This document shows positions 1 to 48,515 of a stretch of DNA of 48,515 bases, piece after piece. The DNA is from a virus. Both the position numbers and the translations under genes were made by a program. How positions within the stretch are numbered: position 1 is the first letter of the stretch; every line of letters starts with the position of its first letter. Where the stretch lies: IMG/VR virus record IMGVR_UViG_3300027865_000681, positions 1 through 48,515 of that record; one strand, 5' to 3'. The notes beneath the pieces are model-generated. The model saw nothing but the letters and a program-made list of their open reading frames with translations. It did not search any database and had not been told where the DNA came from.

Positions 1-360
1 CCTGCGCCCTGGACGCCTCGCCCCTGCGCGCCCTGCGCCCTGCGCGCCCTGCGCCCTGAACGCCTCGCCCCTGCGCGCCCTGCGCCCTGAACGCCTCGCC
101 CCTGCGCGCCCTGCGCCCTGAACGCCTCGCCCCTGCGCGCCCTGCGCCCTGCGCGCCCTGCGCCCTGCGCGCCCTGCGCCCTGGACGATGCGAGGCCTCG
201 CCCCTGCGCCCCCTGCGCGCCCTGCGCCCTGGACGATGCGAGGCCTCGCCCCTGCGCCCCCTGCGCGCCCTGCGCCCTGGACGATGCGAGGCCTCGCCCC
301 TGCGCGCCCTGCGCCCTGCGCCCCCTGTGGCCTGGACGATGCGAGGCCTCGCCCCTGCGC
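1..360. repeat. GC-rich tandem repeat array
   Basis: A gene-free minisatellite-like array built from a core GRACG...GCCTCGCCCCTGCGC followed by variable numbers of GCCCTGCGCCCTGCGC. Three perfect 31-base units begin at 58, 89 and 120. From 183 the unit changes to a 48-base form with an inserted ATGCGAG, with copies at 183, 231 and a variant at 279; a further start at 334 is interrupted by the palindrome at 359. The 48-base form can be read as a 16-residue Met-Arg-Gly-Leu-Ala-Pro repeat, but there is no ribosome site and the 31-base units break that frame, so I treat it as non-coding. It touches the left edge of the window. Confidence 0.9.
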
Positions 361-407
361 CGATGTATCCTGGAACCCTGCGCGCAGGCGTTCCAGGATG
401 CATCGGC
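359..407. repeat. Long near-perfect palindrome (hairpin)
   Basis: Left arm CGATGTATCCTGGAAC at 361-376 pairs with GTTCCAGGATGCATCG at 390-405 with one mismatch, and the centre CCTGCGCGCAGG at 377-388 is itself palindromic. The element therefore forms one continuous hairpin of about 22 base pairs with almost no loop. No T-run follows, so it is not a standard terminator. Function unknown. Confidence 0.85.
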
Positions 408-460
408 ATCGTCCATCGTGGCGCGCCCTGCGCCCCTGTGGCCTGCGCGATGGACGATGC
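406..460. repeat. 13-bp perfect inverted repeat
   Basis: GCATCGTCCATCG at 406-418 is the exact reverse complement of CGATGGACGATGC at 448-460, with a 29-base GC-rich loop. It directly abuts the palindrome at 359-407, making a double-hairpin block at the end of the repeat array. Confidence 0.85.
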
Positions 461-688
461 GCGAGGCCTCGCAAGGGCGATGCGATGGGGCGCCCTGGAC
501 GGCGCGCGCCTCGCGAGGCGAGATGTCCATTTCGCCCTGCCGTTCTGGCCCGACTACCGCTGGTGCATCCAAAACGGGTTTTTTGACTTTTGGGACTTGA
601 CTATCCTCCCCGATTGCGGTCGGAGAAAAAAACAGGCTGTGGTATCCTGTTTGTGGAGAAACCGGCCGGAATTGGAAAGAAGTGAAGG
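461..688. other. Leader DNA before the first gene
   Basis: No supported gene. The first part continues degenerate copies of the GC-rich array to about 540; composition then falls sharply, with poly-T and poly-A tracts around 577-632. Two TTGACT boxes (583-588 and 597-602) and an extended -10-like TGGTATCCT (640-648) are present, but no pair has correct spacing, so a promoter is only possible. A 7-bp inverted repeat AAACAGG/CCTGTTT (630-636 and 646-652) overlaps the -10-like box and could be an operator. Confidence 0.5.
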
Positions 689-1006
689 ATGCCCAGAAAA
701 CGTGAAGCCGCATCGGCGGTATACGCCGCAAAGAATGAGCGAGTCGCCGCCGGCATTCGGGAGCCGTTTCCAGGTAACCCGGGCGACCCGTTGCAGTTTT
801 CCATTCGCATGCTCCCATCGTTCCAGGGCCGCTTGGCCATCAAGGATGGCGGAGGGACGGTCGCCATAACGTGCAAGGACAAGGCGTCGAAGGAGGCGCT
901 GCTCAAGGCCATTCAGGACGCGCTCAGCCAGCGGGATTTGGACGAGCGTCGGTGGAGGGACACCGATGAGGCCCTGGAGCGTGAACGAAAGGAAGGTACC
1001 CGATGA
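689..1006 (+). CDS. Small basic protein of unknown function
   Basis: 105 residues, not recognised. It begins with a Lys/Arg-rich stretch, has a central segment that reads as a small beta-rich fold (around residues 38-62), then an amphipathic, highly charged helix to the C-terminus ending in ERERKEGTR. A GAAAGAAG ribosome site lies a few bases before the ATG. Its stop overlaps the next start as ATGA at 1003, so it is translationally coupled to the spanin-like gene. It is the first gene after the repeat and leader region. No homology-based function can be given; it could be a lysis-module or head-proximal accessory protein. Confidence 0.7.
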   Translation: MPRKREAASAVYAAKNERVAAGIREPFPGNPGDPLQFSIRMLPSFQGRLAIKDGGGTVAITCKDKASKEALLKAIQDALSQRDLDERRWRDTDEALERERKEGTR

Positions 1007-1593
1007 GCTTACCGAGCCAGGCAGTGCGCGCGTGCGCTCACTGCGCGAGCCCACTTGTGTCCGTTTTCCGACGGTTCGTCGCTGGCGTGTTGCTGGCGAC
1101 GGCCGTTTCTTGCAGTAGTGGGTGCGGGCTGACCCAGCCGACCTACATGGATATATCGCCGGCGCAGCTCGACCAGATCGCATCGCGGTTGGGTTCAGAC
1201 GTCGGCACGCTCTACACCGAGGGGCGTGAGTTGCTGAAGACGGAGCTGTCCCAGGAGCTGGGTCTGAAGGTCGATGCGATACACGTTCCGACGCCGGAGG
1301 AAATCAGGGAAGTACTCGACCTTCCCGAGGGCGAGCCGCTGACCACGGCGCAGATTGTGACGGCGATGCGGGAGGAGGGCGTGATTGTCGAGATTGAGCC
1401 CGCGTCGACGGCAGCTCTTGGCGAGGTGGCCAAGGAGGGGATGAAGAATCCCGTGAGCAAGGAGAACTGGGTCGCGGGTGGGATTGGAGGAGCGGGAATA
1501 CTGATCGCGGGCGCCCTTGGTCTTCGTGGTCGTCGGAAGCGGAAACGTGAGGGAGTGACCACCCCTCCGCAGAACGAAGGAGCTGTGGCATGA
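1003..1593 (+). CDS. Lipoprotein with C-terminal membrane anchor (u-spanin-like)
   Basis: 196 residues. The N-terminus has a basic segment, a hydrophobic run (about 25-36) and a Cys-containing signal end (VSCSSGC, Cys37 or Cys41) compatible with signal peptidase II, though not a perfect lipobox. A soluble, probably periplasmic middle (42-155) precedes a Gly-rich hydrophobic segment (156-174) and a strongly basic tail (RGRRKRKR). A lipidated N-terminus plus one C-terminal transmembrane segment is the layout of unimolecular spanins such as T1 gp11, which fuse outer and inner membranes at lysis. It overlaps a holin-like gene by 4 bases, which supports a lysis role. An endolysin is not visible nearby. 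The function is inferred from architecture only. Confidence 0.6.
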   Translation: MSLPSQAVRACAHCASPLVSVFRRFVAGVLLATAVSCSSGCGLTQPTYMDISPAQLDQIASRLGSDVGTLYTEGRELLKTELSQELGLKVDAIHVPTPEEIREVLDLPEGEPLTTAQIVTAMREEGVIVEIEPASTAALGEVAKEGMKNPVSKENWVAGGIGGAGILIAGALGLRGRRKRKREGVTTPPQNEGAVA

Positions 1594-1823
1594 GTGCACC
1601 TCAGAAAGAGGGAACGCCCGAGACGAAGGGCCTTCTCGGTTCGAAGACGGTTTGGGGTGTGCTGATTATGCTCCTGGGTCCGTTGGTCTTGAGATGGACG
1701 GGCATCGACCTTTCCAGCGAGACGGGCGTCGAGTTGGCGGACAAGCTGCCAGAGTTGGTCGGCGCGTTCCTGGCAATCTACGGTCGCGCGAAAGCCGATG
1801 GGAGAATCGATGACATCTTCTGA
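1590..1823 (+). CDS. Small holin-like membrane protein
   Basis: 77 residues. A short polar N-terminus is followed by SKTVWGVLIMLLGPLVL (18-34), a clear transmembrane segment. A second hydrophobic stretch (about 54-64) ends in AIYGRAKADGRIDD. The SKT-W-G start and the AIYGR-KA end are familiar to me from small phage holin-like proteins, but I cannot confirm the family. The start overlaps the spanin-like gene (ATGA at 1590), and its end overlaps the ParB/methyltransferase gene. In this context it would form the inner-membrane lesion that triggers lysis. Confidence 0.6.
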   Translation: MSAPQKEGTPETKGLLGSKTVWGVLIMLLGPLVLRWTGIDLSSETGVELADKLPELVGAFLAIYGRAKADGRIDDIF

Positions 1824-3123
1824 GGCGGCCGAGGTCGACACCACAGCAACCGACGATGCACCGGCAGCCGTCCGCTCCCGTGTGAAGGAGTTGCGCCACG
1901 TTTTGGCTCGGGACCTCGTTTCGGACGAGGAGAACTGGCGTACACATCCGGCCGCGCAGGAACGGGCCATGAAGACCGTTCTGGGCAACATCGGGTACGC
2001 TGACGCGCTTTTGGTCCGGGAGCTGGAGGATGGGCGCTTGAAGCTCATCGACGGCCACATGCGGAAGTCTCTGACGCCAGACCAGGAGGTACCGGTCCTG
2101 GTGCTCGATGTCGATGCGGACGAGGCCAGAGAGCTGCTTCTGACCTTCGACCCCATCGGGACGTTCGCCGACGCGGACAAGGACAAGTTGCAAGCGACCA
2201 TCAACAAGGTGAAGGCCGGCGACGACAAGACGAAGGACCTCATCGCGAAGATCGCGCGGAGCCACAAGCTGGTACCGCCGGACGACAAGCCGAAGGGCGG
2301 CAAGACCGGGGACGACCAGATCCCGGATTTCGTCAAGAACGAGATTGGCGTCGCCAGTGGCGACCTCTTCGTCTGCGGTGACCACCGCATCCTCTGCGGC
2401 GACTCAAAGAGCGCGGCGGACGTGGAACTGGTCATGGACGGCGAGGACGTCCAGTTGGTGCTGACAGACCCGCCGTACTGCTCGGGCGGGTTCCAGGAGT
2501 CAGACAAGGGCGCCGGGACCTGGGGGAACATCGCATCGGACAATCTGAGCACGCGCGGGTACCAGGCGCTCATCACCGCCGCGCTGGAGGCGGCGCGCAC
2601 GCAGGCGGCGTACATCTTCACGGACTGGCGCATGTGGATTCCGCTCTTCGACGTCGTCGAGTCGTGCGGCGTCGCTGCGCGTTCGATGATTGTCTGGGAC
2701 AAGAACCACCCCGCGATGGGGAATCTGTGGAGGTCGCAGCACGAGCTGATTCTGTATGGATGCCGCTCGGGTGGGACGCGCATGAAGGGCATCGGTGCCC
2801 GAGGGAACGTGATACAGTGCAAGAGAACAAGGAACGAGCTGCACTACACCCAGAAGCCCGTCGAGTTGCTTCTGGACATCTTGGACCAGGACTCCAAGAG
2901 CCAGCGCGGGAAATGCTCCGTGCTGGACCCGTTCGCAGGTAGCGGGTCTACTCTGATCGCTTGCGAGAAGATTGGACGCGCCGCGCGCTGCATGGACGTG
3001 GAGCCTGCTTTCGTAGACGTCATGGTCCGCCGCTGGGAAGAATTCACCGGCAAGAAGGCGGAGAAGGTAGAGAGAGATGTCGCAGTCAACAAAGAGCCCG
3101 AAAAAGCCGACGCTGAAGCCTGA
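1810..3123 (+). CDS. ParB-like domain / DNA methyltransferase fusion
   Basis: 437 residues from the ATG at 1810. This start is chosen over the in-frame ATG at 1798 because GGGAGA (1801-1806) is well placed before it. The N-terminal part (about 20-120) resembles ParB/Srx-type nuclease domains, including the LIDGHMR motif. After a Lys/Gly linker, the second half is a DNA amino-methyltransferase. It has TDPPY (catalytic motif IV), HYTQKP, and then DPFAGSGST (SAM-binding motif I), an order typical of beta-class N6-adenine or N4-cytosine enzymes. This fusion is common in phages beside the terminase genes. It probably methylates phage DNA for restriction evasion or packaging control. It overlaps the terminase small-subunit gene by 47 bases. 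Confidence 0.88.
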   Translation: MTSSEAAEVDTTATDDAPAAVRSRVKELRHVLARDLVSDEENWRTHPAAQERAMKTVLGNIGYADALLVRELEDGRLKLIDGHMRKSLTPDQEVPVLVLDVDADEARELLLTFDPIGTFADADKDKLQATINKVKAGDDKTKDLIAKIARSHKLVPPDDKPKGGKTGDDQIPDFVKNEIGVASGDLFVCGDHRILCGDSKSAADVELVMDGEDVQLVLTDPPYCSGGFQESDKGAGTWGNIASDNLSTRGYQALITAALEAARTQAAYIFTDWRMWIPLFDVVESCGVAARSMIVWDKNHPAMGNLWRSQHELILYGCRSGGTRMKGIGARGNVIQCKRTRNELHYTQKPVELLLDILDQDSKSQRGKCSVLDPFAGSGSTLIACEKIGRAARCMDVEPAFVDVMVRRWEEFTGKKAEKVERDVAVNKEPEKADAEA

Positions 3124-3760
3124 GACCCTGAAGCGTGCCCGCGCTCTGATCGTCGAGGGCATGAAGAAGGTCCAGACCAAGTTGCAGCTTGCCGAGGAAT
3201 ACGGCATCACGCCGCGCACTGCGCAGGTGTACTACGACAAGGCGCGCGAGGAGTGCCTCGTCCTGGCGACGCTGCGCGCGGAGCAGGTCCGCGTCGCGGA
3301 GGCCATGCACATTGGCGGGTACCGCCAGAGCCGCATCACCGCTGCGCTCCTGGAGAACTGGGGGGCGGGCGCCAACAACGAAGGCGCTGAGACCCTCGAC
3401 GAGGAGACGGCAGACCTGGTGGTGCAGATGGCCTGCGACCGCGTGGCGGAGGAGAGCCCGAAAACCAAAGAGGACAAGCGCACTTGGATGAGCCTCTGGT
3501 TCGAGGACAAGATGATGAACGCCGGCAAGGACCGCGACCAGATTCGCGCCGCCGCGCTCCTCATGCGTCTCGAAGGCCTCGCGGACACGACCGAGTACGA
3601 AGCCCCCACCGACGACATCGTCATCGAGCTGGGCGGAGACTGGCGGGAAGAGTACCAGGAGAAGCTGGAGAAGGGAGAGGCGCCCACGGCGAGTACTCCT
3701 CCTTCCCCAGCCCCGGTACCAGCAAACGGGACGAAGCCGACAAACGGCACGGCGCCATGA
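3077..3760 (+). CDS. Putative terminase small subunit
   Basis: 227 residues. A basic N-terminus leads into a helix-turn-helix-like region (about 34-58, with LAEEYGITPRTAQVYYDKA). A long helical middle and a Pro/Ala/Thr-rich disordered tail follow. Position directly upstream of the large terminase gene and the N-terminal HTH fit a DNA-recognising small terminase subunit, although sequence alone gives no diagnostic motif. The ribosome site GTAGAGAGAG (3067-3076) resembles those before portal and capsid. The stop overlaps the next small gene as ATGA. Confidence 0.65.
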   Translation: MSQSTKSPKKPTLKPETLKRARALIVEGMKKVQTKLQLAEEYGITPRTAQVYYDKAREECLVLATLRAEQVRVAEAMHIGGYRQSRITAALLENWGAGANNEGAETLDEETADLVVQMACDRVAEESPKTKEDKRTWMSLWFEDKMMNAGKDRDQIRAAALLMRLEGLADTTEYEAPTDDIVIELGGDWREEYQEKLEKGEAPTASTPPSPAPVPANGTKPTNGTAP

Positions 3761-3933
3761 ATGGTAATGGTAGCCAAAGGTTACCATTATCCAGCCTCGC
3801 TCCCAGAGAACAGATGGCGGCACTCCGTCGGCTCTTGTTGAGCCAGGCCGTGGCGGAGCTGCAACGAGACAACCTCTGTTTGAAGAGCGAGGTGCTGCGG
3901 CTCGAAAATGAGCTGCGGCTGCGCGGACAATGA
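3757..3933 (+). CDS. Small leucine-zipper-like protein
   Basis: 58 residues starting at the ATG that overlaps the previous stop (ATGA). The C-terminal two thirds are a regular heptad pattern (LRRLLLSQAVAELQRDNL, then LKSEVLRLENELRL), predicting a coiled coil. Its early codons carry an inverted repeat (see 3767-3787). It lies between the small and large terminase genes with almost no spacing, so it may be a packaging accessory factor. No family is recognised. Confidence 0.6.
   Translation: MNGNGSQRLPLSSLAPREQMAALRRLLLSQAVAELQRDNLCLKSEVLRLENELRLRGQ
3767..3787. repeat. Short palindrome ATGGTA..TTACCAT
   Basis: ATGGTA and TTACCAT flank a short centre containing AAAG. 19 of 21 bases match the element at 30888-30908, 27 kb away and in a different gene. 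Both fall inside coding sequence. It could be a protein-binding site or chance. Confidence 0.5.
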
Positions 3934-3940
3934 AGGACGC

Positions 3941-5329
3941 ATGGCGACACGAGGCAGACGACACATACGGCTGAAGTTCGATCCCTTCGACAAGCAGATC
4001 CCGCCGCTTGTGTCGCAGTCTCCCGTCGTCATGGCCGTTGCCGGTGCCCGTGGTGGGAAAACGCAGGCTGGCGCGCCCCGCATCCTGATCGACTCCATCA
4101 CCCAAGAGGACTACCACCCCGACGACATCGCCCGGGGTGACCCCTACCTCTGTGCCATCGGCGCGCCCAGCTTTCCGATGCTCCAGCGCATCATTCTGCC
4201 CGCTTTTCTCTCGATGGTGCCCGACGAGCTGATGATTGGCGCCTACCACCAGACGCGGAAGCGGCTGCGCCTGCGTGGGAAAAAGGGCGAAAGTCACATC
4301 TATTTCCTGTCCGGCAAGGCGTTCGAGAGCTGGATGGGCATGAAGCTCTACCGGGTCTGGCTCGACGAGTTCGCCCAGTGCAAGGAGGCGCTCTACGACG
4401 AGATTCGCGTCCGGCTTTCTGATAGGAAGGGCAAGCTCCTCCTCACCGGCACGCCACAGGGTCCGAACTGGGCGTACTCGCGTCTCTACAAGCCCTGGGA
4501 CGAGTACCGCAAGCTGACGCCCGAGCAGCGCGCGGCGGACCTGGACCACCCCGGCGCGGAGGTGGATTTCCACACCTGGAGGACGGTCGACAACCCGCAC
4601 ATCGACAAGAAGTTCATCGAGCAGAAGCGCCGGGCGATGTCCAAGCGCTACTTCGAGCGGACATTCGAGGCGAGCTGGGCGACGTTCGAGGGCCAGGTCT
4701 ACGAGGAGTTCCTCGAAGCGGTCCACGTCAAGAAGGCGCGCGACTTCACCTTCAAGCTGCCGAACGGCCGCAAGATTGGTCGAGGTCCGAACCTGGTGCC
4801 GCTGGTGAGCGTCTACGCCGGGGTCGACTGGGGCTTCGCTCAAGGCCACGCCGGCGTCATCCTGGTCGGTGGCCTGGACACAGCCGGACGTTGGTGGATG
4901 TTGGAGGAGTCCGTCACCGAGGGCGTCCTCGTCATGGCGGAGCCAGGTGTCGACTCCTGGGTGACTCGCGGACAGACGCTGCGGGCGAAGTGGGGCATCG
5001 AAAAGATGTTCTGCGACACGGAAGCGCCCGACAAAATCGCTCAATTCAAGCGCGCCGGCCTGCCCGCCGTCCCGGCGCAGAAGGACGTCAAAGACGGCAT
5101 CCAGGCGGTCGCGAAGTACATCAAGGTCGACGCCGAAATGAACGAGCCGATGATGTATTTCCTCGACTCGTGCCCGGTTTCGATCGACGAGCACACGTAC
5201 TACCACTGGAAGGAAGGCAAGGAGGCGCCGGAGAAGGTCGCTGACAATACCTGCGACGCCAACCGTTATATGATCTATACTGCCGAGACTCGCGGACGTT
5301 TCCGGAGAGAGCCGGCATACTCTGGATAG
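3941..5329 (+). CDS. terL: Terminase large subunit
   Basis: 462 residues from ATG 3941, preferred over ATG 3908 because GAAGGA (3932-3937) precedes it while 3908 lacks a ribosome site. The ATPase half has Walker A AGARGGKT (34-41), Walker B VWLDE (139-143) and the coupling motif LTGTP (168-172). The nuclease half has the three expected acidic residues: Asp296 in AGVDWG, Asp359 in FCDTEAP and Asp439 in NTCDANRYMIY. Together these support a complete packaging motor that cuts and translocates DNA into the prohead. The family is recognised confidently; the packaging type (headful or cohesive) cannot be told from this. Confidence 0.95.
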   Translation: MATRGRRHIRLKFDPFDKQIPPLVSQSPVVMAVAGARGGKTQAGAPRILIDSITQEDYHPDDIARGDPYLCAIGAPSFPMLQRIILPAFLSMVPDELMIGAYHQTRKRLRLRGKKGESHIYFLSGKAFESWMGMKLYRVWLDEFAQCKEALYDEIRVRLSDRKGKLLLTGTPQGPNWAYSRLYKPWDEYRKLTPEQRAADLDHPGAEVDFHTWRTVDNPHIDKKFIEQKRRAMSKRYFERTFEASWATFEGQVYEEFLEAVHVKKARDFTFKLPNGRKIGRGPNLVPLVSVYAGVDWGFAQGHAGVILVGGLDTAGRWWMLEESVTEGVLVMAEPGVDSWVTRGQTLRAKWGIEKMFCDTEAPDKIAQFKRAGLPAVPAQKDVKDGIQAVAKYIKVDAEMNEPMMYFLDSCPVSIDEHTYYHWKEGKEAPEKVADNTCDANRYMIYTAETRGRFRREPAYSG

Positions 5330-5353
5330 TGTCCGGATGGAAGGTGGAGAGAG

Positions 5354-7069
5354 ATGGCCAACTCAGCCCTATTCGAACGACTCAACGCAAAGCACCCCGA
5401 CTTCGTGGCGTGGGAGGATGAGTGGGCACGGTACAGGGACGTCGTCGGGGACGCCCTGGCGGACAAGATGGAGTACCTGCCGCGCAACAAGTTCGAGCCC
5501 GAGCCCCAGTACGAGTTCCGGGTCGACCTGTCGCAGTTCGTACCAGAGTCCGGTCTGGCCATCGACCGGCTGCTCGGCGCTCTCTACAAGGAGAAACCCA
5601 AGCGAGACCTTGGTACCTACCAGGCGGATCTCAAGGTTTTCATGGACCGGGCGACGCGCCGGGGCGACTCGTTCAACCAGGCGATCGAAGAGGTCGCGCA
5701 CCGGCTGATGTCCTACGGGACGACGCGAGTCTTGGTGAACGTCCCGCCGGTCCAGCTCGCAAACGAAGCAACAGAGGAGGGTGGTGGAGCACCCTTGACG
5801 TCGGACGGTGGCTTGACCCGCGCTGAGGAGCAACGGGCCGGGCTCCGTCCGTACGTCATTAACTACTCCCCCTTCGCGGCGATTGACTGGGAGCACGATG
5901 AGGACCGGGTCCTCACGTACTGCCGCATCAAGGAGGAGCGGACTGTCCGGGCTCCCTCGTCATCCGAGGGGAAGAAAACCCACCTCAAGTTCGTCCGCTT
6001 CCTCGAATACGACCGCATGACCGTCAAGTGGACGGATTTCCGCGAGAGCGACAAGAACGATGGCGAGATGGAGCCGGTCGGCGCGGAGAAGACGGCCAAC
6101 CACGACCTCGGCCTCGTGCCCCTGGTCGTCGAGGACCTGCGCGAGGTGAAGCCCTTCATCGGCCACAGCTTCATCCGCTACGCCTCGCGGGCGGACATCC
6201 GCAAGTTCCAGGCCGAGAGCGACCTGGCGTACGACACCTACATGCACGCCCACCCGTTTCTCGCCATTTGGAGCGAGGACGAGCTGAAAGAAATCGGCGT
6301 CGGTTCCTCGACGTACCTGAAGCTGAACCCGGGGACGGGCAGCCAGGGGCGCGAGGACGCGCGATACATCGAGAGCCCGGCGAACGCCTTCGAAGCCCTC
6401 CAGCAGGTCATCGAGGAGAACCGGACACTCATCTACCGCCAGGCGCAGGTCGACCCGCTGGGTCAGATTTCGTCCGGCAAGAGCACCCAGAACTTCCAGG
6501 CCTCCGGCGTCTCGCGGGCCTGGTCCTTCGGCACGTCAGAGGCGCGAGTCCTGAGCAAGATTGCTGACCGCATGGAGTCGGTCGAGCGCCAGGTCCTCGA
6601 AATCGTCCTGCGTTTCCTCGACCGGTCGTCCACGAAGGACCCGTCCGAGCAGGTCTTCAAGGGGGACATTCAGTACCCCGAGGAATTCGACCTCTCTTCC
6701 ACGCACCAGCTCATCGAAGAGCGAGCGACGATCGCCATGCAGGTGAACTCGCCCACGCTCATCAAGACCCTCGACAAGCGCATCGCCGCGTCGAAGGTTG
6801 GTGACACCACCGCTGAGGTGCTCAAGAAGATCGTCGGGGAAATCGAGTCCAACCCCCTCATGGGTTCAATGGCGGGCAAGAAGCTCGTCGACCCGTTCGG
6901 AATGCCCGGCTCTGAGACCCCGCCGCCGAAAAATGGTAGCGAGGAGAAGTCGCCAAGGGAAGGCGAGTCGAGAGTGTCCGGGGGGTCTCGGGTCAGTGGA
7001 CGTAGCGGAACACAAGCATCGAAGCCAGGTTCGCAGAGCACCCGCCGGACTGCGGGTTCTCCGAGTTGA
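5354..7069 (+). CDS. Phage portal protein
   Basis: 571 residues. The N-terminus (W19-E-D-E-W, then EYLPR around 40-44 and a Y-E-F-R-V-D segment) resembles DUF4055-type portals. The size, the long alpha/beta core and a C-terminal Pro/Gly/Ser-rich disordered tail fit a dodecameric portal. It directly follows the large terminase and precedes the scaffold and capsid genes, which is the usual order. It would form the DNA gateway at one head vertex. A GTGGAGAGAG ribosome leader (5344-5353) abuts the ATG. The last 50 residues are low complexity and may not be folded. Confidence 0.87.
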   Translation: MANSALFERLNAKHPDFVAWEDEWARYRDVVGDALADKMEYLPRNKFEPEPQYEFRVDLSQFVPESGLAIDRLLGALYKEKPKRDLGTYQADLKVFMDRATRRGDSFNQAIEEVAHRLMSYGTTRVLVNVPPVQLANEATEEGGGAPLTSDGGLTRAEEQRAGLRPYVINYSPFAAIDWEHDEDRVLTYCRIKEERTVRAPSSSEGKKTHLKFVRFLEYDRMTVKWTDFRESDKNDGEMEPVGAEKTANHDLGLVPLVVEDLREVKPFIGHSFIRYASRADIRKFQAESDLAYDTYMHAHPFLAIWSEDELKEIGVGSSTYLKLNPGTGSQGREDARYIESPANAFEALQQVIEENRTLIYRQAQVDPLGQISSGKSTQNFQASGVSRAWSFGTSEARVLSKIADRMESVERQVLEIVLRFLDRSSTKDPSEQVFKGDIQYPEEFDLSSTHQLIEERATIAMQVNSPTLIKTLDKRIAASKVGDTTAEVLKKIVGEIESNPLMGSMAGKKLVDPFGMPGSETPPPKNGSEEKSPREGESRVSGGSRVSGRSGTQASKPGSQSTRRTAGSPS

Positions 7070-7080
7070 CGGGATAGTCC

Positions 7081-7109
7081 TTGTCCGGAAACTCAATGCG
7101 CGCTACACT
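7081..7109 (+). promoter_or_regulatory. Sigma-70-like promoter before the scaffold gene
   Basis: TTGTCC (7081-7086) and TACACT (7104-7109) are separated by exactly 17 bases, in the short gap between portal and scaffold. It is likely to raise capsid-module expression. Sequence match only. Confidence 0.5.
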
Positions 7110-7120
7110 TTTTACTTGAC

Positions 7121-7138
7121 TGCGCCTGAGAAGGCGCA
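7121..7138 (+). promoter_or_regulatory. Hairpin in the scaffold leader
   Basis: TGCGCC (7121-7126) and GGCGCA (7133-7138) form a perfect 6-bp stem with loop TGAGAA. It lies between the putative promoter and the AAGGAG ribosome site (7143-7148). It may stabilise the capsid-module transcript; no T-run follows, so it is not a terminator. Confidence 0.5.
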
Positions 7139-7153
7139 ACCGAAGGAGCTTTC

Positions 7154-7999
7154 ATGGCCAAGAAGAAGGAATCTCAAGAAGGTCCCGGAGACAAGGGGGA
7201 CCAGGACGGACAGGGCGACGGTACCAAAGCTGGCGACGGCGACGACGGCACCAAGACTGGTGACGGCGAAGGCGACGGCGGCAAGAAGACCGAACCTCAG
7301 TACGTTACGCCAAGTGCACTCCAGGGGGTGATGGACGCCCACAAGCGCTCGCAGGCGGAATCACAGAAGAAGAGCGACGATAAGGTCGACGCTCTCACGA
7401 AGACGATCGAGGGACTCACCGAGAAACTCGCAGGAAAATCGTCCGACGGCGATGGGGACGGAGAGGGCGACGGCTCCTCCAAGAAAAAAGTCGACCCCGA
7501 GATCGCCGAACTGAACCGCCGGCTCAAGCAGACCGAAGACCTTCTTGCCTCCGAAAAGTCGTCTCGCGCGGCGGCTGAGGAGAAGGAAGAGAACAACCGC
7601 TTCGAGCATGCAGTGAAGCAAGCGCTGAACGAAGCAGATTGTGAGAAGACCGACGCGGCCTTCCTCGTGATCAAGCCCCTGCTCAAGAAGAAGGATGACG
7701 GGACTCCGTTCGCAACGGTCACCATCGATGGTGGCCTGGAAACGGATGTCGATCTGAAGACGTACATCAAGCGGTACTTCTCAGAGGAAGTCCTTCCTCA
7801 CGTTTTCAAGGGAAAGATGCGTACTGGTTCGCCCGCGTCGGGCGAAGGAGGAGACAGCGGCGGGAGTCAGGGATACGACTACACCTGGGAACAGGTGAAC
7901 GACCCGGATTTCTACGCTGCGAACACCGACAAGGTGCGCAAAGCAATCGAAAGTGGCCGCGTGAAGGGCATGCCCAAGCAAGGCGCAGGAGCCGTCTAA
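7154..7999 (+). CDS. Capsid scaffolding-like protein
   Basis: 281 residues. The first 50 are Gly/Asp/Lys repeats (GDGDD, GDGEGDG), then long charged helices (about 55-165) with a second GDGDGEGDG insert. A short folded C-terminal part has YDYTWEQVNDPDFYAANTDK. Acidic, helical, low-complexity composition and position immediately before the major capsid gene are typical of scaffolding proteins, which assemble the prohead and then leave. AAGGAG sits 5 bases before the ATG. There is no protease motif, so it is not a fused maturation protease. Identity rests mainly on composition and synteny. Confidence 0.75.
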   Translation: MAKKKESQEGPGDKGDQDGQGDGTKAGDGDDGTKTGDGEGDGGKKTEPQYVTPSALQGVMDAHKRSQAESQKKSDDKVDALTKTIEGLTEKLAGKSSDGDGDGEGDGSSKKKVDPEIAELNRRLKQTEDLLASEKSSRAAAEEKEENNRFEHAVKQALNEADCEKTDAAFLVIKPLLKKKDDGTPFATVTIDGGLETDVDLKTYIKRYFSEEVLPHVFKGKMRTGSPASGEGGDSGGSQGYDYTWEQVNDPDFYAANTDKVRKAIESGRVKGMPKQGAGAV

Positions 8000-8056
8000 A
8001 CTTCTGACTGCTGGGCGTGAGTCCTGTCGCGTGGTGTTTGAAGTGGAGAGAGCATA

Positions 8057-9001
8057 ATGGCCCTCGTTAGCAGCATCTATCCGCCCGAGATTTGGGCGGT
8101 CGAATCACTCATGGTCCTGCGGGACAACCTCGTCATGGCGGGCCTTGTGCATCGCGATTTCGAGGACGAAGTCGCGCAGGTCGGTAACACCGTCCGAACC
8201 CGTAAGCCCCAGAAGCTGACGGTCCAGGACTTCGCCCAGCAGTCGGGTACCAACGCGGCCCTGACCGGTCTCACCGTCGAGAACCTGAACGCCCGCGAAA
8301 TCACCGTCGTGCTCGACAAGCACAAGTACACCTCGTTCATCGTCGAAGATCGCGACGAGGCGACGAGCATCAAGGACCTGCGGAAAGAGTTCATCATCCC
8401 CGCGATCGACCCGATCGCGCAGCAGGTCGACGACGACATCATGGACGAGTACCAGAACGGTTCGGACGTGGAGGGTAACCCCGTCACGCTCGTCGCCGCT
8501 GGCACCATCGGCGCCGGTAACGCGATGGACGAGAATGACATCATCGAGGCAGACCGAGCGCTGAACGACAGTCAGTGCCCGCGCGCGCCCCGTTCGATGG
8601 TTCTCGGCACGCAGCACAACGCCGACGTCATCGGTCGTCCGCTCTTCCACCAGGCGAACACGGCCGGCTCGACTGCCGCGCTGCGGGATGCCAACCTCGG
8701 TCGAGCGTTCGGCTTCGACTCGTTCATGTCTCAGAACGTCCCCGTCGGAAACAACACCGACAACGCGGCGCAGAACCAGAGCTACGCTTTCCACCGGAAC
8801 GTGCTCGCCCTGGTCACCCGTCCGTTGCCGCAGATTCCCGGCGGGCTCGGTGCGACGTCGTCCGTCCAGACCATCGACAACATCGGCGTGCGCGTCACCA
8901 ACAGCTACGAGCACCAGGCGAAGGGTGTCGTGGTTTCGTTCGACGTGCTCTACGGCCTTCAGCTTCTGGATCAGAATCTCGGCGTGATCATCGCGCCCTG
9001 A
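8057..9001 (+). CDS. Major capsid protein (P22 coat-like)
   Basis: 314 residues. The early segment with VAQVGNTVRTRKPQKLTVQDFA and the spaced phrases HKYTSFIVEDRD and the late GVRVTNSYEHQAKGVVVSFDVLYG look like the P22 gp5-like branch of HK97-fold coat proteins. At 314 residues it is shorter than P22 coat itself, so the telokin-like insertion domain is probably absent. Gene order (terminase, portal, scaffold, coat) agrees. The GTGGAGAGAG leader (8043-8052) precedes the ATG, and a strong terminator follows, consistent with high expression. Confidence 0.85.
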   Translation: MALVSSIYPPEIWAVESLMVLRDNLVMAGLVHRDFEDEVAQVGNTVRTRKPQKLTVQDFAQQSGTNAALTGLTVENLNAREITVVLDKHKYTSFIVEDRDEATSIKDLRKEFIIPAIDPIAQQVDDDIMDEYQNGSDVEGNPVTLVAAGTIGAGNAMDENDIIEADRALNDSQCPRAPRSMVLGTQHNADVIGRPLFHQANTAGSTAALRDANLGRAFGFDSFMSQNVPVGNNTDNAAQNQSYAFHRNVLALVTRPLPQIPGGLGATSSVQTIDNIGVRVTNSYEHQAKGVVVSFDVLYGLQLLDQNLGVIIAP

Positions 9002-9056
9002 CGCCCTGGCTGGAGTGGAGAGAATTGACGGGCCTCGTGGCTCGGTCACGGTCGGC

Positions 9057-9095
9057 AAACGGCGCGCTTCGGCAGAGGCGCGTCGTTTCTTTTTT
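9057..9095 (+). terminator. Strong intrinsic terminator after the capsid gene
   Basis: AAACGGCGCGC (9057-9067) pairs with GCGCGTCGTTT (9078-9088) through 11 base pairs including one G-U, and is followed by a T-rich tract to 9095. It would end or attenuate the packaging/head transcript. A second small hairpin CGGGAA-CCC-TTCCCG lies at 9119-9133. Confidence 0.88.
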
Positions 9096-9162
9096 GCATT
9101 CAACCCCGGGCGCGTAGCTCGGGAACCCTTCCCGGGTGGGAGGAGTACGAAGGAGGTTCGCG

Positions 9163-9441
9163 ATGAGCGAATCAGAGAAGCGCTGTCCGCGCGTCGGGCA
9201 GTCGATCACGTACTTCGACCCGAAAGGTCGGCCGGTTCCGGCTTTGGTGCTCGCGGTCTGGACGCCAGGCTGCATCAACCTGGTCCACGTCAGTGAGGAT
9301 GCTGCTCGGCAGGATTCCACTGGCCGCCAGATAGAGCGCCAGACCAGCCAACAGCACTTGCACGAATTGCAGGTGCACGGCGGCGGGTGGCTGTTCAACG
9401 ACGAGCAGGCCCCAGCGTTCGTTCCGCCGAAGGAGTCGTAG
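9163..9441 (+). CDS. Small phage protein, SH3-like fold possible
   Basis: 92 residues. The ATG at 9163 has a consensus AAGGAGG (9150-9156); an in-frame GTG at 9136 lacks one. The sequence pattern G-x-Y-F-D-x-x-G-x-P-x-P-A-L-V-L-A-V-W, then I-N-L-V-H-V, resembles small beta-barrel proteins often encoded near phage head genes. A C-terminal helix-rich part follows. It is the first gene after the capsid terminator and so may start a new transcript. No function is assigned. Confidence 0.7.
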   Translation: MSESEKRCPRVGQSITYFDPKGRPVPALVLAVWTPGCINLVHVSEDAARQDSTGRQIERQTSQQHLHELQVHGGGWLFNDEQAPAFVPPKES

Positions 9442-9503
9442 CAGGAGGCGGTCGACCGTTGGGAACCTGGACCCCGGGGACCTGGAGGCGGCCGGTAACG
9501 CCT

Positions 9504-10112
9504 ATGAAACGGATAATTTTCTTGATCGCTCTCTTGGCCTGGGGTTGCCACGGTTCGGAGCTTCGGGTCGGTGGCGGCAACCAGTTCAACGACTTCAAGG
9601 GCAGCCACTCGACGGAAGGAAAGCACCATTCCGACTCGCTCGGATTCAAGCAGGACGACAGCGCGATGGTTTGGGCGGAGCTGGCGTTCCAGCTCACCCC
9701 GCAGTCTGTGGTCATCGAGAACGAGAGCCCGACAATCTTCGATCGGGGGCGCTTCTACCCTTTCGAACCCCCAGCTCCGGCACCGACACCGGTGACGATT
9801 CCCACACCCGCGCCCCCGGTCGTTCCTGCTCCCGCTCCTGCTCCTGCTCCCGCTCCTGCTCCCGCTCCTGCTCCCGCTCCTGCTCCCGCTCCTGCTCCCG
9901 TGGTGGTGGACCTCGGTCCGATCATCGTGCGGCTCGACGGCATCGAGGGGCGCCTGAAGGTGATGGAGGAGGAGACCGGAGACCACATCTCCTGGACCGA
10001 TATTGGCGTCGGTGGGGGGTCCGCCGGAAGCGGCATCGGTCTGCTCTGGCTCGCGTACCTTTACTGGCAGAAGCGCAAGGGGAGCGGAAGCGAACCCGAT
10101 GTCCAATCCTGA
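9504..10112 (+). CDS. Pro-Ala-linker lipoprotein, second u-spanin-like protein
   Basis: 202 residues from ATG 9504, which gives a proper signal: MKR, a hydrophobic run, then LLAWGC with Cys15 as the likely lipidation site. A soluble part (16-90) is followed by a Pro/Ala/Thr linker that includes twelve consecutive Pro-Ala pairs (108-131). A helical segment (140-160) and a Gly-rich transmembrane segment (168-187) with basic tail QKRKG come next. A lipidated N-terminus, an extended periplasm-spanning linker and a C-terminal membrane anchor match the spanin plan; Pro-rich linkers are also known from Rz1 lipoproteins. It overlaps the next gene by 14 bases. No good ribosome site is seen before 9504, so the start is less certain than the end. 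Confidence 0.6.
   Translation: MKRIIFLIALLAWGCHGSELRVGGGNQFNDFKGSHSTEGKHHSDSLGFKQDDSAMVWAELAFQLTPQSVVIENESPTIFDRGRFYPFEPPAPAPTPVTIPTPAPPVVPAPAPAPAPAPAPAPAPAPAPAPAPVVVDLGPIIVRLDGIEGRLKVMEEETGDHISWTDIGVGGGSAGSGIGLLWLAYLYWQKRKGSGSEPDVQS
9825..9899 (+). repeat. Pro-Ala coding microsatellite
   Basis: An imperfect 12-base unit (CCTGCTCCCGCT) is repeated about six times, encoding twelve Pro-Ala pairs plus a Pro. Length variation by slippage is likely. Confidence 0.85.
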
Positions 10113-10356
10113 GACTGTCCCCCACGCCCTCGACTGCAACGCCGGTCGCTACCGCTTCCTGGAGGCGAAGCTGACCGAGGAGGAGCGCGAGCGCGGGATA
10201 ACCGAGGTCGTCCCTGTAACACAGCCGGACCGAAAAGAGCGCCGGGCTTCGCGCCTGGAGCGACGAGAACGCGAACGGCGTATTTACGCGGACCTCCGCG
10301 CACGGTATGCTGCTGTGGCTGATACAAAGGAGATCTACAACCCCGGAAGAGAATGA
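10099..10356 (+). CDS. Small highly charged protein
   Basis: 85 residues starting at ATG 10099, inside the end of the lipoprotein gene. GGAAG lies 8 bases upstream. It has a short N-terminal segment with one Cys, then a Lys/Arg/Glu-rich helix (about 18-68) with ERRASRLERRERERR. A nucleic-acid-binding or assembly role is possible, but nothing is recognised. It lies directly before the glycan cassette. Confidence 0.6.
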   Translation: MSNPETVPHALDCNAGRYRFLEAKLTEEERERGITEVVPVTQPDRKERRASRLERRERERRIYADLRARYAAVADTKEIYNPGRE

Positions 10357-10366
10357 GGAGCCGACC

Positions 10367-11284
10367 ATGCATGTGATCGTACTGGCAGCGGGAATGGGGA
10401 CGCGACTGGGGGACCTCGGCGAGGTGACGCCAAAGCCGCTTCTCCCCCTGGGCAAGGGCTGCGTCCTGGACCAGGTCGTAACCTCGGTCTGGGTTGAGGG
10501 GATCACCACCGTGAAGGTGGTCCACAACAACCACCGCAGCCGTGCGACCGGTGACTGGCCGAAGAAGTTCAAGAAGTGGCTGGCCGGCGTCAGCTACACC
10601 GCCGACCCGGGCAAGCGGCGCGAGTCCCCCTACATCCGGACCCTCAACAACGGGATCTCCGACCCGTCGGAGCGGCGCGGCGCCGTCGGCGACCTCGCCT
10701 GGGCTATCCGTCAGGGCAACCGACGGGACCTGCCCATCCTGGTCGTCTGTGGTGACGACCTCTTCCCGGATCCGCACCTGGAGGACCTGAAGGGCTTCGA
10801 CGGCAAGACGAGCGCCATCTCCGTGCGCTCGACGAACGACCTGGACCCGATGGTTCTGGCGGCGAATCCCTCCCAGGTCCGCGTTGACGCCGGCAACGTC
10901 GCCGAGATTGGCCCGGATGTCCCGGACACCCCGTGGCGGTACTGCGGCGCGTTCTACGTCGCTGGGGCGGACGTGGAGTTCGTCCTGGAGTACGCGGACA
11001 CCTGGAAGACGGCGGGCGTCGTCGCTGACGACATCGGCGGGCTCATCGACTCGATGGTCAACGACGGCCGCGCCGTCCGCGCCGTAAAGACTGCGACGCC
11101 CTTCTGGAGCGTCGGGACGAAGGAGCTTTACGAGGAGATTCGCCGCCGCAACATGCCGAAGGTCCGGACGCAGGGGCCGCGCGGTGGCAAGAGTACGCTC
11201 CTCAACCAGATGTCCAAGTCCCTGACCGCTGCGGACGTGCAGCGTCTCCGGGGGGTGGCTCGTGGCGAGAAGGTGAACAAATGA
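10367..11284 (+). CDS. Sugar-phosphate nucleotidyltransferase
   Basis: 305 residues from ATG 10367, preceded by GAGGAG. LAAGMGTRL (6-14) and KPLLPLG (23-29) are the nucleotide-binding signature of sugar-1-phosphate nucleotidyltransferases, and Asp130/Asp131 in VVCGDD are placed as metal ligands. The enzyme would activate a sugar-1-phosphate to an NDP-sugar in the cytoplasm. Substrate cannot be read from sequence; with the heptose-kinase-like gene at 19094 it could make an NDP-heptose, but glucose or mannose is equally possible. It is the first gene of the cassette and overlaps the next by ATGA. Confidence 0.85.
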   Translation: MHVIVLAAGMGTRLGDLGEVTPKPLLPLGKGCVLDQVVTSVWVEGITTVKVVHNNHRSRATGDWPKKFKKWLAGVSYTADPGKRRESPYIRTLNNGISDPSERRGAVGDLAWAIRQGNRRDLPILVVCGDDLFPDPHLEDLKGFDGKTSAISVRSTNDLDPMVLAANPSQVRVDAGNVAEIGPDVPDTPWRYCGAFYVAGADVEFVLEYADTWKTAGVVADDIGGLIDSMVNDGRAVRAVKTATPFWSVGTKELYEEIRRRNMPKVRTQGPRGGKSTLLNQMSKSLTAADVQRLRGVARGEKVNK

Positions 11285-11958
11285 GGGCTACCGAAGACAG
11301 AAGGGGGGTTTTTGGTGAACAATCGCGCGGATTCACGCACGGAGCGGTCACTACCGGAGACTGGGAAGCGCTCTGCCGAACGATGCACGACGCCCACGTC
11401 CGTTTCGGTGATCTACCCCGGCCCGGACTCGCTGTGGAGGTCGGAACCCTTGGAGGACGAACCACCCTCGGAATCTGTCAGCTCCTCAACGCGCTGAAGT
11501 GGGATGTCCCCGACGTCCTGACTATCGACACGGACGGGAGCTGTCTCGGGAAGGCCCACGATCTGTGCCGTGGGAAGCCGAACGCCCTGCGGACGTTCCA
11601 CGGTCGATCGACTGACTGGAAGCCCGTGGAGCCTATCTGGTGGGCTTTCATCGACGGCTGCCACTGCCACGACTGCGTCCTGGCGGACCTCTGGCACCTG
11701 TCGCCGCACGTTCCCGAGGGCGGCATCATCTGTCTTCACGACGCGGGAGATCAGCACGTCCGTGGTATGCTGGTCCACGAGAGGTACCACGGACGCGATG
11801 GCGTGGAGCGCCTCTACGGTGTAACCACGGCGATCGAGGAGTTTTTGGACCAGGTCGACAGCTCTTGGGAGCGTGTCGAGCACGTACCGGCACAGGTTCG
11901 CCCGAGGGGCGCGCCGACGCCGCTCTTCGGTGGACTTCAGGCTTTCAAGAGGAGGTGA
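11281..11958 (+). CDS. Class I SAM methyltransferase (Methyltransf_24-like)
   Basis: 225 residues. Rossmann-fold motifs are visible: VEVGTLGG (52-59) for SAM binding, TIDTD (81-85) as the acidic residue after beta2, FIDGCHCHDC (123-132) and a late LHDAG (152-156) that fits the metal-binding pattern of TylF/Methyltransf_24 enzymes. These often O-methylate sugars or small molecules. The Cys-His-Cys-His-Asp-Cys cluster recurs in the methyltransferases at 16923 and 18321. The start overlaps the nucleotidyltransferase stop. Confidence 0.82.
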   Translation: MRATEDRRGVFGEQSRGFTHGAVTTGDWEALCRTMHDAHVRFGDLPRPGLAVEVGTLGGRTTLGICQLLNALKWDVPDVLTIDTDGSCLGKAHDLCRGKPNALRTFHGRSTDWKPVEPIWWAFIDGCHCHDCVLADLWHLSPHVPEGGIICLHDAGDQHVRGMLVHERYHGRDGVERLYGVTTAIEEFLDQVDSSWERVEHVPAQVRPRGAPTPLFGGLQAFKRR

Positions 11959-11964
11959 CGAGAG

Positions 11965-12621
11965 ATGGGAAGCAAAGCGAACGACGACATCAACGAACGC
12001 AGACGGAAGAAGATCCGCGAGCAATCGGGCATCACGGAGGAGGGCGCGGAGCCGCCAGTCTCTGAACTCGGAGTCTACGGGCAGGGGTACATCGACACGG
12101 TCATCCCGACGAAGGACTTCCAGCCCGTCCACAATTACAAGCCGCCGATGTGGGACATCATCAAGGAGCACTTCGGCGACAAGGAGCCCGGCATCGCTGT
12201 CGAGGTCGGATCCCGTCGCGGCCACTGGGCGCAGGGCCTCATGGCCAACACGAAGAAGACGCATCTCTTCTGCGTCGACCCGTGGGCTGGCCGCCAGGGC
12301 CGGCAGAACTTCGCCGTCTGGCTGAAGCGCTGCCCGGAGATCTTCACGCGCTGCCACCCGATGATCGGAACGTCGATGGACTGGTCGCGCTTCTTCCCGT
12401 ATCAGGTCGACCTGCTCTTCATCGACGGGCTGCACGACGCCAAGAGCGTGACGCTGGACCTGACCCGGTGGGCTCCTCGGATGAATCCGGGCGGCCTCAT
12501 CATCGGCCACGACTACAACCAGGCCGACGTGAAGGTCGCGGTAGACGAGTTCTTCCCCGAGCTGACCGGTACGCAGAAGCTGGGACCACAGCACGCGGTC
12601 TCCTTCTGGAAGGCTGTGTGA
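11965..12621 (+). CDS. Class I SAM methyltransferase (Methyltransf_24-like)
   Basis: 218 residues. A charged N-terminal extension (1-60) precedes the catalytic fold: VEVGSRRGHW (79-88), FCVDPW (102-107), LLFIDGLHDAKS (150-161), GGLIIGHDY (176-184). The DPW and GHD motifs link it to the methyltransferases at 20118, 20780 and 34190 as one paralogous group. An O-methyltransferase acting on a glycan or its precursor is likely. GAGGTGACGAGAG precedes the ATG. The stop overlaps the following GTG start. Confidence 0.82.
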   Translation: MGSKANDDINERRRKKIREQSGITEEGAEPPVSELGVYGQGYIDTVIPTKDFQPVHNYKPPMWDIIKEHFGDKEPGIAVEVGSRRGHWAQGLMANTKKTHLFCVDPWAGRQGRQNFAVWLKRCPEIFTRCHPMIGTSMDWSRFFPYQVDLLFIDGLHDAKSVTLDLTRWAPRMNPGGLIIGHDYNQADVKVAVDEFFPELTGTQKLGPQHAVSFWKAV

Positions 12622-13607
12622 AGCGACCCCTGGTCGTTATTCCCACGCGCCGGACGGCGTTCGTTCGAATGGGCAGACACCTGTTCGTGAACGCCGTCCG
12701 GCAGGTCCTCACCTCGATCGGTTACGACGTCCGAGTGGTCCCAGACGTTGAAGTAAACATTCGAGCCCTGGGGTACGACGACCTCCTCTTTTTCGTCGAC
12801 CACACCACAGCGGTAACGGTTTTGTCGAAGGGGAGGCCGAGGAAGCCGACGATCCTTTACTTCAACACGGAGCCCGTGAAGGCGCTGGAGTGCTACCCGG
12901 AGAAGTACCGCCGACGCATTGGTCGGTACCAGCTCGGGGTCACCGCGCTCGCCCCTGATCTCATCTTCGATTACAACCTCCCCACGTCTCGGTTCTGGAA
13001 GCGCAAAAGTCTGGTCGCCTATCACTGCCCGATGGGCTACCACGACAGCTACACGCTGCCGCCGGGTCCGTCCTTCAGTGCAGCCGTGCACTCTCTCGGC
13101 GAAGAGCTGTTCGACGCGAAGCCTACCCGGCGCCCCCCGGGGCTTCGGGGCAAGGGCCGAGAGTCAAAGCTGCCAGACCTCAAGACGCGGCGAGGCTACA
13201 TCTGCGATTCCCTCCGTGACGCCCGCCTCCCCTGCCGGTCGTACGCATTCCGCGAAGACTGGCCCAGCGTCGAGAAGCTGAACCGCTCCCCAGGTGTCCA
13301 CCTCAATGTCAACCAGGTGCTGCCGCCGTTCACGTTCGGGCCTTTGCGCGTGATCTCCTTCTGTCTGGCGAACTCCCGCTTCGTCCTGTCGGAGCCGTGC
13401 AACTGGTACCCCAAGGGATTGCGGGCCGGCTACCACTGGGACGTCGCGCCTCCGGAAGAGTTCATCGATCGGGTGTGCTACTGGTGGGCGAGGCCGAAGG
13501 AGCGCGACGAGATTGGTCGCGCCGGATTCGAGTTCATCCGGAACCATCACAGGCTGGATGTCCATCTCCCTGAGACTCTGGCGAAAGCGGGGCTGTTCTA
13601 TGGCTAA
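12618..13607 (+). CDS. GT-B-like glycosyltransferase (paralogue 1)
   Basis: 329 residues starting at GTG 12618 (GTGA overlap, GGAAGG upstream). The C-terminal third (GPLRVISFCLANSRFVLSEP, then a Y-H-W-D-V-A-P-P-E-E-F block and EIGRAGFEFIRNHHRLD) resembles the donor-binding end of CgeB/Glyco_trans_1_2 type enzymes. The N-terminal half has a GYDVRVVP strand and an FDYN motif. It is clearly paralogous to the next gene along its full length, so the pair arose by tandem duplication. The acceptor is unknown; it probably adds a sugar to a surface or virion glycan. Confidence 0.72.
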   Translation: MKRPLVVIPTRRTAFVRMGRHLFVNAVRQVLTSIGYDVRVVPDVEVNIRALGYDDLLFFVDHTTAVTVLSKGRPRKPTILYFNTEPVKALECYPEKYRRRIGRYQLGVTALAPDLIFDYNLPTSRFWKRKSLVAYHCPMGYHDSYTLPPGPSFSAAVHSLGEELFDAKPTRRPPGLRGKGRESKLPDLKTRRGYICDSLRDARLPCRSYAFREDWPSVEKLNRSPGVHLNVNQVLPPFTFGPLRVISFCLANSRFVLSEPCNWYPKGLRAGYHWDVAPPEEFIDRVCYWWARPKERDEIGRAGFEFIRNHHRLDVHLPETLAKAGLFYG

Positions 13608-14562
13608 AGGAAAGGTCCGCGTTTTCTTCCCGATGCGGAAGCACATGAAATACTACGGCAAGCACCTCTTCGTGATCGCCGTGAGGGAGATCATGGAGGG
13701 CTGGGGTTTCGATGCTCGCATCGTTCCTTCGGAGCGCTACAAGGAGTGGCCAATCCGCAAGGGCGACATCGTCTTCTACGCTGACGCCGGCTCGACGCGG
13801 ACCAGTCCTCCCTGGGCGAAGAGCCGGGGGGCGTGGACCTACTACTTCAACATGGAGCCGGCGGATCCCCTGCCGCACTACCCGGAGCCGAACAGACACC
13901 GGGTGGCCTCCTACGCCAAGCGAGTCTTGCGGGCGAACTTCGACGTGGTCTTCGACTACAACGGCAACACGACCGAGAATCTGCGGAGCCTCGGAGTCAA
14001 CGCCTACCTTCTGCCCATCGGCTACCACGAGAGCTTCGAGCGCCCCAGGCTGAAACCCTACCGCGCGGGGGTGCACTTCCTCGGGAACGAGATGGAGCCG
14101 GAGTTCAAGAACACGAAGCCTGGGAAGGAGCGAAACCTGAAGTCCCGGCGAGGCAAGATGTGCGACGAGATCCGTAAGCTCGGCACCCCCTGCCACTCGC
14201 ACAGCTTCAGGGTTCGGACGCAGGAGGAGTTCGATCGCTTCCTCTGGACTCCTGGCGTGCACCTGAACCTCCACCGGTTCCCTCCGCCGTTCCAGTTTGG
14301 TGGCCTACGGGTGATCGCGATGCTGATGTCCAACCAGCGTTTCGTCCTGACGGAGATCTGCAACTGGTTGCCCCCGGGTTTGGTTCCCGGTGTACACTGG
14401 GACGTCGCCCCTCCCGACGAGTTCGCGGAGCGGGCCGCATACTGGTACTCGAAGCCGAGGGCCTGCAAGAAGATGGGCCGAGCTGGCTACGAGTTTCTGA
14501 AGAAGAGCCATCGGCTGGATGTTGAACTGGAGAGAGCGATGACGGAGGCGGGGATTCTGTAG
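13600..14562 (+). CDS. GT-B-like glycosyltransferase (paralogue 2)
   Basis: 320 residues from ATG 13600, overlapping the previous gene by 8 bases. It shares with its upstream neighbour the order GKHLFVIAVRE, YYFNMEPADPLPHYPE, VVFDYN, PIGYHESF, GVHLNLHRFPPPFQFGGLRV and HWDVAPPDEF. The conserved Glu and the Gly-Leu-Arg-Val region fit a nucleotide-sugar binding C-terminal domain. It is the last gene before a structured intergenic break. A weak ribosome site suggests translation coupled to the upstream gene. Confidence 0.72.
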   Translation: MAKGKVRVFFPMRKHMKYYGKHLFVIAVREIMEGWGFDARIVPSERYKEWPIRKGDIVFYADAGSTRTSPPWAKSRGAWTYYFNMEPADPLPHYPEPNRHRVASYAKRVLRANFDVVFDYNGNTTENLRSLGVNAYLLPIGYHESFERPRLKPYRAGVHFLGNEMEPEFKNTKPGKERNLKSRRGKMCDEIRKLGTPCHSHSFRVRTQEEFDRFLWTPGVHLNLHRFPPPFQFGGLRVIAMLMSNQRFVLTEICNWLPPGLVPGVHWDVAPPDEFAERAAYWYSKPRACKKMGRAGYEFLKKSHRLDVELERAMTEAGIL

Positions 14563-14572
14563 CGATAAAAGA

Positions 14573-14622
14573 CGCCCGGGTGTCGTTGTTTGCCCGGGCG
14601 AAGGCGTGTCTCGTGGACACGC
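14573..14622. promoter_or_regulatory. Two consecutive GC-rich hairpins
   Basis: CGCCCGGG (14573-14580) and CCCGGGCG (14593-14600) form a perfect 8-bp stem with a 12-base loop. GCGTGTC (14604-14610) and GACACGC (14616-14622) form a second stem with loop TCGTG. There is no T-run, so they are not a canonical terminator; attenuation or transcript processing is possible. Confidence 0.65.
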
Positions 14623-14661
14623 TGGGACCGACTGGGAAGCCCTGGGACCGACTGGGAAGCC
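14622..14661. repeat. 20-bp perfect tandem duplication
   Basis: CTGGGACCGACTGGGAAGCC occurs twice head to tail (14622-14641 and 14642-14661), directly after the hairpins and about 90 bases before the next start. It could be a doubled operator or a simple slippage product. Confidence 0.85.
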
Positions 14662-14751
14662 GGCCAACAACTATTCTGATCTGCGCGGGCGTATAGCATG
14701 GCGCATTGAGAGGATGATACCGAGAGCCGACCGGGAATTGGAAGTAAGAAC

Positions 14752-15141
14752 ATGGCCAGAGTGATTTGTTTCGACATCGACGGGTTTCTGACGGTAGACA
14801 CCAGCACCAAGCACAACGACCTCACCGGCAGTTACATCTACCGGGAGCCTCGCCCACGGGCGCGAGAGGCAATGCTGAGAGCCTACGAGTCGGGGTGGTA
14901 CGTGCTTCTCTTCACCGGCCGAAGGGAGGCGCAGAGGAGAATCACCGAGGACTGGCTCCACGCGAACGGCTTTCACTACCACGCCCTGGAGATGGGCAAG
15001 CCGTACTTCACCTACATCATGGATGATCGGATCCTCGGAGCTTCGGTCGACGAACAGTTGGAAGCATTCGAGAAGATTCTCGATGGTACAGAAGGAGAAC
15101 CCGCAGGCGGAGATTCTGCACCGGGTGCAAGCGACGGTTGA
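14752..15141 (+). CDS. HAD-like phosphatase
   Basis: 129 residues. HAD motif I is FDIDG (7-11, nucleophile Asp8 and acid/base Asp10), motif II TGR (55-57), a Lys at 83 and motif III DDR (91-93). There is no large cap domain, and the length matches compact polynucleotide-kinase-3'-phosphatase-like or sugar-phosphate phosphatases. In this cassette it may remove a phosphate during NDP-sugar synthesis (a GmhB-like role), but a nucleic-acid role cannot be excluded. The Pro/Gly/Ala C-terminal tail overlaps the next gene by 59 bases. Confidence 0.75.
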   Translation: MARVICFDIDGFLTVDTSTKHNDLTGSYIYREPRPRAREAMLRAYESGWYVLLFTGRREAQRRITEDWLHANGFHYHALEMGKPYFTYIMDDRILGASVDEQLEAFEKILDGTEGEPAGGDSAPGASDG

Positions 15142-15697
15142 TCGCCTGGAGCAGGAGATCGCGGAGCTGCGAGCCAGCTCGAAGGAGCCGCCGGCTGCCT
15201 CGGGTGAGGGGCTTGAGGACCTCAGAGGCAGCCTCCAGATTATGTGGCGGTTCTTCATCGAGCCGGCATGGCAGAAGATTTACGAGCTGGAGACGCTGGT
15301 CTCCGAGGCCCCGGATCCGAACGCCCGTCGCATCTACCCTGGGGAGGATCCGGGACAGTTCCCGGAATTCCCAGGCAAGAAACTCTACCCGGGCGAAGAG
15401 CCGGAAGAGGAGGAGGAGCAAAGCGTCGTGATTCGCGGGCTGCCTGCGGGGCTGTCCGCTGACGAAGTGAAGAAGATCTACGTCTTGAGGGATCTGGAAC
15501 GCCTTGGCGGAAACAAGATGAAGACCGCGCGCTCCCTGAAGATGAACATCAAAACCCTCTACAACAACCTCCAGCGTTGGGGACTGAGAGAGGGAGTCGA
15601 AGAGAGGAGGTCACCAGATGCCCCTACGGCGGGAAAGCTCGAAAGAGCAAAGGAAGAGGGAGAAGGACGCGCGCCTGGCTGTAGCCCAGAAGCGTAG
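15083..15697 (+). CDS. Protein with C-terminal Fis-type helix-turn-helix
   Basis: 204 residues from ATG 15083. Residues 10-32 look like a short coiled coil, the middle (80-112) holds two YPGE phrases and an acidic run, and residues 131-168 form a Fis/NtrC-type HTH (LERLGGNKMKTARSLKMNIKTLYNNLQRWG pattern, L-G-G-N and T-L-Y as keys). It is probably a DNA-binding regulator and the only one clearly visible in the cassette, located just after the structured intergenic region at 14563-14751. It has no response-regulator or AAA+ domain. It overlaps both neighbours (59 and 80 bases). Confidence 0.65.
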   Translation: MVQKENPQAEILHRVQATVDRLEQEIAELRASSKEPPAASGEGLEDLRGSLQIMWRFFIEPAWQKIYELETLVSEAPDPNARRIYPGEDPGQFPEFPGKKLYPGEEPEEEEEQSVVIRGLPAGLSADEVKKIYVLRDLERLGGNKMKTARSLKMNIKTLYNNLQRWGLREGVEERRSPDAPTAGKLERAKEEGEGRAPGCSPEA

Positions 15698-16565
15698 GCT
15701 GCTCAAAGAGTCGGTCAGACCCAAGAGGCCACCAGAGTCAGTTCTGGTGAAGGGGGCCAGGGGGAACGTCCACATGCGCCGTCGTGTCAGTCACTTCTGG
15801 GGACACTACGAGGGGCAAGATGCGTTCGTCTGTGGAACAGGGACGAGTCTGTCCGGATTCGACTGGACGAAGCTAAACGGAAAACTTACGATAGGGCTCA
15901 ACGACGCGCTCAAGGTTCCCGGGTTTGCGCCAGCATTTTCTATCTTCAGCGATATCGGAATTTGGTCCAGATATCGTGACCTGACGCTCGACGACCGCAC
16001 GGTGGTCGTCTGCCAGGGCCGGTCGCGCGACCAGTTTGTGAAGTACGAAAGATGCTCGTTCAAGGATCAGGTTTGGCATTTCAACCAGCAGGCCACCGCG
16101 AAGGCCTGCAAGCCCGGCAACGACGATCTGTTCTGTGCCAGGACAATCGCCTGCACCGGGATAATGATGGCCTGGAAACTTGGCGCGCGGCGGGTCTTCC
16201 TCCTGGGAGTCGACGGCTACAAGCTCGCAGGCGGAAACGGCGGGACCTACTACCACGACGGCTCGGGCAAGGGTCCAGAGCGTCGCAAAGAGAAAGGCGT
16301 TCCCGGAACAACGATGGTCACGCAGGACCGTCACACTTGGTGGAACGACAACATGAAAGAGCTGCGCGAGTGGTTCACCGCGCAGAAAGTGTACATGGAC
16401 CCCTTCGTTCGCCGCGAAGGGAAGCTCGTCTACGGCTCGAACGTCTTCAACCTGTCGCCGCTCTCGACGATCACTGAGTGGCAGAAGGTCAAGGTGAAGA
16501 CGGTCCTGGGAGGAGGCTGCTTCGATGAAAAGAACAAAGGCATCCGGCACGCCGTCGTTTCTTGA
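15618..16565 (+). CDS. DUF115/Maf-like protein, copy 1
   Basis: 315 residues. After a basic N-terminus (1-50) the conserved start of the fold is FVCGTGTSLSGFD (70-82), then LNDALKV with Asn95 and FSDIG with Asp112; LGARRVFLLGVDGYKLAGG forms the second half. The G-x-G-x-S-L, Asn and Asp order is shared by six proteins in this window. It resembles the MptE-like/MAF_flag10 (DUF115) core of flagellin nonulosonate transferases and GT42-type sialyltransferases. A glycosyltransferase role is therefore plausible. The match is by pattern only. Confidence 0.62.
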   Translation: MPLRRESSKEQRKREKDARLAVAQKRRLLKESVRPKRPPESVLVKGARGNVHMRRRVSHFWGHYEGQDAFVCGTGTSLSGFDWTKLNGKLTIGLNDALKVPGFAPAFSIFSDIGIWSRYRDLTLDDRTVVVCQGRSRDQFVKYERCSFKDQVWHFNQQATAKACKPGNDDLFCARTIACTGIMMAWKLGARRVFLLGVDGYKLAGGNGGTYYHDGSGKGPERRKEKGVPGTTMVTQDRHTWWNDNMKELREWFTAQKVYMDPFVRREGKLVYGSNVFNLSPLSTITEWQKVKVKTVLGGGCFDEKNKGIRHAVVS

Positions 16566-16926
16566 GCGCTTGCTCATCGTCTCCGTTACGGCAATCCTGA
16601 CCGGTCTATTCGCTGGCCTCCTCATGTCTTTCGTGGCTGGCTGCTCCCCGGGGCTGCAAGAGTACGGCCAGCCGGGCCGCCCTGTCATCGTGACCTGGGA
16701 CGCCCCGACGCTGAACGCCGACGGGACTGAGCTGACCGACCTGGCGGGCTACCGCGTCTACGCGGCGGCGATTCCAGGCGAGCACTCCGAACCGCCCCTC
16801 GACGAGACGGAGAGCACCTCGGCATCTCTCGCGCTCCCCTACCCGGGAAGCTACATCGTCGTCACGGCCATCGATGAGTCCGGCAACGAGTCCGACTGGT
16901 CGGAGGAGCTGGAGGTGCAGCCTTGA
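16525..16926 (+). CDS. Lipoprotein with fibronectin type III-like domain
   Basis: 133 residues. A basic start, a long hydrophobic segment (15-36) and a very good lipobox VAGC (37-40) predict lipidation at Cys40. Residues 52-133 are an Fn3-like beta sandwich: VTWDAPTLNADGTELTDLAGYRVY, then SLALPYPGSYIVVTAIDESGNESDWS. It would sit on the outer membrane or periplasmic face, perhaps binding glycans or blocking superinfection. It overlaps the DUF115-like gene by 41 bases and the next gene by TTGA. Confidence 0.75.
   Translation: MKRTKASGTPSFLERLLIVSVTAILTGLFAGLLMSFVAGCSPGLQEYGQPGRPVIVTWDAPTLNADGTELTDLAGYRVYAAAIPGEHSEPPLDETESTSASLALPYPGSYIVVTAIDESGNESDWSEELEVQP
16910..16925 (+). promoter_or_regulatory. 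Strong Shine-Dalgarno setting a TTG start
   Basis: GGAGGT (16910-16915) stands 7 bases before TTG at 16923. No ATG or GTG fits this frame better, so the methyltransferase very probably starts with TTG, overlapping the lipoprotein stop as TTGA. Confidence 0.7.
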
Positions 16927-17549
16927 ACTTGAAGCTGTCTGTCGACGAGGTCCTCGGCAAAGTCAAGAAGCCACAGTGCCACGAGCGGGAGTTCGGGGTC
17001 TTCGTCCGCTCGATTCTCAGCACCCTCCAGAGCGGCGTGCCCGGCGCGATGGTCGAGATCGGATCGAACAAGGGGAAGAGCCTCGCCTGCCTTCTCCAGG
17101 TGATGCAGCTCGCCGAGGACATCCGGCAGGTCTTCAGTGTCGACCCCTACGGCAACGCGGAGAAGTACGTCCCCCACCGCATCGAGAAGTTCTCGGGCGA
17201 CATCCCCGTTGAGCACATCCGCCTGCCGTCGCAGGACCCCAAGGCGCTGGAGCGGGTGAACATGCCCATCGCCTGGCTCTTCATCGACGGCTGCCACTGC
17301 TTCGATTGCACCTGGGTCGATATCGACTCCTGGGTTCCCAAGGTCATCCATTCGGGCACGGTCGTCTTTCACGACTTCTGCCCTCGCACGAACTACCGCA
17401 AGCGCGACTACTGCGCGGCGGCGGATGCCAAGCGCCGGTGGGGCGTCTGGCCTGCGTTTCAAATTGCCAAGGCCGCTCGCGAGCTGGAGAAGGTGGAACA
17501 GAGTGTCCGCCATACTCCCGGGATGGCCGTTTTTAGAAAGGTCACCTAA
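16923..17549 (+). CDS. Class I SAM methyltransferase (Methyltransf_24-like)
   Basis: 208 residues from a TTG start. VEIGSNKG (44-51), FSVDPY (71-76), LFIDGCHCFDC (119-129) and VVFHDFC (147-153) give the full set of SAM and metal motifs. The Cys-His-Cys signature puts it closest to the enzymes at 11281 and 18321. It probably O-methylates a sugar or glycan. It overlaps the next start by one base (TAATG). Confidence 0.82.
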   Translation: MNLKLSVDEVLGKVKKPQCHEREFGVFVRSILSTLQSGVPGAMVEIGSNKGKSLACLLQVMQLAEDIRQVFSVDPYGNAEKYVPHRIEKFSGDIPVEHIRLPSQDPKALERVNMPIAWLFIDGCHCFDCTWVDIDSWVPKVIHSGTVVFHDFCPRTNYRKRDYCAAADAKRRWGVWPAFQIAKAARELEKVEQSVRHTPGMAVFRKVT

Positions 17550-18628
17550 TGGTCGCAGTAGCCCGGTTCGCTGGTGCAGTGTTGACGGGGATCCAGAACC
17601 TCAAGGGAAAGCACAAGGGTGCTCGTGTCGTCATCTGTGGCTCCGGGACGACGCTGAAGGATTTGGACCTCGCGAAGATTCCGGAACACTGGGTGGTCAT
17701 CGCCGTCAACGAGGCCATCCGAAAGCTCGGCTCGCGTGCTGACTACTGGGTCCTCTCCGACGAGCCCATCGTTCGAGGCTACGCGCAGCACTGCCCCAAG
17801 GACGTTGTCGTCCTGGCAATGCACAACGCGACGGTGACGATCCCGAAGGCCCTCCCCGACAACGAGTGCTACACCGTCAACTCGATCAACAAGGTTTGCA
17901 CCCCGGATGACGGCTTCAACTTCTTCAGCCGAGGGACGGTGCTCATCGGCGCGGTCGAGATGATGCGCTACGCCGGGGCGACCCGGTTCTACTGCTTCGG
18001 ACTCGACTGCTACCGGACGGAGAAGGTGTACTACTACGACGATCGCAAGCCGCCGATGGTCACCGAGCAGCAGTGCCGTCCCGAGGAGATGGGGCGTGGC
18101 CTTCCGCCGGGCGTCCGCATCTACGTCACCTCGCGTCTCAAGAACATGGTCCGCAAGCTCTCCGAGCTGAAGCGTGGCGGCCTGTGGAACGACGTGGAGA
18201 TCCACTGCGTGAATTCCCCGTACTCGCAGCAGGATGTCGTTCCGAAGCTCTCGATGGAGGATTTCGAGGAGCACGTCAAGCGGGACGTCGAGAGTCAGAA
18301 GAGAAAAGACAGGAGGAAGCGTGCCAAACAGAAAGGCGTTCAGACCGGACAGGAGACTACCGAAGCCGAGGGAGCCGGAGAAGCTGGTGGACCTGGGGAC
18401 GAAGGGGGGTCAGCTCACGAAGACGGACCGCCTGACGCTCCTGTGGTCGATCGAGGCGGCGATGGAGGCGGCGGAGATTCCGATAGATCCGAAGGCGGAC
18501 ACTCCGCTGATGGAGACGCTGAGGCCTCCGACGTTCGTGGAGATCGGGACGCACATGGCGGGGACGTCCCTGATGGTGATGGCGGCGCTGGAGAAGCTGA
18601 ATCGCCCGGCGACGTTTCGGACGATTGA
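17549..18628 (+). CDS. DUF115/Maf-like protein, copy 2, with unusual tail
   Basis: 359 residues. VVICGSGTTLKDLD (27-40), Asn54 in VNEAIRK and Asp71 in VLSDEP mark the DUF115-like core; GATRFYCFGLDCYRTEKVYYYDD forms the second conserved block. The recognisable protein ends near residue 257 in a Lys/Arg-rich helix. The remaining about 100 residues are Gly/Asp/Glu low complexity and lie entirely inside the next gene, read in another frame. The tail may be a by-product of a lost stop codon or a frameshift near 18320, or a genuine disordered extension. A glycosyltransferase-type role is inferred. Confidence 0.6.
   Translation: MVAVARFAGAVLTGIQNLKGKHKGARVVICGSGTTLKDLDLAKIPEHWVVIAVNEAIRKLGSRADYWVLSDEPIVRGYAQHCPKDVVVLAMHNATVTIPKALPDNECYTVNSINKVCTPDDGFNFFSRGTVLIGAVEMMRYAGATRFYCFGLDCYRTEKVYYYDDRKPPMVTEQQCRPEEMGRGLPPGVRIYVTSRLKNMVRKLSELKRGGLWNDVEIHCVNSPYSQQDVVPKLSMEDFEEHVKRDVESQKRKDRRKRAKQKGVQTGQETTEAEGAGEAGGPGDEGGSAHEDGPPDAPVVDRGGDGGGGDSDRSEGGHSADGDAEASDVRGDRDAHGGDVPDGDGGAGEAESPGDVSDD
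18311..18323 (+). promoter_or_regulatory. Consensus AGGAGG placing a GTG start
   Basis: AGGAGG (18311-18316) lies 4 bases before GTG 18321. This makes 18321 the best start for the methyltransferase even though it lies 308 bases before the end of the upstream reading frame. Confidence 0.75.
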
Positions 18629-19097
18629 CATCGACTTCTTCAATACGCCTGGCGTTCAGAGGTTCTACCCTCGGGACCGCTGGGCTGCGAAGGGCGCGCC
18701 GTTCGCCGAGAAGCTCGCACCGATGATTGACTGCGACTTCATCGAGGCGCCGGCGGTGCACGCGGCGGCTCTCGTTCCGGATCCTATCTACTGGGTCTTC
18801 TGCGATGGCTGCCACTGCCACGAGTGCGTCGTCGGAGAGATCGAAGCCTACGCCACGCGCATCGCTCCTGGCGGCTTCATGATCTTCCACGACTGCGGCG
18901 AGGAGTACCGAGACTACCCGCCGGACCAGGAATACCACGGCGACGCCGCGCGACAGTTCGGCGTCATCGAGGAGGTCACGACCTCGGAGGTTCTCAAGAA
19001 CGAGTTCGACCTGGTGGCTGTGTCGACCAGCCGGCCCATCCGTGAAGTCCACCACTTCGGTGGGGCCTACTTCTACCAGCGAAAGGGGATGGAATGA
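18321..19097 (+). CDS. Class I SAM methyltransferase (Methyltransf_24-like)
   Basis: 258 residues from GTG 18321. An N-terminal Pro/Arg/Lys-rich leader (1-30) precedes VEIGTHMAG (73-81), TIDID (101-105), FCDGCHCHEC (160-169) and IFHDCGEEY (188-196). The CDGCHCHEC cluster closely matches its paralogues at 11281 and 16923. An O-methyltransferase role on a glycan precursor is likely. The stop overlaps the kinase start (ATGA). Confidence 0.8.
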   Translation: MPNRKAFRPDRRLPKPREPEKLVDLGTKGGQLTKTDRLTLLWSIEAAMEAAEIPIDPKADTPLMETLRPPTFVEIGTHMAGTSLMVMAALEKLNRPATFRTIDIDFFNTPGVQRFYPRDRWAAKGAPFAEKLAPMIDCDFIEAPAVHAAALVPDPIYWVFCDGCHCHECVVGEIEAYATRIAPGGFMIFHDCGEEYRDYPPDQEYHGDAARQFGVIEEVTTSEVLKNEFDLVAVSTSRPIREVHHFGGAYFYQRKGME

Positions 19098-20128
19098 GCA
19101 CGAACCCGAACCAGTGCAGCGGCGGCATGGCTATGGGCAACACGCGGCGCCCGAGGTTTCCTCGGATGGTCATCAGTCGGGTGCCGCTCCGCATCTCCTT
19201 CGTCGGTGGCGGCTCGGACCTCCCCGGCGCTGGGTCGCCAGCGCCCGGGCTGACGATCTCCACGGCCATCGACCAGTACGTCTACGTGATGGCGAAGTGG
19301 CGCAACGACGGCCGGGTCATCATGAACTGGCGGGAGAAGGAGACCGTCGCGCTGTCCTCTGAGCTTCAGCACGAGCTGGCGCGTGAGGCACTCCAGATGC
19401 TCGGAATCCATCAGGGCATCGAGATTTCTACCTTTGCAGACGTTCCCGGCGTTGGTTCGGGCCTCGGCAGCTCCGCCGCCACGACCGTGGCCATTGTCCA
19501 AGCTGCCTCGGCGCTCACCGGCATCTGGCTGGGACCTGAGCGCCTGGCCCGGGCTGCCGTCGAGGTCGAGCTTGAACGGCTCGGTCGGAAAGGAGGCTCC
19601 CAGGACCAGTGGATATCGGCCCTGGGTGGCCTCTGCCGGCTCCGTCACGAGGACGGCCGGTGCGTCGAGTGGACACGGCACGGACTCTCTCCGGCGAACC
19701 TCGGACTCCTGGAGCGCCATTTCGCTCTCTTCAGTCCGCCGGACCACGACCCGGGCCGGAACGCGGACGACATCCTCGACACGAAGGATCCAGACGATAC
19801 CTCCTTCCGGAAGTGCTGCGCGGACCTTGTCGGGCAGTTCGAGCAGGCTTTGACCGAGGACGACTGGCCCTCTCTGGGGAACCTCCTCGGCCAGCACGAC
19901 AAGCTCAAGCGCGGGACCTTCGGTGGCTACTACCCGGAGTCCGGGCCAGAGCTGGACAAGCTGGACGTCTTCTGGAAGGTTTGCGGCGCTGGCGCGTCCG
20001 GGCACCTCCTCGTGGCGGTGAAGCCCGAGACCAGAGCGCAGACGGTTCAGGCGGTCGAGGAGATCTGGGGGCGCGAGCTTCCCTGGTCCATCTCCGACGA
20101 AGGGGCGCAGGTGATTCATGCCTCGTAA
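19094..20128 (+). CDS. GHMP sugar kinase, heptose-7-phosphate kinase-like
   Basis: 344 residues. SRVPLRISFVGGGSDLP (28-44) is very close to the start of D-glycero-D-manno-heptose-7-phosphate kinases (HddA). PGVGSGLGSSAAT (118-130) is the ATP-binding GHMP motif, GGSQDQWISALGG (167-179) matches the family's K/S-Q-D-Q motif, and CGAGASGHLLV near 298-308 is motif 3. The enzyme would phosphorylate a sugar at C1 with ATP. With the HAD phosphatase (14752) and nucleotidyltransferase (10367) this resembles three steps of GDP-heptose synthesis, but no sedoheptulose-7-phosphate isomerase is seen. The first 22 residues may be dispensable. Confidence 0.85.
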   Translation: MSTNPNQCSGGMAMGNTRRPRFPRMVISRVPLRISFVGGGSDLPGAGSPAPGLTISTAIDQYVYVMAKWRNDGRVIMNWREKETVALSSELQHELAREALQMLGIHQGIEISTFADVPGVGSGLGSSAATTVAIVQAASALTGIWLGPERLARAAVEVELERLGRKGGSQDQWISALGGLCRLRHEDGRCVEWTRHGLSPANLGLLERHFALFSPPDHDPGRNADDILDTKDPDDTSFRKCCADLVGQFEQALTEDDWPSLGNLLGQHDKLKRGTFGGYYPESGPELDKLDVFWKVCGAGASGHLLVAVKPETRAQTVQAVEEIWGRELPWSISDEGAQVIHAS

Positions 20129-20789
20129 GTCTCCCCGGCGACGTCCGGCCCCACGCGACATCTCCCCGGACTACTGCCTGGTCTCAGCGCCGACGAAGCT
20201 TCCGGACAGGTTCCGTCAGGGTCGGCCGGTCTCCAAGAAGATCATCGATTGCAGGGATACGATGTTCGACTGGATGGAGCCCGTGCGGACCCCCGACGGT
20301 CAGAGCATCGTCGAGGTGGGCAGCCAGTGGGGCTGGTGGGCGCACCGCGCCGCCAAGCAGCTCCCGCACGCGACCATCTGGTGCGTCGACCCCTGGAGGG
20401 AAGACCGGAAATCTCACGAGCACTGGGGCGCGAACAACTTCTACGAGTGGCAGCTCAACGTCGGCCAGTGGCTCGGGGAACGAGTCTTCGGTCTGCGTGG
20501 CACGTCTGAGGAGGTCGTCGATTACTTCCAGCCTGGGGAGCTGGACATGGTCTTCATCGACGGCGACCACACGCCCGAGGGCATCGCCCTCGACCTCAAG
20601 CTCTGGGTTCCGAAGGTGCGGCAGGGCGGGCTCATCCTTGGTCACGACTGGGATGGCATCTGGGGGAAACACGTCCGCCCGGCAGTGACCGAATACTTCG
20701 CAAGGCTCGGGGAAATCAAAGCCGAGCTGGGCTATCTGTCGAGCATCAAGGCATCCGCCGTTTGGAGGGTTGAGAAGACATGGCCGTAA
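20118..20789 (+). CDS. Class I SAM methyltransferase (Methyltransf_24-like)
   Basis: 223 residues. VEVGSQWG (65-72), WCVDPW (88-93), MVFIDGDHTPEG (144-155), LDLKLWVPKVRQGG (158-171) and GHDW (175-178) are all present, the clearest set in the cluster. It forms a subgroup with the adjacent gene at 20780 and that at 34190. An O-methyltransferase for a sugar or glycan is likely. It overlaps both neighbours by about 10 bases. Confidence 0.84.
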   Translation: MPRKSPRRRPAPRDISPDYCLVSAPTKLPDRFRQGRPVSKKIIDCRDTMFDWMEPVRTPDGQSIVEVGSQWGWWAHRAAKQLPHATIWCVDPWREDRKSHEHWGANNFYEWQLNVGQWLGERVFGLRGTSEEVVDYFQPGELDMVFIDGDHTPEGIALDLKLWVPKVRQGGLILGHDWDGIWGKHVRPAVTEYFARLGEIKAELGYLSSIKASAVWRVEKTWP

Positions 20790-21448
20790 GCCAAGAACAA
20801 ATCGACGACGCCGTCAAGCGTGCGAAGAAGCGCCCGCTGGGGGTTTGCGTTCATGAGAAGCTCGGCCACCTGGTCGGCATGCCTCCTGGGCTGCGGGGCT
20901 TCCGTGACCCGATCTTCAATATCATGCCGGGCACGATTCACGTCGCCGTAGAAATCGGAACCTGCCAGGGCTGGTTCGCTCACCGGATGGCGACGCACTT
21001 CGACGAGACGACGAAGATCTTCTGCGTCGACCCTTTCTACGACGACGAGGGGGAGAAGTACGACGGCGAGTACAACCTGCGGTGCTGGAAGAAGAACACC
21101 CGGAAGTGGTTCGGAAAGAGCGTCTTCCTCAAGCGAGGCGAGAGCTACATCGAGTCGCAGCGTTGGGGCGAGGGGGTGCCCATCGACTTCCTGTTCATCG
21201 ACGGTGACCACGAGTTCGAATCTGTCCTCCTGGATCTCCAGGGGTGGTGCCCAAAGGTCCGCCCTGGCGGCCTCATCGCCGGTCACGACATCGACGGCAA
21301 GTGGGGCGACAAGGTGAAGAAGGCCGTCGAGAACTACTGCTCGAAGAACAACATCGGCACCGTGCACGTCGGCAAGGTCTACAGCTTCACCGGGAGGCAG
21401 ACGACGAACTGTTGGTGGTTCTATCAGCCGGAGCCGCCAAGACAATGA
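20780..21448 (+). CDS. Class I SAM methyltransferase (Methyltransf_24-like)
   Basis: 222 residues. VEIGTCQG (57-64), FCVDPF (81-86), FLFIDGDHEFES (137-148), VRPGG (160-164) and GHD (168-170). It is related to the previous gene and likely a duplicate with a different acceptor. It overlaps the next gene as ATGA at 21445. Confidence 0.84.
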   Translation: MAVSQEQIDDAVKRAKKRPLGVCVHEKLGHLVGMPPGLRGFRDPIFNIMPGTIHVAVEIGTCQGWFAHRMATHFDETTKIFCVDPFYDDEGEKYDGEYNLRCWKKNTRKWFGKSVFLKRGESYIESQRWGEGVPIDFLFIDGDHEFESVLLDLQGWCPKVRPGGLIAGHDIDGKWGDKVKKAVENYCSKNNIGTVHVGKVYSFTGRQTTNCWWFYQPEPPRQ

Positions 21449-22077
21449 GACAGGAACCCATCGAGCTTGAGCTTCAGCCCTGGAGGGACGCCCGCAAGGG
21501 AGAGACCGCATGGATTCTCGGCAGCGGTCCGTCCCTCGATGAGCTGGATCCGGCGAAGGTGGGACCGAACCGTTTCGCGCTGAATCTCACGATTCTGATG
21601 GAGGACTACCGCGACTCGTGGTGGGTCTGCCGGGACGGTCGCTGCATGCAGAAGTGGAACCTCAGCCACCAGCGGGCCTGCATCGGAGAGGATCGCCGCC
21701 GCGCTCACACGCTGTTCACTGATGGCGTCGGTGCGAAGCGCGTGAAGCAGATGGCCTTCCCCCGCAGGAAGGTCCAGCGCGTGGTCAACTGTCAGAAGCG
21801 CTTCTTCACGGGCGAGACCGTCCTCGTCTTTGCGCTTCAGGTGGCCGACTACCTGGGCTTCAAGGAGATCATCCTCGCCGGCGTCGACCTGAAGGACCCG
21901 GGCGGGGTGGCTTACGCGAAGGAGATCGACTGGCAGTCGAAGTTCACCGTCAGGGCCAGGCTCCACAGATACAAGAGGATGCGACAGGAGGTCGCGCAGC
22001 TCTCGACAGCGATGAACGCTCGCGTGCTGACAACCTCCCCGCATCTGGAAGGCATTTTCGAAAGGGTGGACGTCTGA
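21445..22077 (+). CDS. DUF115/Maf-like protein, copy 3
   Basis: 210 residues from ATG 21445. AWILGSGPSLDELD (22-35), Asn47 and Asp64 form the conserved nucleotide-sugar-type pocket seen in the other copies; KEIILAGVDLKDPGG is the second motif. This is one of the shortest copies, with no N-terminal extension. A glycosyltransferase role is inferred from family resemblance. The stop shares one base with the sulfotransferase start (TGATG). Confidence 0.65.
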   Translation: MRQEPIELELQPWRDARKGETAWILGSGPSLDELDPAKVGPNRFALNLTILMEDYRDSWWVCRDGRCMQKWNLSHQRACIGEDRRRAHTLFTDGVGAKRVKQMAFPRRKVQRVVNCQKRFFTGETVLVFALQVADYLGFKEIILAGVDLKDPGGVAYAKEIDWQSKFTVRARLHRYKRMRQEVAQLSTAMNARVLTTSPHLEGIFERVDV

Positions 22078-22886
22078 TGGTGAGGGAAGCCCGATCGAAG
22101 TACCCCGGCAGCATGTTCATCTCCCACCCGAGGAGCGGGCTCACCTGGTTCCGGTGGATGTTCCACGAGCTGAGGAAGCGCCACGACCCCGAGAATCTGA
22201 AGAAGCATCCGAACGACGGCGAGGAGCACAACCCACTCATCGCCTACGACCATGACGGGATGGGCTTGATCACGACGAACCAGCGACACCGGATGCTTCC
22301 CTGGAGAAGAGGGAACAACCGGTGGACGAAGCGGAAGGTGGTGTTCCTGGCAAGAGACCCCCGCGATGTTCTCCTGTCGAACTTCTACATCCTCGTCGTT
22401 CGTGGCGAGTACCTCGCGAGCAGGAGGCGCTGGGTTGAGGGGCTCGACTTGAATGCGTTCTTTCGGCACAAGGCGTGGGGTTTGAAAATCCTCGTCGAGT
22501 GGCTGGTCTGGTGGGAGAAGAACAAGCGAGGGTGCCGCGACTTCATGCCGCTCTTCTACGAGGAGACGCTGGCGAACCCACTCAGCGCCCTGAGCTGCGC
22601 CGTGGAGATGGCGACCTCAGAGGAGGTCCCCATCGAGACGCTGGAGTGGGTCGTCGGAGCTTCGACCTTCGAAGTCATGAAGCAGCAAGAGCAGCAGCAC
22701 GGCCGTCTCTTCACTGACCAGCGCGGAGCGATCAACGGCGACGAGCGTACGGCGATCATCCGCAAGGGCAAGGCCGGCCAGTGGAAGGACGAGCTGTCGG
22801 AAGAACTCCAGGACTGGTGCGACGGGGTGATGGAACCGCTGCGCGGTACGTTCATGGAAAGATACACCTGGAGGTGCAACCAGTGA
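22077..22886 (+). CDS. PAPS-dependent sulfotransferase
   Basis: 269 residues. The 5'-phosphosulfate loop is SHPRSGLTWFR (16-26), the 3'-phosphate motif is VVFLARDPRDVLLSNFY (88-104, with Arg93 and Ser101), and the C-terminal R-K-G-K-A-G-Q-W-K stretch matches the R-K-G-x-x-G-x-W PAPS loop of Sulfotransfer_1 enzymes. It would transfer sulfate from PAPS to a hydroxyl of a sugar or other acceptor in the cytoplasm. Full-length size and all three cofactor motifs argue for an active enzyme. PAPS must come from the host. It is embedded between a DUF115-like gene and a glycosyltransferase. Confidence 0.9.
   Translation: MVREARSKYPGSMFISHPRSGLTWFRWMFHELRKRHDPENLKKHPNDGEEHNPLIAYDHDGMGLITTNQRHRMLPWRRGNNRWTKRKVVFLARDPRDVLLSNFYILVVRGEYLASRRRWVEGLDLNAFFRHKAWGLKILVEWLVWWEKNKRGCRDFMPLFYEETLANPLSALSCAVEMATSEEVPIETLEWVVGASTFEVMKQQEQQHGRLFTDQRGAINGDERTAIIRKGKAGQWKDELSEELQDWCDGVMEPLRGTFMERYTWRCNQ
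22870..22885 (+). promoter_or_regulatory. Shine-Dalgarno selecting a GTG start
   Basis: GGAGGT (22870-22875) is 7 bases before GTG 22883, which overlaps the sulfotransferase stop (GTGA). This supports 22883 rather than an upstream ATG. Confidence 0.65.
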
Positions 22887-23860
22887 AAATCCTCTACACG
22901 TCAAAGACCCCGCTCGCTGGTGTCTGCGAAAAGATGACCCGCTCGGTCAACAAGTATTTCCCCGAGGAGCACGAGGCTCGTTGTCTCAACAAGGGACCGG
23001 GGAAGCACCGCTGGTACATGCGCGACAAGGAGCTTTGCCCGAGCTACTCGGTCATGGACCCGAAGCAGGTCGCCGAGTGCCTGGAGTGGGCGGACGTCAT
23101 CCACTGCATGGCGAATGTCGGCGTCGTCTTCTTCGATCGCGAGGACCTCCTCAAGAAGAAGGTCTGGGTCTACCAGTGGCACGGCGCGCAGATCTGGCCC
23201 TTCGAGCGAGTCTGGAAGCCGAGGCACTACAAGCACGTCCGCTTCATTCACATCGGCCAGGGCTGGGTTGAGAGCGACCAGTCGCAGTCGAAGTTCTTCA
23301 AGCCCTTCTTCGAGGAGCACGGGGCCATCATCGTCCCGAACCTGATCACGGGTGACGACCCCATCCACACGCCGCTCCCCTGGGACAAGCGAACCCGAGG
23401 AAATCGCGTCGCGTTCGCTCCGTCCCAGCGAAACCCCGGAGCCGTGAACAGGAAGGGCATCGAGGAGGTGAAGCGCGGATGCCGTGGCGCGAGCCTGGAT
23501 CTCATCTGCGGCGTCCCGTTCAAGGAGTGCCTGAAGCGGAAGCAGCAGGCGAAGCTCGGCATCGATGAGGTGGTCACTCCGATGTACCACCTGAGCGGGC
23601 TGGAGTTCCTGGCACAGGGTACGCCTTGCATTTGCAGCTATACTGCCCAGACGCGCGACGTGCTCTTGCAGGCTACCGGCGCCGACAGGATGCCGTTCCT
23701 GAACGCCAAGCACAACACGTTGCAGTCACGGATAGATTGGTGGCTGGAGCTTTCAGAAGAAGAGAAGAAGGAACTCGGCCGGGATGCGCGAGCCTGGTTT
23801 GACGAGTTCTACCACCCGCGACAGATAATCGAAAAGCACCTGGCGGTGTACAGGAGTTGA
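22883..23860 (+). CDS. GT-B-like glycosyltransferase
   Basis: 325 residues from GTG 22883. An N-terminal Rossmann-like half starts KILYTSKTPLAG with ADVIHCMANVG and a W-H-G-A-Q motif. The second half contains FAPSQRNPGAVNRKG and YHLSGLEFLAQGTPCICSYT, the E-x(6)-G-x-P type donor-binding loop of GT4-like retaining transferases. The C-terminal helix WFDEFYHPRQIIEKHLAVY is typical of GT-B folds. Sugar and acceptor are unknown. Confidence 0.75.
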   Translation: MKILYTSKTPLAGVCEKMTRSVNKYFPEEHEARCLNKGPGKHRWYMRDKELCPSYSVMDPKQVAECLEWADVIHCMANVGVVFFDREDLLKKKVWVYQWHGAQIWPFERVWKPRHYKHVRFIHIGQGWVESDQSQSKFFKPFFEEHGAIIVPNLITGDDPIHTPLPWDKRTRGNRVAFAPSQRNPGAVNRKGIEEVKRGCRGASLDLICGVPFKECLKRKQQAKLGIDEVVTPMYHLSGLEFLAQGTPCICSYTAQTRDVLLQATGADRMPFLNAKHNTLQSRIDWWLELSEEEKKELGRDARAWFDEFYHPRQIIEKHLAVYRS

Positions 23861-23864
23861 GAGA

Positions 23865-24269
23865 ATGGCCAGAGGAGTAGTTCAAGACCTGAGTAGACCG
23901 ACGCCCGGTGGCGAGAACACCATCACCCTGTCGACTGGCATCCGGTTCGCCAAGATCATCTCGCGGAAATTCATCTGCCCGAACTGCAACACCTTTTGCG
24001 GCGAGCTGGTCCCCATCGTGGACGGCAAGGTCCGGGGCTGGATGAGGAAGAACAAGAAGAACCTCTTTTCTCCCGAGCTTCAGACGAAGATTTTTTGTTA
24101 CGCGGGGTGCCACGACAAGTCGACGTGGGGATGGAAGGAGTTCGACTGGAGCAAGAAGGCGATGGACGGCATCACCTCATGGCCCCAGCAATGGATCACA
24201 GACAAGGGCGCCCTCGATACTGAGCGTGTCGTCCGTCAGGAACAAGACAGAAGAAAGAGAGAAGGCTAA
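23865..24269 (+). CDS. Small protein with Cys pairs (zinc ribbon-like)
   Basis: 134 residues. FICPNCNTFCGEL and KIFCYAGCHDK supply Cys-x2-Cys and Cys-x3-Cys type pairs that could bind zinc; the C-terminus is Arg/Glu-rich. No enzyme motif is visible. It sits between a glycosyltransferase and a methyltransferase and shares one base with the latter (TAATG). Function unknown. Confidence 0.65.
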   Translation: MARGVVQDLSRPTPGGENTITLSTGIRFAKIISRKFICPNCNTFCGELVPIVDGKVRGWMRKNKKNLFSPELQTKIFCYAGCHDKSTWGWKEFDWSKKAMDGITSWPQQWITDKGALDTERVVRQEQDRRKREG

Positions 24270-24976
24270 TGCACGAAGCGAATCGAGTTTTCTGGCGGAA
24301 GGTGGCGCATTCCTACCCAGGCTTCTTCAAGGGCGCCGCTCGGGTCCTGGAGGTGGGCAGCCAGTTCGTGAACGGCTCCATCCGTGACCACTTCGAGGAC
24401 GTCGGGGAATACATCGGGGTGGATTGGAGGGAGGGCGAGAACGTAGATCTGGTCTGTGAGGCCGCGCGCATGTCCTTCGATGAGCGCTTCGACAATGTCA
24501 GCTCGGCATCGATGCTGGAGCACGACCCGGAGTGGCAGCTCTCGATCGTCAACATGGTTTCCCAGATGAAGGAGTCGGGCATCCTTTGCCTGTCGTGGGG
24601 CGCAGGCCTCAACAAGCCGCACTGCCACGACACGGCGATCGACAACGAGTTTCACCCCCGGCCGGCGGGCCAGGTCATCAGCCTCCTGGAGAAGCTCGGC
24701 TTGACGATCCACTACTTCCGCTACGAAGGCAGGATCACCCAGAAGGAGCGCGACAAGCGGGACGCCAACCCGGAGCACAGCCCCGCCGGGATGGGCGAGG
24801 TTTGCCTCATCGCATTCAAGGACGCATCTCTCGCCGTGGGGGAGCCGGAGATCGACGAGCTTATCCCCCAGGATCGGCTCGATTGGAAAGAGCAGTCGAA
24901 CCTTCCCCAGCAGGGTGGAACCAGCGCTCGCAGGCAGGCGAAGAGAGAAGCTGCCAGGAAGGCAAGGAGAGGCTAA
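24269..24976 (+). CDS. SAM methyltransferase-like protein (Methyltransf_11 type)
   Basis: 235 residues. LEVGSQFVNGS (27-37), IGVDWREG (49-56) and SASMLEHD (79-86) are the SAM-binding and post-motif segments of UbiE-like methyltransferases. The C-terminal 40 residues are Arg/Lys/Ala-rich and probably disordered. It differs from the DPW/GHD subgroup. The substrate is unknown. It is followed by a one-base overlap with the next DUF115-like gene. Confidence 0.75.
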   Translation: MHEANRVFWRKVAHSYPGFFKGAARVLEVGSQFVNGSIRDHFEDVGEYIGVDWREGENVDLVCEAARMSFDERFDNVSSASMLEHDPEWQLSIVNMVSQMKESGILCLSWGAGLNKPHCHDTAIDNEFHPRPAGQVISLLEKLGLTIHYFRYEGRITQKERDKRDANPEHSPAGMGEVCLIAFKDASLAVGEPEIDELIPQDRLDWKEQSNLPQQGGTSARRQAKREAARKARRG

Positions 24977-25698
24977 TGACGGCTCAATTCCGAGAGAAGA
25001 TCGGTCCCCTTGAGGGGACCTGCGAAGGTCTGCGGTGCTGGATTGTCGGGGCTGGCCCCAGCCTTGACGACGTGCCGATCGCCGCCTTGCGTGGCAAGTA
25101 CATCATGGCCCTCAACGCGGCCGTCCTGAAGTTTACAAACGTCCGAGCGTTCCCGGACGCCTGGTGGGTTTGGTGCGACTCGCGGACGCTGCGCGAGCTT
25201 TGGGACAAGGTCCGTAAGACCTGGAAACGAACGCAGTGCCTTATCCACAAGAAGGGGATGGAGGACATGCGCTCGCACCAGGGGGCCGGCCGGTACATCG
25301 AGTACGTCAAGGAGGAGTTCAAGGCGACGCGCACCGTGGCCGAGACCGCCATCCTCCTGGCGCAGTTTCTCGGATTCTCCGAGATCGTCCTTGTCGGCAT
25401 TGACGGGATGCAGGCTCGCGACGGCAAGGCCTACGCCGACGAGTTCAACGAGTGGAAGCAATGCCACTTCATGAAGAACGGCACCCAGGAAAGCTGCCAG
25501 CGGTCGAGCGACCAGATGGTCGAGGCGATGGAAGCTCTCAAGAAACGGATGGGGGATCGCGGCGACATCCCCCGAATCATTCAGACGTCGGAACTGTACC
25601 CGGCGCGTTCCCAGTTCGAGTTCATGCCCTTCGCGGAAGCGGTGAAGTTAGATGACCGTCCTACGAAAAAGCCAACAAGAGCACACGCGAAGTTTTGA
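24976..25698 (+). CDS. DUF115/Maf-like protein, copy 4
   Basis: 240 residues from ATG 24976 with AAGGAGAGG upstream. CWIVGAGPSLDDVP (21-34), Asn47 in ALNAAV and Asp68 in WCDSR are the conserved trio; EIVLVGIDGMQARDGKAY is the second motif. It resembles copy 3 most closely. The C-terminal tail is basic and overlaps the next gene by 47 bases. A glycosyltransferase role is inferred. Confidence 0.65.
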   Translation: MTAQFREKIGPLEGTCEGLRCWIVGAGPSLDDVPIAALRGKYIMALNAAVLKFTNVRAFPDAWWVWCDSRTLRELWDKVRKTWKRTQCLIHKKGMEDMRSHQGAGRYIEYVKEEFKATRTVAETAILLAQFLGFSEIVLVGIDGMQARDGKAYADEFNEWKQCHFMKNGTQESCQRSSDQMVEAMEALKKRMGDRGDIPRIIQTSELYPARSQFEFMPFAEAVKLDDRPTKKPTRAHAKF

Positions 25699-26221
25699 GC
25701 GAGCCTACCTGGGCGGGTGGAGGCCTGAGCCGACAACTCACCACCGCCTGATCTACAGGGCAAAGCCGGACTTCAAGAAGCGCGGCATCGAGAAGATCCT
25801 CGACGTCGGGTGTGGTCGTGGTTTGGTCGTAGTGGAAATGATGCGCGACGGGTTCGACGTCACGGGCACGGAGATTGTCCCTTGCTTGCTGTCCCGCGAG
25901 CTGAAGCGTCTGCCGGTGCTGCCATACAACGTCGGCGGCCTCGGTCAGTTCGACGACAACGAGTTCGACCTCGTCTTGATGGTCGACCTCCTCGACTACC
26001 TCCGCGACGAGCAGGACGTGGACCTGGCTCTTGGCCACGCCAACCGCCTGGCGCGGCAGGGAATCATCGTCACCCTGGGAGGGGACTCTCCGCACCAGTG
26101 CATCAAGGAAGAACGCGAGTGGTGGCGCGGCAAGCTCGGTAACTCGATCGAGTTCCCTATGGAGACGGCGACTTGTGACGGCGGCGTTTGTCGCTATACG
26201 TTCTGGAGGCCGAGCGAATGA
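25652..26221 (+). CDS. SAM methyltransferase (Methyltransf_11/25 type)
   Basis: 189 residues. LDVGCGRG (50-57) is a classical SAM motif I, followed by TGTEIV (71-76) and LVLMVDLLDYLRDEQD as the motif near the active site; RQGIIVTLGGDSPHQCIKEE ends the fold. It is a compact single-domain enzyme, substrate unknown. The stop overlaps the following glycosyltransferase start (ATGA). Confidence 0.8.
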   Translation: MTVLRKSQQEHTRSFERAYLGGWRPEPTTHHRLIYRAKPDFKKRGIEKILDVGCGRGLVVVEMMRDGFDVTGTEIVPCLLSRELKRLPVLPYNVGGLGQFDDNEFDLVLMVDLLDYLRDEQDVDLALGHANRLARQGIIVTLGGDSPHQCIKEEREWWRGKLGNSIEFPMETATCDGGVCRYTFWRPSE

Positions 26222-27237
26222 AGATCTGCCACTTCGTAGGCCACAGCCTTGTCCGATACACGCCGGGCCGCATCGCAACTCTCTGGGGCCGCCACACCGG
26301 ATACGAGGCGCGGGCCTTCGCCTGTCGCCGCACCGGTGGCTGGCTCTTCAACGAGCCGCTGAACCCCTACGGTTTCTACTGCCCGAAGCAGCACAACAAG
26401 GGACCGTTGAAAGAATGGGTGGAGTCTGCCGACGTGCTCCACTTCCACGACGACAGCTACCCGGACAAGCTGGAAGGCTGGAAGTACGACCTGCGCGGGA
26501 AGGTGAAGATCTACCACGCGCACATCGGGAACATTCCGGAGCGGTTCTTCGGCACGGGCAACCGCCTGAAGTGGCGCAAGGACGTGGCCTACGCTGGCAT
26601 CACGAATGGGTACGGGCACCTCTTCGACGAGCACGAGAGAAAGCACCCAGGACGGATCTGGGGCCGACTCCCGGACATCCTCGACCTGGACCACCCGGTC
26701 TACCGCCAGGACCCGAACCTCTACCCTGACCCCAACGCCGACAAGCTGAGGGTCGCCTACACGTACTCGAACAATCGAGAGGACGGAAAGATCAACGCGA
26801 AGCGTCCGAAGGCGCACGCGCGAATCCTCGCCGGCATTCCAGGCGTCAACTACATCGCGATCTGCAACCGCCCGTTCGAGGAGGCCCAGGCCATCAAGGC
26901 TTCGGCTCATGTGGTTCTGGAGGAGTGCTTCACGCCGTACCTCCACCTTTCCGCACTGGAGGGTGCTGCAATGGGGAAGCCTGTCGTTACGAGCTTCAAC
27001 ACTGCGACGATGGGTGAGACGTCAGGCGCCGTCGGCGCACCGTTAGAAGAATGGCCTTTCATCAAGGCCGACCGCCGAAGCCTTCAGGAAGTGATCGAGC
27101 GCTTGCGCGACAATCGCGACCTCCTCGCTGAGTGGGGGAATCGTGGCCTGCGCTGGATGGAAACCTATTACAACGCACCGGCGCTGCTCGCCAGATATGA
27201 GGAGTTCTATGCCGAAGCAAGAGCTGCCCAGCTTTAA
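26218..27237 (+). CDS. GT-B-like glycosyltransferase
   Basis: 339 residues from ATG 26218 (not the upstream ATG 26188, which lies within the methyltransferase). It has KICHFVGHSLVRYTPGR, then ADVLHFHDDSYPDKLEG and a late CFTPYLHLSALEGAAMGKPVVTSFNTA, the E-G-A-x-x-G-K-P-V-V loop of GT4-type transferases. A C-terminal helix follows. It probably acts on the same glycan as neighbouring genes. Confidence 0.78.
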   Translation: MKICHFVGHSLVRYTPGRIATLWGRHTGYEARAFACRRTGGWLFNEPLNPYGFYCPKQHNKGPLKEWVESADVLHFHDDSYPDKLEGWKYDLRGKVKIYHAHIGNIPERFFGTGNRLKWRKDVAYAGITNGYGHLFDEHERKHPGRIWGRLPDILDLDHPVYRQDPNLYPDPNADKLRVAYTYSNNREDGKINAKRPKAHARILAGIPGVNYIAICNRPFEEAQAIKASAHVVLEECFTPYLHLSALEGAAMGKPVVTSFNTATMGETSGAVGAPLEEWPFIKADRRSLQEVIERLRDNRDLLAEWGNRGLRWMETYYNAPALLARYEEFYAEARAAQL

Positions 27238-27436
27238 CTGGGCGAACGTGCAGCAGGCACTCGACGACCTGCCGCCGCACATTCGAGACCGCATCGAGAT
27301 ACCGCTGCGTGCGTCGAACCCGAAGATGTTTCTTTCGACGCTGCGCAGATTGAGAGATCAACTCGACAAGGCCATCAAGACAATGGAGGAGGCCACTGGT
27401 GACGATTCCGGCACTGATTCTGGCGCGCGGGGGTAG
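27209..27436 (+). CDS. Small helical protein
   Basis: 75 residues from ATG 27209 with GAGGAG 4 bases upstream. It overlaps the glycosyltransferase end by 29 bases and the cytidylyltransferase start by 38. The sequence contains ALDDLPPHIRDRIEIPLRAS and a Leu/Arg-rich helix with a Gly/Asp tail. No family is recognised; it could be a small partner protein. Its existence is supported mainly by the ribosome site and the tight packing. Confidence 0.5.
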   Translation: MPKQELPSFNWANVQQALDDLPPHIRDRIEIPLRASNPKMFLSTLRRLRDQLDKAIKTMEEATGDDSGTDSGARG

Positions 27437-28118
27437 CAAGGGCATCCCCGGCAAGAACCTGAAAGAGGTCGGCGGCGTGTCGCTGCTCGGCCACTGCGTC
27501 AACGTGGCCATGCGGAGCCGCCTCGCCCCGGTCTTTGTCTGGTCCGACGACCCCGACATTCGAGCCGAAGGCGAGGCGCACGGAGCGACGTGCCCACCTC
27601 GGCACGGCAGGTTCGCGACAGACTCAATCACGTCGGAGGCCTCCGTCGCTGCGTTCCTCAAGAAGCACGGGTCGAAGGACTGGGAGGGCCTGGCTCTCCT
27701 TCAGTGCACGACGCCGTTCCTTACGGCCGAGGCGTTGGACGAGTGCGTCCGGAAGTTCCAGGAGGGAAAGCGCGACGCCGTGGTCACAGTGAGCGACGCG
27801 ACCCAGCGGTACTTCGGATACCCGCAGCGCGGCAACGGCAAGAGCGAGTTCGTGCCGATGCGTCCCTACCGGGCTCTGCGCCAGGAGGAGGCGATGTCGC
27901 TGTACATGGAGAACGGCGCCTGCTACCTGGCGAAGCTCGACCTCTGGATCTCTGGGCGCCGGCTCGGGCGGAACAACGGTGTCGTGGTCATGCCGTGGTG
28001 GGACGGTCTGGAGATCGACGAGCCGGACGACCTCGCGGTCGCTGAGGTCCTCGCTCCGCTTCGCAGGCCCCAGGAGCAGCAGCCTGTGCGCTTCGTCCAC
28101 GAGGAGGTACCACAGTGA
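27399..28118 (+). CDS. neuA-like: Acylneuraminate (CMP-sugar) cytidylyltransferase
   Basis: 239 residues from GTG 27399; GGAGGAGG (27385-27392) stands 6 bases before it. LARGGSKGIPGKN (8-20) is the signature of CMP-nonulosonate synthetases. VWSDDPDI, LLQCTTPFLTAE and MENGACYLAK follow in the family's order. It would join CMP to a nonulosonic acid (sialic, legionaminic or pseudaminic type). The NeuB-like enzyme two genes downstream supplies the expected substrate. The precise sugar cannot be read. Confidence 0.88.
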   Translation: MTIPALILARGGSKGIPGKNLKEVGGVSLLGHCVNVAMRSRLAPVFVWSDDPDIRAEGEAHGATCPPRHGRFATDSITSEASVAAFLKKHGSKDWEGLALLQCTTPFLTAEALDECVRKFQEGKRDAVVTVSDATQRYFGYPQRGNGKSEFVPMRPYRALRQEEAMSLYMENGACYLAKLDLWISGRRLGRNNGVVVMPWWDGLEIDEPDDLAVAEVLAPLRRPQEQQPVRFVHEEVPQ

Positions 28119-28666
28119 CGCATGCAGTCTTGAAGAGGTACCTGGAGCTTGGCCCGGAGAAGAACAAGCACACGCGCCGACGGGACCGATTCTCGGAGGA
28201 GTGGTTGACGGCTGGGCTCTCAGAGAAGACGCCGTCGGACTGTCCTCTCGACCTGAACGGTCCCTTCCCTTTCGGGGACGATCAGTTCGAGCTGGTCTAC
28301 TGCTCACACGTCATGGAGCACTTGGCCGACGCGCTGTTCTTTCTCTGCGAGTGCCTCCGCGTCGTCAAGCCTGGAGGCGTCGTCCGGATCGCCGTCCCGT
28401 CGATGCCCTGGATCATCAACCGGTACGTCAGTAAGAAGTGCGACCTCGACGATGTCCTGAACTGGGCGCGGCGCTTCTCTCCCTTCATGCATCGCGACGG
28501 CTACGACGAGCCCAAGATAGAGGACCTTTTCCGTGCGGCGGGTTTCGAGGACGTGACGGTCCTTCGCCCGGGTCACTCGCATACGAAAACCATGAAGGAC
28601 AATTATTTCTCGAACCGAGCGGAGAGGACCATCCGCTGTGAAGGGAAGAAGCCATGCCCGAAGTAA
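28115..28666 (+). CDS. SAM methyltransferase-like, N-terminally short
   Basis: 183 residues from GTG 28115 (GAGGAGG at 28101-28107). It has FDDQFELVYCSHVMEHL-type motif (54-70) and RVVKPGGVVRIAVPS (82-96), characteristic of Methyltransf_11, but the glycine-rich SAM motif I is absent because the N-terminal Rossmann part is missing. Many such short proteins exist next to sugar genes and may be degenerate or act in complexes. Catalysis is uncertain. Confidence 0.7.
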   Translation: MTHAVLKRYLELGPEKNKHTRRRDRFSEEWLTAGLSEKTPSDCPLDLNGPFPFGDDQFELVYCSHVMEHLADALFFLCECLRVVKPGGVVRIAVPSMPWIINRYVSKKCDLDDVLNWARRFSPFMHRDGYDEPKIEDLFRAAGFEDVTVLRPGHSHTKTMKDNYFSNRAERTIRCEGKKPCPK

Positions 28667-29508
28667 TCGCCGAGATCGGCATCAACCACAACGGCGACGT
28701 CAAGCGAGCCTGGGACCTCATCGAGGCTGCGAAGAAAGCAGGAGCGCATCACGTCAAGTTCCAGAAGCGGGACGTCGATGTCTGCTACACGCCAGAGCAG
28801 CTCGCCGCGCCGTGCGAGTCTCCGTGGGGGACGACGGTCGAGGACAAGGTGCGCGGCCGGGAGCTGTCCTGGGATGCGTTCAACTCCATCGCGGACAAGT
28901 GCGACGTCGAGGATATCGGCTGGTCCTGCTCCTGCTTCGACCTGAAGAGTCTGCGCGAACTGGAGGAACAGTTCGGCGAGCGCATCTCGTTCCACAAGGT
29001 CCCCAGTGCGATGGCGAAGCACGAGGCCTTCCTCTGTCAGGTCGCTGCGTTCGGGCGGTTGACCCTGGTTTCTGTCGGGCTCGCCGAGGGGCTCACGGAG
29101 GTCGGCGGGGTGGCGGCGGTCTTCGAGACGAAGGCTTGCCCCTACGTCCTGAACGTCACGACGGCGTGCTACCCGACACCGATCGAGCGCTGCCACGTCG
29201 AGCGAATCAAGACCTTCGCCACCCTTGCCAAGGAGTTGCGATGCTGCGAGTCCATCGGTTACTCCGGCCACGAGGTCGGCGTCCTCCCCTCCGTTGTCGC
29301 GGCGGTCCTCGGCGCCCAGTACATCGAGCGGCACTTCACCCTCGACCGTTCGTGGTACGGCGCGGACCAGTCGGCAAGCCTGGAGCCCGAAGGCCTCCGT
29401 CGTCTCTGCCGAGACGTCGCCCAGATCGAAGACATCGTAGGGCTCGGCGACATCGCCCTCTTCGGTGACGAGAAGAACCCGGTGCCGACTCTCCGGGAGG
29501 ACGTGTGA
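28654..29508 (+). CDS. neuB-like: Nonulosonic acid synthase, NeuB-type, no SAF domain
   Basis: 284 residues. EIGINHNGD (7-15), VKFQK (34-38), CYPTPIE, IGYSGHEVG and IERHFTLDRSWYGADQSASL match the TIM-barrel of NeuB/SpsE synthases, which condense phosphoenolpyruvate with an N-acetylhexosamine such as ManNAc. Typical enzymes are about 340-350 residues with a C-terminal antifreeze-like (SAF) domain; here the protein stops after the barrel. Loss of SAF may alter activity or specificity. It is paired with the cytidylyltransferase at 27399. It overlaps the next gene as GTGA. Confidence 0.88.
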   Translation: MPEVIAEIGINHNGDVKRAWDLIEAAKKAGAHHVKFQKRDVDVCYTPEQLAAPCESPWGTTVEDKVRGRELSWDAFNSIADKCDVEDIGWSCSCFDLKSLRELEEQFGERISFHKVPSAMAKHEAFLCQVAAFGRLTLVSVGLAEGLTEVGGVAAVFETKACPYVLNVTTACYPTPIERCHVERIKTFATLAKELRCCESIGYSGHEVGVLPSVVAAVLGAQYIERHFTLDRSWYGADQSASLEPEGLRRLCRDVAQIEDIVGLGDIALFGDEKNPVPTLREDV

Positions 29509-30158
29509 AAACGAGGAAGAGCAACATCAGGTACATCGGCGCGCTGGTCGGACACCCCCGATCTGGGACTTCGTACTTCAAGCGCGTCGTCCACTTTGCC
29601 TCGGCTGTGAGCCCGACCTTCACCCACGCTTACGGAAGCATCGTTGGTCGCTGGGATCAGAGGCAGGCGTACGATGAGCGCTTCGTTTTCGAGGTCAACT
29701 GTCCGCACAAGAACGTGGTTCTCTTGGAGCGCGACGCCCGGGACATCTGCGTCTCGGGCTGGTTCTTCATCAAGTATCGGTTGCAGGCCGAGGACATCGG
29801 TACAGAGCAGGAGTTCGTCGATCGAGCCATGCCATTTATTACGAACTGGCAGGAAGGGGCGCGGGTGTTCGTCCCTCCCGAGCGGCGGATACAGTACACG
29901 GAGATGACCGAGCACCAGGCTGTCACTCGGGCTCTCGCCGGCATGGGTGCTCGGGCGTCGAACCCGGAGTCCATCCAGGCGGCGATCGACGGGCTGGCGT
30001 TTACGAAGATGCAGAGGCGAGACAGGGCGGGTGGCTTCACCCGTGGTCGCAGCAATCACTACGAGGCAGCCGGGAATGATGACCGGGCTTTGAGCTTCCG
30101 AGCCGGGAAGTCTGGAGCCTGGGAGACATTCCCCGCAGATTTTTCGAGGTGGTCATGA
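29505..30158 (+). CDS. PAPS-dependent sulfotransferase-like protein
   Basis: 217 residues from GTG 29505 with GGGAGG upstream. HPRSGTSYF (17-25) is the 5'-phosphosulfate loop, LLERDARDICVSGWF (73-87, Arg76 and Ser84) the 3'-phosphate motif, and FRAGKSGAW (198-206) corresponds to the late R-x-G-x-x-G-x-W loop. It is shorter than the copy at 22077 but keeps every cofactor motif. The two are divergent, suggesting different acceptors. It directly follows the nonulosonate synthase. Confidence 0.85.
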   Translation: MKTRKSNIRYIGALVGHPRSGTSYFKRVVHFASAVSPTFTHAYGSIVGRWDQRQAYDERFVFEVNCPHKNVVLLERDARDICVSGWFFIKYRLQAEDIGTEQEFVDRAMPFITNWQEGARVFVPPERRIQYTEMTEHQAVTRALAGMGARASNPESIQAAIDGLAFTKMQRRDRAGGFTRGRSNHYEAAGNDDRALSFRAGKSGAWETFPADFSRWS

Positions 30159-30586
30159 GTGAAGAGAAAAGCCTGTTCCCAGCGATGGAGTCGTCGGTCG
30201 CTGATCTCCAGACGAAGCACAAGCGCATCAAGTCCTTCTTCGTAGACGACCGGATCTTGGTGGAGGTCGCATCTGCGATCGTGCACGGGAAGCCCGGACA
30301 TCAGATCCGGGGTCTCCCGGAGGACGTCGAGGTCCTCGGTGTCTGGTACGAGCATCAGCGCAAGAGCTTCCGCTTTCACTGCTGCTCGATGGAGTGGCCC
30401 ATCCACGGCGGCCAGTACATGGTCGAGGACATCGAGATCGAGGTCGTCACAGCTCCGACCGAGGAGACGCAGTTCGTCCTCTGGAAGAAGATGTGCGACG
30501 GGCTCAACGCGAAGCAGCAGGTCATCGAAGCACCGAAGGCGCTCGACGTCGTCGTGGAGGGGGTAGATGAAACCCTTCCGTCTTGA
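30155..30586 (+). CDS. Unknown small protein in the cassette
   Basis: 143 residues from ATG 30155 (ATGA overlap; GAGGTGG just upstream). It reads as an alpha/beta protein with a central beta-rich part (KSFFVDDRILVEVASAIVHG; EVLGVWYEHQRKSFRFHCCS; IEIEVVTAP) and a C-terminal helix. No motif is recognised. The conserved-looking charged beta strands suggest a folded protein rather than a shadow frame. Confidence 0.65.
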   Translation: MSEEKSLFPAMESSVADLQTKHKRIKSFFVDDRILVEVASAIVHGKPGHQIRGLPEDVEVLGVWYEHQRKSFRFHCCSMEWPIHGGQYMVEDIEIEVVTAPTEETQFVLWKKMCDGLNAKQQVIEAPKALDVVVEGVDETLPS

Positions 30587-31316
30587 TACCGCAGAAGGCA
30601 CGCTCCTCGATGCTCACCTGTTCTGGAACAGCAGCACGAAGAAGCGAGACGACCAGGCGCACCACCTCGGCCACGGCCGCTGGACGCCCCGGGCGTGGCG
30701 CAAGCACGGCCAGGCGTACTTCTCCCTCTTCCGCGAGCACTTCGGTGAGGACTTCACGGGGCGCATGCTGGAGTGGGGTTGCGGCGGCGGGGCGAACGTC
30801 GTGGCCTTCGCCGAGCAGTTCGAGCACATTGTGGGGGTGGACATCTCACCGGACAGTCTCCGGCGGTGCGCCCAGGCTTGCGAAGAAATGGTAACTAAAG
30901 GTTACCATTTCGAGCCATTCCCGATCTCCATCGAGGATCCCTTCGCCGCTCGCGCTCTGAAGAGCGAGGGGAACCTCTTCGATTTCCTGCTCTGCATCGA
31001 GGTCGTCCAGCACATGCCATCGGCCCGGTACGCTCGCGACGTGATGGAACTCTGGTCGGAGCTGTGCTGGAAAGGGGCCGGGGCGATGGTCCAGTTCCGG
31101 ACGCACTTCCGGTCTCGGGCGGCCCACCGCTCCCCGACCGTCAACTACTCGGACAACGTCTCCCGGTGGCTGATGCTGAACCCGGCCGTCTTCGCGGACA
31201 TGGCCGTCAGCGCCGGCTGGGAGGTCGTGGCTATGCGGGGGACCGGCCTGACGGAGTTTGACCCTCAGCGTCCCACAGGCTACGTCGACGCATTCTTGAG
31301 GAACATGAGGGCATGA
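30567..31316 (+). CDS. SAM methyltransferase (Methyltransf_11/12 type)
   Basis: 249 residues with GGAGGGGG upstream. LEWGCGGGAN (68-77) is SAM motif I and GVDISPDSL (90-98) the acidic loop. LLCIEVVQHM is the post-motif helix, followed by a long C-terminal substrate-binding part. Codons 108-116 carry the palindrome at 30886-30910. The target is unknown. It overlaps the next gene as ATGA. Confidence 0.8.
   Translation: MKPFRLDTAEGTLLDAHLFWNSSTKKRDDQAHHLGHGRWTPRAWRKHGQAYFSLFREHFGEDFTGRMLEWGCGGGANVVAFAEQFEHIVGVDISPDSLRRCAQACEEMVTKGYHFEPFPISIEDPFAARALKSEGNLFDFLLCIEVVQHMPSARYARDVMELWSELCWKGAGAMVQFRTHFRSRAAHRSPTVNYSDNVSRWLMLNPAVFADMAVSAGWEVVAMRGTGLTEFDPQRPTGYVDAFLRNMRA
30886..30910. repeat. Perfect palindrome AAATGGTAAC..GTTACCATTT
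   Basis: Ten-base arms AAATGGTAAC (30886-30895) and GTTACCATTT (30901-30910) are perfectly complementary with loop TAAAG. It lies within a methyltransferase gene and closely resembles the element at 3767-3787. It is distinctly AT-richer than the surrounding coding DNA. Confidence 0.75.
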
Positions 31317-32170
31317 AACTACACGAGATGGACTTCAGGCACTGGGAGGACGACCACACCGCTCTGCTGAGGAAAGAGCGCGGCCCAGGGTCCGGACACA
31401 AGGAGGAGGACGCCCGCTGGGCTGACGACCCCCGCTGGTACTGCCAGCAGCACTTCCACAAGGACCGCGACGGCGGAGGCCCCTACTTCCTCAATCGCCG
31501 CTGCAACGCGCTCCTGAAGCAGGACGGCCCCTTCTCCGGACACTACAAGGACGCGGACAGTCTGGACGCGACAGCGTACGGACAGGACGTGTACCTCTTC
31601 TGTCCGGGTCCTTCGCTGGCCGACGTCCCCATCGAGGCGTTCGACCAGCAGACGACGCTCGCCGTGAACTCGGCCGGCTTCCGCGTTCGGTCGACCTACT
31701 GGGTGATGGCGGAGAGTGCCTACGCCTTGTGGCTCATGGGCGAGGTGCAGAAGTACCCACTGAAGCGGCAGATTATCTCGACGGCCCGGGTGGCGGTGGT
31801 CCTGCGGGCGAAGGAGCGCACGGCGCGCCAGCAGCTCTTCCGGCGCGTCTTCGTGGCTCGCTGGGAGGAGGAGTTCGTCGTCCCGGCTCGCGTGCCGGCG
31901 GTGTCCGTCTTCAACGCGCTGGTCGCGGCCTGGCAGTTCGGCGCCAAGCGCTGCATCGTCTTCGGGCTCGACCTCTCCCGCCCCGGCGGGCAGGCCTACG
32001 TCTCCGACGTCCAGTACACGAAGGAGGGCGCGACGAATCCCTTCGACGACCAGGTCCGGGCGCTGCGTCAGTTCAGCCTGCCCGGCATGGAGGTGGTCAA
32101 CTGCTCGCCTCACAGCCGCGAGCTGCTGCCGAACTTCACGGCGGCCGACTGGCAGGAGGTCCTGCCGTGA
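31313..32170 (+). CDS. DUF115/Maf-like protein, copy 5
   Basis: 285 residues. A 90-residue N-terminal extension rich in Asp/His/Arg precedes YLFCPGPSLADVP (94-106), Asn119 and, where the other copies have Asp, Glu134. AKRCIVFGLDLSRPGGQAY is the second motif. The variant residue suggests altered metal or donor handling. The stop overlaps the next GTG start. Confidence 0.6.
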   Translation: MKLHEMDFRHWEDDHTALLRKERGPGSGHKEEDARWADDPRWYCQQHFHKDRDGGGPYFLNRRCNALLKQDGPFSGHYKDADSLDATAYGQDVYLFCPGPSLADVPIEAFDQQTTLAVNSAGFRVRSTYWVMAESAYALWLMGEVQKYPLKRQIISTARVAVVLRAKERTARQQLFRRVFVARWEEEFVVPARVPAVSVFNALVAAWQFGAKRCIVFGLDLSRPGGQAYVSDVQYTKEGATNPFDDQVRALRQFSLPGMEVVNCSPHSRELLPNFTAADWQEVLP

Positions 32171-32829
32171 GCCAGAGAGAGCGAGAACACACCGCCGAGA
32201 GCCTGATCGATGTCTACGACCAGCTCTACCGAATCCAGGGGAAGAAGCAGCATCCCCGGAAGGTCCGGAACGGGAAGCTGATTACCCTGGGTCGCTACGG
32301 GGACGCGAAGTCTCGGAACTCTCGCTTCACGGAATTCATCGGGAAGCACGTCCCGGCCGGCGCCTCGATTCACGACGCCGGCTGCGGTCGGGGCTACATC
32401 CTGCGGAGCCTCGTCGAGATGGGCTACGACGCGACCGGCTCGGACTGTGCAGCGTCGCTGTTCTTCCAGGAGCTGAGGGACCTGAACGCCAAGAAAGTCG
32501 ACTACGCCGATCTTCGAGTCTTCGGGGAGGACCGCTTCGACGTGGTGATCTCCAACGACGTGCTGGAGCACCTGGTCGACGAGGACGCGGTCGCGGAGGC
32601 TATCGCCAACCTCGCCTTCATAACCAAGGACTGGCTGCTCATCTCCGTGGGCACGGGGCGCGCCAGGAACTACCCATCCACGCACAGGAACCTCGACATC
32701 GTAGACCTTCATCGCGTCCGCCGTGCTGGCGGATGGTGGAGGAAACAGATCACGCCCCACATGGACGTGGTCGCCACGCAAGAGACCAAGGTCAACTGGT
32801 ACCAGTTCGGGAGGAAGAGCCGACCATGA
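32167..32829 (+). CDS. SAM methyltransferase (Methyltransf_11/23 type)
   Basis: 220 residues from GTG 32167; AGGAGG (32154-32159) is 7 bases upstream. HDAGCGRGY (69-77) is motif I, ATGSDC (89-94) the acidic loop and VVISNDVLEHL (126-136) the post-motif helix. An N-terminal helical region (1-60) is extra. It directly precedes the sugar epimerase, with ATGA overlap. Confidence 0.8.
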   Translation: MSQREREHTAESLIDVYDQLYRIQGKKQHPRKVRNGKLITLGRYGDAKSRNSRFTEFIGKHVPAGASIHDAGCGRGYILRSLVEMGYDATGSDCAASLFFQELRDLNAKKVDYADLRVFGEDRFDVVISNDVLEHLVDEDAVAEAIANLAFITKDWLLISVGTGRARNYPSTHRNLDIVDLHRVRRAGGWWRKQITPHMDVVATQETKVNWYQFGRKSRP

Positions 32830-33731
32830 AAGCGATTATCTTTGGAGCCGGATTCATAGGGACAGCAACGGGAAACCGCATCCACGAGGACGGCGGTGAG
32901 GTCGTAGGCGCCGACAACTGGATGATCAAATCAGGAGAGCGCCAGCTCTTCGATTGCCAGACGGTCGATGTCAGGAAGCCGAAGAACGTGGAGGCCTTCA
33001 TCTCCGCGTACCGCCCACCGGTCATCTTCTGGTTCCCTGCTCGGCAGGGCTACAAGATGGACCACGCGGCGTTCGCGGACGTTCAGGTGCGGGGGACCTA
33101 CTCACTGTTCCAGGCACTCGACGCCCTGAAGGAAGACGGATACCGTCCCGACCGCATCGTCCTGGCGTCCTCCCAGGCGATCTACTCCCCGGGCGTTGAC
33201 GCTCCGGAGGGGCACCCGAAGGACCCGCCGTCTGTCTATGGGTTCTCAAAGCTCCAGCAAGAGGAAGCCTTCCGCTGGTTCTGCCGCAGCCGCGAGATCG
33301 TCTGTCTGGCCATGCGTTATTCCATCGTCCTGGGTCCGGGCCAGGCGCTCCAGTCGACGGAGTCTGGCCTTCTGAGGAACTGGAACCGCTGCCTGAAGGA
33401 CCGGAAGGCCCCGGAGATCTACGGGGACGGCGAGCAGCTCCGAGACTTCGTGCACATCGACGACGTGGCCCGGGCCAACATCCAGGCCGCGAAGTACCCG
33501 GTTTCTGAGTCGTTCAACATTGGGGGCCAGACCAGATCCGTCAAGGAGATGGCCGCTGCCTTCGATTCCATGACGGATTGCAAAACGCCGGTGGTTACCG
33601 GGAAGGCTGAAAGGCCCGGAGGTGAATACTCGATGACCTCAAGCTCCAGCTACGCAAAGGAGCGCCTGAAGTGGGAGGCGATAGCTGATCCGGAGGCCTG
33701 CATGCGGGACTTCCTTGACTACGCGAAGTGA
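32826..33731 (+). CDS. NAD-dependent sugar epimerase/dehydratase
   Basis: 301 residues from ATG 32826. GAGFIG (7-12) is the extended-SDR NAD motif, a Ser-rich VLASSQAIYSP strand supplies the active-site Ser/Thr, and Y-G-F-S-K around 138-142 is the catalytic Tyr-x3-Lys. RYSIVLGPGQ, RDFVHIDDVA and NIGG follow in family order. It would epimerise or dehydrate an NDP-sugar. It ends the first long coupled block; a large structured terminator follows. Confidence 0.88.
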   Translation: MKAIIFGAGFIGTATGNRIHEDGGEVVGADNWMIKSGERQLFDCQTVDVRKPKNVEAFISAYRPPVIFWFPARQGYKMDHAAFADVQVRGTYSLFQALDALKEDGYRPDRIVLASSQAIYSPGVDAPEGHPKDPPSVYGFSKLQQEEAFRWFCRSREIVCLAMRYSIVLGPGQALQSTESGLLRNWNRCLKDRKAPEIYGDGEQLRDFVHIDDVARANIQAAKYPVSESFNIGGQTRSVKEMAAAFDSMTDCKTPVVTGKAERPGGEYSMTSSSSYAKERLKWEAIADPEACMRDFLDYAK

Positions 33732-33745
33732 AAAGAACACACTGG

Positions 33746-33862
33746 GGCCGACAGATACGTCGCGTCCCGGGTAACTTCGATCGTTTCATAGCATTGGTCG
33801 CATCGGCTCCCCCCACCTCCTTACCCGGGAAGGTGACGTGTCGTGTCGGTGCGGCCTTTTTT
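33746..33862 (+). terminator. Large structured terminator with anti-SD-like loop
   Basis: The outer GGCC (33746-33749) pairs with GGCC (33853-33856), inner segments GACA/TGTC and GAYACGTC pair imperfectly, and CCCGGGTAA (33766-33774) pairs perfectly with TTACCCGGG (33821-33829). Six T residues follow (33857-33862). The 46-base loop contains CCACCTCC, overlapping CACCTCCTTA (33814-33823), which equals the 3' end of bacterial 16S rRNA. It may be a terminator, or the end of a small structured RNA. Confidence 0.6.
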
Positions 33863-33884
33863 CGTATTACAGGAGTGAAGAACC

Positions 33885-34193
33885 ATGAAGAGACGCGAAG
33901 CGTTGAAGACCGGAGTCCTCGGTCTGGTTGCAGGACTCCTTGGCCGTCGTGCGAACACGATGGAGACGACCGAAGCGGAGCGGCCTGACCCTACCGGCTC
34001 GACCATCCCGCACCCCGACACGTTCGCCGAGGTGAACGTCCACGAGTACACCGGCTGGCGGGTCACCGAGACCATCCGGGAGGACGGTACGCGGTCGCTG
34101 CACTACGACCAGGCGTCCGAAGTTCAGCCCAGCTTCGACGAGGTGAACGGCTCGAAGGCCGCCATCCTTCGGAAGCAGAGGACGGGTAGATGA
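33885..34193 (+). CDS. Small protein with Tat-like or membrane N-terminus
   Basis: 102 residues with AGGAG (33871-33875) upstream. KRREALKTGVLGLVAGLLG is a short hydrophobic segment behind a twin-Arg, similar to a Tat signal but lacking a full S-R-R-x-F-L-K and a clear cleavage site. The rest (26-102) is polar with a small beta-rich part. It is the first gene after the terminator. Function unknown. Confidence 0.65.
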   Translation: MKRREALKTGVLGLVAGLLGRRANTMETTEAERPDPTGSTIPHPDTFAEVNVHEYTGWRVTETIREDGTRSLHYDQASEVQPSFDEVNGSKAAILRKQRTGR

Positions 34194-34870
34194 GGGACGT
34201 CCTTTATGCGTGTTGCCCCATGCACTCCACCATCCTCGGTGGCAAGGTGGGAGGGAAGTGTTCCTATTACGGGAGCACTCTCTTTCTGTCTGATAGCTTT
34301 GGTGCACCGCTGAAGGTTGACCCTTTCGACTTCTCCAGGCTGCCGGCGTACCGCGACCCGATGTTCGAGATGAACCCAGGCGCCCGAGTCTTCGTGGAGC
34401 TGGGCACGCAACGAGGCTTCACCGCGCACCGGGCGGTCATCCATCTGCCGAAGGCGACCGTCCACTGCGTCGACCCTTGGTTCAACTTCGCCGGCAAGCC
34501 GGAGTACGTCGGCGACATGGACCTCTGCCATGCTGTCTTTCAAGAGCTTCACAAGGAGAACCTCGCCAGCGGACGAGTGATCGCGCACAAGGGATTCTCC
34601 TGGGACATCGCCGAGACGTTCGACGAGCCCATCGACTTCCTGTGGATCGACGGCGACCACACCTACGACGGTCTCATGAAGGACCTGGAGCTTTGGGTTC
34701 CGAAGGTCGTCCCTGGCGGGCTGATCGTGGGTGACAACCACGAGATGCCGGAGGTCGCTGGAGCCCTGAAGACGTGGGCGGAGAAGCACGGGTACACGTA
34801 CGAGGTGGGAGGCGCTTTGAAGAAGGCGCGTGGTAGACGCAAGCAATTCTGGTTTAAGAAGAAGGGATAG
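34190..34870 (+). CDS. Class I SAM methyltransferase (Methyltransf_24-like)
   Basis: 226 residues. VELGTQRG (69-76), HCVDPW (92-97), LWIDGDHTYDG (151-161), LELWVPKVVPGG (166-177) and VGDNHEM late. The IDGDHTYDG phrase is the classical Methyltransf_24 signature. An N-terminal segment (1-60) with paired Cys8-Cys9 is not explained. Likely a sugar O-methyltransferase. It overlaps the preceding gene by ATGA. Confidence 0.85.
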   Translation: MRDVLYACCPMHSTILGGKVGGKCSYYGSTLFLSDSFGAPLKVDPFDFSRLPAYRDPMFEMNPGARVFVELGTQRGFTAHRAVIHLPKATVHCVDPWFNFAGKPEYVGDMDLCHAVFQELHKENLASGRVIAHKGFSWDIAETFDEPIDFLWIDGDHTYDGLMKDLELWVPKVVPGGLIVGDNHEMPEVAGALKTWAEKHGYTYEVGGALKKARGRRKQFWFKKKG

Positions 34871-34872
34871 AG

Positions 34873-36615
34873 ATGCCGAAAAGACCGACCAAGCCCCGAG
34901 TTGCCATCTTGACCTCGCTGGTGGATTTCTCCCCAGCGTACAGCCTCGTCGGGATCATCCTCGACCAGGCCCGAGCGCTGAAGCGTGCCGGGTATGAGTA
35001 CGACCTGCTCTGCCTGAAGCACTTCAACAAGAACGATGCCGAGGTCATCGAGCGTGAAGGCCTCAACATCAAGTACATCCTCCCGCAGACTCGCCTCGTC
35101 GATTACCGGGCGAACCAGCCAGCGGAAGAGGACCACGTCGAGAAGAAGACGAAGAACCGCGTCGAGGGGTTCGAGACGCAGGTCGCCGTTCACTTCGAGA
35201 GCAACGAGGAGAAGGGGTGGGTCGGGTACCGCGAAGCCCTGGAGCCCTACGACACCATCATCGACCACGACTTGATGTTCTTGTCGTGGCACCTCCCGCA
35301 GAATGCCGCGCTGCGTCGCTGCATCGACCTGTGGCCGGAGAAGAACTGGCTCCACTGGGTCCACTCCGGGCCGTCGAACCCGCCGCGCGATCTCTGCTAC
35401 CCCTCGGACCTTCGCTTCTCCTGCGCGCCGCACTCGACGTACTGCTACCTCAACCACTCGCAGGCGAGCGAGTACGCGCTGATGATCAACGCCCCGGCGA
35501 ACGTCGTCCGGACGGTCTACAACCCGAAGGACCTGCGCGACGTCTGGGGCTTCTCGAAGCTCTCGGACGACATCATCGATCGCTACAATCTCATGGACCA
35601 TCAGATTCTGGTGGTCTATCCGTTCTCGACTCCGCGCTGGCACGACAAGGGTGTCCGCCAGCTCATGCGGATTTTCGGGAACTGGAAGGAGATGGGCGTC
35701 CGCGCGAAGCTCGTCCTCATCAACGCGCATTGCAACTCGCCCCAGGACCAGGCGGACGTCGATGGCATCGAGGCCTACTGCAAGGTCGCCAAGCTGGAGC
35801 TGGACGAGGATGTCATCCTGACGTCCCGGTACGGCGACGAGATTGGCGAGAAGAAGCTCCGCTACACGGTGCCGTTCCGTACGGTCCGCGAGCTGGTGAT
35901 GCTCTCCAACACGTTCATCTTCCCCTCGGTCTCTGAGTGCTGCTCACTGATTCAGGCCGAGGCCTCGATGGCCGGCAAGTTCATGGTCCTCAATCGGGAC
36001 TTCCGTCCGATGCTGGAGTTCTGCTCCGAGGGCGTGATGACGTACGAGTTCACGCAGAACGACCCGAACTCCAACCCGGAATACTACGAGTGCGTCGCCA
36101 AGGAAATCTGGGCGAACCTCCAGGCTGAGTCCTCAATCATGAATCGCACCGAGGCGATCACTCGGGTCTACAACCGCGATTGGATTTTCAAGAACCAACT
36201 CGAACCGCTGCTCTATCTCCGCTTCAGTCTTCGCAAGGACGTCCCGGCCAAGCCAGCGTCGCGCGAGGTCCTCCGGCCCGAGCTGGTCAGCGACGACGAG
36301 ATGGGGCACAAGACGGAGCCGGCCCCACAGATGGTCATCGAGGGACCTGGCGGACAGACCATCCCCCTCCGGGTGGCGCTGCCGACTGAGACAGTTCCGC
36401 CGGAATCCATCGTCGCCGAGGAGACGCCGCCCGGGCCTGACAGTGAGAAGCCCAACTACGAGGATCCCTGGGACGGCATGGAGTGCTCGGTCTTCGGGAC
36501 GTGCTCCAGCGAGCAGAAGGTCCAGTGCTACGAGCAGGCCGGGCACTGCCTGGTCCTCGACGAGATCGATCACCGCGAGCGAGTGGCAGAGGCCCGTAGC
36601 GGCCAGAAGAAGTGA
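34873..36615 (+). CDS. Large glycosyltransferase with Cys-rich tail
   Basis: 580 residues. A GT-B fold is indicated by the N-terminal VAILTSLVDFSPAYSLVG and AGYEYDLLCL strands, the central VVYPFSTPRWHDKGVRQLM and the donor loop FIFPSVSECCSLIQAEASMAGKF. After about residue 440 a Pro/Glu-rich linker leads to a small C-terminal unit with four spaced Cys (ECSVFGTCSSEQKVQCYEQAGHC), which could bind metal or form disulfides. This tail is unusual for a GT4-like enzyme. It may recognise an acceptor protein. Confidence 0.78.
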   Translation: MPKRPTKPRVAILTSLVDFSPAYSLVGIILDQARALKRAGYEYDLLCLKHFNKNDAEVIEREGLNIKYILPQTRLVDYRANQPAEEDHVEKKTKNRVEGFETQVAVHFESNEEKGWVGYREALEPYDTIIDHDLMFLSWHLPQNAALRRCIDLWPEKNWLHWVHSGPSNPPRDLCYPSDLRFSCAPHSTYCYLNHSQASEYALMINAPANVVRTVYNPKDLRDVWGFSKLSDDIIDRYNLMDHQILVVYPFSTPRWHDKGVRQLMRIFGNWKEMGVRAKLVLINAHCNSPQDQADVDGIEAYCKVAKLELDEDVILTSRYGDEIGEKKLRYTVPFRTVRELVMLSNTFIFPSVSECCSLIQAEASMAGKFMVLNRDFRPMLEFCSEGVMTYEFTQNDPNSNPEYYECVAKEIWANLQAESSIMNRTEAITRVYNRDWIFKNQLEPLLYLRFSLRKDVPAKPASREVLRPELVSDDEMGHKTEPAPQMVIEGPGGQTIPLRVALPTETVPPESIVAEETPPGPDSEKPNYEDPWDGMECSVFGTCSSEQKVQCYEQAGHCLVLDEIDHRERVAEARSGQKK

Positions 36616-36629
36616 AAGAAGAAGAGGCT

Positions 36630-36646
36630 GCCGCTGGGCCAGCGGC
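36630..36646. promoter_or_regulatory. Short hairpin before the exonuclease gene
   Basis: GCCGCTG (36630-36636) and CAGCGGC (36640-36646) form a perfect 7-bp stem with a 3-base loop in the 83-base gap. No T-run follows. Confidence 0.5.
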
Positions 36647-36698
36647 CCACGGCTGAGAATCTGGCGAAGGCGCCATGCGCCGAGAGGAGAGCTGACCG

Positions 36699-37286
36699 AT
36701 GAAGAGAACCGTATTCTTCGACCTTGAGACCGGGGGACTGGAGCCAGGTGTCCACCCCATCATTCAATTCGCAGCGGTGGCCGTCGACGAGAACTTCCAC
36801 ACGCTCGAAGAGCTGGAGCTGAAGCTCCGGTTCGACATCGGCGTGTGCACCGGCGAGGCCCTGGAGGTGAACTCCTTCGACCCTGACGTCTGGGAGAAGC
36901 AGGCCATCGACCCGCGTGCGGCGATGGTTGCGATCACGTCTTTCCTGAAACGCCACAACACGGTGAAGCTCATCAGCAAGCGGGGCAACCCGTACTACGT
37001 GGCGCTCATGGTGGGACACAACGCATCGAACTTCGACGGCCCCTTCCTCCAGAAGTGGTACCGTCAGGCCGACGAGTTCCTCCCTGGGTTCTTCCGGGTG
37101 ATGTGTACTTCGCAGCTCGCGCAGTGGCACTTCTACAACCACCCGGAGCCGCCGAAGGACATGAAGCTCGGGACTCTCTGCGAGCACTTCGGCATCGAGC
37201 TTCCCGAGCACGCGGCGCACGACGCCCTCGCGGACGTCCGGGCGAATGTCCAACTGGCGAAGGTTCTCTTGGAGGCACGAGGCTGA
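36699..37286 (+). CDS. DEDDh 3'-5' exonuclease
   Basis: 195 residues. FFDLETGG (6-13; Asp8, Glu10) is ExoI, GHNASNFDGPFL (106-117; Asp113) ExoII and HDALADVRA (174-182; His174, Asp179) ExoIII, matching RNase T / DNA polymerase III epsilon-type nucleases. It would degrade single-stranded ends or short RNA/DNA. It looks out of place among glycan genes and may be a phage DNA-metabolism gene carried in the same operon. Its stop overlaps the next start (TGATG). Confidence 0.88.
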   Translation: MKRTVFFDLETGGLEPGVHPIIQFAAVAVDENFHTLEELELKLRFDIGVCTGEALEVNSFDPDVWEKQAIDPRAAMVAITSFLKRHNTVKLISKRGNPYYVALMVGHNASNFDGPFLQKWYRQADEFLPGFFRVMCTSQLAQWHFYNHPEPPKDMKLGTLCEHFGIELPEHAAHDALADVRANVQLAKVLLEARG

Positions 37287-37921
37287 TGGGCGGAGAATTC
37301 AGCGAGGTCTATCACCACCGGATGCGGTACTTCCTGACACCGCAGTTCGATATGTACCGGCACATCCGCGAGCGCATCGCGGCCGACACGCCCGGCAATC
37401 TGATCGTAGACGAGGCCCTGGCCGTGCTCGATTACGGGTGCGGGAACGGCGTCGGCTGCATCATGCTCAAGCACGACGGCTGGCAGATCGTCGGCATCGA
37501 TTCTGACGAGGAGGCCATCGCGTTTGCCCGTGACTCGTGGGGGCACCTCGCCGAGTTCAAGCACCAGGACTGGGCCGCCCCTGCCGACGAGGCGAGCGAC
37601 GAGCATCGCTACCGTCGGCAGTACGACATCGTCGTCTCCCTGGAGGTCATCGAGCATGTCGACAACCCGGTGGCTCTGCTCCAAGCTCTCCGCGACTCGT
37701 GCCGGAACGGGGCTCGCGTCTTCGTCTCGACGCTGAACCACAACAGCCAGTACCGCAAGAACCGGGGTCACGTCGGGAAGTTCTGCGTCGAGGACTTCCG
37801 CGTCCTCTGCGCGAAGGTCTTCCCGGGTGTCCGCATCTTCAACTACGACTTCAGCGAGGAGCTGGACGACGAGTCCACCCTGACGCCGATGGTCGCAGTC
37901 TGGAAGGAGGGCGCCGAATGA
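37286..37921 (+). CDS. SAM methyltransferase (Methyltransf_23/UbiG-like)
   Basis: 211 residues from ATG 37286. LDYGCGNGVG (48-57), VGIDSDEEAI (69-78) and VVSLEVIEHVDNP (116-128) are strong UbiG/Methyltransf_23 motifs; VFVSTLNHNSQYRKNRGHVGKF follows as the substrate loop. Substrate unknown. ATGA overlap with the next gene. Confidence 0.83.
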   Translation: MGGEFSEVYHHRMRYFLTPQFDMYRHIRERIAADTPGNLIVDEALAVLDYGCGNGVGCIMLKHDGWQIVGIDSDEEAIAFARDSWGHLAEFKHQDWAAPADEASDEHRYRRQYDIVVSLEVIEHVDNPVALLQALRDSCRNGARVFVSTLNHNSQYRKNRGHVGKFCVEDFRVLCAKVFPGVRIFNYDFSEELDDESTLTPMVAVWKEGAE

Positions 37922-38358
37922 CTGATGCCATCCTCGATGCCATCGAGCAGGCCAGCCTCATGACTTCGGACCAGCAGAAGGAGAAGGCCGAGGCCGATCG
38001 CGACAAGGCTGCGTCTGAAGCTCTCATGGCGAGCCTTCGCCGGGGCGCTGAGGACGACGCCAAGCGCTGGGAACGGTTCGAAAGGCTCCACGGCAAGATC
38101 CCCGAACGGACCGACGTGGAGTATTTCCCAGAGGGTCATCCCTACGCTGGCTTCGCGATGACGACTCACACGACCCCTGACCCCCTCAGAGCCCGCAAGT
38201 GCCGCGAGGGGGCCGAGCAGTGGCGCAAGGACACCGACGCCTGGTGCGAGCGCCTGGTGGGGCCTCCTCGTCCTCGTCGTAAGAAGAAGCGCAAGAAGGA
38301 GGCCGAGGCTGACCCTGAGCGTCAGCTTCTGGCGGCCAGGCAGAATGAGATTTTCTGA
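37918..38358 (+). CDS. Charged helical protein of unknown function
   Basis: 146 residues, mostly Lys/Glu/Asp/Arg-rich helix, with a short ordered patch (DVEYFPEGHPYAGFAMTTHT, about 68-87) and a basic C-terminus RRKKKRKKEAEA. No family is recognised. It overlaps both neighbours. It could be a nucleic-acid-binding or scaffolding protein. Confidence 0.6.
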   Translation: MTDAILDAIEQASLMTSDQQKEKAEADRDKAASEALMASLRRGAEDDAKRWERFERLHGKIPERTDVEYFPEGHPYAGFAMTTHTTPDPLRARKCREGAEQWRKDTDAWCERLVGPPRPRRKKKRKKEAEADPERQLLAARQNEIF

Positions 38359-38893
38359 CGTGACGAAGCAGTACAACGAAGCCCAATGGAACATGATTCG
38401 GGAACAGTGCCCGAGGCCTCGCGTCGCCGTAGAGCTGGGCAGCTACTGCGGTCTCTGGGCCGGCCAGCTCCTCGAAGAGCACCCCGGCGTGGGCGAGCTG
38501 TACTGCGTCGACCGCTTCAACAACAACCGCACCTGGAAGCTCTGGCGGGCCGCCGTGGCTCCTCACAGGGAGAAGGTCACCGTCCTCCCCGTGGAGCTGG
38601 AGGTGGCCGAGCACATCTGGACGACGACCATCAAGGAGAAGATCGACATCCTCTACGTGGACGCCGATCACCACTTCAAGGCCGTGCTCCACGACCTGAG
38701 CTTCTGGGTTCCCTGGGTCCGGATGGGCGGGCTCATCCTCTGCCACGACTGGCAGATGTCCGGGCCGCGAGGAGCCATCGGGCGCTTCTTCGGGCAGGAG
38801 AACGTCACCATCGAGAAGTTCGGGCCGCGCGCTTTCTGCGAGTCCGCCTGGATCCGCAAGCGGAAGGAGTACCCCCCGTGCGAGTCTCCTTAG
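38345..38893 (+). CDS. Class I SAM methyltransferase (Methyltransf_24-like)
   Basis: 182 residues. VELGSYCG (29-36), YCVDRF (53-58), ILYVDADHHFK (102-112), WVPWVRMGG (121-129) and LCHDWQ (132-137). DADH replaces the usual DGDH, and the C-terminal part is short. It is probably an O-methyltransferase. It overlaps the glycosyltransferase start. Confidence 0.8.
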   Translation: MRFSDVTKQYNEAQWNMIREQCPRPRVAVELGSYCGLWAGQLLEEHPGVGELYCVDRFNNNRTWKLWRAAVAPHREKVTVLPVELEVAEHIWTTTIKEKIDILYVDADHHFKAVLHDLSFWVPWVRMGGLILCHDWQMSGPRGAIGRFFGQENVTIEKFGPRAFCESAWIRKRKEYPPCESP

Positions 38894-39717
38894 TTTGTGT
38901 CACAGGATCCACAGAGCTGAACAGCCGCCTCCGTGCCGAGCTGCTCTGGCGAATGGTGAACAGTGCCCACCTCAATCCGGGGCACCCCTTTGAGCTGATC
39001 CTCGTGGACAACTCCCAGGGCGGAGCGCACCGCAAGGCCATCCGGGACATCTTCGACAGCTACCGGTCCGTGACTCACATCGTCCAGAATCGCATCAACG
39101 AGTTCCACGGTGGCGGCGTGCGCCAGGGGCTTCAGCTCGCCGACGGGGACATGCTGGTTCAGATTACCGACGACCTGGAGCTGAAGCCTGGATGGCTCTC
39201 GGCACTGATTCACCCCTTGCTCATCTACCCGGAGGAGAAGTTCGTCGGCGGGCTCGTGAAGGGTCACAACGTGCGCGCCCCGGTGATACGTCGGTTCGAT
39301 CTGGAGGGCATCAAGTACGTCGTCCGGCCAAAGTGCGCCGCTTACTGCTGGGCCTATTCTCGCAAGACCTACAAGGAGATGGGCGATTGGAGGCGGGCTC
39401 ATTTCGCCGACACTCGTTTCTCCAAGAGGCTCCAGCGTGCCGGCTACGTCTTCACTCTTCCCGAGGAGAGGTACGCCGACGAAACGAACCTCAACTATCT
39501 CCGTCCCTGGGACTACAAGAACGAGCGAGGCATCCACGCGCAGCAGCTCAAGCACCAGCACCTCGACCACGTCTGGCCGACGGGAGTCTGTGCCAGTCTC
39601 TTGCATCCACCGGTCGTCCCGACAACCGAGCACCCGCTGAAGAACCCCGAGGGCATCGGCCCTGGAGCCTACCCCGAGGACTGGCTCGCAGAACAGGAGA
39701 TCGCCGGTGATTCATGA
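38878..39717 (+). CDS. GT2-family glycosyltransferase (GT-A fold)
   Basis: 279 residues from GTG 38878 with AAGGAG (38864-38869). It starts VSLVCVTGSTELNSRL, then ELILVDNSQGG, an ADGDMLVQITDDLELKPGW segment with the Asp-Asp that acts as the DXD-type metal motif, and a Y-C-W-A-Y-S block. Inverting GT2 enzymes transfer a sugar from an NDP donor. Acceptor unknown. Confidence 0.8.
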   Translation: MRVSLVCVTGSTELNSRLRAELLWRMVNSAHLNPGHPFELILVDNSQGGAHRKAIRDIFDSYRSVTHIVQNRINEFHGGGVRQGLQLADGDMLVQITDDLELKPGWLSALIHPLLIYPEEKFVGGLVKGHNVRAPVIRRFDLEGIKYVVRPKCAAYCWAYSRKTYKEMGDWRRAHFADTRFSKRLQRAGYVFTLPEERYADETNLNYLRPWDYKNERGIHAQQLKHQHLDHVWPTGVCASLLHPPVVPTTEHPLKNPEGIGPGAYPEDWLAEQEIAGDS

Positions 39718-40447
39718 GGTTCGGAACATCTACGATCTGGAAGGAACCGAGGAGGGCAGGCGCCTTTGGATTGTCGCCCCCGGTCCGACCTCTCGGGACC
39801 TCGACAAGTGGGGCCACCTCATGGTCGGCGAGACGGTCATCGCGCTGAACAGCGCGATCGAGATCGTCAAGAAGCCGGCCTTCTGGCTCTACGCCGACAA
39901 GCGTTTCTCCTGGCTCTACGGTCACGAGCTGCATGGGACCAAGGCACGGATGAAGCCTGGCGTCGACACGCCGCACCGCGTCATCGTTCCGCACCACCAG
40001 ACGAAGAAGCTCCGGCTCTACTTCGCCGGCCAGGAGGTCTACTCCTTCCACTACCAGATGCCGATCAAGCGCAGGCTGCCGGAGGAGGAGCGCGAGGACA
40101 AGCCGTTCTGGTACGCCCCGGACGACCGCTTCATTCCTGGGCATGCCTCGGTGGCTTCTACGGCTTGCAGCGTCGCCTGTCTCCTGCGGCCTCGTGTCGT
40201 GATTCTCGTCGGCATCGACTTCATGATTCCTGACGGCGTTTACTACCACCCGGACGTCGTGAAGAACAAGGGACCAACAGAGAAAGCGAGGAACCTCGGG
40301 GCCGGCCTAAGCTGGTTCAAGGGCGCGCTGACCAAGAAGGGTGGCATCTGGCCTGGACTCAACATCGTGACGCCGTCGGTCTATCTGGCTTCCCAGGCTC
40401 CCGTGAGGCATCGGAACTGGGAGGAGATCGCACGCGGTGAGGAGTAA
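39707..40447 (+). CDS. DUF115/Maf-like protein, copy 6
   Basis: 246 residues from GTG 39707 (AGGAGA upstream). LWIVAPGPTSRDLD (20-33), Asn48 in ALNSAI and Asp64 in YADKR match the conserved positions, although Thr-Ser replaces Ser-Leu. RVVILVGIDFMIPDGVYYHPD is the second motif. It lies next to a GT2 enzyme and shortly before the GalNAc-transferase-like gene. A glycosyltransferase role is inferred. Confidence 0.6.
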   Translation: MIHEVRNIYDLEGTEEGRRLWIVAPGPTSRDLDKWGHLMVGETVIALNSAIEIVKKPAFWLYADKRFSWLYGHELHGTKARMKPGVDTPHRVIVPHHQTKKLRLYFAGQEVYSFHYQMPIKRRLPEEEREDKPFWYAPDDRFIPGHASVASTACSVACLLRPRVVILVGIDFMIPDGVYYHPDVVKNKGPTEKARNLGAGLSWFKGALTKKGGIWPGLNIVTPSVYLASQAPVRHRNWEEIARGEE

Positions 40448-41150
40448 GATTCCACATTGGGACGGCTGGATGAAGAGCCACTCGAACGACGATGGACCGG
40501 TCGACCCGGACATCGTGGCCATCCAGAAACAGCTCCGCACCGAGTGCCACAAGCGGAAGGGGGTCTACACCCGATGGATCCGCAACGGCGTCCTCGCGGA
40601 CAAGCCGGTCGCGACTTACTCCTTCGGCCCCATCAACCTCCCGGCCCACCCTGAGCTTTTCACCTCCTCGCGCTGGAACGAGCGCCGGACGAACGTGCCT
40701 CTGCCTTACGACGAGGAGACCTGGCGCTTCGTTCATCGCTACTGGAGAGGTGCGAATAGCTACCGAGGGATCAAGGCTCACATCGAGCAGTACGGCATGC
40801 GTCGACCGCTCATCGCTGATATGTTCACGAACTACGACCCGGACGGTGGCCAGCTCGTCCACCGGACCTTTGCCTGGCGAGGAGAGAACCTGGACGCTCC
40901 GTGCCTTATTCTGCGCACCGGCAACGAGCGAATCATGATGGCGATGTTCGAGTGGAACTGGGTGACGGTGCCCATCGTCGTGCTCGTTCGTGACTGTGGG
41001 TTCGACCCGGCGATGTCCGCTGTCTGGAGACTCCTCCAGGAGACCAGCGGCCTCGGCGGGCTGTCCCGAGAAATCAACCGACAGACCGAGGACAGGGGCA
41101 GCTTGGACCTCGGCCTCGAAGCACTCTTTACAGAAGGGATCATCAAGTGA
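40437..41150 (+). CDS. ParB-like domain protein
   Basis: 237 residues from GTG 40437. IKAHIEQYGMRRPLIADMF, then RTGNERIMMAMFEWNWVTVPIVVLVR (about 160-185), resembles the ParB/Srx fold pattern (I-x-x-x-G-x-x-x-P-L, then G-x-x-R-x-x-A-x-x-x-x-G-x-x-x-V-P-V-x-V). The C-terminal third is unassigned. It may be a nucleotide-dependent or nucleic-acid-acting protein; the ParB domain at 1810 is only distantly similar. The GAGGAG site is 10 bases away. Confidence 0.5.
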   Translation: MRSKIPHWDGWMKSHSNDDGPVDPDIVAIQKQLRTECHKRKGVYTRWIRNGVLADKPVATYSFGPINLPAHPELFTSSRWNERRTNVPLPYDEETWRFVHRYWRGANSYRGIKAHIEQYGMRRPLIADMFTNYDPDGGQLVHRTFAWRGENLDAPCLILRTGNERIMMAMFEWNWVTVPIVVLVRDCGFDPAMSAVWRLLQETSGLGGLSREINRQTEDRGSLDLGLEALFTEGIIK

Positions 41151-42505
41151 CAGATTTGAAGGCTGGAGCCGGCCACATCGACATGCTCGTCAAGGACTCG
41201 GGGCAGCGCCCCAAGGTCTCCGTCGTCTTCGGAGTGCGGAACGAGTACCCCGTCATTCTCGGCACGATGTTTTCGTTCATCGACGAGCTGGAGTTCTGGG
41301 GCTACGAGTGGGAGGTGATCGTTGTTGACAATATGTCAACGGACGACACCCGCCACATTCTCCGGGACAAGTTCCGTCGCTGGGTGAAGGCCGGGAAGCT
41401 GAAGATCATCGAGTTCGACGAGCGCGGGGCGAACGTCACCGTCCGGAACATCGGCGCCCGTGCCGCTACCGGGGACGTGGTCTTCCTGGCGGACGGACAC
41501 ATCGCCGTGGCCCCGGGCACCTGTCACGGGATGATTCAGGGCTGGCTGGAGCGGGGCGGCCTCTGGCACTCGGCCATCCACATCTGGGGCGACACCCGCG
41601 ACATCCGGTGCTACGGCTACGACTTGAAGCTGCGCGAGCGCTTCTGGGGGAACCTCTCCCGGGGCGTCCCGAAGGAGGTCGCGGTCAAGCCGGAGGCCCG
41701 CTACTCCTCGCCGCGCGTCCCGTACTACCGGGTGCCGATGGCGAGCCACTGCGCGCTCATGGCTGGGCGCGAGGAATACCTCGACTTCAAGGGATACTGC
41801 GAGGATTTCAAGTGCTACGGCGGCGGCGAGCCCTACCTCGACATGCTCTGGTGGCTGATGGGGAAGGAGGTTTGGATCTTCGGGCAGGGCCTCATGCGTC
41901 ACGCCTTCGGGACGAATCCTCGGTGGGAGAAGCAGGGGAAGGCCGCCGGGATGAAGGACTGGCCGACCCGGGGTTCGAACCAGGTGGGGCCGGCTCTGGA
42001 GCTGCTCTTCACCAACCCTGCGGACAAGGACGTCCGGGGCCTGCTGAAGAAGTGTCCGGAACGCTTGCACCCGCTCATCCGTGGCCTCATGAAGGACGAG
42101 GCCCTGGACACCACGGAGAAGATCGCCGAGGTGGCGAAGCAGATTCCCAAGCGTGTCCGCTCTCACGTCTACCACCGCGACGGCCACACGAGTGCCGACC
42201 TCCACCCGGGCGACGAGTATCTCCGCTACGCTCGCGGCTACGCCTGGACCAACGACCAATTCCAGTTCAATTTCATGCTGTCCGCCTACTGCATCGGCGG
42301 GTACGACTGGCTCACCCAACGCTACGAGGTCTACTACAAAGACCGCAAGGGCAACGAGCGCTACGTCGAGGAGCTTCAGAAGATGCGTCAGGAGGTCCTG
42401 CGCGTCGGCGCGCCGTGGAGGAAATTCATCTCAGAGCGCCAAGTCATGACCCTGGATGAACTTCTGGAAAGGAAACCCTGGTTGAAGTTCGACGATTTGG
42501 TATAG
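41147..42505 (+). CDS. Polypeptide GalNAc-transferase-like glycosyltransferase
   Basis: 452 residues from GTG 41147. KVSVVFGVRNEYP (23-35) and VIVVDNMSTDDT (58-69) give a GT-A nucleotide-sugar site. FLADGHIAV (113-121) contains an Asp-x-His motif (D116-G-H118), the hallmark of mucin-type GT27 enzymes, where ordinary GT2 enzymes have DXD. YGGGEPYLDMLWWLMGKEVW, followed by H-A-F-G, resembles the W-G-G-E-N and H-V-F-R end of that family. A 200-residue C-terminal part is unassigned and is not an obvious ricin-type lectin. It may add the first sugar to Ser/Thr of proteins. Confidence 0.65.
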   Translation: MTDLKAGAGHIDMLVKDSGQRPKVSVVFGVRNEYPVILGTMFSFIDELEFWGYEWEVIVVDNMSTDDTRHILRDKFRRWVKAGKLKIIEFDERGANVTVRNIGARAATGDVVFLADGHIAVAPGTCHGMIQGWLERGGLWHSAIHIWGDTRDIRCYGYDLKLRERFWGNLSRGVPKEVAVKPEARYSSPRVPYYRVPMASHCALMAGREEYLDFKGYCEDFKCYGGGEPYLDMLWWLMGKEVWIFGQGLMRHAFGTNPRWEKQGKAAGMKDWPTRGSNQVGPALELLFTNPADKDVRGLLKKCPERLHPLIRGLMKDEALDTTEKIAEVAKQIPKRVRSHVYHRDGHTSADLHPGDEYLRYARGYAWTNDQFQFNFMLSAYCIGGYDWLTQRYEVYYKDRKGNERYVEELQKMRQEVLRVGAPWRKFISERQVMTLDELLERKPWLKFDDLV

Positions 42506-42640
42506 AATTGGTGGCAGTTCTCCAGAAAGACGGGATACGCGGACCCGGCAGGAAGTGAAGAGAGAGGAGTAGGTCGGTCCGCTTGTGCGAGGCGTCCTTC
42601 CTTCCAGCCGGTCCGTCAGGACTCGGGAGGGATCCCATCG

Positions 42641-43198
42641 ATGGCGTGGATCGGTCAGCCAGTTTACTTCTTCGACTACGTCGAGACGGATGACGACTTC
42701 ATCCGGCGTCCCGCCATCGTCCAGGATTTCTCTGGCCCCCAAGACCCGGAACACCGAGACGTAGACCTCGGCTATGTTCGTCGGTCGAACGGGACACCTG
42801 TCCGCCGAAACAACATCCCGAATGTAGAGACCGCCGTCGTCGATTCCAATGGTCGGGTGGTCGAGAGCTACTGGGCTCGTCGCTTCACTGGTTGGAGGGG
42901 GCGAAGCCACCCGAAGAAAACGGAGGTGCCCGTAGTCTCCCAGGCAATTGTTTACTGCCGCTGGGTCGAGACTGACAGCGCCCACGAATCGCTCGCGGCG
43001 CTGTGCCGAGCCATCAACACTGGTGGCGAGCATCCGAGGATCAACCTCCTTCGCATCGAGTCGGACGGAAGCAGGACCACCGTGCCGGACGTCAGGTCCT
43101 ATGAACGTGTCGGCGAGACAGACCTCGACGGGTCGGACTTCTGGGTCTGGCAGCACTCCCGCAGAGGCGACTGGGGAACAAAGGGGCCGAGGTCTTAG
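42641..43198 (+). CDS. Putative virion-associated protein
   Basis: 185 residues with CGGGAGGGA upstream, after a 135-base gene-free gap. The N-terminus AWIGQPVYFFDYVETDDD and the Asp/Arg-rich beta-like body do not match a known family. Position immediately before two fibre-type genes suggests a structural or fibre-adaptor role. Confidence 0.55.
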   Translation: MAWIGQPVYFFDYVETDDDFIRRPAIVQDFSGPQDPEHRDVDLGYVRRSNGTPVRRNNIPNVETAVVDSNGRVVESYWARRFTGWRGRSHPKKTEVPVVSQAIVYCRWVETDSAHESLAALCRAINTGGEHPRINLLRIESDGSRTTVPDVRSYERVGETDLDGSDFWVWQHSRRGDWGTKGPRS

Positions 43199-43201
43199 AC
43201 G

Positions 43202-44047
43202 ATGGCTTTCTCACACGGACCATTCACCTTTGACGACGCCGGGAGCGGGGACGTCGACGAGTTTCTGTATACGGACCCCCTCGCCACCGACGCAACTCTT
43301 CCGCAAGCGGCGAACACCGCGCGGCGTTGGTGCTGGACGGACATCGACACGGTCTCCTCTGGCGTTGGTCCCGAGTTCGGAGTCGGCGGCGACCCGGATG
43401 GCTACCTCTACAACGAGATGTCATCTCCGGGCGCGTTCAATGATGAGTTCTACCTGGAGTTCGATACGACGCTCGACGCTTCTTCGAACGACATCGTGGT
43501 CAACTTCAGGACGTGCCAGCGCGGCAACAACTGTGACGCGACGTGCGTTGTCGAAACGAACGAGAACGGCGCGGGCTGGGTCGAGCGCGGCACGACGTTT
43601 GGAGGCTCCGGCGACCCGGACAAGGTCGGAACCAACGTCGCGCAGATTTGGAGCGTACGCTCGGTCGACCTCACCGGGCTTATCAGTCACGCCTCGACAC
43701 GCATCCGCATCAAGATTGTCGCGGCGTCGGCGGGGACATCCTGGCACAACGACTACGGGCTCGACGAGATCGAGTTCGTCGGTACCGACCAGGTCGATAT
43801 CGAGCAGAGGGCCTACCGTTTTCGTGAAGATGACGGGGATGAGGACGGCGCGACTTGGATTGCTGCCGAGGATACGAACATCACTCGCGGCAAGAACGTA
43901 AATACCAGGCTTCGAATTCAGACAGACGTCACCGGTTCTGCGTCAGCCGAGACGACCGATGATGCCCAGAAGAAGCCAACTCTCCAGTACCGAAAGGTGG
44001 GTGACCCCGACACTGAGTGGAGAGACGTTCCGGAGGCTGGCGCCTGA
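43202..44047 (+). CDS. Beta-rich structural or adhesin-like protein
   Basis: 281 residues. The first 195 residues read as a jelly-roll-like domain with two close Cys (CQRGNNCDATC) and W-H-N-D. The C-terminal part has YRFREDDGDEDGATWIAAED, then RLRIQTDVTG and LQYRKVGDPDTEWRDV, a pattern I associate with beta-sandwich domains in phage and cell-surface proteins. It probably forms part of the tail or fibre. It shares one base with the giant fibre gene (TGATG). Confidence 0.65.
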   Translation: MAFSHGPFTFDDAGSGDVDEFLYTDPLATDATLPQAANTARRWCWTDIDTVSSGVGPEFGVGGDPDGYLYNEMSSPGAFNDEFYLEFDTTLDASSNDIVVNFRTCQRGNNCDATCVVETNENGAGWVERGTTFGGSGDPDKVGTNVAQIWSVRSVDLTGLISHASTRIRIKIVAASAGTSWHNDYGLDEIEFVGTDQVDIEQRAYRFREDDGDEDGATWIAAEDTNITRGKNVNTRLRIQTDVTGSASAETTDDAQKKPTLQYRKVGDPDTEWRDVPEAGA

Positions 44048-47000
44048 TGGCAATAACATTCGTAGCAGCCACTGAGGCGACTTCCGCAACCGCGACAGTC
44101 ACGATCAATGTCCCGAGCGGCGTGCTCGACGGCGACCTCCTGCTGCTCGTCTGCGTCCAGTCGGACGGTGAGGACGGAAGCTGGAACAGTCTCTCCGGCT
44201 GGACGGAAGAGGTGGTCGACGCCGTCGCCGGCGGCTCTGCCCCGTCCAGCCCCGAGTGTTCGGTCTTCTCCAGGATCGCAAGCTCCGAGCCGGCGAGCTA
44301 CGCTCCGAGCGTCGATAACCCTGCGGGTGTCGGTACCGTCGCGAAGATGATGGCGTTTCGGAATCCCGATGCCGCGACGCCGATGGACCAGACGCCGACA
44401 ACGGCGACAGGGTCCGGCAACGCGACACCCGATCCTCCATCCATTACGACCCAGACACCCGGAGCGTTCGTTGTCGCTATCGGGTTCATGGATGACGACC
44501 TGGCGACCCTTGCCGGTGTCCCCACTGGCTACACGGACCCGGACGGCCTGGGAATCATCACCACCGCTGGAGGTGGCAACGGTTGCTCCCTCGGTGTCGC
44601 GTATAACGAGATCGCCAGTGCGGGGCCGGAAGACCCGAGCGCTTTCAACTTCAGTGACTCGGACGAGTGGGGAGCAATCTCCGTCGCTCTCCGTCCTGGT
44701 GGTGGTCCCTCTGTCACCTCGATCGACGTAGACGATGACGTAGACGACGGGCAGACAGACGTCATCATCGGTGGGCTTAACTTCCTCGACCAGGGCACGG
44801 ATTCAAAGGTCGAGTTCGGTACCCATCAGAACTACGACGACACCGACCAGATCCTCGTCGAGCAGACGGGGATCAATTTCTGGAACGAGACCGACGGCAC
44901 GATCTCTATCGACGTCTCTGCTGTCGATGCTCTGGGCGGTCCGGGTAACTACTACGTTTTCGTCACCGACGCACTCGGGCAGACGAATACCTTCGGCCAC
45001 CTCTTTGCTCTCCATCGGGCTCATGCGTTCCGGATGTCCCCGTCAGGGAACGTCTCCACGGACGGAGACCCGACGACCCGCCAGCTCACCTTGCCGGCAG
45101 GCAAGGACGACACCGACCACTTCGCCGGCGGCCGGCTCGAAGCGATTGACAACCCCGTCCAGGTTCCCATCGGTGACCCTTGGCCGACCGATGCGGTCCG
45201 CGAGGATGAGTTCTGCATCGAGGCTGTCGACGCAGCGGAGGTCGACACCGAAGGGGACTACGAGTTTCGACTCGTCTACGATGGTGAGCCGGCTCTTCCG
45301 CTTACGGATTTTCCGAATCCGATAATTTCGATCACGGCGTTCGTCGCGACGAGCGCATCGACTTCGGCCTCGTCGACAAAGTCGACGACGAAGTCAACGT
45401 CTCGGTCCTCGTCAGCCTCTACCACGAGGTCGTCGTCGGTCTCTACGACTCGTTCAACCTCTGCGAGTACGACCCGGAGTTCCTCGGTCAGTACGACCCG
45501 GAGTTCCTCAGCCTCGACGACTCGGAGTTCCTCAGCCTCGACGACCCGCTCGTCCTCGGTCTCGACGACCCGCTCGTCCTCGGTCTCAACGACCCGGTCC
45601 TCGTCAGTTTCTACGACTCGGTCTTCGTCAGTCTCGACGACGCGCTCGTCCTCAGTCTCGACGAGTGCATCGAGCACGCGATCGACATCGGCGACGTCTT
45701 TCGTTCCGCCGGCTGACGAAGTCATCCTGATTCGAGACACTGCGACGATCTCCGATATCGACGGAGACGGCTCAGAGGTCACGGTCCAGCTTTCGGCGAC
45801 GTTCCCGAACTCGAACCTGAAGGTCGGGCAGGACATCCGCATCTTCGGGACGACGTCCTACAACGGCGTCTTCACGATCACCGTCGTGGACTCCCAGACG
45901 CAGTTCCGGTACGCGGACACCGTGACTGGCTCGGAGACCGGAAGCGCTGGCGGTCACTATACGAACCTCGTCGCGGCGGAGGCGGGCGAGCAGCAGGACG
46001 TCACCCTCATTGGCGCCCACCTCGTCTTCGAGCTGTACGACGACTTCCCGAATGGGATGACGGAGACGGCGCAGGTCCGCTTCGAGACGGCGGACTGGAC
46101 GACGGACCGCAGCAGTTTCATCGTCATCCGCTCTGCTCCTGAAGACATCGGCTCTCCGTGGATTGAGCACGACGGTCCGACCGTCCGCATCAATGGTGTG
46201 ACGTTCCCGGCCGACGGAACGACGCACGGAATCATCCACTTCGACGACGACCTGGACTTCTTCCTCCAGGACTTCGAGATTGACGGAACCGAGGACACCG
46301 ACCACTCCGGCCACGTAGATGAGTACGCCGGAGTCACCTTCCGGGGCGGAGTAGGCGGCGGCTCGTTCCTCATGGAGAACATGAGGATCCACGGCTTCCA
46401 GGGGACGGGAGCCCAGCGCGACTGCGTCAGGATGATGTGCACAGGGTTCGACACCCTGTACCAGTGGCGCAACGTCGCCCTTTACGACGTGGACGATGAA
46501 GGCGTCCAGATGGATGCCGACGGCGGCTCTGCTTCCGCCGTTGATGACTGGCACCCGAACTCGTTCTGGGACCACGGAATCTGCCACGCCATCACCGACA
46601 TTGGCATCGCCGTCGCCCTCAACAACTCCAACGCTTCCTTCCGGAACGTCTACAGTTCTTCGGTCGATATCAACTTCGACGACCGGGCGACGAACCGAAT
46701 CCTCCAGGGCTACGGCTGCGCCTCGGAAGACACCACGGCTTCAACGCTTCCCGGCGGCGGAGGTAGCAACCCCACGAACGTCGACCCGGTCGAGCACCTC
46801 AGCGACCCGGACAACGGCGACTTCCGTCTGATCAACCGCACGGACGGGAACCTCCTGTCCAACCAGGGGTCGAGCTTCGACCTCGGCATGACAGACTTCG
46901 GGGGTGACCTCCTCGACCAGATGGGGCATGGGTCCGAGCTGGACATCAACGGTGACCTGTGGGGGACCGACCGCGACATCGGCATCTTCTCCTTCTCGCC

Positions 47001-48515
47001 GTTCGTCCCGACCAGTGCCTCGACGACCCGCAGTTCCTCAGTCTCAACGACGAAGTCGACCTCCGCATCGGTCACCGCCTCCAGCGCGTCGTCCTCGGTG
47101 TCAACGACGCGCTCGTCCTCAGTGTCCACCACCAAGTCGACATCCGCATCGACGACGGCGACGGACTCACCGTTCTTCGGGACGACGGACTGCGTCTACA
47201 CCGAGATCGACTCGGGCGACCTCTCCAGCGGTGGCACCCAACACCCCGAGAGTTCTGGCCTCTGCTACGCTCCGGACCGCGACTACATCGTCAGCGTCTC
47301 CGATGACTTGTTCATCCGTGAGTTCGAGCGCGTCGGTTTCACTCCCGTCCAGAGCGACGTGGCTCTGGGCAATGGGATGCTCGACGTCGAGGGCATCTGC
47401 TGGATTGGTGACTGGTTCACCGACTTCGACTACGCCATCCTCGACGAGGGCGCGTCCGGCGGAGCGCTCACCCGTATCCACCTGGTCCCGTTCGCGGCTG
47501 GACAGACCAGCACCCCGACGGGAGTGGTCACCTTCTCCCTGCCTGACATCCCACGCCACACTGGGACGTACTCAGGGGAGGGCTGCGAGGGCCTGGCGTA
47601 CGATCCGAACAAGGATCTCTTCTACGTCTCGAACCAGGCGGACACAGAGTCCGACGCGGGCATCTGGGAAGTCAACCTCAACGTCCTCAACACGGACGGC
47701 TTCCCGACGCAGCGGTTCCTCTACGACTACACGACCGCCGGGATTGTCAACGGCGCCGCGCCGTCGCCCCCGAGTCCGGTCGCCTTCTCGGACCTCTTCC
47801 ACGGCGCCCAGATGGGGTCGGCTCGACCGGACGGCCCGTTCAACCGTTCGCTCTTCCTGCTGACTCGCGACACGACGGCCAGTCGACGGCTGGTCATCCA
47901 GCTCGACACAGAGTCCGGCGCCATAATCTCGGTCTTCACCCACGCCGAAGCGGCCCAGGTTGAGGGCGTCTGCTTCGACACGCTGTCGTCGCGCGGGGAT
48001 ATGTTCCTCTCCAAGGAGGAGGCCTCCGGCGGAACACCGAACGTCTTCCGCTACTCCTGCCTCGGACCGGTCACCACCTCAGCCTCGACGACGAAATCGA
48101 CTTCGGTTTCCACGACGCGGAGTTCCTCGGCCTCGACAACGCGGTCCTCGTCTGTCTCTACGACTCGCAGCTCTTCGGTTTCAACGACCCGCAGCTCGTC
48201 GGTCAGTACGACCCGGTCCTCCTCGGTCTCGACGACCCGCAGTTCCTCGGTCTCGACGACTCGGTCATCGTCCGTCTCTACGACGCGCAGCTCGTCCGTC
48301 TCGACCACGAAGTCGACCACCAAGAGCACGACGCGCAGCTCCTCCGTCTCGACCACTCGCAGCTCTTCCGTAAGTACAACCCGTAGCTCCTCGGTCTCGA
48401 CAACGCAGTTCACCTCGAACTCGACGACGCGCAGCACCTCGGTCTCGACGACCCGGAGCACGTCGCACAGTTCCTCGGTCTCAACCACCAGGAGCACCTC
48501 GGCCAGCTCGACCCG
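44047..48515 (+). CDS. Giant mosaic tail fibre/adhesin, incomplete at 3' end
   Basis: At least 1489 codons with no stop before the window ends. Residues 1-220 form a secreted-type beta domain (GDLLLLVCVQSDGEDGSW), 222-325 an IPT/TIG-like domain and 326-434 a further beta region. 435-551 is a Ser/Thr/Arg linker. 557-988 has the repeating short-strand, Gly/Asn/Asp pattern of a right-handed beta-helix (FFLQDFEIDG, MENMRIHGF, YQWRNVALYDV). 989-1041 is linker two. 1042-1342 resembles SdiA-regulated/esterase-like beta-propellers (SSGLCYAPDRDYIVSVSDD, VEGICWIG, EGLAYDPNKDLFYVSN, VEGVCFD). From 1343 linker three runs off the edge. It is probably a host-binding fibre, or a surface adhesin. Confidence 0.78.
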   Translation, partial: MAITFVAATEATSATATVTINVPSGVLDGDLLLLVCVQSDGEDGSWNSLSGWTEEVVDAVAGGSAPSSPECSVFSRIASSEPASYAPSVDNPAGVGTVAKMMAFRNPDAATPMDQTPTTATGSGNATPDPPSITTQTPGAFVVAIGFMDDDLATLAGVPTGYTDPDGLGIITTAGGGNGCSLGVAYNEIASAGPEDPSAFNFSDSDEWGAISVALRPGGGPSVTSIDVDDDVDDGQTDVIIGGLNFLDQGTDSKVEFGTHQNYDDTDQILVEQTGINFWNETDGTISIDVSAVDALGGPGNYYVFVTDALGQTNTFGHLFALHRAHAFRMSPSGNVSTDGDPTTRQLTLPAGKDDTDHFAGGRLEAIDNPVQVPIGDPWPTDAVREDEFCIEAVDAAEVDTEGDYEFRLVYDGEPALPLTDFPNPIISITAFVATSASTSASSTKSTTKSTSRSSSASTTRSSSVSTTRSTSASTTRSSSVSTTRSSSASTTRSSSASTTRSSSVSTTRSSSVSTTRSSSVSTTRSSSVSTTRSSSVSTSASSTRSTSATSFVPPADEVILIRDTATISDIDGDGSEVTVQLSATFPNSNLKVGQDIRIFGTTSYNGVFTITVVDSQTQFRYADTVTGSETGSAGGHYTNLVAAEAGEQQDVTLIGAHLVFELYDDFPNGMTETAQVRFETADWTTDRSSFIVIRSAPEDIGSPWIEHDGPTVRINGVTFPADGTTHGIIHFDDDLDFFLQDFEIDGTEDTDHSGHVDEYAGVTFRGGVGGGSFLMENMRIHGFQGTGAQRDCVRMMCTGFDTLYQWRNVALYDVDDEGVQMDADGGSASAVDDWHPNSFWDHGICHAITDIGIAVALNNSNASFRNVYSSSVDINFDDRATNRILQGYGCASEDTTASTLPGGGGSNPTNVDPVEHLSDPDNGDFRLINRTDGNLLSNQGSSFDLGMTDFGGDLLDQMGHGSELDINGDLWGTDRDIGIFSFSPFVPTSASTTRSSSVSTTKSTSASVTASSASSSVSTTRSSSVSTTKSTSASTTATDSPFFGTTDCVYTEIDSGDLSSGGTQHPESSGLCYAPDRDYIVSVSDDLFIREFERVGFTPVQSDVALGNGMLDVEGICWIGDWFTDFDYAILDEGASGGALTRIHLVPFAAGQTSTPTGVVTFSLPDIPRHTGTYSGEGCEGLAYDPNKDLFYVSNQADTESDAGIWEVNLNVLNTDGFPTQRFLYDYTTAGIVNGAAPSPPSPVAFSDLFHGAQMGSARPDGPFNRSLFLLTRDTTASRRLVIQLDTESGAIISVFTHAEAAQVEGVCFDTLSSRGDMFLSKEEASGGTPNVFRYSCLGPVTTSASTTKSTSVSTTRSSSASTTRSSSVSTTRSSSVSTTRSSSVSTTRSSSVSTTRSSSVSTTRSSSVSTTRSSSVSTTKSTTKSTTRSSSVSTTRSSSVSTTRSSSVSTTQFTSNSTTRSTSVSTTRSTSHSSSVSTTRSTSASST
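45349..45699 (+). repeat. Ser/Thr/Arg octapeptide linker 1
   Basis: Ten units of S-T-T-R-S-S-S-V/A (24 bases each) are flanked by related Thr/Ser/Lys sequence. Serine is coded by TCN and AGY alternately and arginine by CGT, CGC, CGG and AGG, so units differ at DNA level but are conserved as peptide. Confidence 0.92.
47011..47169 (+). repeat. Ser/Thr/Arg/Lys linker 2
   Basis: A shorter run with S-T-T-R-S-S-S-V and S-T-T-K-S-T-S-A units, separating the beta-helix-like from the propeller-like domain. Confidence 0.88.
48073..48515 (+). repeat. Ser/Thr/Arg octapeptide linker 3
   Basis: About 16 further units, mostly S-T-T-R-S-S-S-V, with Lys-containing variants, continue to the window edge. The repeat probably caused the assembly to stop here. 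Confidence 0.9.

Follow-up and report, generated by a model that had tools for sequence, protein, structure and literature searches.

Why should a tailed phage place some 32 kb of glycan chemistry between its head genes and its fibres? The question is raised by an IMG/VR virus record (IMGVR_UViG_3300027865_000681), whose whole stretch of 48,515 nucleotides is called the window here. The original prediction described a phage-borne glycan-making cassette of about 44 overlapping genes for sugar activation, transfer, methylation and sulfation. ORF calling finds exactly 44 open reading frames in 10367-42505, all on the + strand, with overlaps in 25 of the 43 adjacent gene pairs and a widest gap of 189 bp. 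HMM and PDB searches assign 34 of them, some weakly, to the four predicted activities. Of the other ten, one (14752-15141) is weakly HAD phosphatase-like, and the nine left include a DnaQ-like exonuclease.

Position and conservation of the cassette

The cassette is flanked upstream by terminase, portal and capsid genes (PHROGs matches) and a scaffold gene (placed by order and by its relatives), and downstream by a fibre-type gene, which agrees with its predicted location.

1969..3123, +, DNA methyltransferase with ParB-like domain (phrog_498, E 1e-73)
3941..5329, +, terminase large subunit (phrog_2, E 2e-36)
5354..7069, +, portal protein (phrog_145, E 3e-49)
7154..7999, +, scaffold protein (between portal and major capsid protein; relative in all three related phages)
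8057..9001, +, major capsid protein (phrog_283, E 3e-59; identity 93/71/68% in three relatives)
10367..42505, +, whole cassette (44 co-directional ORFs; conserved in three independent assemblies)
44122..48513, +, fibre-type protein with Ser/Thr-rich repeats, cut by the contig end (proposed glycan acceptor)

Profile searches identify no tail gene within 10367-42505, again as predicted; related phages carry tail and tape-measure genes, with minor head genes, downstream of the cassette. The window breaks off inside the tandem-repeat fibre gene and is thus a fragment, whose head genes stand without tail genes because the latter lie just past the contig end.

Taken by itself this linear fragment might be an assembly artefact, a host capsule locus fused to a phage contig. 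However, the cassette occupies the same site, between the major capsid protein and the minor head and tail genes, in three phages (108.7, 90.0, and 93.3 kb) that have end overlaps and come from independent assemblies. They share the capsid-to-cassette junction and the gene order at GC contents of 53, 49, and 55%, compared with 63% in the window, and two more contigs that are 99.8-100% identical to the window span its head region. The three assemblies exclude a chimeric join at 9.1-10.4 kb. Nor was a host capsule locus lacking phage genes found; the only NeuB in a metagenome-assembled genome (MAG) containing a relative is the phage's own. With chimera and host locus both ruled out by the three relatives, there is virtually no chance of an artefact.

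That MAG "chromosome" (CP070677.1) might suggest that the relative within it, L040, is a prophage of Latescibacterota. This is not supported, since 100-N gaps on both sides and a 141-bp end repeat indicate a scaffolded circular phage contig whose integration is unproven.

Twenty-five of the 44 cassette genes find a reciprocal best match in each of the three relatives, and all 37 matches in the closest relative are collinear. Between the window and the relative G003, 66% of amino acids are identical despite near-random fourfold sites (0.31 observed vs 0.25 expected), and therefore the cassette enzymes are under purifying selection. The glycan block spans 23-32 kb across the window phage and the three relatives with complete genomes. 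This lineage gives roughly a quarter of its complete genomes to glycan chemistry and keeps it largely in order despite saturated synonymous sites.

Predicted enzymes for activating, transferring and modifying sugars

Five cassette enzymes are assigned to sugar activation.

10367..11284, +, sugar-1-phosphate nucleotidyltransferase (PF00483, E 1e-7; core in all four phages)
19166..20128, +, GHMP sugar kinase, nearest heptose-7-phosphate kinase HddA (PF00288, E 1e-14; PDB 3K85/4N3O)
27399..28118, +, CMP-nonulosonic (sialic/pseudaminic) acid synthetase (PF02348, above cut-off)
28654..29508, +, nonulosonic (sialic/pseudaminic) acid synthase NeuB (PF03102, E 3e-48; 164.7 bits vs cut-off 22.1)
32826..33731, +, NAD-dependent sugar epimerase/dehydratase (PF01370, E 1e-31)

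The NeuB assignment is corroborated by TIGR03569 (E 4e-48), by PDB 6NCS (E 8e-20) and by the metal-binding His motifs GYSGHE and IERHFT, which are invariant in three phages and mostly shared with 6NCS. Equivalog cut-offs of TIGR03569 and TIGR03586 are not reached, and the match does not fix the sugar subtype. At 284 amino acids, the predicted protein is apparently without the C-terminal SAF domain present in longer NeuBs. Its presumed partner, the CMP-synthetase, is nearest to CMP-NeuAc synthetases among solved structures (PDB 1QWJ and 1EYR, E 2e-17) and matches PseF (TIGR03584, E 2e-21) below the equivalog cut-off. The kinase likewise scores 66.8 bits against NF049969, under the cut-off of that family. 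A search of the cassette found no precursor steps for NeuB (hexosamine supply), which the host would have to provide.

The glycosyltransferases comprise six sialyltransferase-like (MptE-like) proteins, two of GT2 and five that are probably, if weakly, of GT-B type.

12669..14562, +, two GT-B-like glycosyltransferases (PF13524 below cut-off, E 4e-4 and 1e-3)
15747..16565, +, sialyltransferase-like (MptE/Maf-like) glycosyltransferase (PF01973 weak; profile A1)
17579..18628, +, sialyltransferase-like (MptE/Maf-like) glycosyltransferase (PF01973, E 3.5e-6; A1)
21445..22077, +, sialyltransferase-like (MptE/Maf-like) glycosyltransferase (PF01973 above cut-off; structure predicted)
22883..23860, +, GT-B-type glycosyltransferase, weak (homologous to 26218-27237)
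24976..25698, +, sialyltransferase-like glycosyltransferase (PF01973, E 7.5e-8; A1)
26218..27237, +, GT-B-type glycosyltransferase, weak (profile A5; conserved 80/51/47%)
31313..32170, +, sialyltransferase-like glycosyltransferase (member of alignment A1)
34873..36615, +, large conserved protein, GT4-like motif by eye (conserved 80/58/57%)
38953..39717, +, GT2 glycosyltransferase (PF00535)
39707..40447, +, sialyltransferase-like glycosyltransferase (PF01973, E 0.01; A1)
41183..42505, +, GT2 glycosyltransferase, core gene (PF00535, E 1e-15; 84/57/74%)

The family name MptE suggests a pterin enzyme, a role rejected in view of PDB profile and fold matches that indicate sialyltransferases. Only 21445-22077 passes the PF01973 gathering score (37.8 vs 34.6 bits); the other five reach 16-33 bits or none. 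Profile A1 matches the GT42 sialyltransferases, represented by CstII, at E 7.6e-7, and the Maf structure 5MU5 weakly (E 0.006). For 21445-22077, an AlphaFold2 model (pLDDT 83, pTM 0.85) was used in a Foldseek search, and the top ten hits are all bacterial sialyltransferases, CstII and its relatives (best E 9e-5, probability 1.00). The likeness to CstII is distant, as TM is about 0.5. The alignment column of the CstII catalytic histidine (His188) is neither His nor conserved in the phage proteins, and for this reason they are called sialyltransferase-like rather than GT42. This resemblance of six predicted "MptE-like" proteins, by profile and modelled fold, to sialyltransferases is new here, as is their sharing a cassette with a putative NeuB and CMP-sialic acid synthetase.

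Profile A5 (22883-23860 and 26218-27237) matches the PglA-type/undecaprenol-linked glycosyltransferase 8DVW at E 0.004. The 580-residue protein at 34873-36615 has no family or PDB match and no tblastn match in phages, and its AlphaFold2 model is of low confidence (pLDDT 45.6).

There are 14 methyltransferases in all, eight with PF13578 and one (24269-24976) recognized by weak similarity only. Sulfotransferases number one clear and one weak.

11434..11958, +, O-methyltransferase-like (PF13578)
11965..12621, +, O-methyltransferase-like (PF13578, E 2e-18)
14752..15141, +, HAD phosphatase-like protein, core gene (weak HAD-type matches; identity 78/74/55%)
16929..17549, +, methyltransferase (PF13578)
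18579..19097, +, methyltransferase (PF13578)
20118..21448, +, two methyltransferases (PF13578)
22077..22886, +, PAPS-type sulfotransferase (PF00685, E 2e-14; PDB cytosolic sulfotransferases, E 1.5e-10)
24269..24976, +, probable SAM methyltransferase (no Pfam match; G003 ortholog weakly similar to 32167-32829, E 4e-4)
25652..26221, +, SAM methyltransferase (PF08241, E 3e-10)
28115..28666, +, SAM methyltransferase (profile search)
29505..30158, +, sulfotransferase-like, weak (PF00685, E 0.02; P-loop-like HPRSGTS motif)
30567..31316, +, SAM methyltransferase (profile search)
32167..32829, +, SAM methyltransferase (profile search)
34190..34870, +, methyltransferase (PF13578)
36699..37286, +, DnaQ-like exonuclease, not obviously glycan-related (PF00929, E 2e-12)
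37286..37921, +, SAM methyltransferase (PF13489, E 5e-20)
38360..38893, +, methyltransferase (PF13578)
40470..41150, +, core protein, no function assigned (69/51/43% in three relatives)

What might be glycosylated?

On balance, the evidence favours the view that the cassette is a late operon serving to glycosylate the phage's own particle in the cytoplasm of the host. Late expression is expected from the location of the genes within the morphogenesis operon. As judged from sequence, the phage encodes both a nonulosonic acid synthase and the enzyme that activates its product with CMP, plus some members of a second pathway to a nucleotide sugar (sugar kinase, nucleotidyltransferase and epimerase). 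The predicted toolkit also has some 13 glycosyltransferases, six of them with a sialyltransferase-like fold, together with 14 methyltransferases and either one or two sulfotransferases. All are encoded in line with head and tail genes, and no membrane export module is seen among them. Short O-glycans would be built directly on Ser and Thr of virion proteins before assembly, by analogy with flagellin in some bacteria, and then capped by methyl and sulfate groups. The main acceptors are probably the particle's own Ser/Thr-rich fibres, whose long repeats would most likely carry a coat of sialic-acid-like glycans. The outcome might be a mucin-like acidic coat that serves adhesion, spacing, or shielding against proteases and binding proteins.

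The fibre at 44122-48513 contains 394 residues of repeat with up to 75% Ser/Thr. All four cassette phages have such repeats (394-2077 residues), with differing repeat units and the same composition, for which all six Ser and four Thr codons are used. None of 131 comparison loci has long Ser/Thr-rich fibre repeats (75 NeuB loci of other phages and 56 cassette-less capsid relatives), and since most span only 4-21 kb, fibres could be missed. The correlation comes from one clade and may instead have its cause in shared ancestry. Ser/Thr-rich linkers also occur without glycans. Further-reaching, and to be held only tentatively, is the idea that this tailed-phage lineage makes its own nonulosonic-acid-sialylated, methylated and sulfated mucin-like fibres, with repeats and enzymes co-evolving, as a near-autonomous glycosylation system the size of those in giant eukaryotic viruses.

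What if the cassette instead remodels the surface of the infected host (LPS, capsule or S-layer glycans), blocking superinfection or changing recognition? Similar gene kinds near pelagimyophage fibre genes have been interpreted in this way (PMC7029224), and loci for surface glycans typically include NeuB, CMP-synthetase and sialyltransferases. However, a simple hydropathy count detects no multi-pass membrane protein in the cassette, as nothing encoded in the window has more than one hydrophobic segment, and the Pfam families found in the cassette include no flippase, polymerase, transporter or initiating lipid glycosyltransferase. There is thus no sign of an export route, and these screens show none of the polytopic flippases, polymerases or transporters of a Wzx/Wzy or ABC capsule/LPS locus. 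Phage enzymes could supply host lipid-linked pathways and so dispense with a flippase of their own. Nevertheless, the cassette lies inside a morphogenesis operon, and neither of the two relatives tested (G003 and G004) has an integrase, so there is no sign of lysogenic conversion. Host remodelling is unlikely on this evidence.

A far less probable product of the cassette is a small-molecule glycoside, diffusible or lipid-linked, in place of a protein glycan. Natural-product tailoring pathways also include methyltransferases like those found here (PF13578/TylF/CmcI-like) and the sulfotransferases that were matched (Teg12/Teg14-like), but polyketide, peptide and terpene scaffold enzymes are absent among the families found and the cassette is within the virion operon in all four phages. 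Equally poor is the case for modification of phage DNA bases against host nucleases. Glycosyltransferases do act on hydroxymethylated bases in some phages, and the window carries a DNA methyltransferase. However, G003, G004, and G005 lack a thymidylate synthase/hydroxymethylase homologue (PF00303), for which controls were detected, and this rules against hypermodified DNA; a Tet/JBP search (PF12851) was silent, as were its controls. To our knowledge, NeuB/CMP-sialate genes, a sulfotransferase and 14 methyltransferases in a head-tail operon are atypical of DNA-hypermodification systems.

Precedents and wider occurrence

The original prediction knew of no precedent for such a cassette. This is too strong as a general statement in view of mycobacteriophage Corndog, pelagimyophages and giant viruses. 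In the open literature, no phage precedent was found for the cassette size, for nonulosonic acid synthesis with sialyltransferase-like enzymes, or for sulfation, and no reports of sialic acid synthase with sulfotransferase in phage genomes or of O-glycosylated tail fibres. Modification or glycosylation of the capsid was proposed for four Corndog genes inside the virion operon (PMC4351075), and a later study reported that capsid and tail-tube subunits of mycobacteriophages carry glycans (Freeman et al. 2023, as cited in PMC12619734). Virion glycosylation by phages is therefore already known, and the cassette is, by its gene content, a roughly tenfold larger variant with predicted sialic-acid-like and sulfate chemistry.

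The tailed Corndog/cluster O phages lack integrase, as do G003 and G004, and like the cassette phages they carry glycosyltransferases and an O-methyltransferase in the virion operon (PMC4351075); in the cassette phages this placement is conserved. However, the four Corndog genes lie between portal and protease whereas the 34 here follow the capsid gene, and nonulosonic acid synthesis, sialyltransferase-like and sulfation genes, all present here, are not mentioned for Corndog (PMC4351075). The reported mycobacteriophage acceptors are capsid and tail tube (PMC12619734), whereas here the candidates are Ser/Thr-repeat fibres. Pelagimyophages, uncultured aquatic phages too, have many glycosyltransferases near fibre genes, but these regions are hypervariable, T4-like, GT8-rich and LPS-type, in contrast to the conserved order, sialyltransferase-like proteins, methyltransferases and sulfation of the cassette (PMC7029224). 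Flagellin O-glycosylation (Maf, FlmG) similarly combines NeuB, CMP-synthetase and a cytoplasmic protein glycosyltransferase, although the acceptor of pseudaminic or legionaminic acid is flagellin and there are far fewer tailoring enzymes (PMC7591256). The phage sialyltransferase-like proteins are short and closer to CstII than to Maf. In giant eukaryotic viruses, glycan gene clusters have 6 to 33 genes (PMC10117803). Megavirinae and chloroviruses share virus-encoded nucleotide-sugar pathways, glycosyltransferases and a methyltransferase with the cassette phages; their glycans are on fibrils or the major capsid protein, made in the cytoplasm in chloroviruses (PMC10117803; PMC5408694). These are eukaryotic viruses with unrelated virions, likened by description.

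If the particle is decorated, phages would be able to assemble elaborate acidic glycoproteins while lacking export machinery, which would matter for adsorption, for the stability of the particle and for escape from binding proteins. In that case the cassette would also supply soluble sialyltransferase-like proteins, methyltransferases and sulfotransferases. Enzymes and a candidate acceptor, the Ser/Thr repeats, are encoded by one genome and can be tested as a pair. A tblastn search with NeuB against phages gives only two matches (LR756508 and MH319754), with few further cassette relatives near them. Phages that encode NeuB appear common in IMG/VR, where at least 524 such stretches are confirmed, and therefore nonulosonic acids made by phages may be more widespread than has been described.

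Gene content and position of the cassette

Codon-usage gene calling puts 59 genes in the window, every one on the plus strand. Of these, 44 lie within 10367-42505, and the gene ends match the coordinates in the original prediction, which had about 44 genes there. The cassette is preceded by genes for DNA methyltransferase, terminase, portal and major capsid protein (PHROG matches), together with a scaffold gene assigned from gene order and its relatives. Just 3' of the capsid gene, 9504-10112 encodes a small protein with a Pro-Ala tract, a signal-like N-terminus and no family match. Pfam, NCBIfam and PDB searches assign 34 of the 44 cassette genes to sugar activation (5), glycosyl transfer (13, eight with better support), methylation (14, one a weak call) or sulfation (one clear, one weak). 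Of the remaining ten, one is a weak HAD phosphatase-like call and another a DnaQ-like exonuclease, which leaves eight others.

Capsid and portal proteins led to three related phages with complete genomes.

Related phages carrying the cassette
G003: IMG/VR 3300022218_000001; 108,753 bp; 18-nt end overlap joining a fibre gene in frame
G004: IMG/VR 3300017963_000018; 90,025 bp; 108-bp end repeat
MAG phage: contig inside Latescibacterota MAG CP070677.1, 1947937-2041229; 93,293 bp; 141-bp end repeat

The MAG phage sits between two 100-N gaps of the published Latescibacterota MAG "chromosome" (L198-L202). This arrangement suggests that a binned circular phage contig was scaffolded into the MAG; it does not demonstrate a prophage. 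In all three relatives the cassette is directly 3' of the capsid gene, and this rules out the chimeric join that might have undermined the original prediction. Reciprocal best matches among cassette genes number 37 in G003 (all collinear with the window), 31 in G004 (29 collinear) and 28 in the MAG phage (22 collinear), and 25 genes are matched in all three. The exonuclease (36699-37286) is 76% identical in G003 and has no reciprocal match in the other two. GC content differs with each phage (63% in the window versus 53, 49 and 55% in G003, G004 and the MAG phage), so the cassette follows its own genome and is not a fresh import.

The reported lack of tail genes in the interval holds for the window, but it can be explained. 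In G004 the genes for minor head protein, major tail protein and tape measure come after the cassette. The morphogenesis genes are therefore split by the cassette, and the window ends too early to include the later ones. Its end falls inside a tandem-repeat fibre gene, likely an assembly break. More distant relatives (e.g., L044-L049 and L051; capsid 44-57% identical) have shorter blocks of the same families behind the capsid gene. G003 also has a second, smaller minus-strand cluster of glycosyltransferase-like and MptE-like genes at approximately 40.0-45.0 kb (L021), apart from the main cassette. The cultured acidobacterial Tunturiibacter phage Tunturi_4, whose portal is a distant relative, carries a GT2 glycosyltransferase gene in the terminase-portal interval (L035 1567-2565).

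Conservation and predicted chemistry

Cassette proteins of the window and G003 are 66% identical, whereas fourfold-degenerate sites are 31% identical, close to the 25% expected for unrelated sequences at those base frequencies. The cassette enzymes are thus maintained by purifying selection. The corresponding values for head genes are 77% and 44%. Two genes suggest the sugar class.

28654-29508, plus strand: nonulosonic acid synthase (NeuB), from sequence searches
27399-28118, plus strand: CMP-nonulosonate synthetase, from sequence searches

Neither reaches an equivalog cut-off, hence the general nonulosonate class and not a specific sugar. Outside the window, each of the five best NeuB matches in IMG/VR is on a contig that also bears the related capsid gene, so NeuB seems to be inherited together with the capsid. 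At least 524 IMG/VR stretches encode NeuB relatives, and in many of the 80 retrieved (L116-L195) a relative of the CMP-synthetase lies close by, so synthesis of nonulosonic acids from phage genes may be common. Three further genes, for a heptose-kinase-like GHMP kinase, a nucleotidyltransferase and an epimerase, hint at a second nucleotide sugar, although its pathway is incomplete.

Six proteins, linked by PF01973 matches (mostly weak) or by clear mutual similarity, were combined into profile A1. This profile hits CstII, a sialyltransferase, at E 7.6e-7 and has a weak match to Maf. In a PDB search with an AlphaFold2 model of 21445-22077 (pLDDT 83), the ten top matches are bacterial sialyltransferases and the next is human ST8SiaIII. 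TM-scores are near 0.5 and the CstII catalytic His is absent from the A1 proteins, so the homology is distant and we use the label "sialyltransferase-like".

Proposed fate of the glycan

We read the cassette as probable phage virion glycosylation, known in kind and here greatly enlarged, which from its sequence would use sialic-acid-like sugars and sulfate. The nearest phage precedent is Corndog, in which three glycosyltransferase genes and a single O-methyltransferase gene lie in the portal-protease interval (PMC4351075). The nearest in scale are the Megavirinae glycan clusters of 6-33 genes (PMC10117803). Pelagimyophages carry glycosyltransferases within a hypervariable fibre region (PMC7029224). 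The proposed mechanism resembles cytoplasmic flagellin glycosylation (PMC7591256). Enzyme activity, acceptor, timing, benefit and host we infer; gene content, gene order, conservation and fold resemblance are observed.

Every window protein has at most one predicted hydrophobic segment, and searches turned up no flippase, polymerase or transporter family in the cassette and no integrase in G003 or G004. These features are consistent with a cytoplasmic product that is used as particles assemble. Remodelling of the host surface by the cassette is the main rival and the less probable reading. Small-molecule tailoring is possible but unsupported. Hypermodification of phage DNA by the transferases is unlikely, as a search of G003, G004 and G005 gave no thymidylate synthase-type gene.

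For virion glycosylation, the candidate acceptors are the fibres. Fibre proteins of all four cassette phages contain Ser/Thr-rich repeats (394 residues in the window and 1506, 2077 and 1947 in the others, counted at ≥60% S/T), with peaks of about 75%. The repeat units differ among phages (STTRSSSV, STTRSTSK, SSTASSSY and STTRSTSQ types) and use every Ser and Thr codon. Such repeats occur in 0 of 75 NeuB loci of other phages and 0 of 56 capsid relatives without the cassette, most of these loci being short. They are also absent from relatives G005 and G012 (two cassette-family genes each) and from partial contig G021 (seven). Partial contig G011, with ten, ends within a Ser/Thr-rich stretch. This correlation, from one clade, supports the fibres as putative acceptors. 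Globular domains lie between the repeats: a calcineurin-like phosphoesterase in G004 (L038, 42565-48981; PF00149, E 2e-6) and a weak phytase/esterase-like match in the window (47002-48501).
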